A DNA stretch of 64,000 nt. Origin: Fredinandcohnia onubensis. Lineage in GTDB: Bacteria > Bacillota > Bacilli > Bacillales > Bacillaceae_L. Each line of letters begins with the position of its first letter. The first letter of the stretch is position 1. The stretch is from assembly GCF_031181385.1 (NCBI RefSeq), contig NZ_JAPSKV010000002.1, positions 248,001-312,000 of the forward strand, read 5' to 3'. Both the position numbers and the translations under genes were made by a program. The notes beneath the pieces were generated by a model that was not told the DNA's origin, did not search any database, and saw only the letters and a list, made by a program, of their open reading frames with translations. This document shows, in pieces, positions 1-64,000 of this stretch.

Positions 1-1195
1 CAATTTCGATTACGGCTTTTACATCCCCCTCAAAAACAATCGGTAATACGTATATATTTAAAGGAGAAGCTTCTCCTAACCCTGAACTTATCCGTACATA
101 GTCTGAAGGTACATTTGTTAAAATGATCGGAGATTTTTCAAGGACAGCTTGTCCAATAAGTCCTTCACCCAAACGGATTGTGTTAGATAAACTCTTTCGT
201 TCTTTAAAAGCATAGGACGCGAGCAGTTTAAAACGCGCTTCCACATCATCAGCGTTTTCTATATCCTTGATATAAAATACAGCATGGCTAGAGTCGACTA
301 AAGGAACTGTCTTAGACAGAAAAGTTTGTGCTAATGTTTCTAAGTCGTTTATTCCCGTTAGGCTCGTAGTAATTTCCGCAATATTAGAATTCAACCAAGT
401 CAATTCTTGTTCTCTATTTATTTGCTGTTGTAAGGAATCTGTCATTATATTAAATGAGCTTGCGACATCACCTATTTCATCACTTGAATCGATCTCAACC
501 TTTGTATTGAGGTCAGCACTACCGTTTGCCACCTGTTTCATTACAGTTGAAACTTTATTTAACCTATTTGATAGTGTCCAGATACTTTTAGAAAGAAGAC
601 CCATGATTAAAATGACGCAAATAAGGATTATAATTGCACTGATTATTAGTTCTTTCTTAAACTCTGAAACACTAACATGCAATGATGATTCCATGCTTAC
701 TTCAAAAGATTTTGTTATGTCGGAAAGAACGGTAAAGAATTCTTCATGAAGTTCGGCTGAATTCTCATCAATTAAAGCAAGAGCTTCATCTTTGCTACCA
801 GCGTTGACAAGGTTGATTAACTCATTTTGATATAGATTGAACTCACTATTTATTCCTTTAAGTTCCTTTATTAAGTTATTTTGTTCTGCAGTATTCGCCT
901 TTTCTTCAATTAAAGTAATATTTTCTACAATGGATTGATTTTCTTCCTGTAACTTTACCAATTCTTGTTGGATCATTTTTTCATCATTAAATAAAACGAG
1001 GTTTCGTAGTCGGATCCCTTCATCCTTTATATCCCGATGAATTTTTTCTGCTAGTATAGTTAACTCATAGTTTGATTGTATTGTGGTACTCATTTTATTA
1101 AGACTAGCGATCTGAGTCCAGCCAATACCTATGAGAACAATAAGCAAGATTGGTAATGTACTAAGCCCTAATAATAATTTTGTTCTTAATTTCAT
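1..1195 (-). CDS. Membrane sensor, HAMP-GAF, C-terminus outside window
   Basis: The reading frame starts at an ATG at 1195, preceded by an AAAGGAA site, and runs off the left edge, giving about 398 residues. Visible are a membrane segment at about residues 7-27, an extracytoplasmic helical region to about 180 that resembles the four-helix-bundle sensor of chemoreceptors, a second membrane segment at about 183-201, a HAMP linker at about 202-255 and the start of a GAF domain from about 280. The missing part probably carries an output module such as a histidine kinase. It lies 23 bases upstream of the REC-GGDEF-EAL gene on the same strand, but that gene is transcribed towards it, so this gene is downstream. 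A hybrid kinase acting on that receiver is my inference; a chemoreceptor is less likely because of the GAF domain. Confidence 0.7.
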   Translation of the reverse strand, partial: MKLRTKLLLGLSTLPILLIVLIGIGWTQIASLNKMSTTIQSNYELTILAEKIHRDIKDEGIRLRNLVLFNDEKMIQQELVKLQEENQSIVENITLIEEKANTAEQNNLIKELKGINSEFNLYQNELINLVNAGSKDEALALIDENSAELHEEFFTVLSDITKSFEVSMESSLHVSVSEFKKELIISAIIILICVILIMGLLSKSIWTLSNRLNKVSTVMKQVANGSADLNTKVEIDSSDEIGDVASSFNIMTDSLQQQINREQELTWLNSNIAEITTSLTGINDLETLAQTFLSKTVPLVDSSHAVFYIKDIENADDVEARFKLLASYAFKERKSLSNTIRLGEGLIGQAVLEKSPIILTNVPSDYVRISSGLGEASPLNIYVLPIVFEGDVKAVIEI

Positions 1196-1218
1196 GAATG
1201 GGTTCCTTTCATGTACAT

Positions 1219-3300
1219 TTATTTACTAATCGTTGAGTCGTTGAAATCAAAACATGTTTGATATACTAGTGCAATTGCTTGAACTCGATCAGTAACATTC
1301 ATTTTTTGGAAAATCCTTGTAATATGGTTTTTTACGGTATGCTCACTAATAAATAATTTTTCCGAAATTTCCTTATTGGTTAATCCCGATAATAGAAGCT
1401 CAAAAACATCCAATTCTCTTGAGGAAAGGCCAAAAACTTCCTTTGTTACCTGAATGGTACCTTTTATTTCTCTTGGATGTTCGAATATCTCAGGTTCTGT
1501 ATTAGAAGATATAGTTCCTTGATAGGAAGATGAAGTTTTATTCTTTTCAGCAATAAAGTCTATTTCGTTATGGCCTAAGAGAAACGCCTCAAATTTTTCC
1601 TTTATTAATGGAGGGCTTAATAAGTATCCCTGAATCTCTTCACATTTAAACTGCTGTAAAACAGCCAACTGTTTCTCAGTCTCTACTCCTTCGGCAATTA
1701 CGGACATATTTAAATTATGTGCTAATGATATGATTGTTTCTGTTAATACAGTTTCGGCAGGGGAGCCGTTAGAAATTTCTTGAATAAAAGTCCTATCAAT
1801 TTTCAGCGCATGGATTGGGAAACGTCGCAAATAGCTTAGAGACGAGTAGCCAGTCCCGAAGTCATCGATACTTACCTGTATCCCCATATCCTTTAATTCT
1901 TGAAGAGTCTTGGAAATCACAGTCTCATTTCCCAATATAACCGATTCAGTAATTTCAATTTCTAGTAAACTTGGATTTACATTGTGCTCAGATAAAATTC
2001 GTTGAATTTTATCGACTAAATCTTTTTGAAGAAAATGTTGTGCTGAAAAGTTAACAGCAATCCTTATTGGATAAAAATCAGCATTCTTCCATTCATTTAA
2101 TTGGCTGCAAACAGTTGTAAGTACCCATTCACCAATTTCAATGATTTGCCCAGTTTCTTCAGCTAATGGAATGAATTCGCTTGGTGACAATGTTCCCCAT
2201 TTTGGATGTTCCCACCGTAATAAAGCTTCTGCACTTTTAATCTTACCGTTTGCAAGTTCCATACGTGGCTGATAAACGATGGAAAGTTCTTGTCTTTCAA
2301 TTGCCTTACGTAAATCATTCTGCATAATAAACGTTCGGTAGGATTGAAGGTTCATTCCTGAGTGATACACTTTATAATTGTTTTTGCCTTGCTCTTTCGC
2401 GCGAAACAATGCTGTACCCGCGTTTTTCACAAGAGTTACCGAATCTTCTCCGTCATAAGGGAATATACTCAGTCCAACGCTTGCTGTAAAAAACAATTCA
2501 TAGTGATCAATGTAGAGAGGCTCATTAAAGGTAACATTAATTTTTGTAGCAACTTCTAATGTTTCCTCACGATCTGTATTCGGTAAAATGATGGAAAACT
2601 CATCACCACCAAATCTAGCAACAAAATCTCCTTCCCTTACTGTTTCTTTCAATCGGTTTGCAATTTCTTTAAGCACCCGGTCACCTGTATTAAAATCAAG
2701 TGAATCGTTAACATATTTGAAGTAGTCAATATCTAAAACAATAATTCCAATTGCTTGGTTCCTTTTTTTAGATTCCTTCACCCAAACAGTTAGTTCATCC
2801 TGGAACATTCTTCGATTAGGTAAACCTGTTAAATAATCATGTAATGCCATGTATTCAATTTCTTTATTTTTTATTTCAAGTAATTCTGTTTGTTTCATAA
2901 GCTGCTTTTTTATTGTATAAATTTCAACGAAGCCATCAACCTTAGCCTTTAATACAATTGGGTCAACTGGCTTTAGTATATAATCAATTGCCCCAACAGA
3001 ATATCCTCTAAAAATATGATCCGAATCCATATTATTTGCAGTAATAAATAAAAGTGGAATGTTTTTTGTTTTCTCACGTGCTTTAATTATTTTCGCAGTT
3101 TCAATCCCATCAATTCCTGGCATTTGAACATCCAATAAAATGACAGCAAACTCGTATTTTAAAAGACACTTTAATGCTTCTTCTCCAGAATTAGCTTTAA
3201 TTAAGTTATAATCTTCCCTTTCAATTATAGCTTCTAAGGCCAATAAATTCTCTGGACGATCATCCACTAAGAGAATATTAACTTTTTCAATATCTGCCAT
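1219..3300 (-). CDS. Response regulator REC-GGDEF-EAL with C-terminal LuxR-type HTH
   Basis: The start at 3300 has GGGTGGAG just upstream; an in-frame ATG at 3324 lacks a good site. The product has about 693 residues. The receiver domain (about 5-125) has the paired Asp (LLVDD), phosphoacceptor Asp57 and the conserved Lys (LKPVDP). A diguanylate cyclase domain follows (about 160-320, intact GGDEF), then a phosphodiesterase domain (about 340-580, EALLRW intact). The last 65 residues match a GerE/LuxR helix-turn-helix (SSRELDVFELLLSGLTNKEI, then SEHTVKNH). Having both c-di-GMP enzymes and a DNA-binding domain in one response regulator is unusual. Phosphorylation by the neighbouring membrane sensor is inferred. 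Whether cyclase or phosphodiesterase activity dominates cannot be read from sequence. Confidence 0.88.
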   Translation of the reverse strand: MADIEKVNILLVDDRPENLLALEAIIEREDYNLIKANSGEEALKCLLKYEFAVILLDVQMPGIDGIETAKIIKAREKTKNIPLLFITANNMDSDHIFRGYSVGAIDYILKPVDPIVLKAKVDGFVEIYTIKKQLMKQTELLEIKNKEIEYMALHDYLTGLPNRRMFQDELTVWVKESKKRNQAIGIIVLDIDYFKYVNDSLDFNTGDRVLKEIANRLKETVREGDFVARFGGDEFSIILPNTDREETLEVATKINVTFNEPLYIDHYELFFTASVGLSIFPYDGEDSVTLVKNAGTALFRAKEQGKNNYKVYHSGMNLQSYRTFIMQNDLRKAIERQELSIVYQPRMELANGKIKSAEALLRWEHPKWGTLSPSEFIPLAEETGQIIEIGEWVLTTVCSQLNEWKNADFYPIRIAVNFSAQHFLQKDLVDKIQRILSEHNVNPSLLEIEITESVILGNETVISKTLQELKDMGIQVSIDDFGTGYSSLSYLRRFPIHALKIDRTFIQEISNGSPAETVLTETIISLAHNLNMSVIAEGVETEKQLAVLQQFKCEEIQGYLLSPPLIKEKFEAFLLGHNEIDFIAEKNKTSSSYQGTISSNTEPEIFEHPREIKGTIQVTKEVFGLSSRELDVFELLLSGLTNKEISEKLFISEHTVKNHITRIFQKMNVTDRVQAIALVYQTCFDFNDSTISK

Positions 3301-3406
3301 TACTCCACCCCTGTAATTTTCCATATACTCTGTTATAGGATATCATACCTATATCTATGGGTGGAGTTTATTTTAAGTGTTAAATGGACTAGTTTTTTCC
3401 ATATGT

Positions 3407-3449
3407 AAAAAAGAGAGAGAACCCCTAATTATTCATTTGGGGTCACTCT
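3407..3449 (-). terminator. Intrinsic terminator of the PAS-GGDEF-EAL-PilZ gene
   Basis: On the minus strand CCCC and GGGG, flanked by AGAG and CTCT blocks, form a stem around a 13-base loop and are followed by a U-tract. The 5' arm overlaps the last codons and stop of the gene ending at 3429. It would separate that gene from the downstream response regulator. Confidence 0.6.
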
Positions 3450-6410
3450 TTTTAAATAGCTAATCTTCTCTTCCTTCACGAAATCGCAGTCTGGAACAAA
3501 TGGGTTATTGCGCAATTGTAGCGAAAAATGATTTAAAAACTTTACGAGAGCATCTCTTTGAGTCTCATCTATATCTAACTTAAGACCATACTGGAAGATT
3601 CCCTTCACTTCTTCTTTCCAAACAACTTGACCATTTACTGTAATAATCTCCCCCATAATCTTCGTTTTGAATTGATAGGTGATATCCGGACGTACCGGTA
3701 ACTGGATAGTTGATAAAAACCTTAGCCCACCTGGACCAATGTCTTCAATTAAAATCTCTGTATTCCCTAATTCAACCTTATTTCCAAGTATAGTTGTTAG
3801 CGTCATTTGTGAACTTAGTGGAAATAAAAGATTTATCCTGTAATATCGTCTTCTATTCGGGAATTTAGCCGTATCGCTATTAAAGGTTGGCTTCAAAATC
3901 ATTTTTGTTAATAAATTTTGAAATGTCTCTTCTGGTACTGGTTTGCTAAAGATATAGCCTTGAATTTCTTGACATTCCTGTTGTCTTAGGAAAGCTAACT
4001 GTTCGATTGTTTCCACACCTTCTGCTACAACATTCATGTCTAAACCTTTAGCCATAAAAATAAGAGATTTAATAATGGTTTCAACATTATTTGTCTTTGC
4101 AATGTGTTTAGTAAAGGACTGATCAATTTTAATTGTATCAATAGGATAATCCTTTAAATAAGTGATAGAGGAATAGCCTGTCCCAAAATCATCTAACGCA
4201 ATTTTCAACCCAATGCTCTTAATATATTGTAAAGCTAGTTTAACAGCTTCCTCATGCTTAATCATGGTTGTTTCTGTAATTTCAAGTTCAATTAAAGAAG
4301 GATTTGTATTGTTATTTTCTAGAATAGCACCCAATTTTGCCTTCCAATCACTTTTTAAAAAACGTTGTGCAGATATATTCACTGAAATTGGAACAACTTC
4401 AAGATTTTGCTGCTCCCAGTTGGCAATATTTTGACACACCTGGTCTAATACCCAATCACCAATTTCATTAATATAACCCGTTTCTTCTGCAAGTGGGATA
4501 AATTCAAGCGGAGATACAAGTCCCCATACAGGATGTTCCCACCGCACTAATGCTTCAGCACTAACAATTTTACCTGTACCTGAATCAACCCTTGGTTGGA
4601 AATATACAACTAATTGATTGTTCTCAATCGATTTTCTTAAATCCCTTTCAAGATAATACTGTTTGAAAGAATTAATACTCAGTGAGGAGGAATAGATTTG
4701 ATACGTATTTTTACCACTTGCCTTTGCCCTATACAAAGCTGCATCCGCATTTTTTATTAATTCCTCTATAGTTTTTCCATTCTCGGGAAATGTACTAATG
4801 CCAACACTTGTAGTTATGAGTAATTCGAAATCTTCAATGTTAAATGGTAGGTCTAGACAATCTATGATTAACTTAGCGGCCTTAATTGGGTAATCTGATT
4901 CTTCATAATCCCATAAAATAACGCCAAATTCATCTCCACCTAATCTTGCAAATAAAGAGTTTTTGTTCAGCAACATATTCACTCTTTGACTAAACTCAAA
5001 AAGCAATTTGTCACCAATTTGGTGTCCAAGCGATTCATTGATATTTCGAAACCTGTCTAAATCTATATATAGAATTGAAAAATGCTTGTTAATCTGATTT
5101 GAAGCTGAAATTAGTTCATTTATTTTATTTTCAAAAAGCATCCGATTTGGTAGCTTCGTCAAATAATCGTGAAAAGCTAGATATTGTATTTTTTTTTCAT
5201 ATTCTTTTTGTTCAGTAATGTTTGAAATAATCCCGTCAATCCTAATTACTTCACCATTTTTATCAAGAACCGGTAATGTTTGATCTTGTATCCAAACAAC
5301 ATTCCCATTTCTATGAATAATCCGGTATTGATGATAGAGATTTTCACCTTTTAATTTTTTTTGTTGCATATGATGATACTCGGTATAATCGTCGGGATGG
5401 ATTAGTGAATCCCAAGTAAGTTGATTCCCGAAATCAGACGGAGAATACCCTGTAATTACCTCGACTCCTTTAGAGACCAAATTATATTCACCTTTTTTTA
5501 CATCTATTGACCAAATACCTACCTCTAAATTACCAAAAATATGTTCGATTCGATTTTCACTTTCTTTAAGCTTTAGTTCTGCTTTTTTTCGTTTAGTGAT
5601 ATCTTGAACAGTTCCTATAAATCGAACAGGTTTCTTATTTTCGTCCAGTATTACATCTGCTTGGTTATAAACATAAACAACGGTCCCATCTTTACGAAGG
5701 ATTCTAAATTCAAAACCATAGTTTCTTTTTTCTTCAATAGCAGATAAAATTGCTTTTTTAAACTTATCTCGATCATCTGGATGAGCTAGTTCTGAAATAC
5801 TCTCAAATGTTGGAACAAATCCATCGATATTTTCAATTCCAAATAACACATACATCTGATTTGACCAATAGGCTTCATCTTCAATAATGTCATAATCATA
5901 GCTGCCAATCGCACCTACTTTTTGTGCTAATTCTAGACTACCTTTGATCTTGACTAGTTCTTTTTCATGTTGAACATATTTTGTTATATCCTTTGCTACG
6001 GCATAGATAATGGTAGTGTCCTCATCACTATTTTTTATTGGAATTAGATTAACATCGATATAAATTATTTCTCCATTTGCATGTGTTACGGCTGTTTGAT
6101 AATTTTGTACCTTCCCCTGTAGTGCAAGTTCGAAATATTTTTTTCTTTTGTATCTGTCATTATTGTATAAAAACTGTTGTAACTTATAAGGCAATTCCTT
6201 CTCACTGTAACCAAACGTTTTAAGAACTGAAGGATTATAATGTAATAAATTCACATCTGCATCGAATGCTAGAACAGCATGTGGATGATTAAAAATTAGT
6301 GTTTTTAGTAAATTTGATTCATTTTCAAACTCCTGATTTACTGTTTTAGGTAATTCTATATCCATACTCGAAATTTTTGTAAACTGCTTCAAAAAAGATA
6401 GTCCTGCCAT
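3429..6410 (-). CDS. PAS-PAS-PAS-GGDEF-EAL-PilZ c-di-GMP protein
   Basis: The product has 993 residues and no membrane segment. Three PAS domains (about 35-150, 160-280 and 290-400, each closing with a DITK or NITE-like PAC motif) are followed by a cyclase domain (about 410-570, LGGDEF intact), a phosphodiesterase domain (about 585-835, SAEALVRWEHP intact) and a C-terminal PilZ domain (about 855-975). The PilZ signature is partly kept: Arg-rich RRRYYR, and DIGPGG in place of the usual D/NxSxxG. The protein could make, degrade and bind c-di-GMP. The start ATG has AGGGGG 8 bases upstream. It lies 32 bases downstream of the PAS-GGDEF gene, so the two are probably co-transcribed. The PAS ligand is unknown. 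Confidence 0.9.
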   Translation of the reverse strand: MAGLSFLKQFTKISSMDIELPKTVNQEFENESNLLKTLIFNHPHAVLAFDADVNLLHYNPSVLKTFGYSEKELPYKLQQFLYNNDRYKRKKYFELALQGKVQNYQTAVTHANGEIIYIDVNLIPIKNSDEDTTIIYAVAKDITKYVQHEKELVKIKGSLELAQKVGAIGSYDYDIIEDEAYWSNQMYVLFGIENIDGFVPTFESISELAHPDDRDKFKKAILSAIEEKRNYGFEFRILRKDGTVVYVYNQADVILDENKKPVRFIGTVQDITKRKKAELKLKESENRIEHIFGNLEVGIWSIDVKKGEYNLVSKGVEVITGYSPSDFGNQLTWDSLIHPDDYTEYHHMQQKKLKGENLYHQYRIIHRNGNVVWIQDQTLPVLDKNGEVIRIDGIISNITEQKEYEKKIQYLAFHDYLTKLPNRMLFENKINELISASNQINKHFSILYIDLDRFRNINESLGHQIGDKLLFEFSQRVNMLLNKNSLFARLGGDEFGVILWDYEESDYPIKAAKLIIDCLDLPFNIEDFELLITTSVGISTFPENGKTIEELIKNADAALYRAKASGKNTYQIYSSSLSINSFKQYYLERDLRKSIENNQLVVYFQPRVDSGTGKIVSAEALVRWEHPVWGLVSPLEFIPLAEETGYINEIGDWVLDQVCQNIANWEQQNLEVVPISVNISAQRFLKSDWKAKLGAILENNNTNPSLIELEITETTMIKHEEAVKLALQYIKSIGLKIALDDFGTGYSSITYLKDYPIDTIKIDQSFTKHIAKTNNVETIIKSLIFMAKGLDMNVVAEGVETIEQLAFLRQQECQEIQGYIFSKPVPEETFQNLLTKMILKPTFNSDTAKFPNRRRYYRINLLFPLSSQMTLTTILGNKVELGNTEILIEDIGPGGLRFLSTIQLPVRPDITYQFKTKIMGEIITVNGQVVWKEEVKGIFQYGLKLDIDETQRDALVKFLNHFSLQLRNNPFVPDCDFVKEEKISYLKRVTPNE

Positions 6411-6442
6411 ATTTATCCCCCTTTTTATGATGGCTTATCTTA

Positions 6443-7765
6443 CTATAACGAAAATGTATTTCCCCCAAGTGATTTGGATTTATAAAGATTCTCATCAGCC
6501 TTTTTAAACAATTCCTCTATGTCTATTCCATGATGTGGGTAAAATGAAATTCCGATACTAGTTGTGATATCCAGCACGTATTCCTTTATTTCCATAGGCT
6601 GGCTAACTACATTCAAAATTCGATTTGAAATATCAATAACTTGTTGCTCGTTGATTATTTCTGGAATAATGACTGTAAATTCATCCCCACCCACTCGTGA
6701 AAGTGTATCCGTATCACGAATCACTCTACGTATTCGATTGGAGAATTCTTTAATAACCTCATCCCCGATATCATGCCCGTGGCTATCATTTATTTGTTTA
6801 AAATTGTCACAGTCTAAAACAAGCAAGGCTGTCCATTTACCTCTACGATCCGTTGTAAACATAGACTGTTGGAGCCGTTCTATAAAAATTCGTCTATTTG
6901 GCAAACCTGTTAAGTGGTCATAAAAGGCCAGTTTCTCTAACTTTTTCACTTTTCTTTTGTATTCAGTAATATCCCCTGAAATCACAACTATTTTTTCAAG
7001 CTGTCCTTCTGAGCTTAGAACGGGTATTAAGTCTGAATGTAACCATACAAAATGACCATCCTGGTGTTTACGTCTTATTTCAATGTCAACATTTTCTATT
7101 GTTTCAATCAGGTTTTGATATTCGTCGTTCATCCTTTCTCTGTCATCAGGATGTATGGTTTCAATGAAGGATTTACCAATCATCTTTTGTACAGGGTATC
7201 CTAAAATGTCCTCAATTGAAGGAGAAACATAAGTAATATCCCCGTCTGGTGTAAGTACTTTGATGATATCAACAGAATTCTTCGCGATGATTCGAAAGGT
7301 TTCTTCACTTTCTCTTCTTGCTTGTTCAGCCCTTTTATATTGTTGAAGTTCTTTTAGTCTCAATGTTTTATCAGTTACATCGCGTACGATTGCAACAAGA
7401 AATACAATTTCTCCATCAATGATTGGAGTTAGTACCGTTTCATTAATCATTATTTGGCCATCTTCTAACATGATCTCGTCTTCAAATGTAACTACTTGTT
7501 TAGTAGATACAGCCTTTTTATAAAACATTTTAAGATACTGTAGTTTTTCCGTTGGTAAATACTCATCCATCGTTTTTCCAAACAGAGTTTCATCGGTATT
7601 AAGAATTGATAATCCAGATTGATTAGCATACAGGTATGTATATCCTGATTGGTCAACTTGCAAAATATACAGAATATCTTTTAAACTATTAAATGCCGTA
7701 GCTACGAGATTAATTAATTCACCAATACTTTTTTGCTCAAACATTTTGATAAGGTTCATGTTCAT
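6443..7765 (-). CDS. PAS-PAS-GGDEF diguanylate cyclase
   Basis: The 440-residue product is soluble. It has two PAS/PAC domains (about 15-135 and 150-270) and a C-terminal cyclase domain (about 275-438) with an intact GGDEF motif (RVGGDEFTVII), so active synthesis of c-di-GMP from two GTP is likely. An RxxD-type product-inhibition site is not obvious to me. The start ATG has a GGAG site; a second ATG two codons later is also possible. It is the first gene of a probable two-gene unit with the PilZ protein. A set of TAGGAA repeats lies 120-170 bases upstream. Confidence 0.88.
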   Translation of the reverse strand: MNMNLIKMFEQKSIGELINLVATAFNSLKDILYILQVDQSGYTYLYANQSGLSILNTDETLFGKTMDEYLPTEKLQYLKMFYKKAVSTKQVVTFEDEIMLEDGQIMINETVLTPIIDGEIVFLVAIVRDVTDKTLRLKELQQYKRAEQARRESEETFRIIAKNSVDIIKVLTPDGDITYVSPSIEDILGYPVQKMIGKSFIETIHPDDRERMNDEYQNLIETIENVDIEIRRKHQDGHFVWLHSDLIPVLSSEGQLEKIVVISGDITEYKRKVKKLEKLAFYDHLTGLPNRRIFIERLQQSMFTTDRRGKWTALLVLDCDNFKQINDSHGHDIGDEVIKEFSNRIRRVIRDTDTLSRVGGDEFTVIIPEIINEQQVIDISNRILNVVSQPMEIKEYVLDITTSIGISFYPHHGIDIEELFKKADENLYKSKSLGGNTFSL

Positions 7766-7881
7766 TTCTCCATATTTCCTAAATGATAACTAGTCCATAA
7801 TTGATTTTTTTTATTTTCATCTGTAAGTCTATTTTGCCGGAAATTGTCAAAATAATGTATCACCATCTATTCTTATTCATA

Positions 7882-7936
7882 TAGGAACCCATTCTTATTT
7901 CCCATTAGGAAGGTATTCCTATCCTTCAAATAGGAA
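7882..7936. promoter_or_regulatory. Repeated TAGGAA/TTCCTA motif upstream of cyclase genes
   Basis: TAGGAA occurs at 7882, 7906 and 7931, roughly every 24-25 bases. One inverted TTCCTA at 7916 makes a 6-base-arm palindrome with the middle copy. The cluster lies between the cyclase gene start (7765) and the terminator of the upstream membrane-protein gene, so it is placed to be a regulator binding region. No known operator is matched. Confidence 0.3.
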
Positions 7937-7950
7937 CCACAAGGGGAATT

Positions 7951-7979
7951 AAAAAATACTACTGAGGAAATTTCAGTAG
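7951..7979 (-). terminator. Intrinsic terminator of the CBO0543-type gene
   Basis: On the minus strand CTACTGA and TCAGTAG form a 7-bp stem around a 7-base loop, followed by TA and six U residues. It lies 25 bases after the stop of the upstream gene. Confidence 0.8.
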
Positions 7980-8003
7980 CAAGTGTGATACATATAGTTA
8001 GAT

Positions 8004-8534
8004 TTATCGAAACACCGAGGAAGGGACATCGAAGATATGCCAAAGAAAGAGGATAAATATGAGTGAGGCAATCCAGGCACGAATTGGCCGCACATAATGT
8101 AAACGAAGAATGGAGAACATCATGAGGTTAAATAATACTGACCACCCCAAGCTCCAACCATGATCATATTTTATAAGTCCAACAAATAAATCCACAGCTT
8201 CATTCACAGCATATATGCCGCCCCATATTAAGATATATAACAATTGTATTACCCAGGTGCGTTCTTCTGGGTATCTTCCTAAAAAGATGAGTATGGTTGC
8301 TGGATATTTTATAGCCATTATTGATAAAACGATATGCGTGTTGGTCAGTCCAATTCCCTCATCAACACCTTGAGGGGTATAAGTCCACATCGAAAACTTG
8401 TCAGATAACAAATATAAATAAAGAAAGTTCCCCAATAGCAAAAAGAGATAGGTTGGATAGTATTTTTTATAATTTCTCCAATCTCCCCAAATAAATAGCG
8501 CTGCTAGCCAAATTAAACCATAGATTGCATTCAC
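8004..8534 (-). CDS. CBO0543-family integral membrane protein
   Basis: The product has about 176 residues and around five hydrophobic segments, rich in Trp and Tyr, with no enzymatic motif. It resembles the CBO0543 family of Firmicute membrane proteins, whose function is unknown. I chose the GTG at 8534 (MNAIYGLIW) because a GAGGTG site lies 7 bases upstream; the upstream in-frame GTG at 8543 overlaps that site. It is a single-gene unit with its own terminator. Confidence 0.65.
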   Translation of the reverse strand: MNAIYGLIWLAALFIWGDWRNYKKYYPTYLFLLLGNFLYLYLLSDKFSMWTYTPQGVDEGIGLTNTHIVLSIMAIKYPATILIFLGRYPEERTWVIQLLYILIWGGIYAVNEAVDLFVGLIKYDHGWSLGWSVLFNLMMFSILRLHYVRPIRAWIASLIFILFLWHIFDVPSSVFR

Positions 8535-8611
8535 AAAAGGCACCTCAGTTACTCTAACTGTAAAAATTTTGAAGTTATCTTCTATTGTTTCCTAATAATA
8601 ATTTATATAGA

Positions 8612-8644
8612 CAAAAAACACGCTGCCAAATTGACAGCGCGTTT
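8612..8644 (-). terminator. Intrinsic terminator of the SulP gene
   Basis: On the minus strand GCGCTGTC pairs with GGCAGCGT around a short AT loop, followed by a six-U tract. It sits immediately after the SulP stop at 8652. Confidence 0.8.
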
Positions 8645-8651
8645 CCCTATC

Positions 8652-10130
8652 TTATTGATTTCCTGCTTTTTCAAGAGCACCAGGTGTCTTGTATACTGCA
8701 AGTTTCTCAACTAATTTATTGCTTTCTGTATTTAATCCTTTAATATTTACTTTAATACCATTATGATGATATTTAATGACGACTTTATCAATTGCACCAA
8801 CCGCAGAGTCATCCCAAAGGTGTGCATTTGATAGATCTAAATCTATTTCTTTCACATCTTCTTTATAATCAAAGCTATTGACAAAGTCAGTAACTGAAGC
8901 GAAGAACAACTGCCCTGAAACATGGTACACTTTCTTTTGCGAATTCTTTGCTGAAAGACTTGTAACTTTTACTTTTGAAATCTTAGAAGCAAAGAAAATT
9001 GCACTCAGTATGATTCCAACTAGTACACCTTTTGATAGGTCATGTGTCTGTAAAACTGTGATTACTGTTACAATCATAACAATTGTATCCGTAATTGGAA
9101 CCTTATGAAGAGTACGTAATGCAGAACAGTCAAACGTTCCGATCGAAACCATGAACATCACCCCAACAAGGGCTGCCATTGGAATTTGAACTAAGAAATC
9201 TTTAAGGACTAAGATTAAGACCATTAAAAATACTCCGGCTACAAACGCAGAAAGTCTTCCACGACCACCCGATTTGACGTTAATTACAGATTGTCCGATC
9301 ATCGCACAACCTGCCATTCCCCCAAAGAAACCCGAAACAATATTTGCTATCCCTTGTCCACGTGCTTCTTTATTTTTATCACTTTCTGTATCTGTCATAT
9401 CATCAACAATCGAAGCTGTTAATAATGACTCAACTAATCCAACGATTGCGATTGATAAAGAATAAGGGAAAATAATTTTTAATGTTTCAAAATTCAAAGG
9501 TATATCAGGGAGTAAAAAAATGGGTAAAGTTGATGGAAGTTCCCCCATATCTCCAATTGTACGTACTCCACTATTGGTTAATACTGCGATTACTGTCATA
9601 ACAATGATAGCTACTAATGGTGATGGAACAGCCTTTGTCAAACGCGGGAAGATATAAATAATCGCTAATGCTCCTGCTACCATTGCGTACATTTGCCATG
9701 ATTCACCTGCAAAATGCGGTAATTGAGCCGCAAAAATAAGGATCGCAAGTGAGTTCACGAAACCAGTCATGACTGAACGAGGAACAAATTTCATAAGTCT
9801 CCCAAGCTTTAACACACCCATGATAATTTGGATAATTCCCGTTAAAATCGTTGCAGCAAGTAAGTATTGGAGGCCATAATCTGCAACCAATGTTACCATT
9901 AACAATGCAGTTGCACCTGTTGCTGCAGAAATCATACCAGGTCTTCCCCCAACAAATGCAATTACGACTGCAATACAAAATGAGGCGTACAACCCTATCA
10001 TTGGGTCAACTCCTGCAATTAGTGAAAAGGCAATTGCCTCGGGAATTAGCGCAAGTGCAACAACAATCCCTGCCATGATGTCTCCTCGCACATTGCCAAA
10101 CCATTCAGTTTTAAATGTTGATAAATTCAA
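8652..10130 (-). CDS. SulP family anion transporter with STAS domain
   Basis: The 492-residue product has the sulfate-permease fold: a hydrophobic core of about 10-14 segments (residues 10-390) and a C-terminal STAS domain (about 410-485) with the typical [17 protein letters not shown] stretch. Substrate could be sulfate, bicarbonate or another anion; the sequence does not decide. The start is TTG with GAGGTG 5 bases upstream. A CcpA-like site lies about 270 bases upstream. Sulfate produced by the sulfatase island would need handling, but a link to this gene is speculative. Confidence 0.85.
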
Positions 10131-10159
10131 ATCAGCACCTCTTTCTATTTTTTTTATAT

Positions 10160-10330
10160 TTTTTGTCTAGCTCCGGCACGTAGCGCCTAGCGAGACTTCC
10201 CTCACCCTCCGTACGATAAGCTCAACATCGACTCGATTCCTCGCCGTGTTTCCTTTATCTCCTTCAGGTTTAGTCCAGTCCGTACGTCGCTAAACACTTG
10301 CCTTTGCTTTTCTAATGACTTTCAACTCTC
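10160..10330. repeat. Dispersed intergenic repeat remnant
   Basis: This GC-richer stretch begins with TCTAGCTCC and contains CTCCGTACGATAAGCTCAAC. It has no reading frame or gene-like content. From memory it resembles short dispersed intergenic repeats found in many copies in Bacillus genomes. It fills most of the 436-base gap between the SulP and UspA genes. Confidence 0.45.
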
Positions 10331-10397
10331 ATGAAAGTCGGGTCCGTCGTGAACAAATCATAGTATAGCGGATTTCAGCTATTATGTGAAATCGGCA

Positions 10398-10411
10398 TGT
10401 AAACGTACACA
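10398..10411. promoter_or_regulatory. Candidate CcpA (cre) site upstream of SulP gene
   Basis: The sequence TGTAAACGTACACA fits the catabolite-responsive consensus TGNAANCGNNNNCA without mismatch. It lies about 268 bases upstream of the SulP start. The distance is long and the site may be fortuitous. Confidence 0.35.
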
Positions 10412-10513
10412 AACTATTTTTTCTTCATTATTCTTACGTTTTCTTTTATTTTCACTATACACAATAAAAAACTTTAAAATATTATGGAAGTTTTTAGATG
10501 AAGTATTCAAAAC

Positions 10514-10557
10514 AAAAGACAGTCAGTGCTTTTTCTAAAAAAGAACTGACTGTCTTT
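10514..10557 (-). terminator. Intrinsic terminator of the uspA-like gene
   Basis: On the minus strand AAAGACAGTCAGT pairs perfectly with ACTGACTGTCTTT around an 18-base loop, followed by a short U-rich stretch. It lies 10 bases after the stop. Confidence 0.85.
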
Positions 10558-10566
10558 ACTTAATTT

Positions 10567-10986
10567 TTACTTTACAATTAGGACTGGACAATTTGCACGC
10601 TTGGCAACTTTATGACTAACACTTCCAAGTACAAACTCCTGTAGAACATTTAGTCCTCTGCTTCCAATAATGACGAGGTCAAACTGATTTTTGTTCGCAT
10701 AATTTACAATAGTAGGTCCTGGTTCTCCATGTAGAAATGTTATTTCATAAGAAACTCCTGATTTCCTCATTATTTGTTCAATTTCTTTTAATCGAAGTCT
10801 TCGTTTATCACCAATATCCGGAGCATTCCAATTTTCTAACACATCGGATTTAACTTTATTGTGATCGACGACATATACGATTTCTATTTTTTTTTGTGAA
10901 TTTCCGTTTGAAAGCATTATTGCATGTTCAGCCGCCCGTTTGGAGTGCTCAGAACCATCTGCAGCTAATAGGATTCTGTTGTACAT
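10567..10986 (-). CDS. Universal stress protein, UspA family
   Basis: The 139-residue single-domain protein starts with the family pattern RILLAADGSEHSKRA and carries the ATP-binding signature GSRG followed by GSVS (residues about 113-130), so it probably belongs to the nucleotide-binding subgroup. The start ATG has GGGAGG 7 bases upstream. It has its own terminator. The physiological role is not visible from the neighbourhood. Confidence 0.92.
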   Translation of the reverse strand: MYNRILLAADGSEHSKRAAEHAIMLSNGNSQKKIEIVYVVDHNKVKSDVLENWNAPDIGDKRRLRLKEIEQIMRKSGVSYEITFLHGEPGPTIVNYANKNQFDLVIIGSRGLNVLQEFVLGSVSHKVAKRANCPVLIVK

Positions 10987-11096
10987 AATTGACCTCCCTA
11001 TTTAATGCGCTTCTTAATAAATTCTTTACAATATACTCATTCTCCTTTACATACATTATATTTTATTATTTATGACCTAGAAATTCACATAGAAAG

Positions 11097-11453
11097 TTAT
11101 CTAGTTAGCTCCAAAATCTCATTATAAGTATTTAACGTTAGTTGCGGATCCGGATCTTCATGTTGTTTTTTTGGAACATTAAAATTCGTCAACACAAAAT
11201 GATGCTTCGGCTCGATGTCATGTCTTGCTAAAATATGCTTACAGCATGCTAGAGGACAACCATCAATCGCAATGATTTCTCTTCCTGATTTTGCTGTTTT
11301 AACAAGTGGCTTTACATCCCCGCCTACCCCGGCTATACAAGACATTTCTGCTACATCCTCTCGGTCCATCTTTATCGCAATTGTATTTGCAGTTTGTGCA
11401 GCTGACGAACAACCTGAACAAGAATAAACTAGAGGCAATTTCTTTTTTTCCAC
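11097..11453 (-). CDS. DGC-domain putative zinc-binding protein
   Basis: The 118-residue product has the conserved cysteines of the DGC family: a CSGCSSAA stretch near the N-terminus, SCIAGVGG in the middle and IDGCPLACCKH (about residues 78-90), which contains the family's name-giving DGC triplet. Metal binding is inferred from these cysteines; no reaction is known to me. The start is GTG with GGGAGGGG upstream. It stands alone, transcribed away from the fluoride riboswitch. Confidence 0.8.
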   Translation of the reverse strand: MEKKKLPLVYSCSGCSSAAQTANTIAIKMDREDVAEMSCIAGVGGDVKPLVKTAKSGREIIAIDGCPLACCKHILARHDIEPKHHFVLTNFNVPKKQHEDPDPQLTLNTYNEILELTR

Positions 11454-11742
11454 TTTCTATCCCCTCCCTTTATAATTGGAATCTATTTTAGTTTATTTAC
11501 TATTTTATTTCTGTGAGGAACATCACCATTTTCAGACTTTGTAAAAATATACACAAATAAACTACCAACTGGGTAGCTTTTTCATATTTGAAAACATACT
11601 TTAGCCTTTTTGGCATCTATTTTTACTTCCTTTATGCAAAGCGGAAATAATGGTTATTTCAGAAAAAATATGTTAAAGTTTATTAATAAGAGCTCTTTTG
11701 TTTAATGCAATTTTGAATATACTTTTAAAATATATAAAATAG

Positions 11743-11802
11743 TATAGGTGATGGAGTTCACCTTTAACTGCCACTAGGCTAATGACTCCTGTCAGTGACT
11801 TT
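11743..11802 (+). promoter_or_regulatory. Fluoride riboswitch (crcB motif)
   Basis: The conserved pattern is visible: AGGTGATGGAGTTCACCT hairpin, then TTAACTGCC, then GGCTAATGACTCCTGTC. This is the fluoride-binding pseudoknot aptamer. The 3' part is shared with the terminator stem that follows, the usual transcription-termination design. It lies 50 bases upstream of two crcB genes. The preceding stretch from 11454 holds an AT-rich divergent promoter region and no further gene. Confidence 0.93.
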
Positions 11803-11824
11803 TTCTGGCAGGAGTCTTTTTATT
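11784..11824 (+). terminator. Riboswitch expression-platform terminator
   Basis: GACTCCTG at 11784 pairs with CAGGAGTC at 11809, followed by five U residues. The 5' arm overlaps the aptamer, so fluoride binding should prevent the stem and allow crcB transcription. Confidence 0.9.
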
Positions 11825-11852
11825 TTCACCGGAAAATGGGAGGAAAAACTAA

Positions 11853-12239
11853 ATGGTTTATCTTTTTATTGGAATAGCAGGATTTTTCGGGGCTATTTTA
11901 AGGTATTTTATTGGTTTTGCCTTGTTCGACGAAAGTGCAGTGTTTCCGTTTGCTACTCTTACCGTCAATCTTATAGGGAGTTTTCTATTATCTTGGTTCA
12001 CAACTGCCTTAATGGAGAGGCTTTCAATTCCTGCTAACTTTAAAGCGGCTATCGGTACGGGGTTTATCGGTTCATTCACTACTTTTTCTACGTTAAGTGT
12101 GGAGACCGTCACGCTTGTTAAAACTGGAGAGTTATTTTTAGCATTCATCTATATACTAGCTAGTATTGTTGGGGGATTAATCATGAGTCGATTAGGATTT
12201 CGTGTAGCAAAGGAGAAACAATCGGATGAGCCTTGTTAA
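11853..12239 (+). CDS. crcB1: Fluoride channel subunit CrcB/Fluc 1
   Basis: The 128-residue product has four hydrophobic segments and the Fluc motifs GFFGAILRYF, TLTVNLIGSFLL and GFIGSFTTFSTLS, which carry the pore Asn and the Phe-box residues. Fluc channels are dual-topology dimers that expel fluoride. A GGGAGG site lies about 10 bases upstream. The gene follows a fluoride riboswitch and overlaps the next crcB gene by 14 bases, typical of paired Fluc genes whose products may form heterodimers. Confidence 0.95.
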   Translation: MVYLFIGIAGFFGAILRYFIGFALFDESAVFPFATLTVNLIGSFLLSWFTTALMERLSIPANFKAAIGTGFIGSFTTFSTLSVETVTLVKTGELFLAFIYILASIVGGLIMSRLGFRVAKEKQSDEPC

Positions 12240-12594
12240 TATCATGTTGGTTGGGGTTGGTGGATTTTTTGGAGCAATTACTCGTTTTGCAGTCAGCCAA
12301 TTCATCAATAATAAATTTTCATTTCGTATACCCATTGCTACACTTTTAATAAATTTATCAGGGTCTTTTCTTCTGGGATTCATTATCGGAATGGGAATCG
12401 AAGGATATGCTTTATTATTGCTTGGTACTGGATTTATGGGGGCATTTACAACATTTTCGACATTTAAGCTGGAAGGAATCCAGCTCCATATTGGCAAACG
12501 AAAAAAAGACTTTTTCATTTACAACCTATTAAGTTACGGTGGGGGCATTTTGTTAGCCTTTATAGGGATTGAAGTGGGGTATTTCTTTGCATGA
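12226..12594 (+). CDS. crcB2: Fluoride channel subunit CrcB/Fluc 2
   Basis: The 122-residue paralogue of the preceding gene has the same motifs (GGFFGAITRFA, LLINLSGSFLLG, GFMGAFTTFSTFK) and four membrane segments. Its ATG lies inside the end of crcB1, with GGAG about 9 bases upstream, so translation is probably coupled. It is controlled by the same riboswitch. Opposite membrane orientation of the two subunits is known for some pairs and is inferred here. Confidence 0.95.
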   Translation: MSLVNIMLVGVGGFFGAITRFAVSQFINNKFSFRIPIATLLINLSGSFLLGFIIGMGIEGYALLLLGTGFMGAFTTFSTFKLEGIQLHIGKRKKDFFIYNLLSYGGGILLAFIGIEVGYFFA

Positions 12595-12606
12595 GTCTAT
12601 ATGGAA

Positions 12607-12639
12607 AAAGATTACTTTTCAACACCGTATGTAATCTTT
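12607..12639 (+). terminator. Weak hairpin after crcB2
   Basis: AAAGATTAC pairs with GTAATCTTT around a 15-base loop just after the stop. There is little U-tract, so efficiency is uncertain. Confidence 0.45.
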
Positions 12640-12676
12640 AAAGCCATTATATTTCATGAAGTAACTAATACCACAA

Positions 12677-12714
12677 GGACGGACCTCCTGTTCAATAACC
12701 AAGAGGTCCATCCC
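12677..12714 (-). terminator. Terminator-like hairpin after spoVR
   Basis: On the minus strand GGATGGACCTC pairs with GAGGTCCGTCC around a 15-base loop, directly after the spoVR stop. A short TT stretch follows. It may also stop transcription from crcB2. Confidence 0.55.
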
Positions 12715-12721
12715 CTACTCA

Positions 12722-14131
12722 CTAAATATACTTCCTATGCACGGTTTTCCCATCAAACGTAAATACAACCGATTTATTTTCTAGTACGGTTTCCATGTGG
12801 ACTGGTCTGCCCCATAATTGATAAATGTAGGGAAGTACCTTTTCAAGATATTTTAAATCAAGCTCTATGTCTTCGTACCAATGTTTTAGGAAAAGTTCCC
12901 CGCTTTTTAGATAGTCACCATCGTTTACAGTGATATACGGGAACCCACCGTTGACACGCATGTTTACGAGCTGGTCACGAACCTGCGTCCATTGTTTATC
13001 AATGATTTTATAATCTCGACCTTGCTTTTGGAAGAGATACATGTCTTCACGTAGGACTAAATCCTTCGTTAAGTAATTTCGAATAAACGATATATCTGAT
13101 TCAACCTCACGAACCTCAAAGATTTTTTCACGCCCAGATCCTGGCTGAACACCACGTTCCTTCATTTCCTTTGTTGGGTTATTGTATCGTTCCTCTATGT
13201 CCTCAAAGATTTTTAAACCTAAGTAATATGGATTAATGCTTGTTTTTGATGGTTGCACAACACCTGCATTGAGCTTCGCAAACTCAATTGCTTCATCAGA
13301 AGTAAGATCCATTTCTCTGAGAATTCGCTGGTGCCAATAGGAAGCCCAGCCTTCGTTCATGATTTTCGTTTCAAGCTGTGGCCAGAAATACAGCATTTCC
13401 TCACGCATCATTGTTAAAATATCACGCTGCCAATCTTCTAGCTCCCGACTGTATTGTTCAATAAATAAAAGGATATCTTTTTCAGGCTGTGGAGGAAATT
13501 TCTTTTTCTTACGTGCTACTGGTTTATCATTTGCTGCCGTTTTATCTAAGCCCCATAAATCATCATAAGGTGACGGCTTTCGCTTTATTTCTTCTTCTTC
13601 ATCCTCAAGACTCCAAGTAAGCTTTGGCCTCATAAGGGAAGGGTCAATATGCTCCTGGATAGCTAATACTGCATCTAAAAATGTTTCCACCTCAAGTTTT
13701 CCGTATACATGCTCATAATGTTTCACCCGTTCTGCTGTAGCCGCCATACTTTCAACCATATCTCGTTTTGTATTACTGAAACGGAAATTATTTTTGAAAA
13801 AATCACAATGTGCTAGTACGTGAGCAACAATCAATTTGTTTTGAATAAGGGAATTGGAATCAAGTAAAAACGCATAACATGGATCAGAATTGATGACGAG
13901 TTCGTAAATCTTACTTAATCCTAAATCATATTGCAGCTTCATTCGATAAAATTGTTTTCCAAAGCTCCAATGCGAAAATCGAGTAGGCATCCCATAAGCG
14001 CCAAATGTATAAATAATATCAGCAGGACAAATTTCGTATCTCATTGGATAAAAATCCAGTCCAAAGCCTTCTGCAATTTCCGTGATTTCATCAATTGCAT
14101 ACTCGAGCGCCTGGCGGTCAGAATCTCTCAC
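12722..14131 (-). CDS. spoVR: SpoVR family protein
   Basis: The product has about 469 residues and is recognisable as SpoVR by its N-terminal [20 protein letters not shown] and the later HWSFGKQF and NEGWASYWH stretches. In B. subtilis SpoVR is needed for proper spore cortex formation; the biochemical role is not established. I chose GTG at 14131 because GGGGGAG lies 8 bases upstream; the longer in-frame GTG at 14161 has no site. An acidic, lysine-rich low-complexity stretch lies near residues 175-225. It appears to be monocistronic. Confidence 0.93.
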
Positions 14132-14228
14132 AGTTGATCTCCCCCTTTTCGTCCTTATCACAATTTATGAGTCATTAGTCAAAATGATGAAAGGGGATTT
14201 CGTTGTTACACGTTTTTAACGCAAAAGA

Positions 14229-14256
14229 GGCCACATTCTTTTAGTGGATTGTGGCC
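14229..14256 (-). terminator. Terminator of the DUF3889 gene
   Basis: On the minus strand GGCCACA pairs with TGTGGCC around a 14-base loop, followed by TCTTTTGC. It lies 14 bases past the stop at 14270. Confidence 0.65.
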
Positions 14257-14269
14257 AAATAGTTGTCCC

Positions 14270-14626
14270 TTATTTTACTTCTTCGATGCTTAATGATAAA
14301 AGGGACTCTGTTTGTGGATTAAACAGGATCATTACTTTTGCTGTAAATGTGCGATCTTTAGCTTGTACTCTCAACTCAAATGTGTCCTTTGATTGTGTAT
14401 CGGTAAGATCTTCTCGTCCCTTATACTGATAATCACTAATTTTGCTGTCGGGATAATTCAATTTTGCCACATCAATTGCAATCTTACCCCATTTTTCATA
14501 ATCCGTTGGAAGCGGTTGTTCCTGCTGTGGTGGTTTTTGTGGTGGCTTCTGTTGTGCGCTTATGTTACCTCCTCCTACTATTAGAAACATACTACAAAAA
14601 ATTGAAATAAATATCCGTTTTTTCAC
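14270..14626 (-). CDS. Secreted DUF3889 protein (YhdC/YqzG-like)
   Basis: The 118-residue product has a signal peptide (MKK, hydrophobic core to about residue 20, cleavage likely near SAQQ), a short Pro/Gln-rich linker, and an 80-residue domain with WGKIAIDVAKLNYP and LSIEEVK typical of the DUF3889 family. The function is unknown. GTG is the likely start, with AGGAGG 8 bases upstream. It lies divergently from a yhdB homologue, as I recall for yhdB-yhdC of B. subtilis. Confidence 0.75.
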   Translation of the reverse strand: MKKRIFISIFCSMFLIVGGGNISAQQKPPQKPPQQEQPLPTDYEKWGKIAIDVAKLNYPDSKISDYQYKGREDLTDTQSKDTFELRVQAKDRTFTAKVMILFNPQTESLLSLSIEEVK

Positions 14627-14826
14627 GTTCCATACCTCCTATGTAAAAATCAATTGTATTTTGCGCTATTCCTCAAGATATTAGTCACTTTATTTTTTCC
14701 ATTTAAACAAAGACTTTAGGCTTTATGTATTCATATTTGTTTTGGATTCTTGTCCAAGATTTACAGCGAGAAAAAAATTGTTTTCTCCACACACTATAAT
14801 CAACTCCTTAGAAGGAGGGAAAAGCA

Positions 14827-15066
14827 GTGAATACTGTTGACTATGACAAAGCGCTTTATTACACGCATCGTTCACAGTGGGATAACCTACTTATATTGAT
14901 GGTTCGAACAAAGGATGATTTCCTTTCAAAAAAGATTGAACACTTCTTACATGCCTATAATTTTGAAAAAGATTATTCTGTTATCGAAAGACAGTTATAT
15001 TCTTTACTTCGGTATATAGACCATGCATCCACAGAAAGCATGGAAGAATTAGCTGCACATATGTAA
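14827..15066 (+). CDS. yhdB: YhdB family protein
   Basis: The 79-residue protein has no membrane segment or known catalytic motif. The stretch DKALYYTHRSQWDNLLILM followed by RTKDDFLSKKIEHFLHAY is what I recall of YhdB, a small conserved Bacillus protein of unknown function. The start is GTG or ATG within AAAGCAGTGAATAC; GAAGGAGGG upstream favours the GTG at 14827. A hairpin lies right at the stop codon. Confidence 0.75.
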   Translation: MNTVDYDKALYYTHRSQWDNLLILMVRTKDDFLSKKIEHFLHAYNFEKDYSVIERQLYSLLRYIDHASTESMEELAAHM

Positions 15067-15087
15067 GTGGGGTGAAAATCCCCACTT
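15065..15087 (+). terminator. Hairpin at yhdB stop
   Basis: AAGTGGGG pairs with CCCCACTT around a 7-base loop, starting at the stop codon. A U-rich tail is short, but a second terminator follows 15 bases later. Confidence 0.6.
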
Positions 15088-15100
15088 CACTTTTATCGAA

Positions 15101-15130
15101 AAAAAACAAGACCCGAGGGCCTTGTTTTTA
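15101..15130. terminator. Bidirectional terminator between yhdB and pgcA
   Basis: AAAACAAG and CTTGTTTT flank a GC-rich stem with A-run on one side and T-run on the other, so it can act for both converging genes. The pgcA stop overlaps its edge. Confidence 0.8.
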
Positions 15131-16858
15131 TTTTAATGTGCTATGAACTTGTTCCATTACATCTTTAGAAATGTCATTTAAAGCTTGTTGACTATTTTCA
15201 AGTGAACTTCCTTTAACTCCAAAATAGAATTTTACTTTCGGCTCTGTACCCGATGGACGTAGGCAGAACCACGTACCGTCCTCTAAGAAGTATTTTAATA
15301 CATTTGATTTTGGAAGAGTGATTTCTTCTTTTTTACTTTCTTCAACGTTTGTTCGAACACTTTCCTTATAGTCCTCAATAAGGGTTACCTTTCGACCAGC
15401 AACAATTGTAGGCGGCTCACTACGGAAGCTTGCAAGAAGATTGTTAATTTGCTCTGCGCCTTCTTTTCCTTTTAGAGTTAAGGATTCAAGGCCTTCACGA
15501 TAATAACCATACTTCTCAAAAATCTCCATTAGGCCCTCATACATTGTCATGCCTTTGTTTTTGTAAAAAGCACACACTTCTACTGCTAATAATGCAGCTT
15601 GAACCGCATCTTTATCACGAGCAAAGTCTCCGATTAAGTAACCATAGCTTTCTTCGTAACCAAATTGGAATTTGTATTCCCCTGTTTGTTCAAATTCCTT
15701 GATTTTTTCGCCGATAAATTTAAAGCCAGTAAGTGTATCAATTGTATCAAGTCCAAATGATTTCGCGATTTCTCGTCCAATTTCAGATGTAACGATTGTC
15801 TTAAGCACGATACCATTTTCAGGAAGAATTCCTTGTTTCTTCTTTTCTGATAAAATGTAGTGCAGCAAAATGGCACCTGTTTGGTTCCCTGTTAATACAA
15901 CATACTCACCATTGTCATCCTTAACAGCTACCCCTAAACGGTCTGCATCCGGATCTGTACCGATTAAAATATCAGCGTCAATCTTTTTGCCTTCTTTAAT
16001 CGCCAATTCGAAAGCTGCATGTTCTTCTGGGTTTGGTGATTTTACAGTTGAGAAATTAGGATCAGGAAGCTCTTGTTCCTTTACCACCGTAACATTCTCG
16101 TATCCAAATGCTTTTAAGCCATTTCGAACGGGCTTATTAGCCGTACCGTGGAGTGGAGTAAACACAACCTTAACACCAACTTGAGGAAGGGTTGGATTAA
16201 TCGAGATTGTTTTTAGCTTTTCTGTATAGGCATTATCAATTTCTGTACCAATCATTTTAATGAGTCCGGAAGCTTTTAATTCTTCTTCACTGCCAACTTC
16301 TAACTCAAGCTCATTATGGATCGCATTTACCTTTTCAATCACTGTATCTGCAGCTTCAGGTGGAAGTTGTCCACCATCAGAGCCATATACCTTATACCCA
16401 TTATATTCTGGCGGATTGTGGCTAGCTGTCACCACGATTCCTGAAAAAGCACCTAAATGACGAACCGCATATGACAGTTCTGGTGTAGGTCGAAGTTCAT
16501 CAAATACATAGGTTTGAATTCCATGTGTAGCAAGTGTTTTCGCAGCTTCCATTGCAAACTCCGGTGATTTGTGACGAGAGTCATACGCAATAGCAACCCC
16601 ACGGCGCTTCGCCTCTTCACCAAAGGACTCTATAAATGCTGCAAGCCCAGCTGAAGCTTTTCTTACGGTATATAAATTCATACGGTTTGTCCCTGGTCCG
16701 ATTTCTCCACGCATTCCGCCAGTTCCAAACTCTAGATTTTTATAAAAGCAATCTTCAAGTTCTTTTTGATTGTCTTTCTTTTTAAGCAACGCATTCTTGA
16801 TTTCTTCATCTAACCCTGGCGTTTTGAGCCATTGGTTATACTTTTCCATCCAACTCAT
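15128..16858 (-). CDS. pgcA: Phosphoglucomutase / phosphomannomutase (PgcA)
   Basis: The product has about 576 residues. It carries the catalytic serine motif [16 protein letters not shown], the metal-binding loop [10 protein letters not shown], the sugar-binding [11 protein letters not shown] and the phosphate-binding [12 protein letters not shown]. It converts glucose-6-phosphate to glucose-1-phosphate for envelope polymers. I chose ATG at 16858 ([10 protein letters not shown]) because GGGGG lies 8 bases upstream; the in-frame TTG at 16873 lies upstream of that site. In B. subtilis pgcA (yhxB) also follows glpD. Confidence 0.95.
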
Positions 16859-17130
16859 GTTCGATGCCCCCAATTACAGTTGTATTGTTAATATCTTTGT
16901 TTTATCTTCTACTTATTCTATATAAAATCCTGTCTTTTTCCAATTAATTTAACAAAGTTTGTCTTGATTCTTATGAAAATGAGTAAAAAGGCTAGGTTGA
17001 TCAAAATGAAGTTTATGATTTTTAGTAGGATTCTTGTTATGGTCCCTATCGTACTTGTGCAATGGTGACCACTAAGTTTGATCTCTTTTAACTTAACTTT
17101 ACAGGTGGTACATGTTTAAGGTGGTTGCTA

Positions 17131-17608
17131 GTTCACTGTTTCCTAATTTTATCCAGTTGTGTACCTCTTTAACTGATTTACTGGTTCGCTGTTTCCTAAT
17201 TTTATCCAGATCCATACCTCTTTAACTGATTTACTGGTTCGCTGTTTCCTAATTTTATCCAGGTCAATACCTCTTTAATTGGTTTACTGGTTCGCTGTTC
17301 CCTAATTTTATCCAGATGCGTGCCTGTTTAATTGGTTTACTGGTTTAGCTGTTCCCTAATTTTATCCAGATGTGTACCTGTTTAATTGGTTTACTGGTTC
17401 GCTGTTTCCTAATTTTATCCAGATCCATACCTCTTTAATTGGTTTACTGGTTCGCTGTTTCCTAATTTTATCCAGATCCATACCTCTTTAATTGGTTTAC
17501 TGGTTCGCTGATCCCTAATTTTATCCAGATGTGTACCTGTTTAAGGCAGTTGCTGTTTCGTTGTTTCCTAATATCCTCCAGTTACGCACCTGTTTAACTG
17601 GTTGCCTA
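17131..17608. repeat. Tandem array of nine 53-bp units
   Basis: Units begin GTTCGCTGTTTCCTAATTTT and start at 17131, 17184, 17237, 17290, 17343, 17397, 17450, 17503 and 17556. All are 53 bases except the fifth (54). The ends are degenerate, with partial copies on both sides. Two sub-types alternate in the middle (ATCCATACCTC versus ATGTGTACCTG). Every frame is short and 53 is not a multiple of three, so it is not coding. It occupies most of the 868-base gap between pgcA and glpD; 16859-17130 shows only AT-rich sequence. Confidence 0.97.
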
Positions 17609-17686
17609 GATCGCTGTCTCTCTTGTATTATCCGGCGCCGTTTCATTAATTACCACATGGTGGGACCTTATAATTCCCTGAAAGTC

Positions 17687-17715
17687 AAAAAAACAGACGG
17701 ACCCCTCCGTCTGTC
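17687..17715 (-). terminator. Intrinsic terminator of glpD
   Basis: On the minus strand CAGACGG pairs with CCGTCTG around AGGGGT, followed by seven U residues. It sits 12 bases after the glpD stop. Confidence 0.9.
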
Positions 17716-17726
17716 TACACAAATAA

Positions 17727-19388
17727 TTATCTCTCTTCAGTTGGCTCGGTTGCGTCTTTAATGTAAGCTTCAACTTCGGCTTCATAGCCTTGTTTTTCTT
17801 CGGCAGTCCAGTAAAATTTTTCTGCCATATAGGAGATAATCTGTTGTTTCCATTGATTGACCCAATCAATATCAAAGAACATCGCACCTGTACGGCGAAT
17901 GAGGAAATCGATTGGTTTTGTAACCATTTCATATTGAATTCCATATTCCAATGATGCAAGTACTGGCAGAGTCGCTTCATTTGCTTTATCACTTAAATCG
18001 ACCATAATACCCTGAATAATATTGATGTTTGATCCATACAATCGCGTTAATTTTTGAGCATCCTTTTGAGAAAGGTGGAATTCATTCATGAGTTCCTCAA
18101 CTTTTTTAGCCACAAACGATGGATAGTTTTTCGAACCGCCAACTTCTCCACCAGATATAGCCATACTTTTTGTTTGACAAGGTTTAAGTGTAGTTGCCCC
18201 TTCTTCTTGCAAAAGCTTTCCAACTTTGTCTACCACGGTTTCGGCCATTTTACGATAACCTGTTAATTTTCCGCCAGCAATTGTGATAAGACCAGAATCA
18301 GAAACCCAGATTTCATCTTTACGCGATATTTCGGAAGGATCCTTTCCTACTTCATAAATCAATGGTCGTACACCTGCCCAGCTCGATTCAATATCAGAAT
18401 CCTTCACATTTACACTTGGGAACATGTAGTTGATTGTATTAATTAAATATCCACGGTCCTCTGTTTTTACTGTTGGATGTGCGGTATCTTTGTCATAAAA
18501 TGTATCCGTTGTTCCGATATACGTTTTACCATCACGAGGGATTGCAAATACCATTCGGCCGTCTGGTGTATCATAGTAAACCGCTTGTTTTAACGGGAAC
18601 TTGGATTGATCAATTACAATATGAACACCTTTTGTCAGGCGTAATACTTTACCTTTTTTCGAATTGTCGGCTTCTCTCATTTTATCAACCCATGGCCCGG
18701 TTGCATTGACAATTTTCTTCGCGTGAATTTTGTATTCTTTTCCTGTAAGTTGGTCAACTACCTTTACTCCTTTTACCTTTTCATCCTCATAGATAAATGA
18801 TTCCACCTTGGCATAGTTGACCGCTTTTGCACCTTTTTCGATAGCCTTTTTCATCACTTCAATTGTTAAGCGTGCATCGTCTGTTCGATACTCAACATAA
18901 TAGCCTCCACCTTTAAGACCGTCCTTTTTGATAAGAGGCTCTTTTGCAAGTGTTTCTTCAGCACTTAACATGGATCTTCTCTCTGACTTTTTCACTCCTG
19001 CTAAAAAGTCGTAAACCCGTAGGCCAAAGGATGTTGAAAATTTCCCAAAGGTACCACCTTGATGTAGGGGTAATAGCATCCATTCTGGAGTTGTCACATG
19101 TGGGCCATTTTCATAAACAATGGCCCTTTCTTTACCCACCTCGGCCACTAAGCCGACTTCAAATTGTTTTAAATAGCGAAGGCCGCCATGGACGAGTTTT
19201 GTAGAACGGCTGGATGTTCCGGCAGCAAAATCCTGCATTTCAACAAGAGCTGTTTTTAGTCCACGGGCAGCAGCGTCAAGTGCAATACCAGCACCCGTTA
19301 TTCCACCACCAATTATAAATAAATCGTGAATCTCCTTCTCCATATCCGCTAATATTGAACTTCTATCTATACTTGAAAACTGTATCAC
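17727..19388 (-). CDS. glpD: Aerobic glycerol-3-phosphate dehydrogenase
   Basis: The product has about 553 residues, with an N-terminal FAD-binding [17 protein letters not shown], the FAD/substrate motif [18 protein letters not shown] and the C-terminal domain typical of GlpD. It oxidises glycerol-3-phosphate to dihydroxyacetone phosphate at the membrane, passing electrons to quinone. I chose the GTG at 19388 ([11 protein letters not shown]) because AAGGAG lies 8 bases upstream; a GTG three codons earlier overlaps that site. It follows glpK, separated by a terminator hairpin in its leader, consistent with GlpP-type antitermination. Confidence 0.97.
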
Positions 19389-19411
19389 GATCCCCACTCC
19401 TTAAAGAGGTA

Positions 19412-19467
19412 GAAAAAGAGACCACAAAAGACATTGTACACATAGTGACAATGCTCCTGCGGTCTCT
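19412..19467 (-). terminator. Leader terminator upstream of glpD (GlpP-type antitermination)
   Basis: On the minus strand GAGACCGCAG pairs with TTGTGGTCTC through a long stem including ACATTGT-like arms (ACATTGT/ACAATGT region), followed by five U residues, and lies only 24 bases before the glpD start. In B. subtilis the glpD leader holds such a terminator, overcome by GlpP with glycerol-3-phosphate. The same control is inferred here; it also ends glpK transcripts. Confidence 0.8.
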
Positions 19468-19516
19468 CCCTAATCTCCTACCGAATAATTAACTTATCTT
19501 CATGATAGCATACTTA

Positions 19517-21037
<1,521 letters not shown>

Positions 21038-21047
21038 TTACTTAAAA

Positions 21048-21061
21048 TTAACACGCTTACA
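21048..21061 (-). promoter_or_regulatory. Near-consensus cre site upstream of glpK
   Basis: On the minus strand TGTAAGCGTGTTAA matches TGNAANCGNNNNCA at all but one position. It lies about 40 bases before the glpK start, in the glpK/HPr intergenic region, where CcpA repression would be expected for a glycerol gene. Confidence 0.5.
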
Positions 21062-21171
21062 TGTTTTTTTCTACCTGAGAAGAGGTGCTTTTTTTAGGTC
21101 TAAAATTATTTTCTCGGAATAAATGTAGTAATGGTCATTTTAAAATTAACTCTTGTAAGGAGTGGAATGCT

Positions 21172-21417
21172 TTGATTGAAAAAGAAGTTACAGTTACGAT
21201 CAAGGAAGGACTACACGCTAAGCCGGCAGGGGAATTAGTTCAGAATCTCAGTAGGTTTACTAGTGATGTTGAATTTCAGTTTAAAAATAGATCATACAAT
21301 GCCAAAAGTATTTTAGGCTTAATGGGGGCTGGTATTCGTGAAGGCCAGATCATCACTGTTAAAGTTGATGGTCCAGATGAAGAGGAAGCATTAGAGTGGC
21401 TTGAGAATTTTATTTGA
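21172..21417 (+). CDS. HPr-family phosphocarrier paralogue
   Basis: The product has 81 residues starting at TTG 21172, which has AAGGAG 9 bases upstream. With this start the active-site His is exactly residue 15 (GLHAKPAG) and the regulatory Ser is exactly residue 46 (NAKSILG), the canonical HPr numbering. Arg17 of classical HPr is replaced by Lys, and the loop after Ser46 reads LGLMGAG rather than MGVMSLG. Both phosphorylation sites are kept, so it is not a Crh protein. It is transcribed divergently from glpK and stands alone. A specialised signalling or GlpK-activating role is inferred; it might instead be the ordinary HPr of a diverged lineage. Confidence 0.85.
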   Translation: MIEKEVTVTIKEGLHAKPAGELVQNLSRFTSDVEFQFKNRSYNAKSILGLMGAGIREGQIITVKVDGPDEEEALEWLENFI

Positions 21418-21431
21418 TTTTATTTTTTAAT

Positions 21432-21479
21432 AAAAAACCACGATCGATATCGGTTATTGATATTGATTGTGGTTTTTTT
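21432..21479. terminator. Bidirectional terminator between HPr-like gene and FGE gene
   Basis: AAAAAACCAC and GTGGTTTTTT enclose a stem with GATATC-like arms and short AT loop. It serves both converging genes and marks the right-hand edge of the housekeeping flank. Confidence 0.9.
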
Positions 21480-21482
21480 AGA

Positions 21483-22445
21483 TCATACATCTTTCACACA
21501 GCGAAAGCCGAGGTTTCCGGTTGAACTATCTGGTGTATTCGAACTTCTTGCGGCAACCCGGTAACGATTACAGTATGAGTGGTGACAAAGATATGATCCA
21601 CCTCGCATTACTTTTGTTTCGCCAAAAGGTGGTCCCACCGGATTATCTTGTTTATCAGACACATGGAAATTTGGACTAAACCAATTTGCGCACCATTCCC
21701 ATACATTCCCTACAATATTATATAACCCATAACCGTTTGGTGGAAATGCTGAAACAGGTGCAGTTGATAAATAGCCATCTAATTTTGTATTTACATGTGG
21801 AAAATTACCTTGCCATATATTACAAAGGTAATCACCGTTTGGGTTTAATTCATCTCCCCACGGATAAATTTTTTGCTCTAAACCTCCTCTTGCTGCGAAT
21901 TCCCACTCTGCTTCAGTAGGAAGCCGCTTCCCAGCCCATTCGCAATATTTCATAGCATCATTCCATGAAATATGAATAACTGGGTGGTCCATTCGACTGT
22001 CAATTGAGGAATCTGCCCCTTCAGGCTTTTTCCAATAGGCCCCTTCTACAACCCACCACCACGGTGTCGATGCAACCTGATTTTTAACGGTCTTCGATAC
22101 TTCTTTCGATACTAACTGATAGAAAACAAATGACCAACCGAATACTTCTGCTTCTGTTTTATATCCAGTATCATTCACAAATTCTGCAAACTGTGCATTG
22201 GTAACAGCATAAGTATCCATATAAAATGGATTCACTTTTACCTTACGAACTGGCCCTTCTCCATCTGCAGGAAATCCTTCTTTCAGATCGGTTCCCATTA
22301 AAAATTCTCCACCTGGGATGTAGACCATTCCATCGAACGATGAATGGTTTTTCGCCTTTTTCATAGTATTTAACGAAGCTTCTGTCTCCCGTGTTTCAAC
22401 TGCTGTTCGACTAACTGAACAACAAGACCTTACTTCTTTGCTCAT
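21483..22445 (-). CDS. Formylglycine-generating enzyme (aerobic sulfatase activator)
   Basis: The 320-residue product belongs to the SUMF1/FGE family. It has FLMGTDLKEGFPADGEGP near the N-terminus, LPTEAEWEFAARGG in the middle, NVWEWCANW, and the catalytic region GGSYLCHHSYCNRYRVAAR with the two cysteines at about 287 and 292 that define true oxygen- and copper-dependent FGE. It oxidises the Cys of CxPxR in sulfatases to formylglycine. No signal peptide is present; an unusual CCS pair lies near residue 8. The start ATG has AAGGGG upstream. A terminator separates it from the upstream sulfatase gene. It complements the radical-SAM maturase at 29178. Confidence 0.93.
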   Translation of the reverse strand: MSKEVRSCCSVSRTAVETRETEASLNTMKKAKNHSSFDGMVYIPGGEFLMGTDLKEGFPADGEGPVRKVKVNPFYMDTYAVTNAQFAEFVNDTGYKTEAEVFGWSFVFYQLVSKEVSKTVKNQVASTPWWWVVEGAYWKKPEGADSSIDSRMDHPVIHISWNDAMKYCEWAGKRLPTEAEWEFAARGGLEQKIYPWGDELNPNGDYLCNIWQGNFPHVNTKLDGYLSTAPVSAFPPNGYGLYNIVGNVWEWCANWFSPNFHVSDKQDNPVGPPFGETKVMRGGSYLCHHSYCNRYRVAARSSNTPDSSTGNLGFRCVKDV

Positions 22446-22552
22446 GCTGTCACGCCCCTTCTTTATTACAATTCGTTATTTTATAATTATTACCTGCAGG
22501 ATTATAAAATGTAACCTCTAAACACTCACTCATATTGGAGGTAGATTACATC

Positions 22553-22598
22553 AAAAAAGGCAATCAGCAAGGTATTATTAAGACCCTTGCTAACTACC
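22553..22598 (-). terminator. Terminator of the ssu-like/TCS/sulfatase operon
   Basis: On the minus strand a 14-bp stem (with G-U pairs) formed by GGTAGTTAGCAAGG and CCTTGCTGATTGCC is followed by six U residues. It lies 15 bases after the sulfatase stop and separates the FGE gene. Confidence 0.85.
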
Positions 22599-22612
22599 AT
22601 CAAACTTAACAA

Positions 22613-24010
22613 TTACTCATAATCTCTAACCTCGGCTTTTAGGCGATATAATTCCTTCTTCAAAAGTTGAATTGTCTCTGCATAATTAGGGTCATGATAT
22701 ACATTATTCATTTCATAAGGATCCTTCTCCAGATTAAATAACTCCCACTCTGGTGTTCTCTGTTCGTCTATCGCATCTGCATTACCTAAAGCTTCTCCAT
22801 AATAATAAATTAATTTATATTTATGGGTCCGCATACCATAATGAGCTCCAACTTTATGCTCCACACTTAGATGTTCCCAATAGCGATAATACATGGAAGT
22901 TTGCCAATCTTCCGGTCTTTTTCCCTCTAAGACTGGACGTAAACTTCTTCCTTGCATATGGCTAGGAATTTCTAAACCTGCATAATCAAGAAAAGTTTCC
23001 GGAAAATCTACATTAAGTGCAAAATCTTTTGTCACTGAACCAGCCTTAATTGCACGTGGATAACGAATAATGAATGGCATTCTTAGGGATTCCTCATACA
23101 TAAATCGTTTATCGTACCAGCCATGATCACCTAAGAAAAAGCCTTGATCAGACGTATACACTATTATCGTGTCTTCCGTTAACCCTGTTTCATCCAAGTA
23201 ATCTAGGATTCGACCAACATTATCATCAACAGACGCCACACAACGTAAATAATCTTTTATATAGCGTTGATAATACCAACTTTTTAATTCTTTTTGAGAA
23301 AGTCCTTCTGGCGGCTCAGCCTTTACATCACGAACACGAAGATCTCTATCAATTCTCATGGTTGCCTCTTTTGCAGCTGAAGCTTTCCCAGAGTAATCAT
23401 CATGAAAAGTTTCTGGTTCAGGAATTTCTACATCTTCGTATAAATTAGCATGTTTTTCGTCTGGGTCCCAGGGGCGATGTGGTGCTTTATGATGGCACAT
23501 AAGCATAAATGGTCTGTTTTCATCCCTATTTTTCATCCAATCAATGGATATATCTGTAACTAAATCAGTGGCATAGCCCTTCACCTTTTTTTCTTCTCCC
23601 ATTTCAATCATAACAGGATCATGATAATCTCCTTGGCCAGGGAAGATGTTCCAATAATCAAAATCTGCAGGATCATGATGCCCCCCATGACCAAGATGCC
23701 ACTTACCAATAAGTGCAGTTTGATAGCCATTTTCTCCTAGAATCCTTTGAATCGTCGGTTGACGGCTATCAAAATTATCACCAAGCGTCTTTACACCATT
23801 TTCGTGATTATAAAGGCCAGTCAGAATAGTAGCGCGGCTAGGTGCACAGATTGAATTTGTACAAAAGCAGTTATCAAAACGCATCCCTTCTTCTGCAATT
23901 CTGTCTAAATTTGGTGTTGTGTTAATTTTACTTCCATAACAGCTCATTGCATGTGCAGCGTGGTCATCACTCATGATGAAAACAATATTTGGTTGTTTAT
24001 TATTTTCCAT
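22613..24010 (-). CDS. Cytoplasmic Cys-type sulfatase S1 (GlcNAc-6-sulfatase-like)
   Basis: The product has about 465 residues with the activation motif CAPSR at Cys55, metal ligands SDDH near 14-17 and SDQGFFLGDHG near 300. The first residues are NIVFIMSDD with no signal peptide, so it should act in the cytoplasm. The C-terminal pattern YYRYWEH and MRTHKYKLIYYYG reminds me of N-acetylglucosamine-6-sulfatases, but substrate is not proven. I chose ATG at 24010, since GGGGG lies 8-9 bases upstream; an ATG three codons earlier is too close to it. It is the last gene after the ssu-like transporter and a two-component system. Confidence 0.88.
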   Translation of the reverse strand: MENNKQPNIVFIMSDDHAAHAMSCYGSKINTTPNLDRIAEEGMRFDNCFCTNSICAPSRATILTGLYNHENGVKTLGDNFDSRQPTIQRILGENGYQTALIGKWHLGHGGHHDPADFDYWNIFPGQGDYHDPVMIEMGEEKKVKGYATDLVTDISIDWMKNRDENRPFMLMCHHKAPHRPWDPDEKHANLYEDVEIPEPETFHDDYSGKASAAKEATMRIDRDLRVRDVKAEPPEGLSQKELKSWYYQRYIKDYLRCVASVDDNVGRILDYLDETGLTEDTIIVYTSDQGFFLGDHGWYDKRFMYEESLRMPFIIRYPRAIKAGSVTKDFALNVDFPETFLDYAGLEIPSHMQGRSLRPVLEGKRPEDWQTSMYYRYWEHLSVEHKVGAHYGMRTHKYKLIYYYGEALGNADAIDEQRTPEWELFNLEKDPYEMNNVYHDPNYAETIQLLKKELYRLKAEVRDYE

Positions 24011-24034
24011 TTGATACATCCCCCTAGATGATAA

Positions 24035-24709
24035 TTAAAATAAATGTGATAGATTCAAATCATTTATTTTTTTAACAATCTCTTTAGTTCTTGAAACTCC
24101 CAATTTTTTTAGTAATTTATTAATTTGAGATTTTATAGTTACAATCTCTACTCCTCGTTCTCTAGCAATTTCCCGTACTTTCATACGCTTCAAAAGGAAT
24201 CCGATTAATTCTCTTTCCGTGGCCGTTAGATTTGATATATTATTAATAAAAAAAAGTAAGCTTTTTTCTGATTGTTGTAACCTTATATACTCGTTCATAA
24301 TAACTTCTTGGATCTTACTATCCATTAGTGATTGTCCTTTATAGGCGCTGCGAATATGATTTAAAATTTCACTTTCGTCCGTTCCTTTTACAATATAATC
24401 AATTGCCCCAGTCCCCATTGCCGTAAGGATCATATCCTTTGTTTCATGTGCTGTCAGATAAATAATTTTTTCTTCTTTATTTAAATCTCTAATTATTTCT
24501 GTAGCATAAATTCCAGCTGTAGTATTCTCCATTTCTATATCCATTAAGATAATATCGTGATCTACTTTTTTGGCAAGACTGATAACATCCTGTCCACTAT
24601 TGGCTGTTCCGACTACTGTCATATCCATTTGATTATTAATTAGTTCCGCCATGTCCTCTACCAGAAGCGGAAAATCATCGGCAATTAATATTTTTATCAT
24701 ATCGTTCAT
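24035..24709 (-). CDS. Response regulator, NarL/LuxR type (copy 1)
   Basis: The 224-residue product has a receiver domain (about 4-120) with the acidic pair ADD, phosphoacceptor Asp in IILMDIEME and the conserved Lys in YIVKGTDE. The C-terminal helix-turn-helix (about 160-220, LTATERELIGFLL and VTIKSQINKLLKKLGV) is of LuxR/NarL type. It is the partner of the kinase gene just upstream (15 bases) and is followed by sulfatase S1. The pair resembles the one at 53247-55459 in receiver motifs, size and gene order. Control of sulfatase or transport genes is inferred. Confidence 0.9.
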   Translation of the reverse strand: MNDMIKILIADDFPLLVEDMAELINNQMDMTVVGTANSGQDVISLAKKVDHDIILMDIEMENTTAGIYATEIIRDLNKEEKIIYLTAHETKDMILTAMGTGAIDYIVKGTDESEILNHIRSAYKGQSLMDSKIQEVIMNEYIRLQQSEKSLLFFINNISNLTATERELIGFLLKRMKVREIARERGVEIVTIKSQINKLLKKLGVSRTKEIVKKINDLNLSHLF

Positions 24710-24723
24710 TTAGCATCACTTCT

Positions 24724-26217
24724 TTAACCCTTATATTTAGGCAATAATATATAAAAAGTACTTCCTTTATTTACTTCACTCTCAAATCTGATACTTCCGA
24801 AATGTTCCTTCACTATCATTCGTACATAATGCAATCCCATACCCCAATTAGAATTGGAATTCTTTTTGGAATAGTACGGTTCAAAAATTTTCTTGGCTTC
24901 ATCCTTACTAATACCAATTCCGTTATCCTTTACTTCAATTACTGTATATTGTCTAGAGTCATAACAATGTAGAGTGATTCTACCATTCTCATGTAAAGTT
25001 ACTGCTTCTTGAGCGTTAATCAAAAGGTTATATACAGCTTCACTTAGGTGTACTTTATCAGCCAAGACATGACTAGTAGTTGAAAATTCAAACACCACTT
25101 TAATGTCCGGAAATTTTTGATAGAACCTTTCAAGAGAGCTTTTAAGCACTACATGAATATCTACTGGTACCAAATGCACAACATTTGATTTTACAGCTCT
25201 ATAAAGCTCTTCAATTCTTGTTAGAATATTCTCATTCTGCTTTGACAACGATTCAGTCAATTCCTTTAACTTTTCTATATCAACATCAACATCAACACCA
25301 ACATTATTACCTTCCATTATTGATTTAAGCCTTTTAAATAAAACACGATTGGAAAGCAATTGATTTTTGATACTATGTACAAAGACCGAAGTTCCTGTAC
25401 TAATAGCGTCAAATTTTCTTTGGATGGTTATTTCCTCTCTACTTGATTCAAAAATCTCCCGAGTGTATTTAATTATGCTCGTAAAACCAATAATCCCGAA
25501 GATAACATTCAATACAATTAGTAAGATATAAGCAGGTACGGATAATACATTTTTCAAATAATAGATACCGTTTTCATAAGAATAAAAAGAATATACTTGG
25601 GCTGGATCTTGCCCAAAATAAAGAAAGTAAAAAATACATAACGACATTACAAAGGAGGTAATCAAGATAAATTTCTTTTTGAAAAATCTTATCACAATCG
25701 AGTGTGCTTCATAGAATAATAGAAATGTTGAAAATGTGATAAATAAAACTATCCAAAACACTGTTCCGTAAGTGATTATACGCTGTAAGTTCTCATTCAA
25801 ATTTGTAATGAACAAAAAGATAGTTGGATAATATAAAATTAAGGTGAAGATTGGGATAAAAACTATCACTCTTTTTATCCAGTAATTCCTTTGAAACATG
25901 GGTATCATTGAGTAGTGTAAGGAGAGCAATACCAAAAACATAGGAAAAAGGTACCTCCCTATAGCAATGATATATCCCATTTGGCCAAGCGTAATGACAA
26001 AGTATTGGATACTTGTTTTTATATTATTATTAAAATATAGAAAGTCTTGTAGTTCCCTACTAATTCCACCTTTTTTAGCTATGTATAGTAAAATACCGGA
26101 TAACATTATGGCTAAACTGATACACATACCAAAAATGTAGAAGGATTCCTTATTTCGTTTTACGAGTAAGACCATAATCGATGAAATAATGAGAAAAATC
26201 ATAAGTATAATGAGCAT
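24724..26217 (-). CDS. Membrane histidine kinase (copy 1)
   Basis: The 497-residue product has an N-terminal half with about six to seven membrane helices (residues 1-240) and no large extracellular domain. The cytoplasmic part has an H-box reading FVHSIKNQLL (His near 281), an N-box NLLINAQEAV, and G-boxes DNGIGI and NWGMGLHY. The HSIKN box differs from the common HExxxP type. The start ATG has AAGGTG upstream. It follows the substrate-binding protein gene, so kinase and transporter may sense together. A paralogue with the same box lies at 53247. Confidence 0.9.
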   Translation of the reverse strand: MLIILMIFLIISSIMVLLVKRNKESFYIFGMCISLAIMLSGILLYIAKKGGISRELQDFLYFNNNIKTSIQYFVITLGQMGYIIAIGRYLFPMFLVLLSLHYSMIPMFQRNYWIKRVIVFIPIFTLILYYPTIFLFITNLNENLQRIITYGTVFWIVLFITFSTFLLFYEAHSIVIRFFKKKFILITSFVMSLCIFYFLYFGQDPAQVYSFYSYENGIYYLKNVLSVPAYILLIVLNVIFGIIGFTSIIKYTREIFESSREEITIQRKFDAISTGTSVFVHSIKNQLLSNRVLFKRLKSIMEGNNVGVDVDVDIEKLKELTESLSKQNENILTRIEELYRAVKSNVVHLVPVDIHVVLKSSLERFYQKFPDIKVVFEFSTTSHVLADKVHLSEAVYNLLINAQEAVTLHENGRITLHCYDSRQYTVIEVKDNGIGISKDEAKKIFEPYYSKKNSNSNWGMGLHYVRMIVKEHFGSIRFESEVNKGSTFYILLPKYKG

Positions 26218-26235
26218 GCTGTTTCACCTTTTTAT

Positions 26236-26268
26236 AAAGAGGCTATCCATTAGGTAGAATAGCCCTTT
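26236..26268 (-). terminator. Intercistronic hairpin after ssuA-like gene
   Basis: On the minus strand GGCTAT pairs with ATAGCC around an 11-12-base loop, with weaker AAAG/CTTT pairing outside. No clean U-tract follows. It may stabilise the upstream binding-protein mRNA or attenuate transcription into the kinase gene. Confidence 0.45.
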
Positions 26269-26312
26269 ATTTTTTATCAATATTCTAACTCATTATCTAC
26301 TATTTTAAAAAT

Positions 26313-27344
26313 CTATTTAGCAGCATTTAGCATATTTTCAAATAAAACATATTCTTTTACCGGTCTCATTTCTGCATCAGTTAATCTGCCTGCCTCGATA
26401 AAGTTTTCCTGTTGTTTTTGATAATATGCCTCCAGGGTTCCATCATTAATTCTATTAATAAGCTCTTCAGAAGTAATCCACTCACCGTCACCCGTTTGTT
26501 CAACTACAGAAGCTGGATCTACCGCTATTTCCTCTGCTACCCAATCCGCAACTTCCTCTAAGTGGTCAACTCGATAATCCATTGCCTTCATCAAGCCTCT
26601 TGTAAAGCCTTCCAAAGCCTCACCATTTTCATCAGCATAACCTGGTGTAATAACCCATGAAGCAATTGAAGGAAATTGATCTGCATATCTAGCGTTATTG
26701 GATAACATAACTACTTTGTCTCCCATTTCATTCTTAATGGCATTCGTATTAGGGGACCATGTAGCTACAGCATCAACACTTCCTGAAATCATAGCCGTCA
26801 CTATTGCAGATGCATCCATGTTCATTAACTTCACGTCTTCCTTTGTTAAACCAGCTTCAGCTAACGTTAAGTCTAAAATTGTTTCACTTGAGGTCCCTGT
26901 TGCTACAGCGATTGTTTTACCCTTTAAATCCTTAATCGAACTAACGCCTTTTTCAACATTTCCAATTACCTCATCAGCATTTCCTAACTGTGAAAAAGCA
27001 AAGATTTCTGCTTCGCCTTGAATAGGAAGAACGTGCGCACCTGGCCCAATATAACCAATATCAATACTACCTGATTCTAAAGCAGCGATTATTGTTGGAC
27101 CATCAGCAAATTCAACAAGTTCAACTTCAATACCTTCTTCTTCAAAACTACCAATTCTCATTCCTGCTACTACAGTATTTAGACTTGCGTAGTTTGGCAT
27201 ATACCCAACCTTCATAGTCGTCAAACTTTCGTTATTACTTGGACTTTTTCCCTCTTCCTTTCCTTTAGAAGCCTCATCACTAGAACAACCTATTACTAAA
27301 AATGCGATTAGTGTAAACATAATTAAACCAAGAAGCTTTTTCAT
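26313..27344 (-). CDS. ABC substrate-binding lipoprotein, sulfonate/nitrate/taurine type
   Basis: The 343-residue product has a lipoprotein signal (LVIGCSS, Cys at about 20) and an acidic Ser/Lys linker. The mature domain matches the NMT1/SsuA family (VGYMPNYASLNTVVAGMRIG, ALESGSIDIGYIGPGAHV, VATGTSSETILDLTLAEAGL). Family members bind alkanesulfonates, taurine, nitrate or thiamine precursors; the ligand here is unknown. RBS AAGGGGG is strong. It follows its ATPase and permease genes. A role in importing a sulfonate or sulfate ester that sulfatase S1 would process is inferred from the operon only. Confidence 0.85.
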   Translation of the reverse strand: MKKLLGLIMFTLIAFLVIGCSSDEASKGKEEGKSPSNNESLTTMKVGYMPNYASLNTVVAGMRIGSFEEEGIEVELVEFADGPTIIAALESGSIDIGYIGPGAHVLPIQGEAEIFAFSQLGNADEVIGNVEKGVSSIKDLKGKTIAVATGTSSETILDLTLAEAGLTKEDVKLMNMDASAIVTAMISGSVDAVATWSPNTNAIKNEMGDKVVMLSNNARYADQFPSIASWVITPGYADENGEALEGFTRGLMKAMDYRVDHLEEVADWVAEEIAVDPASVVEQTGDGEWITSEELINRINDGTLEAYYQKQQENFIEAGRLTDAEMRPVKEYVLFENMLNAAK

Positions 27345-27398
27345 TCGTTTTCCCCCTTATAAAAGTGAATTTATCTTTTAAAATATTACTTAACAGAG

Positions 27399-28190
27399 TT
27401 ATTTTCTAACTTCTAAATATTCTTTATAAACTTGGCTCCAAATATAATTTTTTGCATCCAAGAACTCTTTCGAAATCTTTGTTTCTTGATTTCTAGGATA
27501 CGGGATATTAATATCAACAATTTCTTTTATTCTCCCAGGTCTTGCACTCATAATGACTACTTTTTGACCTAAAATAATGGCTTCATCGACATCATGGGTG
27601 ATAAAAAAGCATGTCTTTTGCTCCTTTTCCCAAGTGTGTAGTAATTCCTCTTGAAGCTGGGTTCTCGTTTGTGCATCAAGCGCTCCAAATGGTTCATCCA
27701 TTAATAGTACGGAAGGATTAGCTGCATATGCCCTTGCTATTGCAACCCGTTGCTTCATGCCACCAGATAACTCTTTAGGATAATGGTCAACGAAGTCTTC
27801 TAAATCAACCATTTTTATATATTTTAATGCAAGTTCTTCTGCTTCTTTTTTCTTAATCCCTTGTAACTTAAGTCCAAATTCAACATTTCCTTTTACGGTT
27901 AGCCATGGAAATAAAGCGTACTGTTGAAAAACAACTCCTCTTTCAGTACCGGTTCCTGTTATTTCTTTATTATCACAATACACGGTTCCTGATGTAGGTT
28001 TCTCTAAACCTGCGATTATATTTAACAAAGTAGATTTACCACAACCAGATGGACCAACAACTGTGATGAATTCGTTTTCCTTTATATCTAGATTTATTCC
28101 ATTTAGAGCAATGACTTCACCGTTGCGGGAATTATACGCTTTCATTACGTTATCTATTTTGACTTTTATAGGTCTCTCTTTTCCTGCCAT
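27399..28190 (-). CDS. ABC transporter ATPase, SsuB/TauB type
   Basis: The 263-residue product has a Walker A GPSGCGKST, Q-loop VVFQQYALFPWL, signature LSGGMKQRVAIARA, Walker B VLLMDEPFGALD and His switch FFITHDVDEA. The FPWL after the Q-loop is typical of nitrate/sulfonate/taurine transporters. It overlaps the permease gene by 25 bases and has AGGAG upstream of its ATG. It energises the neighbouring permease; it is not of the MsmX type needed by the two CUT1 systems in the island. Confidence 0.93.
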   Translation of the reverse strand: MAGKERPIKVKIDNVMKAYNSRNGEVIALNGINLDIKENEFITVVGPSGCGKSTLLNIIAGLEKPTSGTVYCDNKEITGTGTERGVVFQQYALFPWLTVKGNVEFGLKLQGIKKKEAEELALKYIKMVDLEDFVDHYPKELSGGMKQRVAIARAYAANPSVLLMDEPFGALDAQTRTQLQEELLHTWEKEQKTCFFITHDVDEAIILGQKVVIMSARPGRIKEIVDINIPYPRNQETKISKEFLDAKNYIWSQVYKEYLEVRK

Positions 28191-28987
28191 CCAGTTAATC
28201 TCCTTTCTAATAGCTTTACGAGTCTTTCAAAAATCAAACCGATTATACCGATAATAATTATATACAAGAGCATCGGTGCAGACTCGAAGGTATTATTTAA
28301 TGCCCGGATTCTCATACCCAAACCTGCTGAGGCACCAGTAGATTCTGCAGCAATCAGTGAAGTTAATCCTACTGCAGTTCCTAATCTAATAGCCGTCATA
28401 ATAAATGGCAGCGATGCAGGAGCAATTACTTTTAGAAAGATATCCCTATCCTTTGCACCTAAGACTTTAGCGGCTTTTATTAAAGTTGGATCGATGTTTT
28501 TAACACCTTGATAGATCGTGATTGACATAGTTAAAAATGTAGCAATCGTAATAACGATGATTTGAGGTGTGCGGCCAACTCCTGCTGAAATTACAACCAA
28601 TGGAACATATGCTAATGGCGGTATATTACGGATAAATTGTATCCACGGTTCAATAATAAATCGAATAGGTCTATACCACGCCATAAGAATCGCTACAGGA
28701 AGTGCTATTATAAAACCTAGTCCAAATCCTGACATTACTGAAATTAAACTACTCGCAATATCACTCCAAAAAACGCCCCGTCCTAACATCGTCCTAACTG
28801 AATCTGCTACCAAAAAAATATTAGGAAAACTTCTTGCAGTTGATGGAATTATTGATAATATTGTCCAAAAGGCAATCGCCACAAGTAACGATATGACTAA
28901 CCATCCTTTACTTGGGATTCTTTCAATCCAATGTGTGCTTAACTTATTCTTTATCTGTGGTTTCTCTAAAGTTGTATCCGCTTCCAT
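28166..28987 (-). CDS. ABC transporter permease, SsuC/TauC type
   Basis: The 273-residue product has six membrane segments and the EAA-like loop KAAKVLGAKDRDIFLKV of the sulfonate/nitrate family. FIRNIPPLAYVPL is another hallmark of SsuC. Start ATG at 28987 has GGGTGA upstream. It is the first gene of the unit permease-ATPase-binding protein-kinase-regulator-sulfatase, reading from 28987 to 22613. Nested inverted repeats lie just upstream. Confidence 0.9.
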   Translation of the reverse strand: MEADTTLEKPQIKNKLSTHWIERIPSKGWLVISLLVAIAFWTILSIIPSTARSFPNIFLVADSVRTMLGRGVFWSDIASSLISVMSGFGLGFIIALPVAILMAWYRPIRFIIEPWIQFIRNIPPLAYVPLVVISAGVGRTPQIIVITIATFLTMSITIYQGVKNIDPTLIKAAKVLGAKDRDIFLKVIAPASLPFIMTAIRLGTAVGLTSLIAAESTGASAGLGMRIRALNNTFESAPMLLYIIIIGIIGLIFERLVKLLERRLTGWQEKRDL

Positions 28988-29002
28988 TTAATCACCCAAT
29001 TC

Positions 29003-29047
29003 ATCTGTTTATTTGTTACTACAAATATTAACACTGGTGAAACAGAT
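29003..29047. promoter_or_regulatory. Nested inverted repeats upstream of ssuC-like gene
   Basis: ATCTGTTT at 29003 is inverted as AAACAGAT at 29040, and inside it ATTTGT at 29011 is inverted as ACAAAT at 29021. The block lies 16-60 bases before the permease start, where a regulator could bind. No assignment is possible. Confidence 0.3.
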
Positions 29048-29090
29048 AAATAAGTATGAATTTTCTTACAACCCTTTTTATGTATTATCT

Positions 29091-29131
29091 AAAAATGCGG
29101 ATAATCAGAAAAAGACCTGACCATCCGCATT
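29091..29131 (-). terminator. Terminator of the anaerobic maturase gene
   Basis: On the minus strand AATGCGGAT pairs with ATCCGCATT around a loop of about 20 bases, followed by UUU. It separates the maturase transcript from the ssu-like operon. Confidence 0.75.
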
Positions 29132-29177
29132 AATTATACTTACTACTATATATGCAAAAAATAAATTTTGAAATCTA

Positions 29178-30422
29178 TTAATGATTTAGCTTCTCACAAC
29201 ACTTCTTAAACTTCTTTCCACTTCCACAAATACAACGTTCATTTCTTTCGGGAAGCTTTCCTCCTCTTTGGAGGTATTCTTTTAATTTTCTTTCCTTCAC
29301 TTTTTCTGCAACCATCTGCATTCTTTCATTGGCATATCGATAAATTTGTTGATAGCTTTGGCAAAAATATTCAACATTGGTTGTTTGTTTCTGCTGGTCC
29401 CAACTGCGAACTCTTGGACATCCTCCGTGACAAAGGTGGAGAAACTCACAGTTCAAACACTGCTCTGATAGATTTTCTTTTAAACTAGTAAATTCATTAA
29501 ATTTCTTATGATTGGTAATATCGGTGAGTGGATCCTTTCCCACATTGCCTAAGTAAAAATCATCATGTATGTAAAAATCGCAGGGGTACGCATCCCCATT
29601 TTGTTCCAAAATTAATGTTTTTGGACAAGTCTTTCGGTAAATACAAATCTCTGCTTCTTGATGAAGATAGACGGCCAACATATTATCGAAAAAACGTTCA
29701 GAGATAGTTGGATTTCCGTCATTATACCAACTATCAAATACTTGACATAGAAAATCACCATACTGTTTTGGTGTAATTGTATACCTTCCTAATTGACCAA
29801 CTTCCTGTGCTTTAAAATCCATACAAGGAATAAATTGTACATATTGAAATTGCTCGTTCAGATAGAATTCCATTAATTCTTTCCCTTTTGTTACATTTCC
29901 CTCATGGACGACAGTTAAGATATTAAAATCTACACCCTCATCTCTTAAATGATGGATTCCTTTCATAATCGAGTTAAAGCTACCACCACCTGAGCCTGTA
30001 ACCCGCTTTTCATCATTAATATGTTTAGGACCGTCAAGACTAACACCAACTAAGAAATTGTATCTTTTAAAAAAATTTGCCCATTCATTCGTGATTAATG
30101 TTCCATTTGTTTGAACGGAGTTGCTTATTATTGTATTCCGTTTTGCATATTTCGCCTGAAGTAAGACTACCTTTTTAAAGAAGTCTAGCCCTGCTAATAG
30201 TGGCTCTCCACCTTGCCATACGAAAGAAGCCACACCATTTGACATAGCCATGTATTCTTTTATGAATTTTTCTAGTACTTCATCCTCAATCACATTTAAT
30301 TGATCCAATTTCCCTTTACACTTGCTATAGTAACAATATTCACATGCTAGATTACAAGCCTCTGATACTGTTTTCCAAAGAACTCCCGTAACACTTGTTG
30401 TTCCTATCCTACAGGCACCCAT
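29178..30422 (-). CDS. Anaerobic sulfatase-maturating enzyme (radical SAM/SPASM) with SEC-C tail
   Basis: The 414-residue product has the radical SAM cluster CNLACEYC (Cys23, Cys27, Cys30), WQGGEPLL, the SPASM-type cysteines downstream (CPKTLILEQNGDAYPCDF, then CLNCEFLHLCHGGCP) and a C-terminal SEC-C zinc motif CICGSGKKFKKCC. It matches anaerobic sulfatase maturases, which convert the active-site Cys or Ser of sulfatases to formylglycine without oxygen. It lies downstream of lacC, 97 bases away, at the end of the GalNAc operon or with its own promoter. With FGE at 21483 the window has two maturation routes for four sulfatases. Confidence 0.92.
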   Translation of the reverse strand: MGACRIGTTSVTGVLWKTVSEACNLACEYCYYSKCKGKLDQLNVIEDEVLEKFIKEYMAMSNGVASFVWQGGEPLLAGLDFFKKVVLLQAKYAKRNTIISNSVQTNGTLITNEWANFFKRYNFLVGVSLDGPKHINDEKRVTGSGGGSFNSIMKGIHHLRDEGVDFNILTVVHEGNVTKGKELMEFYLNEQFQYVQFIPCMDFKAQEVGQLGRYTITPKQYGDFLCQVFDSWYNDGNPTISERFFDNMLAVYLHQEAEICIYRKTCPKTLILEQNGDAYPCDFYIHDDFYLGNVGKDPLTDITNHKKFNEFTSLKENLSEQCLNCEFLHLCHGGCPRVRSWDQQKQTTNVEYFCQSYQQIYRYANERMQMVAEKVKERKLKEYLQRGGKLPERNERCICGSGKKFKKCCEKLNH

Positions 30423-30519
30423 TTATCTTTCCCACCTTTATCCTTTTAACCTAATACTATTAAAAAGAATAAAAAGCTTAGGTGATTCTAATCACACAGA
30501 CATTAGCACTTTCAGAATT

Positions 30520-31464
30520 CTACACTGCTAACTCCTCTATTTTTTCTACTATTATCGCTTCTACACACCAATTAATCCTAGTCACATCAACACTTCCTGT
30601 CTGCTCTTCTAACGTATTTAATGTTCCCATCGCAAGACCAAATTTAATAAGTTCCTCTTCCTTTAAACCTCGCGATAATCCAGCAGCAAAACCAGCAATA
30701 ACTGAATCTCCAGAGCCGACAGGATTTACAACCTTTACTTTTGGTATTTGCACTCGATATATATTCTCCATATGCTTTACAATCGCACCATTTCCGCCTA
30801 GTGTGACGACCACCCATTCTACTCCTTGAAATAGTTCCTTTTGTAAAGCTGAAAAAATTTCCTTTTCGCTGGTTAACTCAGTTCCGATTAAGTCTCCTAA
30901 TTCATCTTGATTTGGTTTAATTAAATAGGGTTTATTGTTACTTCGCAATGTTGCTTTAAGTAATGAACCCTTCGTATCTAATAAAACAGGTTTTTGAAAA
31001 TGATATGCGATTTCAATTAACTTGCTGTAATATTCGTCGTTTATTCCCTGTGGAGTACTTCCTGAGATTGTAATATAATTTGACTGCTGTACTGCTTCTG
31101 AGTATTGTATTAAGAATTCGTTTGATTCTTTTTCTCTGATGGTAGGACCATCTTCCAAAATTTCAGTTTGCTTGCCTTCATGAATGATTGCAATACAGTT
31201 CCGTGTATCACCTTCTATTTCCACAAAAAAGTCTCTAATACCCTTTTTGGTTATTTCTTTTCGAATAAAATCTCCCAAACTACCGCCTAAAAAACCAGAC
31301 GCAGCTGTCGTCTCCTCTAATTGCATTAGAACATGAGCTACATTTAGTCCTTTCCCACCTGCTGTTTTGCCGGCGTTATTGACTCTATTTACTTTATCTA
31401 AAGAAAAATAATCCATCTTATAATTAATATCAACAGAAGGATTTAAAGTAATGGTTAAAATCAT
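30520..31464 (-). CDS. lacC: Tagatose-6-phosphate kinase, PfkB family
   Basis: The product has about 314 residues from the ATG at 31464, which has GAGGTG about 9 bases upstream; an in-frame start eight codons earlier lacks one. The sequence MILTITLNPSVDI, TAGGKGLNVAHVL and VNPVGSGDSVIAGFAAGL is that of LacC, closer than to FruK as I recall it. It phosphorylates tagatose-6-phosphate to the 1,6-bisphosphate, the substrate of the aldolase encoded just upstream. A strong hairpin lies between the two genes. Confidence 0.9.
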   Translation of the reverse strand: MILTITLNPSVDINYKMDYFSLDKVNRVNNAGKTAGGKGLNVAHVLMQLEETTAASGFLGGSLGDFIRKEITKKGIRDFFVEIEGDTRNCIAIIHEGKQTEILEDGPTIREKESNEFLIQYSEAVQQSNYITISGSTPQGINDEYYSKLIEIAYHFQKPVLLDTKGSLLKATLRSNNKPYLIKPNQDELGDLIGTELTSEKEIFSALQKELFQGVEWVVVTLGGNGAIVKHMENIYRVQIPKVKVVNPVGSGDSVIAGFAAGLSRGLKEEELIKFGLAMGTLNTLEEQTGSVDVTRINWCVEAIIVEKIEELAV

Positions 31465-31494
31465 GAATAAACACACCTCTATTTTCATTTATTC

Positions 31495-31553
31495 AAAAAG
31501 GCGAGGAACTCTCCTTGCGCATATATACACACATAGGTTTCGATTCCTCACCT
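31495..31553 (-). terminator. Attenuator-like hairpin between aldolase and lacC
   Basis: On the minus strand AGGTGAGGAA pairs with TTCCTCGCCT around a 39-base AT-rich loop, followed by a U-run. It lies 8 bases after the aldolase stop and only 30 before lacC, so read-through would be needed for lacC expression. Confidence 0.65.
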
Positions 31554-31561
31554 AATCAAAA

Positions 31562-32437
31562 TTATGCTTTTCCGTTACTCATGCAGATTAAGATTTTTTC
31601 AATTGCCGCTTCCTTCATTTTAGCTTTTGCTGGTCCAAAATATTTTCTTGGATCTGTTTCTTGTGGGTTTCCAATCAAATGTTCTCGCAAACCAGCTGAG
31701 AAAGGAATTTTCAGTTCTGTTGAAATATTTACCTTAGCACAGCCTAAAGAAATACATTTTTGAACATCTTCCTTAGATATTCCTGATGCACCATGAAGCA
31801 CAATTGGTACATCGGTCAAACTCTTAATTTTAGCAAGGCGAGCAAAATCAAGATTTGGTTTTGTTTCATATAAGCCATGGCCCGTTCCAATTGCAACTGC
31901 GAGTGAATCAATACCTGTTCGTGCTACAAATTCTTCTACGGTATCCGGATCTGTATATGCTGCATCCTTTGCTTCAACAATAAGATCGTCCTCTTGCCCC
32001 ACTAATTTCCCAAGCTCAGCCTCAACAGTAGCACCATATTCATGAGCCTTATCAGCCACTTTTTTTGCAAGAGCAATATTTTCTTCAAATGATAAATGTG
32101 AGCCATCGATCATCACTGATTTTGTTCCTAATTCTAAAGACTCTACAATAGATTCATAGGTTTCATGGTGATCAAGGTGTAGTGCGATTGGTATATCATT
32201 TTCTCTTGCTGCTACTTCTACAATCGCTTGAATATAGGAGCGTCCAGCGTATTTCATCGTTCCCGGAGTCGCTGCTAGAATGATAGGAGACCTCAATTCC
32301 ACGGCAGCTTCAACAACCGTTTGAATCGTTTCGAGGTTATGAATATTAAATGCCGGTACAGCATAATTCTCACGACTTGCTTTTAACAACATTTCTTTTG
32401 TATTTTGTATAACACTCTTTGGTTGAACAGATACCAA
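31562..32437 (-). CDS. gatY: Class II tagatose-1,6-bisphosphate aldolase, GatY/KbaY type
   Basis: The 291-residue product matches GatY/KbaY closely in memory: YAVPAFNIHNLETIQ, ALHLDHHE (zinc His), MIDGSHLSFEENI, DSLAVAIGTGHGLY and VPIVLHGASGI. It splits tagatose-1,6-bisphosphate into dihydroxyacetone phosphate and glyceraldehyde-3-phosphate using zinc. The start is TTG with GGGTGAT upstream. No GatZ/KbaZ partner subunit is seen. It follows agaA and precedes lacC, so the operon carries the last steps of GalNAc breakdown. Confidence 0.92.
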   Translation of the reverse strand: MVSVQPKSVIQNTKEMLLKASRENYAVPAFNIHNLETIQTVVEAAVELRSPIILAATPGTMKYAGRSYIQAIVEVAARENDIPIALHLDHHETYESIVESLELGTKSVMIDGSHLSFEENIALAKKVADKAHEYGATVEAELGKLVGQEDDLIVEAKDAAYTDPDTVEEFVARTGIDSLAVAIGTGHGLYETKPNLDFARLAKIKSLTDVPIVLHGASGISKEDVQKCISLGCAKVNISTELKIPFSAGLREHLIGNPQETDPRKYFGPAKAKMKEAAIEKILICMSNGKA

Positions 32438-32472
32438 TTTTCATCACCCTTTATTTGATTTTTTCTAGCCCT

Positions 32473-33618
32473 CTATTTCTGATACTTTACTTCGCCCGCA
32501 ACTGCTGTAGCCTGAACCTCAAATTGTTCATCTAAAACAACATAATCAGCTATCTTACCTGTTGAAATGCTACCTATTATCGTATCTTTTCCTACACTCA
32601 GGGCCGGAGTTAATGAGCCTAGATGCCAGATTTTATATAAAGGCTCGTTACTCCACTCTTGTAGGTTCTTTACTCCATCCATTAGCTTCAATGTACTTCC
32701 TGCTAGGGAACCGCCTTCTAGTTTGGCTACTCCATCTCTCATGACAACGGAAAATTCACCAAGTTGGTAATTGCCATCTGGCATTAATCCTGCTTGCATA
32801 CAGTCTGTAATCAGTTGCAATTTTTTTCCTTTGATACGTAAGGCTAACTCCGATACATCAGGATGCACATGAAAGCTATCACAAATTAATTCCGCATAAG
32901 CCCTTTCGTCTATTAAAGCTGCCCCAACAACTCCTGGTTCTCGATGATGTAATCCAGTCATTCCATTAAATAAATGTACATAATTCCTAGCCCCAGCATC
33001 CACAGCTTCCTTACAGCATTCATAAGTTGCATCAGTGTGAGCAATACTCACTAATACACCTTCTTCACTCACTTTTCGAATAAAATCAAAGGCCCCTTCT
33101 CTTTCAGGTGCAAGTGCTATTTTTTTAATAGAACCATTCGCTAATACTTGCCAATATTCAAACTCTTTAATTTCTGGATCTCGAAAGTAGCTAGCATTTT
33201 GCGCTCCTTTATGAAGTTCTGTGAAGTATGGACCTTCTAAAAAAATTCCTTCCGATAGAGCTCCAGGAAGACCTTTTTCTACCGCTTCACGTATTGCGAT
33301 TATTGCGCGTTCTAAGTCATCCTTTGATGACGTTAATGTGGTAGGTAAGAAGCGTGTCACTCCTAGAGAAAGGAGTGTCTTAGAGATTTCATTGACTGCA
33401 TCAACGTTCCCATCCATAATGTCATTTCCTTTGATACCGTGAATATGAGTATCAAATAACCCAGGAGCAATCATGTAACCACTGTAATCAATGACTTCTG
33501 CTCCCTCCGGAACCTCGCTCACAAATGACCCAAACTTCCCGTCATCAATTAACAAGTAGCCACCCATTTTTTCCTCATTTTCTAGCAGATACTTTTCAGC
33601 CTTCAAATAGTATGTCAT
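32473..33618 (-). CDS. agaA: N-acetylgalactosamine/glucosamine-6-phosphate deacetylase
   Basis: The product has about 381 residues. It is an amidohydrolase-fold enzyme with metal and substrate motifs DTHIHG, GIFLEGPYF, VSIAHTDAT, HLFNGMTGLHHREPG and LITDCMQAG (catalytic Asp). It removes acetate from GalNAc-6-phosphate or GlcNAc-6-phosphate. Its neighbours AgaS, LacC and GatY point to the galactosamine branch. Two ATGs (33624 and 33618) are possible; AAAGGA spacing favours 33618. Confidence 0.9.
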   Translation of the reverse strand: MTYYLKAEKYLLENEEKMGGYLLIDDGKFGSFVSEVPEGAEVIDYSGYMIAPGLFDTHIHGIKGNDIMDGNVDAVNEISKTLLSLGVTRFLPTTLTSSKDDLERAIIAIREAVEKGLPGALSEGIFLEGPYFTELHKGAQNASYFRDPEIKEFEYWQVLANGSIKKIALAPEREGAFDFIRKVSEEGVLVSIAHTDATYECCKEAVDAGARNYVHLFNGMTGLHHREPGVVGAALIDERAYAELICDSFHVHPDVSELALRIKGKKLQLITDCMQAGLMPDGNYQLGEFSVVMRDGVAKLEGGSLAGSTLKLMDGVKNLQEWSNEPLYKIWHLGSLTPALSVGKDTIIGSISTGKIADYVVLDEQFEVQATAVAGEVKYQK

Positions 33619-33643
33619 TGTCATTCTTCCTTTACCTTACATC

Positions 33644-34792
33644 TCACTCATAATCGTAGATTGTTACACCCTGAACGACACGGCTAATTACACCATCAGG
33701 GCTTGGATTATCAGGTGAAATACCTAGATTGATAGATTTCTTCATGGCTAATGTTTGAGCAAAGACGATATATAATAAAGCTAAGTAAAAATCATTCTTT
33801 AATAATTGTCCTGTTGTGTTTACAGAGACCTTCCAATCAGCATATTGTTCGATTGTTTCATCTAATTGTTCCGTTAAAGCGATGACTTTAACTCCTGGTA
33901 TTCCTGAAACTTCCTTAAGAATATCAAGATCATACTTTCTTGTATAAGGATCACTGGATAGGAATAATGCAACAACAGATTGATCATTAAGAATTGATTT
34001 TGGACCGTGACGAAAACCTAATGAAGATTCAAAAGTTGCGACTACTTTTCCCGCAGTTAGCTCTAGCATCTTTAATGAAGCTTCATGAGCTAATTGGCCA
34101 AGTAATCCAGAACCAAGATAGATGATACGATTAAAATCAGTTTCCAGCACACTGTCTACCGATGCTTCCACTGAGTGAATTATTTGTTTTCCATTCTCAA
34201 TCACAAAATCCATTTCTTCTTCAAAAGATGGATTGTTTGTAAACAATGCGTATGCCATTAACAGCATGCAAGAAAAACTACTCGTCATCGCTAACGATTT
34301 GTCGTTTGCTTCATCCGGAAGTAAGATAACTAGACTATCCTTGTCATCCTTTACGTTTTTGGCAAGCTGTCCGTCCTTGTTACAAGTTATGACTACTTGA
34401 TAAAAATCATTTACTAGCTGCTGTCCCAGATTTACAGTTGCTACACTTTCGGGACTATTCCCAGAACGTGCAAACGAAACGAGAATGGTTGGTATATCTG
34501 TAACTAAATATTCTCTGGGGTTAGATACAATTTCTGTTGTAGCTACAGCCTCAAAAAAGACCTTATTTTTACCTTCTCTTTTAAATATTGGTGCAAGAAT
34601 ATCTCCGATAAAAGCTGAAGTACCTGCCCCAGTTAGGATTACCTTAACCACTTCATGTTTTGAATATATGTCCTGCAGAAAACCTTTATATTCATCCTTT
34701 TTTTGTGCAAAAAGTGAAATTGACTTTTCCCAAACAACCGGTTGTTGGAAAATTTCAGAAGCAGTATACGTAGCGCCTTCTAATTTCAACAT
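33644..34792 (-). CDS. agaS: Galactosamine-6-phosphate deaminase/isomerase AgaS (SIS domains)
   Basis: The product has about 382 residues with two SIS sugar-isomerase domains (about 35-190 and 210-370). Motifs include VILTGAGTSAFIGD, SFARSGNSPESVA and SLGFRHGPKSILND, the last typical of AgaS. It turns galactosamine-6-phosphate into tagatose-6-phosphate plus ammonia. I chose ATG at 34792 (MLKLEGATYTA), which has GAAGGAG at a good distance; an upstream in-frame start is eight codons longer. It lies between sulfatase S2 and agaA. Confidence 0.92.
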   Translation of the reverse strand: MLKLEGATYTASEIFQQPVVWEKSISLFAQKKDEYKGFLQDIYSKHEVVKVILTGAGTSAFIGDILAPIFKREGKNKVFFEAVATTEIVSNPREYLVTDIPTILVSFARSGNSPESVATVNLGQQLVNDFYQVVITCNKDGQLAKNVKDDKDSLVILLPDEANDKSLAMTSSFSCMLLMAYALFTNNPSFEEEMDFVIENGKQIIHSVEASVDSVLETDFNRIIYLGSGLLGQLAHEASLKMLELTAGKVVATFESSLGFRHGPKSILNDQSVVALFLSSDPYTRKYDLDILKEVSGIPGVKVIALTEQLDETIEQYADWKVSVNTTGQLLKNDFYLALLYIVFAQTLAMKKSINLGISPDNPSPDGVISRVVQGVTIYDYE

Positions 34793-34818
34793 AAATACAT
34801 CTCCTTCTATATTCATTG

Positions 34819-36330
34819 TTACGCATGTGATATTCGTGGCATAGAAAGTGGTTCTTTGCCCAATTCAGCCCAAATATATTTCAATAACAGTTCCATTTTC
34901 AAGGTAGCGTAATCTGGATGATTCCAAAGATTGTTATATTCATTGGGATCCTCTTGCAAATCAAATAACTCTCCATATGTTTGGTTATAGTAGACTGTGA
35001 GTTTATACCTCTCATCTACATATGTTTTCTGATGAATAGTCGTTGGTTCATGTCGAAATTCACAGATAATATGGTCACGAGCACTGCTCTGGTTTCCTTT
35101 CCAAACTTCCTTTTGACTAACACCAGTCATTTCGCTTGGAATCTTTAAACCTGCAAAATCCATAAATGTAGGCGTGAGGTCTACCAGTGATTGCAAAGCA
35201 TTTGAAACAACTCCAGCAGGAATCTTTCCTGGATAGCGGACTATAAAAGGTACTTTAATCAAATCTTCGTAATGAAACCCGCCTTTATACTGGAGCCCAT
35301 GCTGCCCAAAGAAATGACCATGATCGCTCGTAAAAACAATAATTGTATTGTCAGCGATATTTAATTCATCAAGCTTATGAAGGATTTTTCCGATATATTT
35401 ATCCATCATGCTTATCATTCCGTAGTAGGTAGCTGTTAGCTTCTTATGGTTTTCTTCATCCACGTCACGGTGAGTGTGGTAGCCATGAATTCCAAAGCCC
35501 GTCTCCATGTAAGAGCTGAAATCAGGGTTTAATTCTTGAGTCATTTGGAAATGTGGGGGATTTTGTTGATGTTCCCCTTCCTCACCTTTTGGAATCGTCA
35601 ATTGTTCCGGGTCATACATTGTATCCCACGGTTCTGGTACAAGGTATGGTGGATGTGGATCAAAAAAGCTAGACCACAGGAAGAAATTCTCACCGTTTTT
35701 TACATAATCCTCTAGCAGAGCATTTGTCCTCTCTGCTATCCACGTGTCATAATGGTACTCCTCCGGAATATCCCATTTATACTTTATTTTTGGATCCATG
35801 TTACCTGTAGGTGAAAGAAAGTAATCACGCCAATTTTCACATCCCTTTTCTTCCATCCATAAAGCATAATGTTGTCCTACAAGATGTTCATTAGTATGGT
35901 TACGTGCTAGTTCAACATGTTCAAACCCATAAAATTCTTCATCAAAACTCTTCCAATACTCTAAATCTGCTAAGAGTGGGTAGGATTCAACGGACTCGTA
36001 TTCATCCGTTGTTTTGGTTGGTTGTAAATGAGCCTTCCCTATTAAAGCAGTACGATAATTATTTTCCTGTAAGTATTCTCCAATTGTATGACGGTCTTCT
36101 AATAATTTGGTTCCTAAAGTCCATGCTCCATGCTGACTCGGATACATTCCTGTTAGGATTGATGCTCGTGATGGTGTACAAGTTGGATTAGGACAATACG
36201 CTCGTTGAAACGTAATACCTTCCTTCACTAGACGATCTAGATTGGGGGTTTGAATTTCAGAATTAAAAGCTCCAATCGTGTCAAAATGCTGCTGATCACT
36301 CGTGATTAATAAGATATTTGGTTTCTTCAC
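34819..36330 (-). CDS. Cytoplasmic Cys-type sulfatase S2
   Basis: The product has about 503 residues with CTPSR at Cys51, N-terminal metal ligands SDQQ and a C-terminal FTSDHGHFFGQHG. It starts directly with KKPNILLITSDQ, so no signal peptide. I chose GTG at 36330 because AGGAG lies 6 bases upstream; this gives a 35-base overlap with the end of the ROK kinase gene, suggesting coupled translation. Position between the kinase and agaS in the GalNAc operon suggests it desulfates a galactosamine unit, but the sulfated position (4 or 6) is not assigned. Confidence 0.88.
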   Translation of the reverse strand: MKKPNILLITSDQQHFDTIGAFNSEIQTPNLDRLVKEGITFQRAYCPNPTCTPSRASILTGMYPSQHGAWTLGTKLLEDRHTIGEYLQENNYRTALIGKAHLQPTKTTDEYESVESYPLLADLEYWKSFDEEFYGFEHVELARNHTNEHLVGQHYALWMEEKGCENWRDYFLSPTGNMDPKIKYKWDIPEEYHYDTWIAERTNALLEDYVKNGENFFLWSSFFDPHPPYLVPEPWDTMYDPEQLTIPKGEEGEHQQNPPHFQMTQELNPDFSSYMETGFGIHGYHTHRDVDEENHKKLTATYYGMISMMDKYIGKILHKLDELNIADNTIIVFTSDHGHFFGQHGLQYKGGFHYEDLIKVPFIVRYPGKIPAGVVSNALQSLVDLTPTFMDFAGLKIPSEMTGVSQKEVWKGNQSSARDHIICEFRHEPTTIHQKTYVDERYKLTVYYNQTYGELFDLQEDPNEYNNLWNHPDYATLKMELLLKYIWAELGKEPLSMPRISHA

Positions 36331-37222
36331 TGGTATCTCCTCGCCTCCCATCAAAAACTCTTAGTCCAGCTCCAAGAACACCTGCATCACCCTTCGATTT
36401 ACATAAATGCAATCGGCTGACAGCTGATTTCTGGTCTGGAATGCAGTACTCTTCCATCTTCTTCTTGATTAATGGAAGTAGAAAAGGATTGTTATTAATA
36501 ACCCCACCTCCGAAGACTATTTTTTCGGGATCTAATAAACAAGTTATGGCATAACAGCCATGCACAAGTGATTCAACTGCATTCGAAATTACAGAATGTG
36601 CGAATTCATCATTTTGCTGATACTTTTTTAAGACTTCTTTAGTTGTCATTGTGTTGTTAGTTAATTTTTGAATCGCTGGGCCAGCTGCCGCTTGTTCTAG
36701 TCTTTCGATTCCATTGTCAGACTTCACTGGCAATAACCCCAGTTCACCTGCAAATCCCATTCCTCGAATAAAATCTCCGTTATGAATAACGGAAACCGCA
36801 ATGCCAGTACTGATTGTAAAATAAACAAAGGTCTCATTTGGATTTGCCCCATACTTTTGCCACTCTGCAAAGGCCGCCATATAAACATCGTTATCAATTA
36901 CAACTTTATCTACAGGAAAGGCTTCCTTAATCCTTTTTTCAACTGGAAAACCTCTCCAAGGCAAATTATTTTGAAAAACGGCGATACCTGATTCTCGATC
37001 TAAAATTCCTGGTACCCCTAACCCAATGCCCTCTAGTTGTTGTATGTTCAAATGCGATTCATCCAAAACATTGTTGATTACCTTTACAACTTGCTGAAAC
37101 ATCTTTTCTTTATCGGCTGGTTCACTCGGTACCTCTGAACGATACAGAATGTTTGCATCTTCATCAATGATTGCTGCGGCAATCTTCGTTCCTCCAATAT
37201 CGACTCCTAATGATCGTTTCAT
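36296..37222 (-). CDS. ROK family sugar kinase, probable GalNAc kinase
   Basis: The 308-residue product has the ATP-binding DIGGTKIAAAIID, the sugar/catalytic region GVPGILDRE and VIDNDVYMAAFAEWQKYG, and GGGVINNNPFLL. The usual ROK zinc cluster CxCGxxGCxE is absent; the corresponding region reads GELGLLPVKSDNGIERLEQ. There is no DNA-binding domain, so it is an enzyme, not a repressor. It is the first gene of the operon leading to agaS, agaA, gatY and lacC, so phosphorylation of free GalNAc at C6 is the best inference. Confidence 0.8.
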   Translation of the reverse strand: MKRSLGVDIGGTKIAAAIIDEDANILYRSEVPSEPADKEKMFQQVVKVINNVLDESHLNIQQLEGIGLGVPGILDRESGIAVFQNNLPWRGFPVEKRIKEAFPVDKVVIDNDVYMAAFAEWQKYGANPNETFVYFTISTGIAVSVIHNGDFIRGMGFAGELGLLPVKSDNGIERLEQAAAGPAIQKLTNNTMTTKEVLKKYQQNDEFAHSVISNAVESLVHGCYAITCLLDPEKIVFGGGVINNNPFLLPLIKKKMEEYCIPDQKSAVSRLHLCKSKGDAGVLGAGLRVFDGRRGDTSEETKYLINHE

Positions 37223-37269
37223 CTTTTCATCGTCACCTCACTACAATAATTTATGACTCCCCTGTTACC

Positions 37270-37299
37270 ATTATACCGTTGACAGGTTGTTGGGTGCAA
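37270..37299 (-). promoter_or_regulatory. Promoter of the GalNAc operon with shared operator motif
   Basis: On the minus strand TTGCAC (37299-37294) and TATAAT (37275-37270) are 18 bases apart, about 48 bases before the kinase start. Right after the -35 start lies ACCCAACAACC (37295-37285), also found as ACCCAACAATC at the same place in the promoter at 42782. It is the best candidate target of the GntR regulator encoded just upstream. Confidence 0.65.
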
Positions 37300-37317
37300 T
37301 TTTATTTTAAAAAAATA

Positions 37318-38049
37318 TTAGAGAAGTTCTGTATAGAACCTACAGCGATCTCCTCTAACAATTGAACGACAAAATTCTACAGGATTACCTTGTATATCAT
37401 ATGCAGTACGGTCTAATAAAAGACAAGGGGCACCCTCTTCTATTTGCAAGTACTTACTCTCTTCTTTACTTGCAAGAACGGGTTCAAATGCCTCGACTGC
37501 TTTCGATACAATAATCTCATATTTATTTTCTAACAGACCGTATAAAGAAGATGCTTCAATATCTTCAAGTCTTAATCCTGGTACTAACTTACTTGGTATA
37601 TATGATGTTTCCAGGATAATTGGTTCCTTATTAGCTGTACGAATACGTTGTAAAGTTACCACTTTCTCTTCAACGTTAATTTGAAGTTCTTTAGCTATTT
37701 TATTAGGAACAGTTAGGATATCTAGGTTTAAAAGAATATCTTTTGGATTCATTCCTTTTTTCTCCATAACTTTACTAAAACTATAAAAACTAGTTAAGGA
37801 TTGCTCTATTTTGGGTTTAGATATAAATGTACCTCTTCCTTGAATTCTTTCTAATAACCCTTCTGTTACGAGGTCATTTAATGCTTTTTGAACTGTATTT
37901 CTACTTACATTATACGTTGTCCGCAAGTCATTTTCAGATGGTATCTTATCTCCAGGCTTCCATTCGCCCGTTTCAATTTTTTTCTCTATAATTTCTTTTA
38001 ACTGATAATAAAGTGGAATAAATGTCCCATGATTTAACGGGTTAACCAT
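37318..38049 (-). CDS. GntR/UTRA family transcriptional regulator
   Basis: The 243-residue product has an N-terminal winged helix (about 10-75: IPLYYQLKEIIEKKIETGEW, SENDLRTTYNVSRNTVQKAL, GRGTFI) and a C-terminal UTRA effector domain (about 95-240) of the HutC subfamily, as in NagR, DasR and AgaR-like regulators that sense amino-sugar phosphates. It is the last gene of the transporter operon and lies directly upstream of the GalNAc operon promoter. Repression relieved by a GalNAc-derived phosphate is inferred. Confidence 0.9.
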   Translation of the reverse strand: MVNPLNHGTFIPLYYQLKEIIEKKIETGEWKPGDKIPSENDLRTTYNVSRNTVQKALNDLVTEGLLERIQGRGTFISKPKIEQSLTSFYSFSKVMEKKGMNPKDILLNLDILTVPNKIAKELQINVEEKVVTLQRIRTANKEPIILETSYIPSKLVPGLRLEDIEASSLYGLLENKYEIIVSKAVEAFEPVLASKEESKYLQIEEGAPCLLLDRTAYDIQGNPVEFCRSIVRGDRCRFYTELL

Positions 38050-38077
38050 TTGCCTTCATCCTCTTCTAACATTTTCA

Positions 38078-39502
38078 CTATCGAGCAACTTCTTTTGATC
38101 TATCATCCCATTCAAAAAATACTGTGGAACCGTCACCTTTGTTACCAAGTAGACCACTTTGTCCGGCTCCATAGACAGGTTCTTTTGTACCGTCCACTTC
38201 TGGATTAGTATATGTTGTAAACCATGCCTCTAAGTTTTTCTTCATGGATTTAATAATATCATGCATGTCAGGATTTTCAAATAAATTCTCTTCTTCATTT
38301 GGATCATCCTTTAGATTATATAATTCGTGTGGACCATAAGGATAACGATGTATATATTTCCATTCTTTGGTTCTTATCATTCGTACTGGTCCATATTCAT
38401 CAAAGATTACAATATTCTCCCTATGCTCCGTATCTGCTTTCGCCTCATTTAGATAACCTAAGAAACTCCTACCAGGAAGATTGCCAATTTCACTATACTT
38501 AATTCCTACATATTCTAACAAAGTTGGCATAAAATCATATCCACTTACTAATTCATCACAAACAATTCCTTCTGGTAGTTGGCCAGGATGGTTAAGTATA
38601 GCTGGTACTTTAATGGACGTATCAAACATATTTTGCGGGAATGTGCCATTACCTTTCCCCCAAATTCCATGGTGCCCAAAGTTAAATCCATTATCCCCCA
38701 GAAAACACACAAGTGTATTTTCTCTTATCCCAAGCTCATCTAATTTGTCTAGAATTCTTCCAATATTACTGTCCATTGCCGTGATAGAAGCAAGGTAACC
38801 ACGGAGATTTTCAAAATGATTATTATCATATTCCGTTGTACTCCATGGATGCCTTTCATTTTTAGGAAAATAATCTAAAATTCTCTCATCATACAAATCC
38901 AAATATTCTTGTGGATGTTGATTTATCCACGGGCTGTGTGGAGCCGTATAGTGCACACTTAAGTAAAAAGGATTAGGTCGTAAAGCTTGTTTCTCTATAA
39001 AAGCAATGCTATCGTCGGTGATTAAATCAGTTAAATAACCAGATTCCTGAACCTCTTTTCCATCCCTAATCATGATTGGGTCATTGTAAGGTCCTCCCCC
39101 ATATGGAAGCACATACCAATGCGAGAAGCTTTTCTGTAATGAGCTACTATTTCCTAAGTGCCATTTTCCACTAATACCACATGTGTAATTATTTTCTGCT
39201 AAAATATCCGTATAACCAACATGTTCATTCAAATACTCTAATCTTTCTTCTGTATTAGATTCTGGTCTAATCCAATCATGAACTCCATGTTGGGATGGAA
39301 TTTTTCCTGTTAATAAAGAAGCTCTTGCTGGCGAACAAACAGGAGATGCACAAAAGAAATTACTAAAAAGGACACCAGTTTGAGCGAGACGATCCAAGTT
39401 TGGAGTTTTAATAAGTGGATTCCCAGTGCATCCGAGTGCCCATTCACCTTGGTCATCAGAAAGTATAAACACAATATTTGGAAGTTCTTTGCCTTTCTCC
39501 AA
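38078..39502 (-). CDS. Cytoplasmic Cys-type sulfatase S3
   Basis: The 474-residue product has CSPAR at Cys56, N-terminal ligands SDDQGEWALGC and a C-terminal LGDNGFNFGHHG, where Ser of the usual SDxG is replaced by Gly. No signal peptide precedes NIVFILSDD. The start is TTG with GGGAG 8 bases upstream. It lies between the two permeases of the first CUT1 transporter and the GntR gene, all in one direction, so it is expected to be induced with sugar uptake. The sulfated position is not assigned. Confidence 0.88.
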   Translation of the reverse strand: MEKGKELPNIVFILSDDQGEWALGCTGNPLIKTPNLDRLAQTGVLFSNFFCASPVCSPARASLLTGKIPSQHGVHDWIRPESNTEERLEYLNEHVGYTDILAENNYTCGISGKWHLGNSSSLQKSFSHWYVLPYGGGPYNDPIMIRDGKEVQESGYLTDLITDDSIAFIEKQALRPNPFYLSVHYTAPHSPWINQHPQEYLDLYDERILDYFPKNERHPWSTTEYDNNHFENLRGYLASITAMDSNIGRILDKLDELGIRENTLVCFLGDNGFNFGHHGIWGKGNGTFPQNMFDTSIKVPAILNHPGQLPEGIVCDELVSGYDFMPTLLEYVGIKYSEIGNLPGRSFLGYLNEAKADTEHRENIVIFDEYGPVRMIRTKEWKYIHRYPYGPHELYNLKDDPNEEENLFENPDMHDIIKSMKKNLEAWFTTYTNPEVDGTKEPVYGAGQSGLLGNKGDGSTVFFEWDDRSKEVAR

Positions 39503-39529
39503 TTCAAACTCTCCCTTAATTCATTAATT

Positions 39530-40366
39530 TTATTTCCCGGATCCTGCAGTCATACCTTCAATAATTCTACCTGATAACCATAAATAGATTAGTAAAATAG
39601 GAATAATTACAATAACTACACCCGCATACAAGCTTGACCAATTCGAATTGTACTCCATCGTTTGATAAAACTTATATAAACCAACGGATAGAGTGAGCTT
39701 TTCACCTGAGTTTAAGAAGGTATAGGCAAACAGGAACTCATTCCATAATCCTACCCCATTAATAATTAATACAGTAATAATTCCTGGCCTAGCCATTGGT
39801 AAAATGATTTTCCAAAATGTTCGATTGGGACTTGCACCTTCCAAAGCAGCAGCTTCTTCTACTTCTAAGGATATGGTACTAAAGAATCCAGTTAGAATAA
39901 ATATTGTAATTGGCATCGAATACGCAATGTAAACAATAATTAATCCAATTAAAGAATCGATAAACCCTAGTTTGATTAAAAGCAAATAAAGTGGAATTAA
40001 TACTGCTTGGTGTGGAATTGCAATTCCAATAATGAAAGAAGTTGTAATCAACCCTCTCCCCCTGAACTTAGTTCGTGATAATACGTACGCCGCTGGGGCC
40101 GATACTGCTACCAAACCAATTAATGATACGATAACAACTATTACGGAGTTAATAAAATAAGCAAATAAATTTGAATTTATCCAAGCAAATATATAATTTC
40201 CCCATTGTAATGATTCAGGCATTGCCCAGAAATTACTTAATAATTCTTGGTCTGTTTTCAATGAAGAAAGTAATACCCATGCAAATATTAATAATATAAA
40301 GATTGCCCAAAAGTATAGAAATCCTTTCGATATAATTGAGGCACTCTTATAAAGAACATTCTTCAA
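39530..40366 (-). CDS. CUT1 ABC permease, MalG type (system 1)
   Basis: The 278-residue product has six membrane segments and the EAA loop EEAAALEGASPNRTFWKIILP of MalG-like permeases. The start is TTG with GGGGGG 6 bases upstream. It lies 15 bases after the MalF-type gene and forms the inner-membrane pore with it. No ATPase gene is present, so a shared MsmX-like ATPase encoded elsewhere is expected. Confidence 0.92.
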   Translation of the reverse strand: MKNVLYKSASIISKGFLYFWAIFILLIFAWVLLSSLKTDQELLSNFWAMPESLQWGNYIFAWINSNLFAYFINSVIVVIVSLIGLVAVSAPAAYVLSRTKFRGRGLITTSFIIGIAIPHQAVLIPLYLLLIKLGFIDSLIGLIIVYIAYSMPITIFILTGFFSTISLEVEEAAALEGASPNRTFWKIILPMARPGIITVLIINGVGLWNEFLFAYTFLNSGEKLTLSVGLYKFYQTMEYNSNWSSLYAGVVIVIIPILLIYLWLSGRIIEGMTAGSGK

Positions 40367-40381
40367 TTTTTTCCCCCCTTA

Positions 40382-41260
40382 TCATAGCTCATAAACATCG
40401 CGATCAAATAACTTCCTAAAAACGGCGATTATTACTGTAACAATCACAATCATAGAGACAGCAATTGCACTTGCATAACCAATCTGATAAATAGCTTCTC
40501 TAGATCCGAAACCTAAAATGAATTGATACAGAGCAATATTCCAAATGTTTTGAGGAGGAGTTGGCCCCCCAAATGCATATAGGAAGTCGAAGATACGCAT
40601 ACCGTTAATGGTCCACAATACGATTGCAATAGAGAGAACATCCCAAATTAATGGTAGAGTAATTTTAAAGAAAATAGTAAACGTATTTGCTCCATCTAAT
40701 TTGGCAGATTCATAGATTGTGACAGGTATCTTATCAGCTCCAGATAGAAGAATGACTGCATACAGCCCAACACTAGACCAAACAACCCCTACTATGGCAG
40801 ACCAAATAATATTATCTGGTGCAGTCCAATTTACTGGATCTATACCTATAAAGGATAAAAGAGAGTTAAATAAACCTACATCATATCTGTATAAATAGTT
40901 CCAAATAATTGCCACCGCAACAGGTGCAATTATATTCGGGAAAAAGAAGATTGCACGTACAAGTTTCTTCCCTTTCATTCCTTGGCTCATCATGGCCGTA
41001 TAGATGAATGCTATCAGGAAGATAATGACCCCACCTACCAATACGATTAATAAAGTATTTTTAAAAGTCATCCAATAAATTTTATCCGTTAACATATCCG
41101 TGTAGTTTGTAATACCAATAAATTTCATATCATCTAAGAAATTGGTCCACTCATTTAGACTAATATAAAACCCTTGGAAGGCAGGATATACGAAAAATAA
41201 TAGGTATAAGATAACAGCTGGAAGAAGGTATGGAATTATAAGTTTATTTCTGTTTATCAA
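40382..41260 (-). CDS. CUT1 ABC permease, MalF type (system 1)
   Basis: The product has about 292 residues from TTG 41260 (MINRNKLIIPYLLPA), which has AAGGAGG 8 bases upstream; the longer in-frame frame to 41293 starts inside an intercistronic hairpin. Six membrane segments and the loop ESAKLDGANTFTIFFKITLP are visible. With its MalG-type partner and the lipoprotein at 41321 it imports an oligosaccharide, probably unsaturated sulfated disaccharide. Confidence 0.9.
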   Translation of the reverse strand: MINRNKLIIPYLLPAVILYLLFFVYPAFQGFYISLNEWTNFLDDMKFIGITNYTDMLTDKIYWMTFKNTLLIVLVGGVIIFLIAFIYTAMMSQGMKGKKLVRAIFFFPNIIAPVAVAIIWNYLYRYDVGLFNSLLSFIGIDPVNWTAPDNIIWSAIVGVVWSSVGLYAVILLSGADKIPVTIYESAKLDGANTFTIFFKITLPLIWDVLSIAIVLWTINGMRIFDFLYAFGGPTPPQNIWNIALYQFILGFGSREAIYQIGYASAIAVSMIVIVTVIIAVFRKLFDRDVYEL

Positions 41261-41280
41261 CCTAAGGACCTCCTTATGTA

Positions 41281-41307
41281 GGCACCCTTCCAAATCGAAA
41301 GGGTGCT
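41281..41307 (-). terminator. Intercistronic hairpin after binding-protein gene (system 1)
   Basis: GCACCCTT (41282) pairs with AAGGGTGC (41299) around a 9-base loop, with no U-tract. Such stems after binding-protein genes usually raise their mRNA level relative to the permeases. Confidence 0.6.
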
Positions 41308-41320
41308 ATATTACTAGTTT

Positions 41321-42613
41321 TTATTTTTTATAAAAATCAATAGTTGCTTGTTTGATTTCTTTTATAAATTCTTCAGCTGTTAAGTCACCAAATAATAGCT
41401 TATCATGTGTTGGTAAGAATACTGTGGACCACCATTCTGGATAATCTCCACGAACACCATCATAAATTTTGTGTACCTCTGTAGAATCATTAAAGTGGTT
41501 TCGTAATGACTGTAATGTTTCAGGAGCTTCTATATCTGATCTTGTGCTCATATTTCCAATTTTGTCGACAATTTGCTGATGATAGACTTTTTGCATACCA
41601 AAAGCAATAAAGTCCTCTACAACCTCTACATTTGCACCTTTTGGAGCAGCCCATCCGATTAATTCATATTCCACATCTGTATAGCTTCCCTTTCCACCTA
41701 CCACTTCAGGAAAAGGAAAAATATCGTAACTAAATTCATCAGTGGCATAATTTCCTGTTTCCTGAGGTATCCAAGTCCCGTTAAGAATCATAGCAGCGTC
41801 ACCTTGTGCCCATTGAGTTTGACCAGTAGGGAATTGGCTACCTTCATATCCTTCTTTAAAAAAGCCCGCATCGACTAGTTCTTGTTCTTTTTTTGCAACC
41901 TCTAAAAATCCAGGGTTATCCCATGCTTTTCCTGTTGTATCACCAGCTGCTTCATGAAATGCACCTGAACCATTGATTCTTGTATTTAACCAGTAGAAAT
42001 AGTAAGCATTATAAAAACCAATACTACCATCTTGAGCAAGTGGAGCAATTCCTGCATCTTTAAACGTTCTTGCTACTTCAATAAATTCATCCCAAGTTTT
42101 TGGAGCTGAAACATTATATTTTTCAAACATATTCTTATCATAGAAAAAACCAGAAGAAATTAACTGATATGGGATAAAATACAGTTTTTCACCGTCCTTA
42201 TATAAATCAAGCACTCCATCTAAAAATACATCACGAACCGCCAGATCTTCATTTGTTATATTTTTTTCTAAAACACCATCTAAAGGTTCTACATTCTCCC
42301 CAAGTGCGCCAATTATTTCAGATGGATTTTTATCAATAATATCTGGACCATTTCCTGACAAAATTGCATTTCTTACTTTTTGTAGTACTTGTCTTCCCAT
42401 CCATTCCACTTCAATCTTTACATCAGGATTAACTTTTTCGTAATCTGTAATGATTTGTTGCATAACTTGTTGCTGAGGTTCCCCCTCATTCCAATTCGAC
42501 CAATATGTAAGCGTTGTCTTTTTGTCGCCACCTGAGGATGATTCACTACCACATGCCGCTAGAAATAGAAAAAGGCTAATTAAGAAAACGGTAAACAAAA
42601 ACTTTTTTATCAT
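41321..42613 (-). CDS. CUT1 sugar-binding lipoprotein (system 1)
   Basis: The 430-residue product has a lipoprotein signal (FLFLAACGS, Cys at 21), a Ser/Gly linker and an extracellular solute-binding domain of family 1 (TLTYWSNWNEG, DFIAFGM). It is the first gene of the operon and has AAGGGGG upstream of its ATG. The operator-containing promoter at 42782 drives it, with an untranslated leader of about 165 bases. Ligand is inferred to be a glycosaminoglycan fragment from the neighbouring sulfatases. Confidence 0.9.
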   Translation of the reverse strand: MIKKFLFTVFLISLFLFLAACGSESSSGGDKKTTLTYWSNWNEGEPQQQVMQQIITDYEKVNPDVKIEVEWMGRQVLQKVRNAILSGNGPDIIDKNPSEIIGALGENVEPLDGVLEKNITNEDLAVRDVFLDGVLDLYKDGEKLYFIPYQLISSGFFYDKNMFEKYNVSAPKTWDEFIEVARTFKDAGIAPLAQDGSIGFYNAYYFYWLNTRINGSGAFHEAAGDTTGKAWDNPGFLEVAKKEQELVDAGFFKEGYEGSQFPTGQTQWAQGDAAMILNGTWIPQETGNYATDEFSYDIFPFPEVVGGKGSYTDVEYELIGWAAPKGANVEVVEDFIAFGMQKVYHQQIVDKIGNMSTRSDIEAPETLQSLRNHFNDSTEVHKIYDGVRGDYPEWWSTVFLPTHDKLLFGDLTAEEFIKEIKQATIDFYKK

Positions 42614-42781
42614 CTTTTATCCCCCTTGTAAATTTGTAATTTATTTATTTCTCCATTAGTAAAACCTTTATAACCGTCCTTTACAAATTTGGTAGCCACC
42701 ACCTTTTAAATTTCCAATCTCGAAACAAAAAATCAAAATTATCAGACACTTAACAACAATCAAAATAATTTTGTTTTTTAT

Positions 42782-42819
42782 ATGATACCATCGTCGGATT
42801 GTTGGGTCAACCCTAACAA
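42782..42819 (-). promoter_or_regulatory. Promoter of transporter operon with inverted-repeat operator
   Basis: On the minus strand TTGACC (42810-42805) and TATCAT (42787-42782) are 17 bases apart. The -35 box lies inside an interrupted palindrome, TTGTTAGGGT then TG then ACCCAACAA (42819-42799). The right arm ACCCAACAATC recurs at the GalNAc operon promoter. A repressor bound here would block the -35 box. The remaining leader to 42614 holds only AT-rich sequence with a small CAAAAT palindrome. Confidence 0.7.
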
Positions 42820-42820
42820 T

Positions 42821-42864
42821 AAAAAAAGTTAAGTATGTTGATATTTAAAAACACTACTTAACTT
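42821..42864 (-). terminator. Intrinsic terminator after yesL-like gene
   Basis: On the minus strand AAGTTAAGTA pairs with TACTTAACTT around a 20-base loop, followed by a run of U. It ends the lyase-sulfatase-GH88-YesL transcript, directly before the next promoter. Confidence 0.85.
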
Positions 42865-42964
42865 TCTTGCGTCCAAAATTTATTTAAATCTTACTTTCGT
42901 ATAAGTTTTTCGTAAAAACTACACTCCTCACTAATTAAACATTGATTCATCTGTTATTAGATTA

Positions 42965-43567
42965 TTAGATAATTTCTTCCGTTATCTTTTTATTGAAAGT
43001 ACAATCCACAACACTATAAATGAAATATGCCGCCAAACTAAAAATTAACATCGTAGCTCCTGCGAAATAATAGATTACAACTGCACCGACAAATAAAATC
43101 AATAGCATCAAAAATGAATAATGTAAATTACTAATCGATAATATAAGCGCATTTCGAATTACTTGAATCCAAGTCACTTTGTATTGAACCATGACTGGGA
43201 ATATATACAGAGTGATAAAGATAAACTGGATTAAGACCAGAAAATAAACTGCGAATAACACATATTTCACATTTGATGGAATTTGATTCGTAAAATTAAA
43301 GTTAATAATAAAAAGAAAGGCGATAAATAACCAGATTAACTCGAGCACGATTCCCTGTTTTACATTTTCTTTGAAGAAGCGGAAAAAGGAAGGGAATATT
43401 TTGTTATCGCCTTCTCTTTTCCACTTACGAATCACACCAAACATAGCAGCTGTTGCTGGGAAAATCGTGATAATGGGAATACACATGAGAATCCAAATTA
43501 AATTTAATAAGAAGGTATTCATGATAAAATCCATCGCCCTATATAATTTACTGTCGTATATTCCCAT
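42965..43567 (-). CDS. YesL/DUF624 family membrane protein
   Basis: The 200-residue product has about five to six hydrophobic segments and the DUF624 pattern near the N-terminus (LYRAMDFIMNTFLLNLIWIL then PATAAMFGVIRKW). YesL-type proteins are found in polysaccharide-use clusters of Bacillaceae, next to ABC transporters and GH88/GH105 enzymes; their role is unknown. It lies 58 bases after the GH88 gene and before a terminator. Confidence 0.85.
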   Translation of the reverse strand: MGIYDSKLYRAMDFIMNTFLLNLIWILMCIPIITIFPATAAMFGVIRKWKREGDNKIFPSFFRFFKENVKQGIVLELIWLFIAFLFIINFNFTNQIPSNVKYVLFAVYFLVLIQFIFITLYIFPVMVQYKVTWIQVIRNALILSISNLHYSFLMLLILFVGAVVIYYFAGATMLIFSLAAYFIYSVVDCTFNKKITEEII

Positions 43568-43625
43568 ATCCTTCTTCTCCTTTTCTATATGTTGTCGGCA
43601 TTTTATTTAATAAACTAATTTATTC

Positions 43626-44825
43626 TTACCAGTACTTTTTCCAGTCTTTCGCTAAACGAATGAGGGCTTCGAAATAGTAATAATCTCCCCAAATACAGCT
43701 TTCATCGATTCCACGGCCGCCTCCTTTATAATAGACCGCGTGTTTTAAGATTCCATTTGCTTCACTGTCAATTTCAGTTCGATAATTTTCATAGAGTGAT
43801 TCAACCATCAATAACGCTGCATTTTCATATAATTTCTTTTCTTCATCGGTTAGTGGTAAATACTTTGTTAATTCAAGTAATCCACACACTGTTATAGCTG
43901 CAGCAGAACTATCTCTTTCTTCTTCACCCTCAGTAAAGATCAAATCCCAATAGCAAATGTAGTCTTCTGGGATTCTATTTAAATAGTAGTTTGTTAGTTT
44001 TTTGGTTAGTTCAATTAAACTCCAATCATTTGTATAGGAGTAACTTAAAGGAAAACCATAAATCCCCCATGCTTGGCCACGAGCCCAACAAGAATCATCT
44101 GAATAGCCTTGTCTTGTATTCCCATACAACGGTTCACCAGTTTCTGGATCCATATAATAAGTATGGAATGTTGATGCATCTTCCCTCACAATATATTTAG
44201 CTGCTTGTTTGACATGTGTTTCAGCAATCTGATGATATTTTTTATCACCAGTAACTTCTGATGCCCAATAGAGTAACGGTAGATTCATATTGCAATCAAT
44301 TATCATTCTGCCACGCTCTGCAGGATCATTTAGATTTCCCCATGCTTGGATAATACCCGCTTTATCGTAATATCTAGTGATTAATAGGTCAGCCGCTTTA
44401 ATGGCTGTTTCTTTTGCCTTTTCATTCCCCGTCAATTGATAAGCATTTACACATGACAGCGAATATAGAAATCCTAAATCATGATGGTCAACTTCAATTC
44501 GCTTTTCTAAACGTTTAACAAAGCTATCGAGCTGTTTTTCTGCAACTTTTCGATACTTCTCTTCACCAGTCCATTCATAAGCTAGCCAAAGCATTCCAGT
44601 CCAGAAGCTTGTCGTCCACTCTACATTTTTAATTGGTTTATAAACCAGATTTTCACTATTTGAATCTGGGAAAAAATCCGTAAACACATCTAAACTTTGA
44701 TCAATTTTTGCTAATACGTGGTCAATTGCTTTTTCAACGAATGCTCTGTTTACGTGAGATTTCTGTTCAAATCTTTTTTTATTTATAATTTTTTCCATAT
44801 TTATGTCGTTTACAATTACAGTCAT
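43626..44825 (-). CDS. GH88 unsaturated glucuronyl hydrolase
   Basis: The 399-residue product has the alpha/alpha-barrel family 88 motifs: WTGMLWLAYE, DHHDLGFLYSLS with a catalytic Asp near 116, IIDCNMNLPLLYWA with the second Asp near 177, and DDSCWARGQAWGIYGF. It hydrates the double bond of the unsaturated uronic acid made by the lyase and so releases the neighbouring amino sugar. There is no signal peptide, so it is cytoplasmic. Its ATG overlaps the sulfatase stop in an ATGA junction; a Met ten codons later is an alternative start. Confidence 0.93.
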   Translation of the reverse strand: MTVIVNDINMEKIINKKRFEQKSHVNRAFVEKAIDHVLAKIDQSLDVFTDFFPDSNSENLVYKPIKNVEWTTSFWTGMLWLAYEWTGEEKYRKVAEKQLDSFVKRLEKRIEVDHHDLGFLYSLSCVNAYQLTGNEKAKETAIKAADLLITRYYDKAGIIQAWGNLNDPAERGRMIIDCNMNLPLLYWASEVTGDKKYHQIAETHVKQAAKYIVREDASTFHTYYMDPETGEPLYGNTRQGYSDDSCWARGQAWGIYGFPLSYSYTNDWSLIELTKKLTNYYLNRIPEDYICYWDLIFTEGEEERDSSAAAITVCGLLELTKYLPLTDEEKKLYENAALLMVESLYENYRTEIDSEANGILKHAVYYKGGGRGIDESCIWGDYYYFEALIRLAKDWKKYW

Positions 44826-46264
44826 TGTTCTACCGCCTTTTTCGTATGATGTAGTAAAAATGGATCGTTAATTTCTTTTACCCAGTCACATAACTTCCCC
44901 TCTAAATTAGATACGATTGGGTGTTTGCCTGGCTCCTGAATTACTTCAGGGTGTTGTTGAAATTGATCCTCCATTAACTTATAAAACAGCCGAATTTGTA
45001 CTTCTTCTGGAGAATATCCATTGTGAATCACATACAAATATTCTTTCGTCCTTATTGCGCGCCACCCATAGGAGAGATTACTTACTCCTGCTTCTTGGAA
45101 TTGCTCCAAGGCTTCTTTTCTTCCAGGATAGCAGCTAATATACGCATATTCCGGGCCTTCATTCGTTTGCTTAATAATAAAATTAGATAAATCTGTTCCC
45201 TCAACCGAATCTGGTGTAGTCAAATTCATTAAAGATAAAATCGTTGGCATGATATCAACAGTATTTAGCAACACATCTGATTTTGCCTTTGGGATTTTAT
45301 TTGGCCAGCGGATGATAAACGGTACTCCGATTGATTCTTCATACCATACATGCTTCGCCATAAGACCATGTGAACCCATCATCTCTCCATGATCGGACGT
45401 AAGCACAACAATGGTATTTTCATCTAAGTTTTTCTGTTTTAATAGTTCTAGAATTCTACCAAACTGCTCATCTATTCCAGTAATAGCAGCAAAATAATTT
45501 AGTTGATTTTCCTTTAAATTCTCTTCTCCACCATCTATATGTTCTCCCGTATGCACCAATAGTGGATCACGAATCTCTACATTCTCCCGAAACTTAAGGT
45601 CCATCCCTTCATATATTTTTCGGTATTTATCCGGAACTTGGTCAAATGGGCTGTGTGGAGGATTCCATGAAACAAAAAGTGCAAAAGCTTTCTCTTGATC
45701 CCGTTTTTCAATAAACTCAATCGCTTTATCTGTTTCATGTTCAACGGACCATTGTTGGACTTTTATCTTTTCCGGACTATCTCCCCAGTAATGAGGAGCT
45801 AAGTGGTCGTCCCACGCCCCGTATGAGTACCAATGCTGAAATCCATGGCGCTTTGGACCTGGTGGGGTGTACGCGTCCCACCCTTTAGCACCTGAAGCAG
45901 GACTATCAGACACATTTAGTTCAGGTAAGTCTAAATGCCATTTTCCGATATAACAGGTTTCGTAACCTGAATCTGCTAGCACATCACTTATACAAGTTTC
46001 TTCTGGTTGTAGCATGACATCTGCACCGACTTTACAGTTTGTATATACTCCCGTGCTAATCGGGTATTTTCCAGTAAGCAAAGAAGATCGGTGAGGCGAG
46101 CATAATGGAGAAACAGTCAATGCATTTGAAAAAACGGTACCTTCATTGGAAAAAGCATCTATATTTGGTGTGATTACTTGATCCTCCTCTTCATAACCCA
46201 CCGCCTGTCTTCTCCATTGATCTGCAAAAATATACACTAGGTTAGGTCTATTGTTGCTCTCCAT
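44822..46264 (-). CDS. Cytoplasmic Cys-type sulfatase S4
   Basis: The product has about 480 residues with CSPHR at Cys55, N-terminal ADQW (Gln in place of the second Asp) and TSDHGEMMGSHG near 310. No signal peptide precedes RPNLVYIFADQ. I chose ATG at 46264, which has GGAGAG 8 bases upstream; a GTG three codons earlier overlaps it. Translational coupling to the GH88 hydrolase (4-base overlap) suggests the two act on the same imported disaccharide. Position of the sulfate is not assigned. Confidence 0.88.
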   Translation of the reverse strand: MESNNRPNLVYIFADQWRRQAVGYEEEDQVITPNIDAFSNEGTVFSNALTVSPLCSPHRSSLLTGKYPISTGVYTNCKVGADVMLQPEETCISDVLADSGYETCYIGKWHLDLPELNVSDSPASGAKGWDAYTPPGPKRHGFQHWYSYGAWDDHLAPHYWGDSPEKIKVQQWSVEHETDKAIEFIEKRDQEKAFALFVSWNPPHSPFDQVPDKYRKIYEGMDLKFRENVEIRDPLLVHTGEHIDGGEENLKENQLNYFAAITGIDEQFGRILELLKQKNLDENTIVVLTSDHGEMMGSHGLMAKHVWYEESIGVPFIIRWPNKIPKAKSDVLLNTVDIMPTILSLMNLTTPDSVEGTDLSNFIIKQTNEGPEYAYISCYPGRKEALEQFQEAGVSNLSYGWRAIRTKEYLYVIHNGYSPEEVQIRLFYKLMEDQFQQHPEVIQEPGKHPIVSNLEGKLCDWVKEINDPFLLHHTKKAVEQ

Positions 46265-46336
46265 ATAACTCACTCTCCATCATGTGTTTTTCCATTTATT
46301 TGTCTAGTTTTGAACTATATTATATTTCTTATCTTC

Positions 46337-46369
46337 ACTCATCCCCACTTATTGAAGTGGGGGACGAGT
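46337..46369 (-). terminator. Strong intercistronic hairpin between lyase and sulfatase S4
   Basis: On the minus strand ACTCGTCCCCCACTT pairs with AAGTGGGGATGAGT around a five-base loop. No U-tract follows, so processing or mRNA protection is more likely than full termination. Confidence 0.6.
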
Positions 46370-46381
46370 GGCAAATAAAAG

Positions 46382-49300
46382 TTAATACTTATATTGTTCG
46401 GGAATAAGTTTTAGTTTTGCATTAAAACTAGCACCTTTTGCATCTTGAACATTGACCTTTAATTTAATAGAAGGTTTTGTATTCACTACTTCAACGTTCT
46501 CATCTGCTTCTATTACAGAAAAGGCTTTACCATCAATATCAATTTCGATATAACCATCGTTTTCCATAGTTGGATCAGAGACTGCAATTTCGAGAATCCC
46601 GTCTTTTGCCTGCATTGTGATGGATGCTTGTTGATAAACAGTTAAAGGTCCAACTGTCTGCTTTTCATTAACCCAAAAATTCGCCCCAATGATATGTTGT
46701 TTTTCTTCATAAACCCCCTGAACGGAATCATCATTTCTTAAGACTCTAATATCTGGGTTAGTAGCATATTGTTTTACTTGTTCTTGAGTCTTATTTGGAA
46801 GAAGGACATAAGAATACATATCTTGCTTTGGCGCTAAACCATGTTCAATCCACATGGTTGCATACGACCTGCTAACCGAATCTGTTGGTTCTGTATAATT
46901 AATGTCATACCATGATCCAGTTCTTTCTTCCTTTTTCACGATAATTTGTTCTTTGTTAGGGAAGTAATAACCGATATCGGCACCTTTAACATTTCCTTCA
47001 AGAAATGCCCAATCTGCAATAACCGAATTTTCTGCCCCATCCTGGATTTCCCCGTTAATAATCAACTGGTTTGAACCGTCATCTCTAATTTTTCGATTCT
47101 CAACAATTGTTTCAATGTTTCTCGTTTCATCACTTGATATTCCAGTTCCTAGTGCAACAATTTCATCATCAAACATAAACCATGATTTTTTCGCAACCAA
47201 TGTACTATTCCATGCATCATAAGACATACCAGCGCTACCATACGTGTTTAATGTAGAACCTCCCACCCATGATTGTGTGGAATTATGTTCACCGCTGCCG
47301 TCAGCTCTTTGCATGGTGTCTATAGTTGTTCCAGGCATGCGATACGGATCAACTGTTGGCCAATAATCTTCACTGTATTGGGCTAAGTCGCCATTATACA
47401 AATAGGTCATTCCTTCTCCTGTATACCAACCTTTTCTATTTTCGTTATTCATATCTTCATAGTTTTGTACGCGACTTGAGTACATGCTTATTCCAAATGC
47501 ATAACCTGGTTTTCTATGAATGACCCGATCCATATTTGCATAGGTTACATGAAGATCAAGTTCTCCTCTTGATATGACAGATGGATCATCCATTAATTCT
47601 TTTGCAAGTTTATAATCCTTGAAGTTACTAGTGTTTTTAAAGTAATCAAAGTACTTATTCTCTTCAATCCAGAACTTTGCCATTGCTTTATATTGTGTCG
47701 CATATGGTTCCGGAGCAAATTCTGCCATCCGTATAACAGTCTTAATGATCGTTTGTCCTGCTTGATGGTCTTGTAAGAAGGATCTGGAAATTGCTCTTCC
47801 TCTTACCATATCCATTAAGGCACCTTTGTACATAAGGGGTTCATAGGATTTACCCACCCATTCGTACACATTCTCTACATTAGAGTCAGTGACTTTCCAT
47901 GTGGAATCACTTAATAGCTCTAACATATCAGTTAGCCCTTCTAAGAGGACATTACCGTAAGAGCCTGTATATGCAACATCCTCGTGCTGAATAAATGATC
48001 CATCCTCATAAAAACCATCTCCGTGAGTAACGTTTAGGAAAGTCTGACTTAATGCATCCCGTGCAGCAGCAATTCTCTGACTATCCTTTACTATAACGCC
48101 ACGTACAGCAACGACTTTACTTACATCAATACGGTTTGCACCAACCGCTTCCCTGTAATTATTAGGTGTTGTAGCTCCAGATTTGGTCGGATCAGGCTGA
48201 AAATGATCTACTACAGCTAAGTAACGATGAACCGTTTCCAAATCTAAAGAATCGTATAGTAGTACCATCAAATCATTTAATTCCTTTGGAACTCCAATTT
48301 CCCAATGCCACCAATTACTCCATTGACTAATATTTTCGTTATAATGATTTTCATAGAGCCATTCTAATCCGGAAGCTATATCCTTAAACAATGCTGGATT
48401 TTGATATAATGTCGAATGTTCATTTGCATATGCTTTCGCCATTGTTGTTAAATTACGATAACTATCTCGAATATGAGAGGAATTATCAAAAGCAGAATAC
48501 TCAATCCATAAAAAGGATCTTTCCTCATTTTTGTTCATTTTTTTCCATAATTGTTCCGCTCTTTTGGTTTGATTTTGAATAACTTCTTTCATACGTTCAT
48601 TGGCTGGATCATAATATTCTAGTGCAGTTAGGGAACTTTCCCACCTTTTCCTGAGCTCGTCATATTCATCCATTACTGCCTCGGTAACTGTAATGGTCGT
48701 TTCACTTTCTAAAGCACGATCATCAGTCTTCACCTTAACAATAGCTGTACCGGCACCGATAGCTTCCACTACTCCATCTTTAACTTTTACGACATCTTGA
48801 TTGGAGGATGACCAAATGAGAGTGTCGGTAACCGCATCTTGTGGCTCATGAGCTACTTCCAATACTCTAACTTGCCCAGTTGTTAATGATAGTTCAGTAG
48901 ATTCTAAACCTATTTCTTCTAATGCTGGCCTTGTTATTTCCTCATTACGGCTTACTTTCACCGTAGCAGTATCGTATAAACCATTATCTGCATAAGCGAT
49001 AATCGTAGTTTCCCCTACGCCAACCGCTTGCACTTTCCCATTTTCTACAGTTACAACCTCTTCATCCATAGACATCCAAGAAATTGTCGAGCTGGTATTA
49101 GAAGGCTTGACCGTTAAATTTAGTTCCATACTTTCCTGTTCTACTAATGCGATTTCTTCTTCCTCTATAGAAATCTCTTGTGCAGGGCTAATATGCTCTA
49201 CCGCTACATTGTCAAACATCGCAGTTCCTGTTCCTGTTTCAAAGAAAAGCTGTACTCGAATACTATCGACGTTCTCAACCAGATGTATATCCTTTTCGAT

Positions 49301-49759
49301 TTTTGTCCAGTCATGGGTTCCTGTGAATCGTTCCGAATAAATTAACTCCAATTGTTGACTCCCTTGATAGGTGGTTATTCGCATCCTAGCACCCTGACCA
49401 CTAACGATGTTATCGGTCTTCACCCAACTGCTTACTCGGTAGTGGTCCCCTCCTGTAACAGGAATATCCTGATTAACAGAAGTTCGTGCAGTTTCTTCAG
49501 CTTTAATCAGTAGTCCATAGTTGCCTTCCATGCTCGCTTCTTCTGAGATTGAAACAATAGGATTCCCAGTAGGTACCCATACATTCCAGTTGGCTGCTCC
49601 TAAGTCATCCCAAGCCCCGCTAGCTTCTACAGTGTCTTCAAACCCAGGGTTTAATAAATTAGCATTATTGGCATTCGCAAAAAAATGATTTACTGTAAGA
49701 CTAGTTAATACTAAGAGGCAAATAATAGTTAGTATTCCTATTCTTCTCATAAAATTCAC
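46382..49759 (-). CDS. Secreted PL8 family polysaccharide lyase with CBM and Big_2 domains
   Basis: The 1125-residue product has a signal peptide (about 1-30), a carbohydrate-binding beta-sandwich (about 35-195), two bacterial Ig-like Big_2 domains (about 200-275 and 285-365), and a PL8 catalytic alpha-domain and beta-domain (about 370-1115). Active-site motifs include NWWHWEIGVPKELND (Asn near 485) and FIQHEDVAYTGSYG (His and Tyr near 590-600). PL8 enzymes cleave hyaluronan, chondroitin or xanthan by beta-elimination. Context favours chondroitin or dermatan sulfate. There is no LPXTG anchor at the C-terminus, so it is released or held only by its CBM. It is the only exported enzyme of the island. 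Confidence 0.92.
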   Translation of the reverse strand: MNFMRRIGILTIICLLVLTSLTVNHFFANANNANLLNPGFEDTVEASGAWDDLGAANWNVWVPTGNPIVSISEEASMEGNYGLLIKAEETARTSVNQDIPVTGGDHYRVSSWVKTDNIVSGQGARMRITTYQGSQQLELIYSERFTGTHDWTKIEKDIHLVENVDSIRVQLFFETGTGTAMFDNVAVEHISPAQEISIEEEEIALVEQESMELNLTVKPSNTSSTISWMSMDEEVVTVENGKVQAVGVGETTIIAYADNGLYDTATVKVSRNEEITRPALEEIGLESTELSLTTGQVRVLEVAHEPQDAVTDTLIWSSSNQDVVKVKDGVVEAIGAGTAIVKVKTDDRALESETTITVTEAVMDEYDELRKRWESSLTALEYYDPANERMKEVIQNQTKRAEQLWKKMNKNEERSFLWIEYSAFDNSSHIRDSYRNLTTMAKAYANEHSTLYQNPALFKDIASGLEWLYENHYNENISQWSNWWHWEIGVPKELNDLMVLLYDSLDLETVHRYLAVVDHFQPDPTKSGATTPNNYREAVGANRIDVSKVVAVRGVIVKDSQRIAAARDALSQTFLNVTHGDGFYEDGSFIQHEDVAYTGSYGNVLLEGLTDMLELLSDSTWKVTDSNVENVYEWVGKSYEPLMYKGALMDMVRGRAISRSFLQDHQAGQTIIKTVIRMAEFAPEPYATQYKAMAKFWIEENKYFDYFKNTSNFKDYKLAKELMDDPSVISRGELDLHVTYANMDRVIHRKPGYAFGISMYSSRVQNYEDMNNENRKGWYTGEGMTYLYNGDLAQYSEDYWPTVDPYRMPGTTIDTMQRADGSGEHNSTQSWVGGSTLNTYGSAGMSYDAWNSTLVAKKSWFMFDDEIVALGTGISSDETRNIETIVENRKIRDDGSNQLIINGEIQDGAENSVIADWAFLEGNVKGADIGYYFPNKEQIIVKKEERTGSWYDINYTEPTDSVSRSYATMWIEHGLAPKQDMYSYVLLPNKTQEQVKQYATNPDIRVLRNDDSVQGVYEEKQHIIGANFWVNEKQTVGPLTVYQQASITMQAKDGILEIAVSDPTMENDGYIEIDIDGKAFSVIEADENVEVVNTKPSIKLKVNVQDAKGASFNAKLKLIPEQYKY

Positions 49760-49821
49760 TTATTCTCTCCACTCCTACTACTGTTTTTTTACTACCACTC
49801 CTGTCATTTCTTTGGTGAATA

Positions 49822-49855
49822 GAAAACAGTGGGGACTCGACTCTATCCGCCACTG
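49822..49855 (-). terminator. Terminator-like hairpin before the lyase gene
   Basis: On the minus strand CAGTGG pairs with CCACTG, with GGA/TCC pairing inside, followed by UUUUCU. It lies 11 bases after the permease stop and about 60 before the lyase start; partial attenuation is likely. Confidence 0.6.
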
Positions 49856-49865
49856 ATTCATTTTT

Positions 49866-50747
49866 TTAACCTTTAATCCCTGATGATGCGATTCCTTTAA
49901 CGAAATGGTCTTGTGCTAAGAAAAAGACAATAATTGTAGGGATTATTGCAGATACTGCAGCTCCCATTAACAAGGCATATTCAGTGTTATATTCAGTAAT
50001 AAAATGCTGGATCCCTAATTGGATTGTATATAGATGATCCGATGTTAGATAAATCAAAGGTCCAAGGAAGTCATTCCATGTATGCATAAAAGAAAAGATA
50101 ACCAGTGATGCAATTGCTGGTTTTGAAAGTGGCAGAATGATCTTCAAGTAAATTCCAAATTCATTTAATCCGTCAATTCTTGCGGCCTCTAGTAATTCAT
50201 CTGGGACTGATAAGAAAAATTGACGGAATAAGAATACTCCAAACGGATTAAAAGCTCCTAGTAAGATAAGTGATAAATGGTTATTAACAAGTCCTAGTTC
50301 ACTCATCAACATAAATTGCGGAATCATCATTACTTGATAAGGGATCATCATGGTCGCAATATAAAGGAAAAATAATTTATCTCGTTCTGGGAATTTCACT
50401 TTGGCAAATGCATATCCTGCCATCGAACTTGTTATCACGTTGAGAATGACAGTGATAACTGTTATTTTCAATGTATTCAAATAGTAAATATGAAATGGAA
50501 CCCTGGTCCACACTTCTACATAATTACTCCAGTAAAACGTTTCTGGTATCCACTGAATTGGGATTCCAAATATTTCAGATTCTGCTTTAAATGATGAAGA
50601 AAGCATCCAAATAAAAGGAATGACCATTAATAGTGACAAGCCAATAACAAATAAATATTTTACGAATGTACTAAATTTAATCTTCTGTATTGGTTTTCTT
50701 TGATTTCTCTTCGATTCTACCTTTTTTGAATTCGTCACTAATTCCAC
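49866..50747 (-). CDS. CUT1 ABC permease, MalG type (system 2)
   Basis: The 293-residue product has six membrane segments and the EAA loop EAARIDGLNEFGIYLKIILP. The start is GTG with GGGGAG about 9 bases upstream. It is preceded by its MalF-type partner and followed by the lyase gene. The N-terminal 25 residues are strongly basic and cytoplasmic. Confidence 0.92.
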   Translation of the reverse strand: MELVTNSKKVESKRNQRKPIQKIKFSTFVKYLFVIGLSLLMVIPFIWMLSSSFKAESEIFGIPIQWIPETFYWSNYVEVWTRVPFHIYYLNTLKITVITVILNVITSSMAGYAFAKVKFPERDKLFFLYIATMMIPYQVMMIPQFMLMSELGLVNNHLSLILLGAFNPFGVFLFRQFFLSVPDELLEAARIDGLNEFGIYLKIILPLSKPAIASLVIFSFMHTWNDFLGPLIYLTSDHLYTIQLGIQHFITEYNTEYALLMGAAVSAIIPTIIVFFLAQDHFVKGIASSGIKG

Positions 50748-50796
50748 GAATCGATTCTCCCCTCTTTGTCTAATATATGGTACGGATTCATCTCTC

Positions 50797-51696
50797 TTAT
50801 GAGTTGAGGGACCTTCTTTGACCTAAATAATTTAAAGTTGTAAAAATAAGGATTAGTAAAAATAGGATATAGGCCATAGCCGAAGCATATCCATATTCAT
50901 ACTCCTTAAATGCTGTGGTATATATATCGTACACAAGCACCTGAGTAGAACGACCCGGTCCTCCACCTGTTAACGCGTATACAAAGTCAAAGACTTTGAA
51001 GGAATTGATAATCGCGATAATAGAAGTAAAGAACATAATAGGTGATAGCATCGGCATTGTAATTTTAAAGAATTTTGAAATGGAGCTCGCACCATCAATA
51101 TCTGCAGCTTCATATACATCTTCTGGAATACCTTGTAAGCCTGCTAAAAATATGATCATGTAGTATCCAACAGAATGCCATATGTACACAATGGATACGG
51201 ATACTAGAGCCCAGTCTGGAGAAGAAAACCATCCTGGTAGATTATCAAACCCAAGGTTTGATAAGAACCCATTAACAGGTCCAGCGGTGGGATTGAATAT
51301 TAATTGCCAAACAGCAGCAACAGCTATGGTTGAAGTTACATACGGTAAAAATACTGCTGTACGGAATACTTTAACTAGTCGCATTCCTTTATTTAGTGCT
51401 ACTGCAATTAAAAGTGATAAGAATAACGTTACTGGTACTGAAATGAGAGTAAACAAGATAGTATTTACCAATGAAATCTTAAAATCCGCATCCTCAAACA
51501 ACCTTAAGTAATTTTCTAACCCTATAAATTCAATTTTTCCAAACCCATTCCACGAAGTAAAACTCATAAAGAAAGACGCGATGACAGGCAGGAAAATAAA
51601 TGCTAGAAAACCTAGAATGTTTGGCAGAAGAAACGAATAACCAATGAGGCGATTTCTCTTCTTTAATGACGTTTGATATTTGCTTTTTTTACTCAT
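50797..51696 (-). CDS. CUT1 ABC permease, MalF type (system 2)
   Basis: The 299-residue product has six membrane segments and the EAA loop EAADIDGASSISKFFKITMP. The ATG has GAAGGGAAG upstream. As in system 1, no ATPase gene accompanies the permeases. It is separated by a hairpin from the binding-protein gene. Confidence 0.92.
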   Translation of the reverse strand: MSKKSKYQTSLKKRNRLIGYSFLLPNILGFLAFIFLPVIASFFMSFTSWNGFGKIEFIGLENYLRLFEDADFKISLVNTILFTLISVPVTLFLSLLIAVALNKGMRLVKVFRTAVFLPYVTSTIAVAAVWQLIFNPTAGPVNGFLSNLGFDNLPGWFSSPDWALVSVSIVYIWHSVGYYMIIFLAGLQGIPEDVYEAADIDGASSISKFFKITMPMLSPIMFFTSIIAIINSFKVFDFVYALTGGGPGRSTQVLVYDIYTTAFKEYEYGYASAMAYILFLLILIFTTLNYLGQRRSLNS

Positions 51697-51722
51697 TGTT
51701 TTTCTTCCCTTCTATGATATGA

Positions 51723-51757
51723 ATGAGCACCGTATTGTAGCTCAATACAGTGCTCAT
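51723..51757 (-). terminator. Intercistronic hairpin after binding-protein gene (system 2)
   Basis: ATGAGCAC then GTATTG pair with CAATAC then GTGCTCAT around a 5-base loop, a near-perfect long stem without U-tract. It is placed exactly as the hairpin in system 1 and should favour binding-protein mRNA. Confidence 0.65.
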
Positions 51758-51789
51758 CTTTACCATGGTTTGATGTCAACAAATATTAC

Positions 51790-53091
51790 CTATTCTGCAT
51801 ACTTACTTGCCCATTCATCTTGAACACGTTTAGCGATATTATTGATAGATTCCTCAACGGTTTGTTCTCCAATTAGCGCAAGTTCGCCTTCTTGTTTAAA
51901 TATTTGTTGTACGACAATGTTTTTCACACCAGGTAACATTGGATACTCTGGATATTCAACTGTTTCTAGGAAAAAGTGTCCATTTTTTGGCTTTAATTCT
52001 CCATCTCCTAGATAGATAGATTTAATATTCTCATCTACATAACCAGTAAGGTATCCATCACCAGCAAATATTTCAGCACCTTGTTTTCCAGTCATATAAC
52101 TTAGGAATTTGAAGGCAGCATCTTTATTTTCAGACTTTGAATTCAGCATTAAGGAAACCGGTAATGCAAGTGTTGTATTTGCTTCTACACCTTCAGGATG
52201 TGGCACAGGAACAACGTCCCAGTCGAAGGTGATTTTTCCTTCTTCTTCAGCTTGTCGAAGCTGAGCAACATGCCAGTCACCAATAATGTTCATTGCTACA
52301 TTTCCTTTTTGGAACGCCGCATTGTAATGAGCTCCAGTAGAAACTTGTTCAGACCAACTCATAATTGAACCGTCTTTTTCCAAATCTATGCGATATTGAA
52401 GAGCATCTGCAAATACACTTAGATCTTTATCAATGATAGACGCTCCAGTTTGTACCCCTTGCATATACCATAGTTGCGGCCAAGGTTGAATAAATGCCCC
52501 ATACGTTTTGTCCGCGCCGTTTCCGCTTGTCATTTTTTTTGCAACCTCACGGAATTCTTCCCACGTCATATCCTCACTTGGGTATTCAACTCCTGCTTGA
52601 TCAAATAAATCTTTGTTGTAAAACATCATATTATTTGATTTACGATAAGGAAGACCTAAAACTCCCTCTTCATACTTCATCGCATCATACATAGAAGCAA
52701 AACCTGCAACATCTAAATCACTTTCTTCAATATAAGAATCAAGTGGTTCTATTATCCCAGTATCCATCATTGTATCGATTTGACCTGCAAATACGTCATA
52801 ACCTATACCACTAGAAAGTTGCATTCTAATTTTTTCGTAGTATTGCTCTTGTGGGAACGTTTCAAACTCTACTTTGATATCTGGATTTTCTTCTTTAAAC
52901 TTTTCGTATGCGCTTTCAAATGTTGGTAAATCAGCTGGAAATACAGCTACTTTTAATGTACTTTCACTTGAATCTTTTTTACTAGAGGAATCACTAGCAG
53001 TATCCCCATCACCAGAGGTTGAATTTCCACCACATGCTGCTAAAACTAAGACAAGAGATAAGAAGATTAGAAAACTATAAACCTTTTTCAA
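51790..53091 (-). CDS. CUT1 sugar-binding lipoprotein (system 2)
   Basis: The 433-residue product has a lipoprotein signal (LVLAACGG, Cys at 20), an acidic Ser/Asp linker and a family 1 binding domain (FETFPQEQYYEKIRMQLSSG, NIIGDWHV). The start is TTG with GGGGG 7 bases upstream. It is first in the unit binding protein-permease-permease-lyase-sulfatase-GH88-YesL and is divergent from kinase copy 2, so it is a likely target of that two-component system. Confidence 0.9.
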   Translation of the reverse strand: MKKVYSFLIFLSLVLVLAACGGNSTSGDGDTASDSSSKKDSSESTLKVAVFPADLPTFESAYEKFKEENPDIKVEFETFPQEQYYEKIRMQLSSGIGYDVFAGQIDTMMDTGIIEPLDSYIEESDLDVAGFASMYDAMKYEEGVLGLPYRKSNNMMFYNKDLFDQAGVEYPSEDMTWEEFREVAKKMTSGNGADKTYGAFIQPWPQLWYMQGVQTGASIIDKDLSVFADALQYRIDLEKDGSIMSWSEQVSTGAHYNAAFQKGNVAMNIIGDWHVAQLRQAEEEGKITFDWDVVPVPHPEGVEANTTLALPVSLMLNSKSENKDAAFKFLSYMTGKQGAEIFAGDGYLTGYVDENIKSIYLGDGELKPKNGHFFLETVEYPEYPMLPGVKNIVVQQIFKQEGELALIGEQTVEESINNIAKRVQDEWASKYAE

Positions 53092-53246
53092 AATATTTCC
53101 CCCTTTTTTTACTTAGATTTTTTTGTATAATTACCTTGTAAAGGCTTACTTTATTGTAACTTTTCAAACTTTTTTGTAAAAGGTGAAAGTTTCATTCCCC
53201 TTCTGCAATACTTTTAAGTAAAATAGTAACTATAGGAGGGTTGGAA

Positions 53247-54746
53247 TTGTTCTTTATTGCAATTTTGTTATTATCCATTTCAATTATGTTAATCTATCGA
53301 AATATTAAAAGTTACTCTACAATATTTCTTTTTGGTTTAACAGTTGGCTATACCCTTTCATTTATTGGATTAGTGCTTTATCTAAGTAAGTTCAATATTT
53401 CCTATGAATTTGTTAATAAATTTTTTAACTTTACACCAGGCTCTTGGAACTCTCTTGTATTGCATAATTTTAATCCTGATTTTCTTCTGCGTATTTTGAA
53501 TTTCGGAACGATTCTTTTCTATTTTTGCTTTCTATTTTTTGCTATTTCCTACACAACCAGTAGAAAAGGCTATCGCAAAATAATACCAATCTATGTCTTG
53601 TTAACTATGATTGCAGTGGTGCAATATTTCTTTTATGACCCAAAGATAAATCTAACTTTACAAGACACTGCAATTAATTATAACTTACAGGGACTATACA
53701 AAGCGTACATACATTATGGTGACCGTATTTTTCTCTATTCGAACATCGGTTATATTGTGATTGGCATCGCCCTATTTATAAGAAACTATTTCTTACATTC
53801 ACACGTTCGATTTATTAAAAGATATACATTATTCAATTTAATTAGTTTAATTCTACTAGCGAGTGTTTTCTTATCTATGTTTTCTTGGGCACCAGATATG
53901 TTGGTAAGAACGACATTTAGCACTCATTATCCTAATTATTTACATCCAGACATTCACAAATTTTTGTTAGAGTTACGGATTTTACCGTTAATTGCTGTTC
54001 TTACTCTAGTATTCATGGCCTATACAGTTTTTAAGTATAATTCAATCGAAAATTATTATAGAAATTTGATTCTTATAACTGATAGAAAAATTGATACCGC
54101 TTCCTTGGGTATACGTGCTTTTACTCATTCCATTAAAAATCATTTAGTTGCGATTCGCTCGGAAGCAGAGTTTTTGAGAGAGCGTGTAGGCGATGATGAT
54201 GAATCTCTGTATAGTTTAGACCTTATCTATGATTCTTGTCAGCAGGCATTTAATAGAGTGGAAGACGCCGGAAATAAACTTAACCAAATAACATTAAATT
54301 TCGAGCCAATTGATTTGCACGTTCCTGTAAAAACAGCTCTCAAAAGAGTTAATTTAAAAAATTCAAACATTTCTTTGAAATACCACGCTGTCAATGACTC
54401 AATTATTGTGCAAGGAGATCTGGAGCATTTACAGGAATCTATCTATAATATTATTAAAAACGCACTGGAGGTTGTTTCTTCAGAAACAGGCATTATTGAA
54501 GTTGAAGTTAAGGAAATTGGAGATTGGGGAGTGATTAAAATAAAAGACAATGGTACTGGTCTACAAACCGATGATTTTAATGAGATTTTCACTCCTTTTT
54601 ATTCAACAAAATCATCCTCAACAAATTGGGGAATCGGACTTTCTTATTGTCATAAAATTGTTACCGGTCATGAGGGTAAAATCGAAATCGATAGTACTCG
54701 AAATAAAGGCACCCAATTTAGTATCTATTTACCGCTTTTTCTTTAA
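53247..54746 (+). CDS. Membrane histidine kinase (copy 2)
   Basis: The product has about 499 residues, with an N-terminal region of about six to seven membrane helices (1-270), the H-box FTHSIKNHLVAI (His near 294), N-box NIIKNALEVV and G-boxes DNGTGL and NWGIGLSY. It shares the HSIKN box and layout with the kinase at 24724. I chose TTG at 53247 because GGAGGG lies 6 bases upstream; the TTG at 53241 is adjacent to it. It is divergent from the second sugar transporter. The signal is unknown. Confidence 0.9.
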   Translation: MFFIAILLLSISIMLIYRNIKSYSTIFLFGLTVGYTLSFIGLVLYLSKFNISYEFVNKFFNFTPGSWNSLVLHNFNPDFLLRILNFGTILFYFCFLFFAISYTTSRKGYRKIIPIYVLLTMIAVVQYFFYDPKINLTLQDTAINYNLQGLYKAYIHYGDRIFLYSNIGYIVIGIALFIRNYFLHSHVRFIKRYTLFNLISLILLASVFLSMFSWAPDMLVRTTFSTHYPNYLHPDIHKFLLELRILPLIAVLTLVFMAYTVFKYNSIENYYRNLILITDRKIDTASLGIRAFTHSIKNHLVAIRSEAEFLRERVGDDDESLYSLDLIYDSCQQAFNRVEDAGNKLNQITLNFEPIDLHVPVKTALKRVNLKNSNISLKYHAVNDSIIVQGDLEHLQESIYNIIKNALEVVSSETGIIEVEVKEIGDWGVIKIKDNGTGLQTDDFNEIFTPFYSTKSSSTNWGIGLSYCHKIVTGHEGKIEIDSTRNKGTQFSIYLPLFL

Positions 54747-54775
54747 CAAAACAACTTCACTCGAAGGAGGTAGCT

Positions 54776-55459
54776 ATGGAAAAAACGCATATTCTTATAG
54801 CAGATGATATTGAAGCCCACCGTAGACGTTTGGAGCGTATTATTTCTACTGAAAACAACTTTGAATTAATGGGTTCTGTTGGAAGTGGTCATGAAGCGGT
54901 CAGCATGTCTTTAGAAAAGAAACCTGATATCATTTTAATGGATATCGAAATGGAAGATTATATGGCAGGTATCAACGCTTCCTCAGAAATAAGTAGCAAA
55001 TTACCAAATACAAAAATTATTATTTTAACTGTACACCAGGATAATAATCTTGTGTTCGCTGCGTTTCAAACTGGAATAGTGGACTACGTTTTAAAGAATG
55101 CGGCGAAAGAGGAAATTATCGAAGCTATTAATTGTGCTATTACAAATACATCTCCAATAAGACCAGTAATTGCAAGCAAAATCCGTGAAGAATTTGCTAG
55201 AATTAAACAACTAGAAGCTAATTTTTCTTCTATCTTTAAAATTATCTCAAACCTTACTCCTTCAGAAATGATAGTCCTAAAATTACTTTGTAATAACTAT
55301 ACTCGGAAAGAGATTGCTAAAGTACGCTGTGTCGAAATAGATACGATCAAAAAACAAGTGAATAGTATATTAAGAAAGTTTGATAAGCGGAATACGAGAG
55401 AAGTTGTAAAATTATTGGTACAACACGAGGTTATAGATATTATCAATAACATGTCTTAA
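54776..55459 (+). CDS. Response regulator, NarL/LuxR type (copy 2)
   Basis: The 227-residue product has a receiver (ADD pair, Asp in IILMDIEMEDYMAGI, Lys in YVLKNAAKE) and a LuxR-type helix-turn-helix (LTPSEMIVLKLLCNN and IDTIKKQVNSILRKF). RBS GAAGGAGG is strong. Gene order kinase-regulator and motifs match copy 1 at 24035. A target in the divergent transporter-lyase operon is inferred. Confidence 0.9.
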   Translation: MEKTHILIADDIEAHRRRLERIISTENNFELMGSVGSGHEAVSMSLEKKPDIILMDIEMEDYMAGINASSEISSKLPNTKIIILTVHQDNNLVFAAFQTGIVDYVLKNAAKEEIIEAINCAITNTSPIRPVIASKIREEFARIKQLEANFSSIFKIISNLTPSEMIVLKLLCNNYTRKEIAKVRCVEIDTIKKQVNSILRKFDKRNTREVVKLLVQHEVIDIINNMS

Positions 55460-55470
55460 GAGAAATGATT

Positions 55471-55494
55471 GGGTGGCTTAGATAAAAGCCACCC
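55471..55494. terminator. Terminator after response regulator copy 2
   Basis: GGGTGGCTT pairs perfectly with AAGCCACCC around a 6-base loop. On the plus strand CTCTTCCCTTT follows. It also lies at the end of the broken gene on the other strand. Confidence 0.75.
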
Positions 55495-55502
55495 TCTTCC
55501 CT

Positions 55503-55840
55503 TTATGACTTTACAATGTAAACCTCAAAACTTTTGTCATTCCAGTGAATCACATATTCTTCATCCTCTTCTACTGCATAGGCCATACCAATTTCAGCAA
55601 AAAAACGTTGACGATTTAACATAAAGGCCCATTCTTAGTCACCATTAAAACAATATGTCCAGTCGATAGATTCTGGAAAAAAGACTTCCTCCTCACAACG
55701 TTCCATGTCCCAAGGATGAGTAAAAATAAATGTATTGTTACACGCTAACTTTGCTCGATGAATTGTTTCTTCTTTTCTTTTTTTGAATACTTACCAACCG
55801 CTTCCTTCAAGAAAGCTATTTCGTCAACAAAGATCCCCAC
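55503..55840 (-). pseudogene. Broken heparinase II/III-like gene, N-terminal remnant
   Basis: On the minus strand GTG at 55840 (after GGGGGAG) begins VGIFVDEIAFLKEAVGKYS. The frame is lost in an A-rich run near 55769-55785 and resumes in another frame as RAKLACNNTFIFTHPWDM, then ERCEEEVFFP and SIDWTYCFNGD. An in-frame TAA at 55637-55635 interrupts it, and EWAFMLNRQRFFAEIGMAY follows, ending in HWNDKSFEVYIVKS and a stop at 55503. The pattern NTF.FTHPWDMERC ... NGD.EW.FMLNRQ is what I recall from the N-terminal domain of heparinase II/III lyases. At about 110 residues it lacks the catalytic barrel, so an internal deletion is likely. The identity is recalled, not searched. Confidence 0.65.
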
Positions 55841-55854
55841 ATCTTCTCCCCCTA

Positions 55855-56511
55855 TTAGTTTTCAATTTTTCGAATTAATTGCGTTAATTCTACTAAGGCC
55901 ATCGACTCCAAGCGATGATCAACCTCACAGAAATCTAAATCCTTTGTTACTTGGTTCGGTACTACGACACAGTACATACCGGCACGTTTTGCTGCTAGTG
56001 CACCATTTGCAGAGTCTTCAAAGACAAGACATTCCTCTGGTGACACACGTAAGCATTTTGCTGTCTCTAAATATAGGGTCGGATCGGGTTTTACCTTTTC
56101 AACATCATCAGAAGTTCGAATGCATTCAAAATAATCGAATAAGCAAAGATTCTTTAAGTGATTTGATACCCATTCGTAAGTAGAGCTTGAGGCCAAACCG
56201 ATTTTCAAACCGGCTTTCTTTGCGGCTGCAAGGTACTCCTCAACTCCTGGTAATGGACCTTCATTCTTCATTCGTTCATTGAATCGGTCTCTTCGTATTT
56301 TGGTTAATTCTTCATGGTCAACTTTCTTCCCAATTTGCTCTTCTAAATAGGAAAGGGCATTGAACCCTGCTTGCGTTCCTATCACCTTGCCCCACACCGA
56401 CATTGGAAGTTCGGAGCCATGCTCTTGAAAGATTTCATTTAACACATTATATTCATTGGTTTCTGTATCATAAATTAAGCCATCAAAATCAAAAATAACT
56501 GCCTTTATCAC
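55855..56511 (-). CDS. yhcW: HAD family hydrolase, beta-phosphoglucomutase-like (YhcW-like)
   Basis: The 218-residue product has HAD motif I DFDGLIYDTE, motif II GLASSS, and motifs III/IV KPDPTLYLETAK and VFEDSANGALAAKRAGM, with a helical cap of subclass IA. It is a phosphatase or phosphomutase of unknown substrate. The start is GTG with AGGAG upstream. Its place near yhcU and yhcT suggests it is the B. subtilis YhcW equivalent and marks resumption of the housekeeping flank after the island. Confidence 0.8.
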   Translation of the reverse strand: MIKAVIFDFDGLIYDTETNEYNVLNEIFQEHGSELPMSVWGKVIGTQAGFNALSYLEEQIGKKVDHEELTKIRRDRFNERMKNEGPLPGVEEYLAAAKKAGLKIGLASSSTYEWVSNHLKNLCLFDYFECIRTSDDVEKVKPDPTLYLETAKCLRVSPEECLVFEDSANGALAAKRAGMYCVVVPNQVTKDLDFCEVDHRLESMALVELTQLIRKIEN

Positions 56512-56698
56512 TTCACCATCTCCTGTCTATCTAATCCACCTACTATTATAAAGAATTAATAGGCAATGTCCATGTTCTCAATAGCAACATTGTCACAAAT
56601 TGTCCACAAATATATCTTCGCTTCAAGATTTTACATTTTACAATCGCCTATCGTGATACTATAATTTTGAGTATACTTATGTGGAATGAGGGAGACGA

Positions 56699-57139
56699 TT
56701 GAACTCTAATTCAAATGAAAAGATACTGGAAACATATTTATTTATTGCATTTGCTGCAGCATTAATTTCCACGCTTGGTAGCCTTTATTTTTCAGAAATA
56801 CAGAAATTCGTACCATGTGAACTATGCTGGTACCAGCGTATCTTTATGTATCCTCTCGTAATCATTTTAGGAATCGCTATTTTTAAAAAGAACTATTCCA
56901 TTGCACTCTATACCTTTATCCTGTCTTTAATCGGTGGTTCAATTTCAATCTACCATTATCTTGTGCAAAAGATCCCTGCAGTTGGTGAGAACTCACTCGC
57001 ATGTGGTGTTGTACCATGTTCTGGCCAATACATTAACTGGTTTGGTTTTGTAACAATACCTTTTTTAGCATTAATTGGTTTTACAATTATTGCAATAACT
57101 AGTTTTATAACACTAAAAAAATTGAAAGAAGGGAAATAA
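56699..57139 (+). CDS. bdbC: Disulfide bond formation protein, DsbB/BdbC family
   Basis: The 146-residue product has four membrane segments, an N-terminal CELCWYQR with the CxxC that reacts with quinone, and an extracellular loop with a second Cys pair (LACGVVPCSGQYINWFG). It reoxidises a thiol-disulfide partner, probably the thioredoxin-like protein encoded 3 bases downstream. The start is TTG with GGGAG upstream. BdbC-type proteins lack the classical periplasmic loop length of DsbB. Confidence 0.92.
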   Translation: MNSNSNEKILETYLFIAFAAALISTLGSLYFSEIQKFVPCELCWYQRIFMYPLVIILGIAIFKKNYSIALYTFILSLIGGSISIYHYLVQKIPAVGENSLACGVVPCSGQYINWFGFVTIPFLALIGFTIIAITSFITLKKLKEGK

Positions 57140-57142
57140 ATC

Positions 57143-57622
57143 TTGAAAAAAGTTATTATTTTTACAGTTATTATTGTTGCTATTTTCGGAGCACTAGCTT
57201 TTGTAACAACTACTCAAAACAAACAACAATCGGAGGGCAATCCTTATGGGAAGGACAAGCTAGATCCTGCGACAGTTAAACAGCTTAACGATCCAAACTA
57301 CGGAAATCAAATTTTACCTGACGAATTAGAAACAAAGTTAGAAAATGGTGAAACCATGACTGTATACTTTTACAGTCCAACATGTCCACATTGTCAGGAA
57401 ACAACTCCGGTTATCGTTCCAATGGTAGATGAAATGGGACTTGATTTAAAGAAATACAATCTCCTTGAATTTGAGGAAGGTTGGAATAAATACGGAATTG
57501 AGTATACGCCTACATTAATTCACTTTGAAAATGGTGAAGAAGTTTCACGCCTCGTTGGGTATCATCCAGACCATAACGAATTTAAAACTTTCTTCGAAGG
57601 TGCAATGGCAACTTCAAAATAA
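57143..57622 (+). CDS. Membrane-anchored thioredoxin-fold protein with CPHC site
   Basis: The 159-residue product has an N-terminal signal anchor (about 3-22) and a thioredoxin domain with YFYSPTCPHCQETTPV. The CPHC motif is that of oxidising DsbA proteins. The cis-Pro region reads GIEYTPTLIHFENG. Tight coupling to bdbC (3-base spacing) indicates a thiol-oxidase pair working on exported proteins. The start is TTG. It could instead serve in another redox role, as the fold is close to TlpA/thioredoxin. Confidence 0.88.
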   Translation: MKKVIIFTVIIVAIFGALAFVTTTQNKQQSEGNPYGKDKLDPATVKQLNDPNYGNQILPDELETKLENGETMTVYFYSPTCPHCQETTPVIVPMVDEMGLDLKKYNLLEFEEGWNKYGIEYTPTLIHFENGEEVSRLVGYHPDHNEFKTFFEGAMATSK

Positions 57623-57626
57623 AAGC

Positions 57627-57658
57627 AAATCCCTGCTCTATGAGCAGGGATTTTTTCT
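57627..57658 (+). terminator. Terminator after thiol-oxidase pair
   Basis: AATCCCTGCT pairs with AGCAGGGATT around CTATG, followed by a six-U tract. Confidence 0.92.
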
Positions 57659-57660
57659 TC

Positions 57661-57790
57661 CTTGTCTAGCTTCAGGCACCATCGACTCGAGGTCATAAGC
57701 TAATCGCTTCGGAAGGTAAAATACACCTTCTGTCAGCGCTCATCTTATGCTTGTCGCCGATAAGCGGGTGCCTTGCGCTTTTCGAGTAAA
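57661..57790. repeat. Dispersed Bacillus-type intergenic repeat
   Basis: The stretch starts TTGTCTAGCTTCAGGCACC and includes CGCTTCGGAAGGTAAAATAC and CTTATGCTTGTCGCCGATAA. From memory it belongs to a family of non-coding repeats seen in many copies in Bacillus genomes. It has short internal inverted repeats and no gene. Confidence 0.55.
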
Positions 57791-57811
57791 GGCTAAGGCT
57801 ACCTTTATGTA

Positions 57812-58213
57812 TTAAGCTAGATATTGATTGGCTGGCTTTGAATACTTACTTAATACGTCTGGGTTATTCACACATTGAAATTCTTCGATGGTGAACGGAA
57901 ACAAATAACCGTAATCATTTAAGATTTGCGCATTCTTTGAAAAGATTTCCCCGTGATATTCTTGGCAGCCTTCTTCTCGAATTGTTTCCAAAACAGCAAT
58001 AATCGCTTGAAGGCTTGACATGACTTTAAAAGCCTTATCCAAAGTTCGGTTATAGTAGACGTCTTCTTCTTTTGGTGCTAACACATTCCACTTCTCGAGT
58101 TTTGAAATATACTCATCTTCAAAGTAGGTTGGAAAGATTGAAGAATACATATAATCAACTAGCTCGGTAATATGATGTTCCTGCTCAGGAGTTGATGCTA
58201 CTACAATTTTCAA
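57812..58213 (-). CDS. yhcU: YhcU family protein (DUF5365)
   Basis: The product has about 133 residues from TTG 58213 (MKIVVASTPEQ), which has AAGGGTG upstream; an in-frame GTG four codons earlier overlaps that site. It is soluble with no catalytic motif. VVASTPEQEHHITELVDYMY matches what I recall of YhcU. It is divergent from the yhcT-like gene, as in B. subtilis. Function unknown. Confidence 0.7.
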   Translation of the reverse strand: MKIVVASTPEQEHHITELVDYMYSSIFPTYFEDEYISKLEKWNVLAPKEEDVYYNRTLDKAFKVMSSLQAIIAVLETIREEGCQEYHGEIFSKNAQILNDYGYLFPFTIEEFQCVNNPDVLSKYSKPANQYLA

Positions 58214-58239
58214 TGTAAAACCCACCCTTATATCTCCAT

Positions 58240-58370
58240 ATTAATCAAATGCGCCTTGGCGTATTTGCGCCCAGATTTTTTCGAGCTTGCTCGAAAATAT
58301 TCCTTTGAAAATCTGTGGCATCCGCCGGAGGCTTTAACTTTATTCAGTCAAAGCTAAACCCTAACTGAAT
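58240..58370. repeat. Second dispersed intergenic repeat
   Basis: TTTTTTCGAGCTTGCTCGAA forms an inverted repeat, followed by CATCCGCCGGAGGCTTTAAC and a TTATTCAG tail. It resembles another widespread Bacillus intergenic repeat family in memory. It fills part of the 357-base gap between yhcU and yhcT; the rest of that gap is an AT-rich promoter region. Confidence 0.45.
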
Positions 58371-58570
58371 TGTCGTTCCTTTCCATTATCCACCATCTAG
58401 TAGAAACGGGGATGAATGTTGAATAAAGTTAAGACTAGAATAACATAGGACTCTTTGTTTTTGGTACGGTAAGTCTTTCCTCCATACCCACCCTTTCTCT
58501 TTCATTCATTACGTGGATTGGATATACTTTTATAAGACATAAAGATAGAGTAAACCTAAAGGATGATTGT

Positions 58571-59470
58571 ATGTTAACTAAACGATTTGGAGAATGGTTC
58601 GAGGTTACTGTTCCAAGTAGTTGGGAAGATATGACCATTGAAGACGTTCTTAAGACTGGATGGACAATGCCAAAGCAAATGCTTCATCAATTACGAATGG
58701 AAAAAGGGACGAAGCTTAATGGGGAAACCAAGAATTTAAACACCCCTCTTAAACAAAATGATAAACTTCAAGTTCATCTTTTCCCCGAAGAGGAATTTGG
58801 TGTGATACCAGAATATTTAGCTGAGCTACAAATTTTATATGAGGATGATCATCTCCTGATTGCAAATAAACCACCAGGAATGGATACACATCCAAATGAG
58901 GAAGATCAACTTGGCACGCTTGCTAACGCAATTGCCTACCATTTCCAAGCGAACGGTGTGCACACAAAGGTTCGTCATATTCATCGCCTAGACCGTGACA
59001 CAACGGGAGCTGTTATTTTTGCGAAACATAAATTAGCTTCATCCATTTTAGACCGGAGATTGGAAAAACGTGAAATTAAGCGGACTTATGTCGCTTTAGT
59101 GCATGGAATTATCAAACAAAAAAAAGGAACAATAGATGCTTCGATTGGTCGGGATCGACATCATCCAACTCGTAGAAGAGTATCTCCGACTGGACAAAAG
59201 GCGATCACAAAATTTAACGTAATTCAAACACTAGTCAATAAAAAAATGACATTAGTGGAACTTGAACTGTTAACAGGTCGTACTCATCAAATACGCGTTC
59301 ATATGAGCCATCTAGGGTACCCACTTGTGGGAGATACCTTATATGGTGGACAACCAATTGTTCCAAGACAAGCACTACACGCAGCCAGAATTAGCTTGCA
59401 GCACCCTCTTACAAAAGAGAAAATTTTGTGTGAGGCACCTTTTTTGGATAACTCGCTTACTTTTTCATAG
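58571..59470 (+). CDS. yhcT: RluA family pseudouridine synthase (YhcT-like)
   Basis: The 299-residue product has a short N-terminal domain, a linker IPEYLAELQILYEDDHLLI and the RluA catalytic motif HIHRLDRDTTGAVIFAK with the nucleophilic Asp, then GRTHQIRVHMSHLGYPLVGD. It converts uridines in rRNA to pseudouridine; the site is unknown. It is divergent from yhcU. No strong GG-rich site precedes the ATG (GGATGATTGT), so expression may be moderate. Confidence 0.93.
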   Translation: MLTKRFGEWFEVTVPSSWEDMTIEDVLKTGWTMPKQMLHQLRMEKGTKLNGETKNLNTPLKQNDKLQVHLFPEEEFGVIPEYLAELQILYEDDHLLIANKPPGMDTHPNEEDQLGTLANAIAYHFQANGVHTKVRHIHRLDRDTTGAVIFAKHKLASSILDRRLEKREIKRTYVALVHGIIKQKKGTIDASIGRDRHHPTRRRVSPTGQKAITKFNVIQTLVNKKMTLVELELLTGRTHQIRVHMSHLGYPLVGDTLYGGQPIVPRQALHAARISLQHPLTKEKILCEAPFLDNSLTFS

Positions 59471-59574
59471 TTCATTCATCTAATTCTTTAGGTATTGGGT
59501 CTTGTACACATGCAGGAGTTACATTTTTGCTGTATAATATTGGACACAAAGTGGATAAGGAAAGGAGGTTGCCT

Positions 59575-60447
59575 TTGCAGGACTTACTTATTTACCTCAT
59601 ATTAGGTCTTTGTGTTGGAGTAATGTCAGGCTTTTTTGGTATCGGCGGTGGATTTATCCTTACCCCAACATTAATTCTAATGGGATTTTCTCCGGTTATA
59701 GCAATCGCGACAAGCCTATTATATACAGTTGCGACATCACTTTCTGGTGTTGTTGCACATTTTCGCCTAAAAAATATTAAATGGGAAACATCCATTGTGA
59801 TTGGGATAAGTGGAATTATTGCCACTCAGCTTGCGCACCCATTCGTTTTATTACTAGGAAAGTATCAGCTGGAAAATACTATTATTCCATTGATGTATAT
59901 TGTTCTAATTTTATATTTTTCAATTTCAATACTTGTGAGTAAATCGTCAAGTAAAAAACAAACCATCAGTAAAACCAAATATACATATGTAAAAATTGTG
60001 TTAATTGGCTTTTTCGCAGGTTTTATTTCAACTGTATTAGGTGTAGGCGGAGGGTTTATAATTGTTCCTTTATTGATCGGAGTTCTCGCCTTTCAACCAA
60101 AGTATGCGGTAGGTACAAGCTTGTTAAGTGTCTTAATGATTGTTATAGCAGGTTTTACCACATATGCATCTATAGTTGAACTTGATTTTGGTGTTATCGG
60201 AAGTCTTATCGTCGGCGCACTAATTGGTGGTCAGCTTGGTGCAAGAGTTACAAATGTGTATGAGGATAAACAGGTTCGTCACTTCTTAGCCGGATTGTAT
60301 ATTGCGACCGGAGTAAGCTTAGTATTAAAGCTATTGAATATGGACCTTCTTGCATTACTAATACTGTTTTCCTACTGCCTATATATGCTTTTACATTTCT
60401 TACTTCACACTGTTAAGGTACGTCTTAAAGAAAAAGAAGTTGGTTAA
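59575..60447 (+). CDS. TSUP/TauE-SafE family transporter
   Basis: The product has about 290 residues from TTG 59575, preceded by GGAAAGGAGG; the frame extends upstream to 59527 without a site. Seven to eight membrane segments and the duplicated family motif (GFFGIGGGFILTP and VLGVGGGFIIVPL) are visible. Members export sulfite, sulfoacetate or other anions. A role in removing sulfur anions is possible given the sulfatase island 4 kb away, but not shown. Confidence 0.88.
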   Translation: MQDLLIYLILGLCVGVMSGFFGIGGGFILTPTLILMGFSPVIAIATSLLYTVATSLSGVVAHFRLKNIKWETSIVIGISGIIATQLAHPFVLLLGKYQLENTIIPLMYIVLILYFSISILVSKSSSKKQTISKTKYTYVKIVLIGFFAGFISTVLGVGGGFIIVPLLIGVLAFQPKYAVGTSLLSVLMIVIAGFTTYASIVELDFGVIGSLIVGALIGGQLGARVTNVYEDKQVRHFLAGLYIATGVSLVLKLLNMDLLALLILFSYCLYMLLHFLLHTVKVRLKEKEVG

Positions 60448-60485
60448 AACAACATCCCTATTATCTAGAGGATGTTGTTTTTGTT
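60446..60485 (+). terminator. Terminator after TSUP gene
   Basis: AACAACATCC pairs with GGATGTTGTT around a 12-base loop, followed by UUUGUUUUU. Confidence 0.85.
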
Positions 60486-60603
60486 TTTTACATGCAAAAA
60501 AATTAGGTTGTAACTTTTTTTCGATTTCTCCATGTATGTCCATTTCATATTTTACTGTATTTCCATAAGATGTAGTATCTCTTGATATAAGGAGGTGCTA
60601 TAT

Positions 60604-60693
60604 ATGAGCAATGGGTATGGCAACAGCTTTGCGTTAATCGTAGTTCTATTTATCCTATTAATCATTGTAGGTGTTTCTTTCGTGAAATACTAA
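60604..60693 (+). CDS. YjcZ family sporulation-type small membrane peptide
   Basis: A 29-residue peptide, MSNGYGNSFALIVVLFILLI then IVGVSFVKY. The short Gly/Tyr/Asn head followed by FALIVVLFILLIIVG is the signature of YjcZ/YczN-like sporulation peptides. A perfect AAGGAGGTG lies 7 bases upstream and a terminator follows. It is too short for ordinary gene callers. Sporulation or spore location is known for the family and inferred here. Confidence 0.85.
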   Translation: MSNGYGNSFALIVVLFILLIIVGVSFVKY

Positions 60694-60747
60694 TCTATAG
60701 GTTTTAAGCGAATCCACCGCGTATCCCTATTATATCTCCTCGTTAAG

Positions 60748-60786
60748 GTGTTTCAGAGGCGAATGCCTTTGAAACACTTTTTTATA
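60748..60786 (+). terminator. Terminator after YjcZ-like gene
   Basis: GTGTTTCAGAGGC pairs with GCCTTTGAAACAC around GAAT, followed by a U-run. The tail overlaps the last codons of the converging hydrolase gene. Confidence 0.85.
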
Positions 60787-61711
60787 TATACTTATCTAGC
60801 CAGTTGATGACATCTGTAAACACTTCTTCTTTATTTAATTCATTTAAAATTTCATGTCTACTATCTTCGTAGAGTTTCACGGTTACATCCTCGATTCCTA
60901 ATTTTATATACATATCTGCAGCTTGAAGAATCCCCTTTGAAAAATTTCCAACCGGATCTTTATCACCTGCCAAAAAGTACATCGGTAAGTCTTTAGGTAT
61001 ATTACGATTCGCACTATGTTTATTTACTTCTGCTACTCCACTAACGAGGTCATAAAAAAAGCCTGCTGTGAAAATTCCCCCACAAAGAGGATCTTCAATA
61101 TACTTATCCACTTCACTCTCATCTCTTGTTAACCAATCAAACTCGGATCTAGTCGGTGTAAAAGCTTTATTATAACTACCGAACGTAAGCTTGTTCATAA
61201 GTGAACTACTCGTTCTCTTCCCCTTTCGCTTCATTTCCAGCTTTGCAATGCCAATTCCGATCTGCCCAATGAGTCCTGGATTTCCTCCTGTACCCGATAG
61301 AATGACACCTTCTAACTGGTCACCATGCATTTGTATGTATCTCCGTGATAAGAATGAGCCCATACTATGTCCGAATAAAAAAATAGGTTTGTTCGGATAA
61401 TCCTTTTTAATGATATTTGTTAGCTGAAGCATGTCTTCAACCACTAGATCAAATCCATTTTCTTCAGCAAAAAACCCCACAAGGTTTGCATTTTTTCCCG
61501 TTTTTCCATGGCCACGATGGTCGTTTCCGTAGACTACATATCCTTCCTGTATTAAAGCTTTTGCAAATAAATCATAACGTGCAATATGCTCAGCCATCCC
61601 ATGAGCAATTTGAATAACTCCTTTTGGTTCTAAATTATTTTCATCTGCCCACTTTTTATAAAATATCGTGACACCATCATTCGTTAAAAATGTAAAATCC
61701 GTACAGCTCAT
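60782..61711 (-). CDS. Alpha/beta hydrolase, monoacylglycerol lipase-like
   Basis: The 309-residue product has the hydrolase-4 pattern: QIAHGMAEHIARYD (oxyanion region), GNDHRGHGKTG, nucleophile elbow GHSMGSFLSRR, Asp in FLAGDKDPVGN and His in DSRHEILNE. No signal peptide. A lysophospholipase or monoacylglycerol lipase activity is likely. AAAGGAGG precedes the ATG. Its end overlaps the YjcZ terminator. Confidence 0.9.
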   Translation of the reverse strand: MSCTDFTFLTNDGVTIFYKKWADENNLEPKGVIQIAHGMAEHIARYDLFAKALIQEGYVVYGNDHRGHGKTGKNANLVGFFAEENGFDLVVEDMLQLTNIIKKDYPNKPIFLFGHSMGSFLSRRYIQMHGDQLEGVILSGTGGNPGLIGQIGIGIAKLEMKRKGKRTSSSLMNKLTFGSYNKAFTPTRSEFDWLTRDESEVDKYIEDPLCGGIFTAGFFYDLVSGVAEVNKHSANRNIPKDLPMYFLAGDKDPVGNFSKGILQAADMYIKLGIEDVTVKLYEDSRHEILNELNKEEVFTDVINWLDKYI

Positions 61712-61843
61712 CTCTCATAGCCTCCTTTTATATCTATTATATGAGATGTATTAGGCGAATAGATATAGATTTGGTAACAACCACCTATTTTCATTTAGTG
61801 GAGGGTTCGGTAAAATTAAGACATAAACAACAGATGCTGTGAT

Positions 61844-62060
61844 GTTAGTTTCTAGTATTGTTTCAACCGAATACTAAAATTTTGGGAGTTTAAGAGACTA
61901 ACCTGCAACACCATGCCATTTCCTTATGTGGACGGTGACGCAAGTTATGCAAACACCCACCTGTCTGAGTGCAGGTTGAGAAACAATATGGGGACGGCAT
62001 TTGTGGCATTCCCTTTGTGATGAAGCTGATTTTCGTTTAATGCGGGGTCAGCTTTTTGTT
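61844..62060 (+). ncRNA. Unassigned structured RNA candidate with terminator
   Basis: In a 436-base gap between divergent genes, the plus strand can form ordered stems: GTTAGTTTC (61844) with GAGACTAAC (61894); inside it TAGTATT (61853) with AATACTA (61870); then AACCTGCA (61900) with TGCAGGTT (61970), enclosing GTGG/CCAC and GGTG/CACC arms; ATGCC (61913) could also pair with GGCAT (61996) as a pseudoknot. It ends in a terminator, AAGCTGA (62023) with TCAGCTT (62048) and UUUGUUU. I cannot match it to a riboswitch class I know. It lies 88 bases upstream of the OsmC gene, so it is a leader element or a stand-alone RNA. Confidence 0.5.
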
Positions 62061-62147
62061 TCTCTTATATTCCTCTTTCTTGTTTCCATTTTTTGTGCAT
62101 ATAATAGAAATAATGGTAGATAAAAATGATGAGGGGAATGAAGAAAA

Positions 62148-62588
62148 ATGAGTCTTTTCACAGCAAAGGGTATTTGGACTGGAAATAGGAACGGTGAAGG
62201 TACCATTACCACCGACGGCCTTCACACAGTGGTCTCCGCACCAAAACAACTCGACGGTCCGGGTAAAGGTGCAAATCCTGAAGAATTGTTAGTTGCAGCA
62301 GCTACCAATTGTTATATGCTTACTCTTGCAGCAATCTTGTCTAATCGAGATATTGAATACACTCATCTCAATGTTGAAACGGAAGGTACAGTCGGAAAGA
62401 ATGGTAAGCGCTTAATCTTTGAAAAGATTGTTCATAAACTTGTTATTTATGTGAAACAAGCTGACGAAGAATTACAAGAAAAGTTAATTCAACTTGCACA
62501 CCGTGCAGAGACAGCCTGCTTTATTTCACAGACGCTGAAGGGAAATGTTGAGGTTACCGTTGAACCAGTTGTTAAAGTTGTTAATTAG
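62148..62588 (+). CDS. OsmC/Ohr family peroxidase-like protein
   Basis: The 146-residue product has the OsmC fold with the two conserved cysteines, NCYMLTLAAIL (about residue 56) and ETACFISQTLKGN (about 124), and the PEELLVAAATNC helix. Family members reduce organic hydroperoxides with thiols. The N-terminus FTAKGIWTGNRNGEGTI is that of the SACOL1771-type subgroup. GAGGGGAATG lies upstream of the ATG. Confidence 0.9.
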   Translation: MSLFTAKGIWTGNRNGEGTITTDGLHTVVSAPKQLDGPGKGANPEELLVAAATNCYMLTLAAILSNRDIEYTHLNVETEGTVGKNGKRLIFEKIVHKLVIYVKQADEELQEKLIQLAHRAETACFISQTLKGNVEVTVEPVVKVVN

Positions 62589-62598
62589 TTGTTTCGTT

Positions 62599-62653
62599 AC
62601 ACCCCTTGTTTAGAATGCTGCTAATTGGTGGCAAACCAAAACAGGGGTGTTTA
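62599..62653 (+). terminator. Possible terminator after osmC-like gene
   Basis: ACACCCC with GTTT pairs with AAAC and GGGGTGT around a large loop of about 25 bases, followed by UUUAU. The loop is long, so confidence is limited. Confidence 0.45.
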
Positions 62654-62670
62654 TATGTCTGAAATGATTT

Positions 62671-62780
62671 AGTGGCAGTAATTTTTAGATAGTGACAGTA
62701 AAAAAGGATTAGTGGCAGTATTTTGAGAATAGCGGCAGTAAATCAAGATTAGTGACAGTATTTTAAGAATAGTGACAGTA
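62671..62780. repeat. Six 10-base direct repeats at exact 20-base spacing
   Basis: AGYGRCAGTA occurs at 62671, 62691, 62711, 62731, 62751 and 62771, each followed by a 10-base AT-rich spacer. The phase is exactly two helical turns. It lies between two converging genes and is not coding. Confidence 0.95.
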
Positions 62781-62795
62781 ATTCATCAAATAATT

Positions 62796-62822
62796 AAAAA
62801 AGATAGTGCGCTCACACTACCT
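62796..62822 (-). terminator. Terminator of panE-like gene
   Basis: On the minus strand GGTAGTG pairs with CACTATC, followed by a run of six U. It sits just past the stop at 62835. Confidence 0.65.
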
Positions 62823-62834
62823 TTCTCATTTCTA

Positions 62835-63752
62835 CTATCCTCTTTGCGCTTGATAAACCTTTAAGTTTGAATAGATGATCTCTAATAATGGCGTATCGAT
62901 TCCTTTTTCCTGGGCAATTTTATATAAATAACCTTGTAATTGATCAGCCTCTACATCAAAGCCTTTTTCCATATCACGCTGCATTGATGATTTCATATCA
63001 TAACTCAATAAATTCGTTGTTTTTAAATGCTTTTCCTCTATGTCCTGATCAATAGGTGCACCAAATGCCCTCATCACAGAACCGATTTCTTTGTATAGGT
63101 TTAGAATAAGCTTTTGACCATTCTGTTCTTCTCGAATGGGGCCAATCGCAGATCTCATTAACGCTGTAATGCCTGAAAAACCAGTGATAAACATATATTT
63201 GTGCCACATCTCTCGATCAATATTATCGCTTAATTGAATCGTTGTTTTCGTTCCCGACATGACATCCGCCAAACTTTCAATACGATTCGTTCTCTCTCCT
63301 GAAAACTCCCCGAATAAAGCACGATGACTTGGGCTTGTCTGAATGATCTTCCCCTCGGAATCCAATGTTGATTCTATGAAGCATAAACCACCAATTACAT
63401 TTTGTGGGTTAAACTTGGATTTAATGACCTCCACATGACTGTATCCATTCAAGAGCGGCAGAATCATTGTATCCTTGCCCACATATGGCTCAATACTTTC
63501 TAAGGCACCTTCAAGGTGATATTGTTTAGTTGAAAGAATGATAACATCGAAAGGACCTGCTTCATCACCTGATTTAATTGTTTTCGGTTGAAGTGTCACA
63601 TTTCCATGGATGCTTTCAATTTGAAGCCCATTTTTTTGTATTTGCTTTTGTCTATTTTCACGGACTAGAAAAGTAATGTCTTCCCCCTTTTCCAGTAGGC
63701 GTCCCCCAAAGTAGCCACCAATTGCCCCAGCTCCTACAACTAGTATTCTCAA
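62835..63752 (-). CDS. panE: 2-dehydropantoate 2-reductase
   Basis: The 305-residue product has the N-terminal NADPH-binding motif ILVVGAGAIGGYFGGRLLEK, the catalytic Lys region DREMWHKYMFITGFSGITAL and the C-terminal SSMQRDMEKG domain of ApbA/PanE proteins. It reduces ketopantoate to pantoate in coenzyme A synthesis, but several paralogues of unknown substrate exist in Bacilli. The start is TTG with AAAGGGG upstream. It is a single gene between two terminators. Confidence 0.88.
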   Translation of the reverse strand: MRILVVGAGAIGGYFGGRLLEKGEDITFLVRENRQKQIQKNGLQIESIHGNVTLQPKTIKSGDEAGPFDVIILSTKQYHLEGALESIEPYVGKDTMILPLLNGYSHVEVIKSKFNPQNVIGGLCFIESTLDSEGKIIQTSPSHRALFGEFSGERTNRIESLADVMSGTKTTIQLSDNIDREMWHKYMFITGFSGITALMRSAIGPIREEQNGQKLILNLYKEIGSVMRAFGAPIDQDIEEKHLKTTNLLSYDMKSSMQRDMEKGFDVEADQLQGYLYKIAQEKGIDTPLLEIIYSNLKVYQAQRG

Positions 63753-63794
63753 AATCTTGCAACCCCTTTCATACTGATACTACAATATTATAAC

Positions 63795-63822
63795 AAAAAA
63801 AGACCAGATAAGTACTGGTCTC
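63795..63822 (-). terminator. Terminator of VanW-like gene
   Basis: On the minus strand AGACCAG pairs with CTGGTCT around a 7-base loop, followed by seven U residues. Confidence 0.9.
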
Positions 63823-63834
63823 TTAAACTCTCAA

Positions 63835-64000
63835 TTAGTTTGATACATAATTCGCTGCGGAACGAACTTCGATTTGGAGTGAACCGCCTTTTACAGACGA
63901 TTTCAATACTACAGGATATGGACGATTATTTGAAAACTTAAAGTCTAAATACGGATAAGCAACTGTCGCGTCATGCCCAATTGGAACATAACCGACTGGT
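63835..64000 (-). CDS. VanW-like protein, C-terminal part only
   Basis: Only the last 55 codons are in the window; the stop TAA is at 63837-63835 and the gene continues beyond 64000. The tail GYVPIGHDATVAYPYLDFKF followed by NNRPYPVVL matches the conserved end of VanW domains found in cell-wall associated proteins. The rest of the protein, including any anchor or G5 domain, is not visible. Confidence 0.8.
   Translation of the reverse strand, partial: PVGYVPIGHDATVAYPYLDFKFSNNRPYPVVLKSSVKGGSLQIEVRSAANYVSN

Follow-up and report, generated by a model that had tools for sequence, protein, structure and literature searches.

The region between positions 21483 and 55459 of the window, the 64,000-nucleotide stretch of Fredinandcohnia onubensis DNA that was analysed, is very probably a Gram-positive island for the utilisation of chondroitin sulfate and hyaluronan. 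It comprises 28 genes, 26 of them encoded by the minus strand. Of the 27 intergenic gaps, 23 span 108 bases or less; the outer end is formed by the two-component system HK2/RR2. To judge by its gene order the island is more than a chance assembly, because a colinear homologous core island of 18 genes is found in Bacillus sp. REN16, where a homologue of the sulfatase activator FGE (84%) likewise sits at the end. Two blocks lie beyond this core, namely block (a), a second CUT1 importer with the sulfatase S1c, and block (b), an SsuCBA-type importer with HK1, RR1 and the sulfatase S1a. Gram-positive polysaccharide utilisation loci (gpPULs) are defined, in the part of the review available, by a carbohydrate-degrading enzyme, a transporter and a regulator in one cluster (PMC9067506); the island combines all three, with a polysaccharide lyase. 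Its features are as follows.

21483..22445, minus strand: FGE, oxygen-dependent formylglycine generator for sulfatases (PF03781, 299 bits)
22613..24019, minus strand: S1a, Cys-type sulfatase, S1_11-like (6-O type), block (b); CAPSR at 58
24035..24709, minus strand: RR1, response regulator, block (b) (PF00072; 36% to RR2)
24724..26217, minus strand: HK1, membrane histidine kinase, block (b) (PF02518; 27% to HK2 over the full length)
26313..27344, minus strand: SsuA/TauA-type solute-binding protein, block (b) (TIGR01728; taurine-binding protein 6ssy, 65 bits)
27399..28190, minus strand: SsuB-type ABC ATPase, block (b) (PF00005)
28166..28987, minus strand: SsuC-type ABC permease, block (b) (PF00528)
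29178..30422, minus strand: anSME, radical-SAM sulfatase maturase (TIGR03942, 396 bits, cut-off 349)
30520..31488, minus strand: LacC-type tagatose-6-phosphate kinase, PfkB family, named by best hits (TIGR01231, 354 bits, below the cut-off of 410)
31562..32437, minus strand: GatY-type tagatose-bisphosphate aldolase, class II (NF009374, 445 bits, cut-off 383)
32473..33624, minus strand: N-acetylhexosamine-6-phosphate deacetylase, AgaA/NagA (TIGR00221, 308 bits, cut-off 226)
33644..34816, minus strand: AgaS-type SIS deaminase/isomerase (TIGR02815, 432 bits, below the cut-off of 529)
34819..36354, minus strand: S1b, Cys-type sulfatase, core gene (PF00884/PF16347)
36296..37222, minus strand: ROK sugar kinase, proposed from its context to be a GalNAc kinase (PF00480, 171 bits)
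37270..37295, minus strand: candidate promoter/operator before the ROK operon, 26-base motif, the same as at 42782
37318..38049, minus strand: GntR-UTRA regulator (PF00392 and PF07702)
38078..39502, minus strand: S1c, Cys-type sulfatase, block (a) (PF00884)
39530..42613, minus strand: CUT1 importer 1, two permeases and SBP1, block (a) (PF00528 twice, PF01547)
42782..42807, minus strand: candidate promoter/operator before SBP1, 26-base motif shared with 37270
42965..43567, minus strand: DUF624 (MusI-like) membrane protein (PF04854)
43626..44825, minus strand: GH88 unsaturated glucuronyl hydrolase (S. agalactiae UGL 435 bits, Bacillus GL1 UGL 358 bits)
44822..46273, minus strand: S1d, Cys-type sulfatase, S1_27-like (GalNAc-4-O type) by solved-structure matches
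46382..49759, minus strand: secreted PL8 lyase with CBM_4_9_1 and Big_2 domains (PF08124 356 bits, PF02278 277 bits)
49866..53091, minus strand: CUT1 importer 2, two permeases and SBP2, the core importer (PF00528 twice, PF01547)
53241..54746, plus strand: HK2, membrane histidine kinase (PF02518)
54776..55459, plus strand: RR2, response regulator (PF00072)

An initial annotation of this DNA had described a glycosaminoglycan island lying almost wholly on one strand, and Pfam scans recover the gene families that it named, at the positions it gave. Two CUT1 importers, four PF00884 sulfatases, GH88, ROK and a regulator of the GntR-UTRA type are all present, and the two predicted sulfatase activators are FGE (PF03781) and a radical-SAM/SPASM protein, anSME (TIGR03942). 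The deacetylase, AgaS, LacC and GatY-type aldolase agree with family models or best hits, AgaS and LacC scoring under their NCBIfam cut-offs. Both two-component systems (HK1/RR1, 24035-26217; HK2/RR2, 53241-55459), the SsuCBA-type ABC importer (26313-28987) and the DUF624 gene (42965-43567) had not been mentioned.

Gene identities, order, relatives and tree position suggest the following route. The secreted PL8 lyase would cut the polymer into unsaturated disaccharides that are still sulfated, and these would be taken up by CUT1 importer 2 through SBP2, with an ATPase encoded elsewhere; none of the 28 island genes encodes an ATPase for either CUT1 set. All four sulfatases are of the Cys type and by eye have no evident signal peptide, which points to desulfation in the cytosol, where S1d would take off the 4-O-sulfate and S1b and the other sulfatases the remaining ones. 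FGE in the presence of oxygen and anSME in its absence would both activate these enzymes. GH88 would then release the unsaturated uronate from the disaccharide, and the ROK kinase, deacetylase, AgaS, LacC and GatY would convert GalNAc stepwise into triose phosphates. For the uronate, the predicted pathway lies outside the island, in a cluster on another contig (C8) that comprises KduI, KduD-like, KdgK-like, Eda and IclR genes. A reading of the KduI/IolB Pfam match there as IolB was rejected (NF002091 396 bits, IolB model 20). The importer of block (b) may supply S1a with a small compound that carries sulfate; a 6-sulfated amino sugar is the most likely candidate.

The PL8 lyase has an N-terminus that by eye resembles a signal peptide. 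Its N-terminal, middle and C-terminal domains (PF08124/PF02278/PF02884) all score above cut-off, and the catalytic Asn, His and Tyr align with those of solved enzymes. The glycosaminoglycan reading survives the main challenge to it, which is that this enzyme is a xanthan lyase and the island a system for xanthan or a polymer resembling it. Such a role is suggested by the five best solved relatives, which are all xanthan lyases and score 637-669 bits where a hyaluronate lyase reaches 448, and by conservation of Arg313 of the GL1 xanthan lyase, one of three residues with a role in that enzyme. The other two, Tyr315 and Arg612, are not kept, and both are also changed in the Paenibacillus xanthan lyase 6f2p. 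In a tree of 96 rows, made by a quick method with SH-aLRT support only and with long branches, both solved xanthan lyases fall into a separate clade of 17 rows (SH-aLRT 97); the island enzyme lies outside it with relatives that carry islands, and its grouping with an Enterococcus lyase has a support of only 94.

Gene content and published specificities point in the same direction. The xanthan utilisation cluster is described, in the part of the source available, as containing a GH38 mannosidase with PL8 and GH88 (PMC12827396), whereas a genome-wide search for GH38 gave no PF01074 match, and REN16 has none either. GH38 genes are present in L. lenta (five matches) and V. halodenitrificans (one), both of which carry islands, but the places listed (three of the five and the single one, respectively) are off the island contigs.​ A xanthan role would also leave the GalNAc pathway and the four sulfatases unexplained. 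The lyase of Bacillus A50 (HAase-B) likewise has a xanthan lyase as its best sequence match (46% similarity), yet according to the published excerpts it cleaves hyaluronan and chondroitin sulfate and shows 0% activity on xanthan gum. The CQMU-D enzyme HAaseD (1,136 residues; A50, 1,106), which is also nearest to xanthan lyase in sequence or template, and BniHL of B. niacini are further PL8 lyases of Bacillus reported to act on hyaluronan and chondroitin sulfate, and all three are close known counterparts of the predicted island lyase. Six published internal peptides of the A50 lyase, compared with the 96 tree rows, match best to L. lenta, a member of the clade of the island enzyme (39 of 78 residues), followed by seven rows with 33-35; the island lyase agrees at 32 residues, compared with 28 and 29 for the pair of xanthan lyases, a placement near the island clade that is suggestive only. 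On tree placement, gene content and the specificity of these similar-sized lyases the xanthan reading was rejected as highly improbable.

It is also unlikely that hyaluronan is the main target and that the sulfatases and GalNAc genes serve side substrates. The published Bacillus lyases do prefer hyaluronan (A50, 100 against 39 for CS-A; CQMU-D, highest on hyaluronan, in the passages available), but this polymer contains neither GalNAc nor sulfate, and S1d, S1b and the AgaS route all belong to the core shared with REN16. AgaS with a clustered deacetylase is given as the signature of the Aga route in the accessible part of PMC5583593, and here the two genes are adjacent (32473-34816), AgaS reaching 432 bits under the TIGR02815 cut-off of 529. 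The AgaS/deacetylase/LacC/GatY route thus points to chondroitin rather than to hyaluronan alone. GH88 is nearest to the streptococcal chondroitin-disaccharide hydrolase, and S1d matches 2qzu (318 bits), 8di0 (289), the CS/DS 4-O-endosulfatase 6j66 (280) and the endo-4-O-sulfatase 6s21 (276), a nearest solved group that includes 4-O-sulfatases. The chondroitin/hyaluronan reading is well supported by the lyase tree, the GalNAc route, the relatives of GH88 and S1d, and the REN16 core. For dermatan sulfate the published excerpts differ, the A50 lyase showing 0% and the CQMU-D lyase being reported active on CS-B. A second PL8 of the chondroitinase type (PF09092/PF09093) is encoded about 96 kb from the island and might also serve dermatan sulfate.

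Genome-wide, PF00884 has seven matches, made up of the four island sulfatases, two longer proteins and one below cut-off; L. lenta has 16. S1b has homologues (66-92%) in REN16, V. halodenitrificans and L. lenta and a best solved relative of 174 bits only, and S1c has a homologue (52%) in the L. lenta island. The best solved relative of S1a is the N-acetylglucosamine-6-sulfatase 5g2v (485 bits). A GalNAc-6-sulfatase type serves chondroitin in Bacteroides, and the gluco/galacto specificity of S1_11 and S1_15 is described as absolute in the passages available (PMC10154612). On that description, and given the resemblance of S1a to GlcNAc-6-sulfatases, a role for it on chondroitin-6-sulfate is doubtful.

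We tentatively propose that a Bacilli branch of the SsuA/TauA family has come to transport sulfated sugars. The substrate of SsuCBA, which here has a dedicated two-component system, would be a small (amino)sugar with a sulfate group, for example GlcNAc-6-sulfate or GalNAc-6-sulfate; after import, a cytosolic partner sulfatase would free the sugar; sulfatases of two subfamilies would have been slotted into the same run, which here lies inside the chondroitin island. An S1 sulfatase occurs in the same gene run at 12 of 15 loci of close SsuA relatives, against none of 10 distant paralogues, and the partner sulfatases belong to two different subfamilies. That the branch always lies beside a sulfatase did not hold in the phylum sample, failing at all three of the loci of one distant genome. 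Its four SsuA copies fall within the SsuA clade, and the sulfatase link therefore needs three changes on the tree. These loci, and the SsuA/TauA family membership itself, favour an ordinary taurine-like sulfonate importer that travels with sulfatases for the sole reason that both serve sulfur or animal-tissue nutrition, an explanation that is likewise possible rather than probable. The 12 loci with a sulfatase of either of two subfamilies, set against none of the distant paralogues, speak against it, as do a TIGR01728 score (157 bits) just under the cut-off of 163.5 for an aliphatic sulfonate transporter and a scan of 40 ORFs of the window that revealed no sulfonate monooxygenase. A further reading, plausible at somewhat under even chances, is that through S1a and block (b) the island also reaches 6-sulfo-GlcNAc of the heparan, keratan or mucin type, apart from chondroitin. 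It fits the resemblance of S1a to S1_11, a genome (G496) where no PL8 accompanies the block in the 20 kb examined, and another (G365) in which the block is followed by a GH20 hexosaminidase bearing surface-type domains and the sulfatase is of another subfamily. Against this, block (b) of the window stands within the chondroitin island, ahead of FGE. The V. halodenitrificans block takes up a whole contig of 6,744 bases, and its neighbours are not visible.

HK2/RR2 and the GntR regulator would control the island operons. The 26-base motif, found also at the homologous place before ROK in REN16, is a candidate promoter/operator only; a pattern built from the two island sites gave 0-3 hits at up to seven mismatches in each of five shuffles of the window. 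What we take to be a GntR-type operator pattern, TGGTNTANACCA, was dropped, as its five one-mismatch matches are all intragenic. SBP2 has homologues (60-92%) in six named genomes.

Pseudomonas putida AtsRBC-AtsA, a sulfate-ester importer (SsuA-like) beside an arylsulfatase that scavenges sulfur from aryl sulfates, resembles block (b) in joining such an importer to a sulfatase; unlike this proteobacterial system, block (b) includes a two-component system, and its sulfatase is of the carbohydrate type. The closest known system to the island is the glycosaminoglycan cluster Smon0117-0128 of Streptobacillus moniliformis, which shares PL8, GH88, a predicted cytosolic sulfatase and an ABC disaccharide importer (PMC5430744). 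That cluster includes KduI, which here is on another contig. In the passages available it has a single sulfatase, and its aldouronate-type importer comes with a dedicated ATPase, whereas the island has four sulfatases, two CUT1 importers without an ATPase in the island, a clustered GalNAc kinase route, two two-component systems, both maturases and the SsuCBA block. Haloarchaeal islands likewise combine a PL8-type glycosaminoglycan lyase with GH88, a sulfatase and an ABC importer for disaccharides, but are archaeal, have GH154 and, in the passages available, are not said to contain an AgaS/LacC/GatY route (PMC13260240). The streptococcal hyaluronan locus shares a hyaluronate lyase, unsaturated glucuronyl hydrolase and regulator and, as described there, uses PTS import suited to unsulfated disaccharides (PMC9067506, PMC5430744). 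The CS/DS locus of Bacteroides thetaiotaomicron shares 4-O- and 6-O-sulfatases, GH88 and polysaccharide lyases, and is described as relying on SusCD uptake and periplasmic desulfation (PMC10154612), in contrast to ABC uptake and the proposed cytosolic desulfation. A literature search over titles, opening parts of abstracts and passages, with few subscription journals, returned no such island in Bacillus and no SsuABC-sulfatase block in Bacillota. The description of the combination as little described is fair for Bacillus as far as searched, but for Streptobacillus the uptake of sulfated unsaturated disaccharides by an ABC transporter, together with a predicted cytosolic sulfatase and GH88, has been published (Oiki et al. 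2017, PMC5430744).

Should the SsuCBA branch turn out to carry sulfated sugars, some transporters encoded next to sulfatases would be misannotated as 'taurine/sulfonate' importers. REN16, with the core only, and the present island, with the core and two importer-sulfatase blocks, make each block testable by comparison. The handling of sulfated glycosaminoglycans by Gram-positive bacteria is poorly characterised, and a 2022 review states, in the part available, that none of the loci of gut Firmicutes had been characterised (PMC9067506); the island offers a nearly complete candidate in a relative of Bacillus.

The island (window positions 21483-55459) lies in a 4.26 Mb genome of 39 contigs, in which the window corresponds to bases 248001-312000 of contig C29. 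ORF listing together with Pfam and NCBIfam scans recovers every gene class named in the initial annotation at its coordinates, and the near one-strand layout is likewise borne out, with 26 of 28 genes on the minus strand and gaps of at most 108 bases at 23 of 27 junctions. The initial annotation leaves out two two-component systems (HK1/RR1 and HK2/RR2), a DUF624 protein and, alongside the two CUT1 sets, another ABC importer, which is of the SsuA/TauA type. The island contains no ATPase gene for either of the two CUT1 sets. All four sulfatases (S1a to S1d) carry a cysteine at the formylglycine position (CAPSR, CTPSR, CSPAR and CSPHR), and no signal peptide is evident on their N-termini as judged by eye. 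A genome-wide PF00884 search returns seven matches, namely these four, two longer frames on other contigs (680 and 649 aa) and one under the cut-off. The island is flanked by genes for a SulP-type permease (window 8652-10130) on one side and a TauE/SafE-type anion exporter (window 59527-60447) on the other; elsewhere, window 1219-7765 encodes three consecutive c-di-GMP proteins (GGDEF/EAL with PAS, PilZ, receiver and LuxR-type domains), and contig C29 also encodes a GNAT protein (L005:15547-15984) that scores 182 bits with an aminoglycoside 6'-N-acetyltransferase group model, above the NCBIfam cut-off of 140.

The closest solved structures to the PL8 lyase of the island are xanthan lyases, at 669 bits versus 448 for pneumococcal hyaluronate lyase, a likeness that bears directly on the initial annotation, according to which a PL8 enzyme acting only on a non-GAG polymer such as xanthan would refute glycosaminoglycan use. 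Three results reverse this inference: the specificities of published Bacillus lyases, the placement of the enzyme in the PL8 tree and the absence of GH38 mannosidase. HAase-B of Bacillus sp. A50 (1,106 residues) has highest similarity to a Paenibacillus xanthan lyase, and its relative activity is 100 on hyaluronan, 39.0 on CS-A, 37.1 on CS-D, 13.5 on CS-C and 0 on both dermatan sulfate and xanthan gum (PMC3988017). HAaseD of CQMU-D (1,136 residues), modelled on xanthan lyase 2e24, is reported to act on hyaluronan and CS-A, -B and -C (PMC9998204). Both enzymes are similar to the island lyase in length and likewise xanthan-lyase-like, yet active on glycosaminoglycans; on dermatan sulfate (CS-B) they conflict, the A50 lyase being inactive and the CQMU-D lyase active.

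In a tree of 96 PL8 domains, built by a quick method with SH-aLRT support, the six-row clade that holds the island lyase (SH-aLRT 100) also contains the lyases of Bacillus sp. REN16, L. lenta and V. halodenitrificans, as well as a pair of copies from Chengkuizengella. A wider group of twelve rows (SH-aLRT 94, long branches) adds Paenibacillus doosanensis, P. sp. MSJ-34, P. whitsoniae, two clostridial lyases and one Enterococcus lyase; P. doosanensis and MSJ-34 both carry islands with SBP2, the binding protein of the second CUT1 importer. Both solved xanthan lyases fall elsewhere, in a 17-row clade (SH-aLRT 97). Genome-wide search finds no GH38 mannosidase in the host, nor is there one in REN16. 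When 40 of 78 loci were followed to their 39 genomes, 35 of these contained the family, including L. lenta and V. halodenitrificans, whose listed GH38 sites (three of five matches and the one match, respectively) lie off the island contigs. The GH88 hydrolase scores 435 bits with the chondroitin-disaccharide hydrolase of S. agalactiae versus 358 with the enzyme of the xanthan-using Bacillus strain GL1. Tree, GH38 absence and published specificities rule against a xanthan island and, with the GalNAc route, argue for the use of glycosaminoglycans originally proposed, with corrections.

The GalNAc branch is contiguous at 30520-37222 (ROK kinase, S1b, AgaS, deacetylase, GatY and LacC), and clustering of AgaS with a deacetylase is described as the signature of GalNAc use (PMC5583593). 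The uronate half is found on another contig, C8, as adjoining genes for IclR, Eda, a PfkB kinase, KduI and a short-chain dehydrogenase; KduI scores 396 bits with NF002091, for which the cut-off is 250. A further lyase gene lies about 96 kb downstream of the island:

Contig C29 393870-396560 (L002:994-3684), minus strand: second PL8 lyase, PF09092 and PF09093

Its frame is 896 aa from the first ATG and contains Lyase_N (end part only) and Lyase_catalyt, which we take to be chondroitinase ABC domains; two NCBIfam lyase models score far under cut-off. This enzyme might aid dermatan sulfate use. A macro-domain protein gene adjoins it.

The core of the island is colinear in REN16, whose 18 genes share 76-97% identity with those of the window and run RR2 and HK2 (divergent), SBP2, two permeases, PL8, S1d, GH88 and DUF624, followed by GntR, ROK, S1b, AgaS, deacetylase, GatY, LacC, anSME and FGE, the last two being sulfatase maturases. 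The REN16 island (L020) agrees in its coordinates with that of G005, a genome of the same genus. The window has ten extra genes in two blocks: block (a), between DUF624 and GntR, consists of SBP1 (binding protein of the first CUT1 importer), two permeases and S1c, while block (b), between anSME and FGE, consists of SsuC, SsuB, SsuA, HK1, RR1 and S1a. A homologue of S1c (52%) lies inside the L. lenta island. Two other genomes have block (b) with its gene order unchanged: V. halodenitrificans, at 47-84% identity on a 6,744-base contig that it fills entirely, its flanks lying outside the assembly piece, and G496, in which the 20 kb inspected contain no PL8 gene. P. doosanensis and MSJ-34 possess the core importer, HK2/RR2, S1d and PL8; P. 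doosanensis also has 57 PF00884 matches, versus 3 to 16 in five other genomes searched alongside. The island is rare: S1d is found at E 1e-60 or better in 3 of 100 genomes, the host's own counted, and in 2 of 9 of its genus. A 26-base motif overlapping promoter-like hexamers occurs upstream of ROK in both the window and REN16 and, in the window, upstream of SBP1 too; it is a candidate shared control element of ROK and SBP1, with GntR as a possible binder.

Close relatives of SsuA were sought in overlapping samples drawn at the level of order (396 genomes), class (398) and phylum (398), where only five first-look candidates were scored per genome, and additionally in six genomes that contain named loci. 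With E 1e-40 as the threshold, the set comprises 16 copies at 15 loci in 13 genomes, window included (SsuCBA loci: window 26313-28987; L143, L154, L155-L158, L165-L170, L177-L179). A Cys-type S1 sulfatase lies within the SsuA gene run at 12 of the 15 loci, two of which (L166 and L167) are near-copies; at three loci (four copies) of one distant genome, tblastn with six sulfatase queries and the active-site motif reveal none. The partner belongs to two different subfamilies, S1a-like at three loci and, at nine, another type that mostly starts with a DIDSLRPDH stretch and is 24-29% like S1a. In genome G365, SsuCBA-HK1-RR1 is kept at 63-88% and paired with the non-S1a type, directly followed by:

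L155:11351-14452 (G365): GH20 hexosaminidase with Laminin_G_3 and FIVAR domains

A two-component system shares the run in several loci, and among the eleven sulfatase-bearing loci besides the window FGE is close by in four and anSME in three. As a control, and judged by coordinates, none of ten distant SsuA paralogues from REN16, L. lenta, P. doosanensis and MSJ-34 has a PF00884 gene nearby, contig ends restricting the view for some. The 16 close rows form one group in the SsuA tree (support 97/98), and the window's four-row subgroup (100/100) has a two-component system and a sulfatase in all four members. The presence of a neighbouring sulfatase requires 3 changes on this tree versus a shuffled mean of 9.1, a value equally low in 0 of 500 shuffles. 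From this gene company we read the block (b) importer as one that, in Bacilli, is devoted to some small sulfated compound. That its cargo is a sulfated sugar in particular is a tentative suggestion, somewhat short of an even chance, and it is possible that a sulfonate is carried; NCBIfam comes closest to naming two of the subunits with SaoA and SaoP, both under cut-off. In L158 and L165 a pair of short CHR (chromate transporter) family genes adjoins FGE and the SsuCBA-sulfatase run (PF02417 in L165, the L158 pair falling in the same cluster), and might export sulfate released in the cytosol.

From what is directly observed, that is gene identity, order and conservation, GH38 absence and tree placement, we infer the following route. 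PL8 would be secreted and cut the polymer, and SBP2 would serve to import sulfated disaccharides. S1d is predicted to take off the 4-O-sulfate and S1a the 6-O-sulfate, while S1b and S1c would also remove sulfate. Cleavage by GH88 would then feed the two sugar routes, presumably under the control of both two-component systems and GntR. S1a may act on GlcNAc-6-sulfate instead of chondroitin-6-sulfate, because the split between S1_11 and S1_15 sulfatases in 6-sulfate configuration, gluco- versus galacto-, is described as absolute (PMC10154612).

The initial annotation regarded this gene combination as little described in Bacillus. That part stands, in that the limited literature searched, with the terms used, yielded no published account of such a Bacillus island or of a SsuABC-sulfatase block in Bacillota, and according to a 2022 review no glycosaminoglycan locus of gut Firmicutes had been characterised (PMC9067506); against it, similar systems are published elsewhere. 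The closest described is the Streptobacillus cluster, with PL8, GH88, a sulfatase predicted to be cytosolic and an ABC importer for sulfated disaccharides (PMC5430744), and haloarchaeal islands are reported to combine a GAG lyase and GH88 with a sulfatase and an ABC importer (PMC13260240). Compared with these, the island has in addition its GalNAc branch, a larger number of sulfatases, the two maturases together and the extra importer blocks, and it is a variant of the Streptobacillus and haloarchaeal systems in a Bacillus relative.
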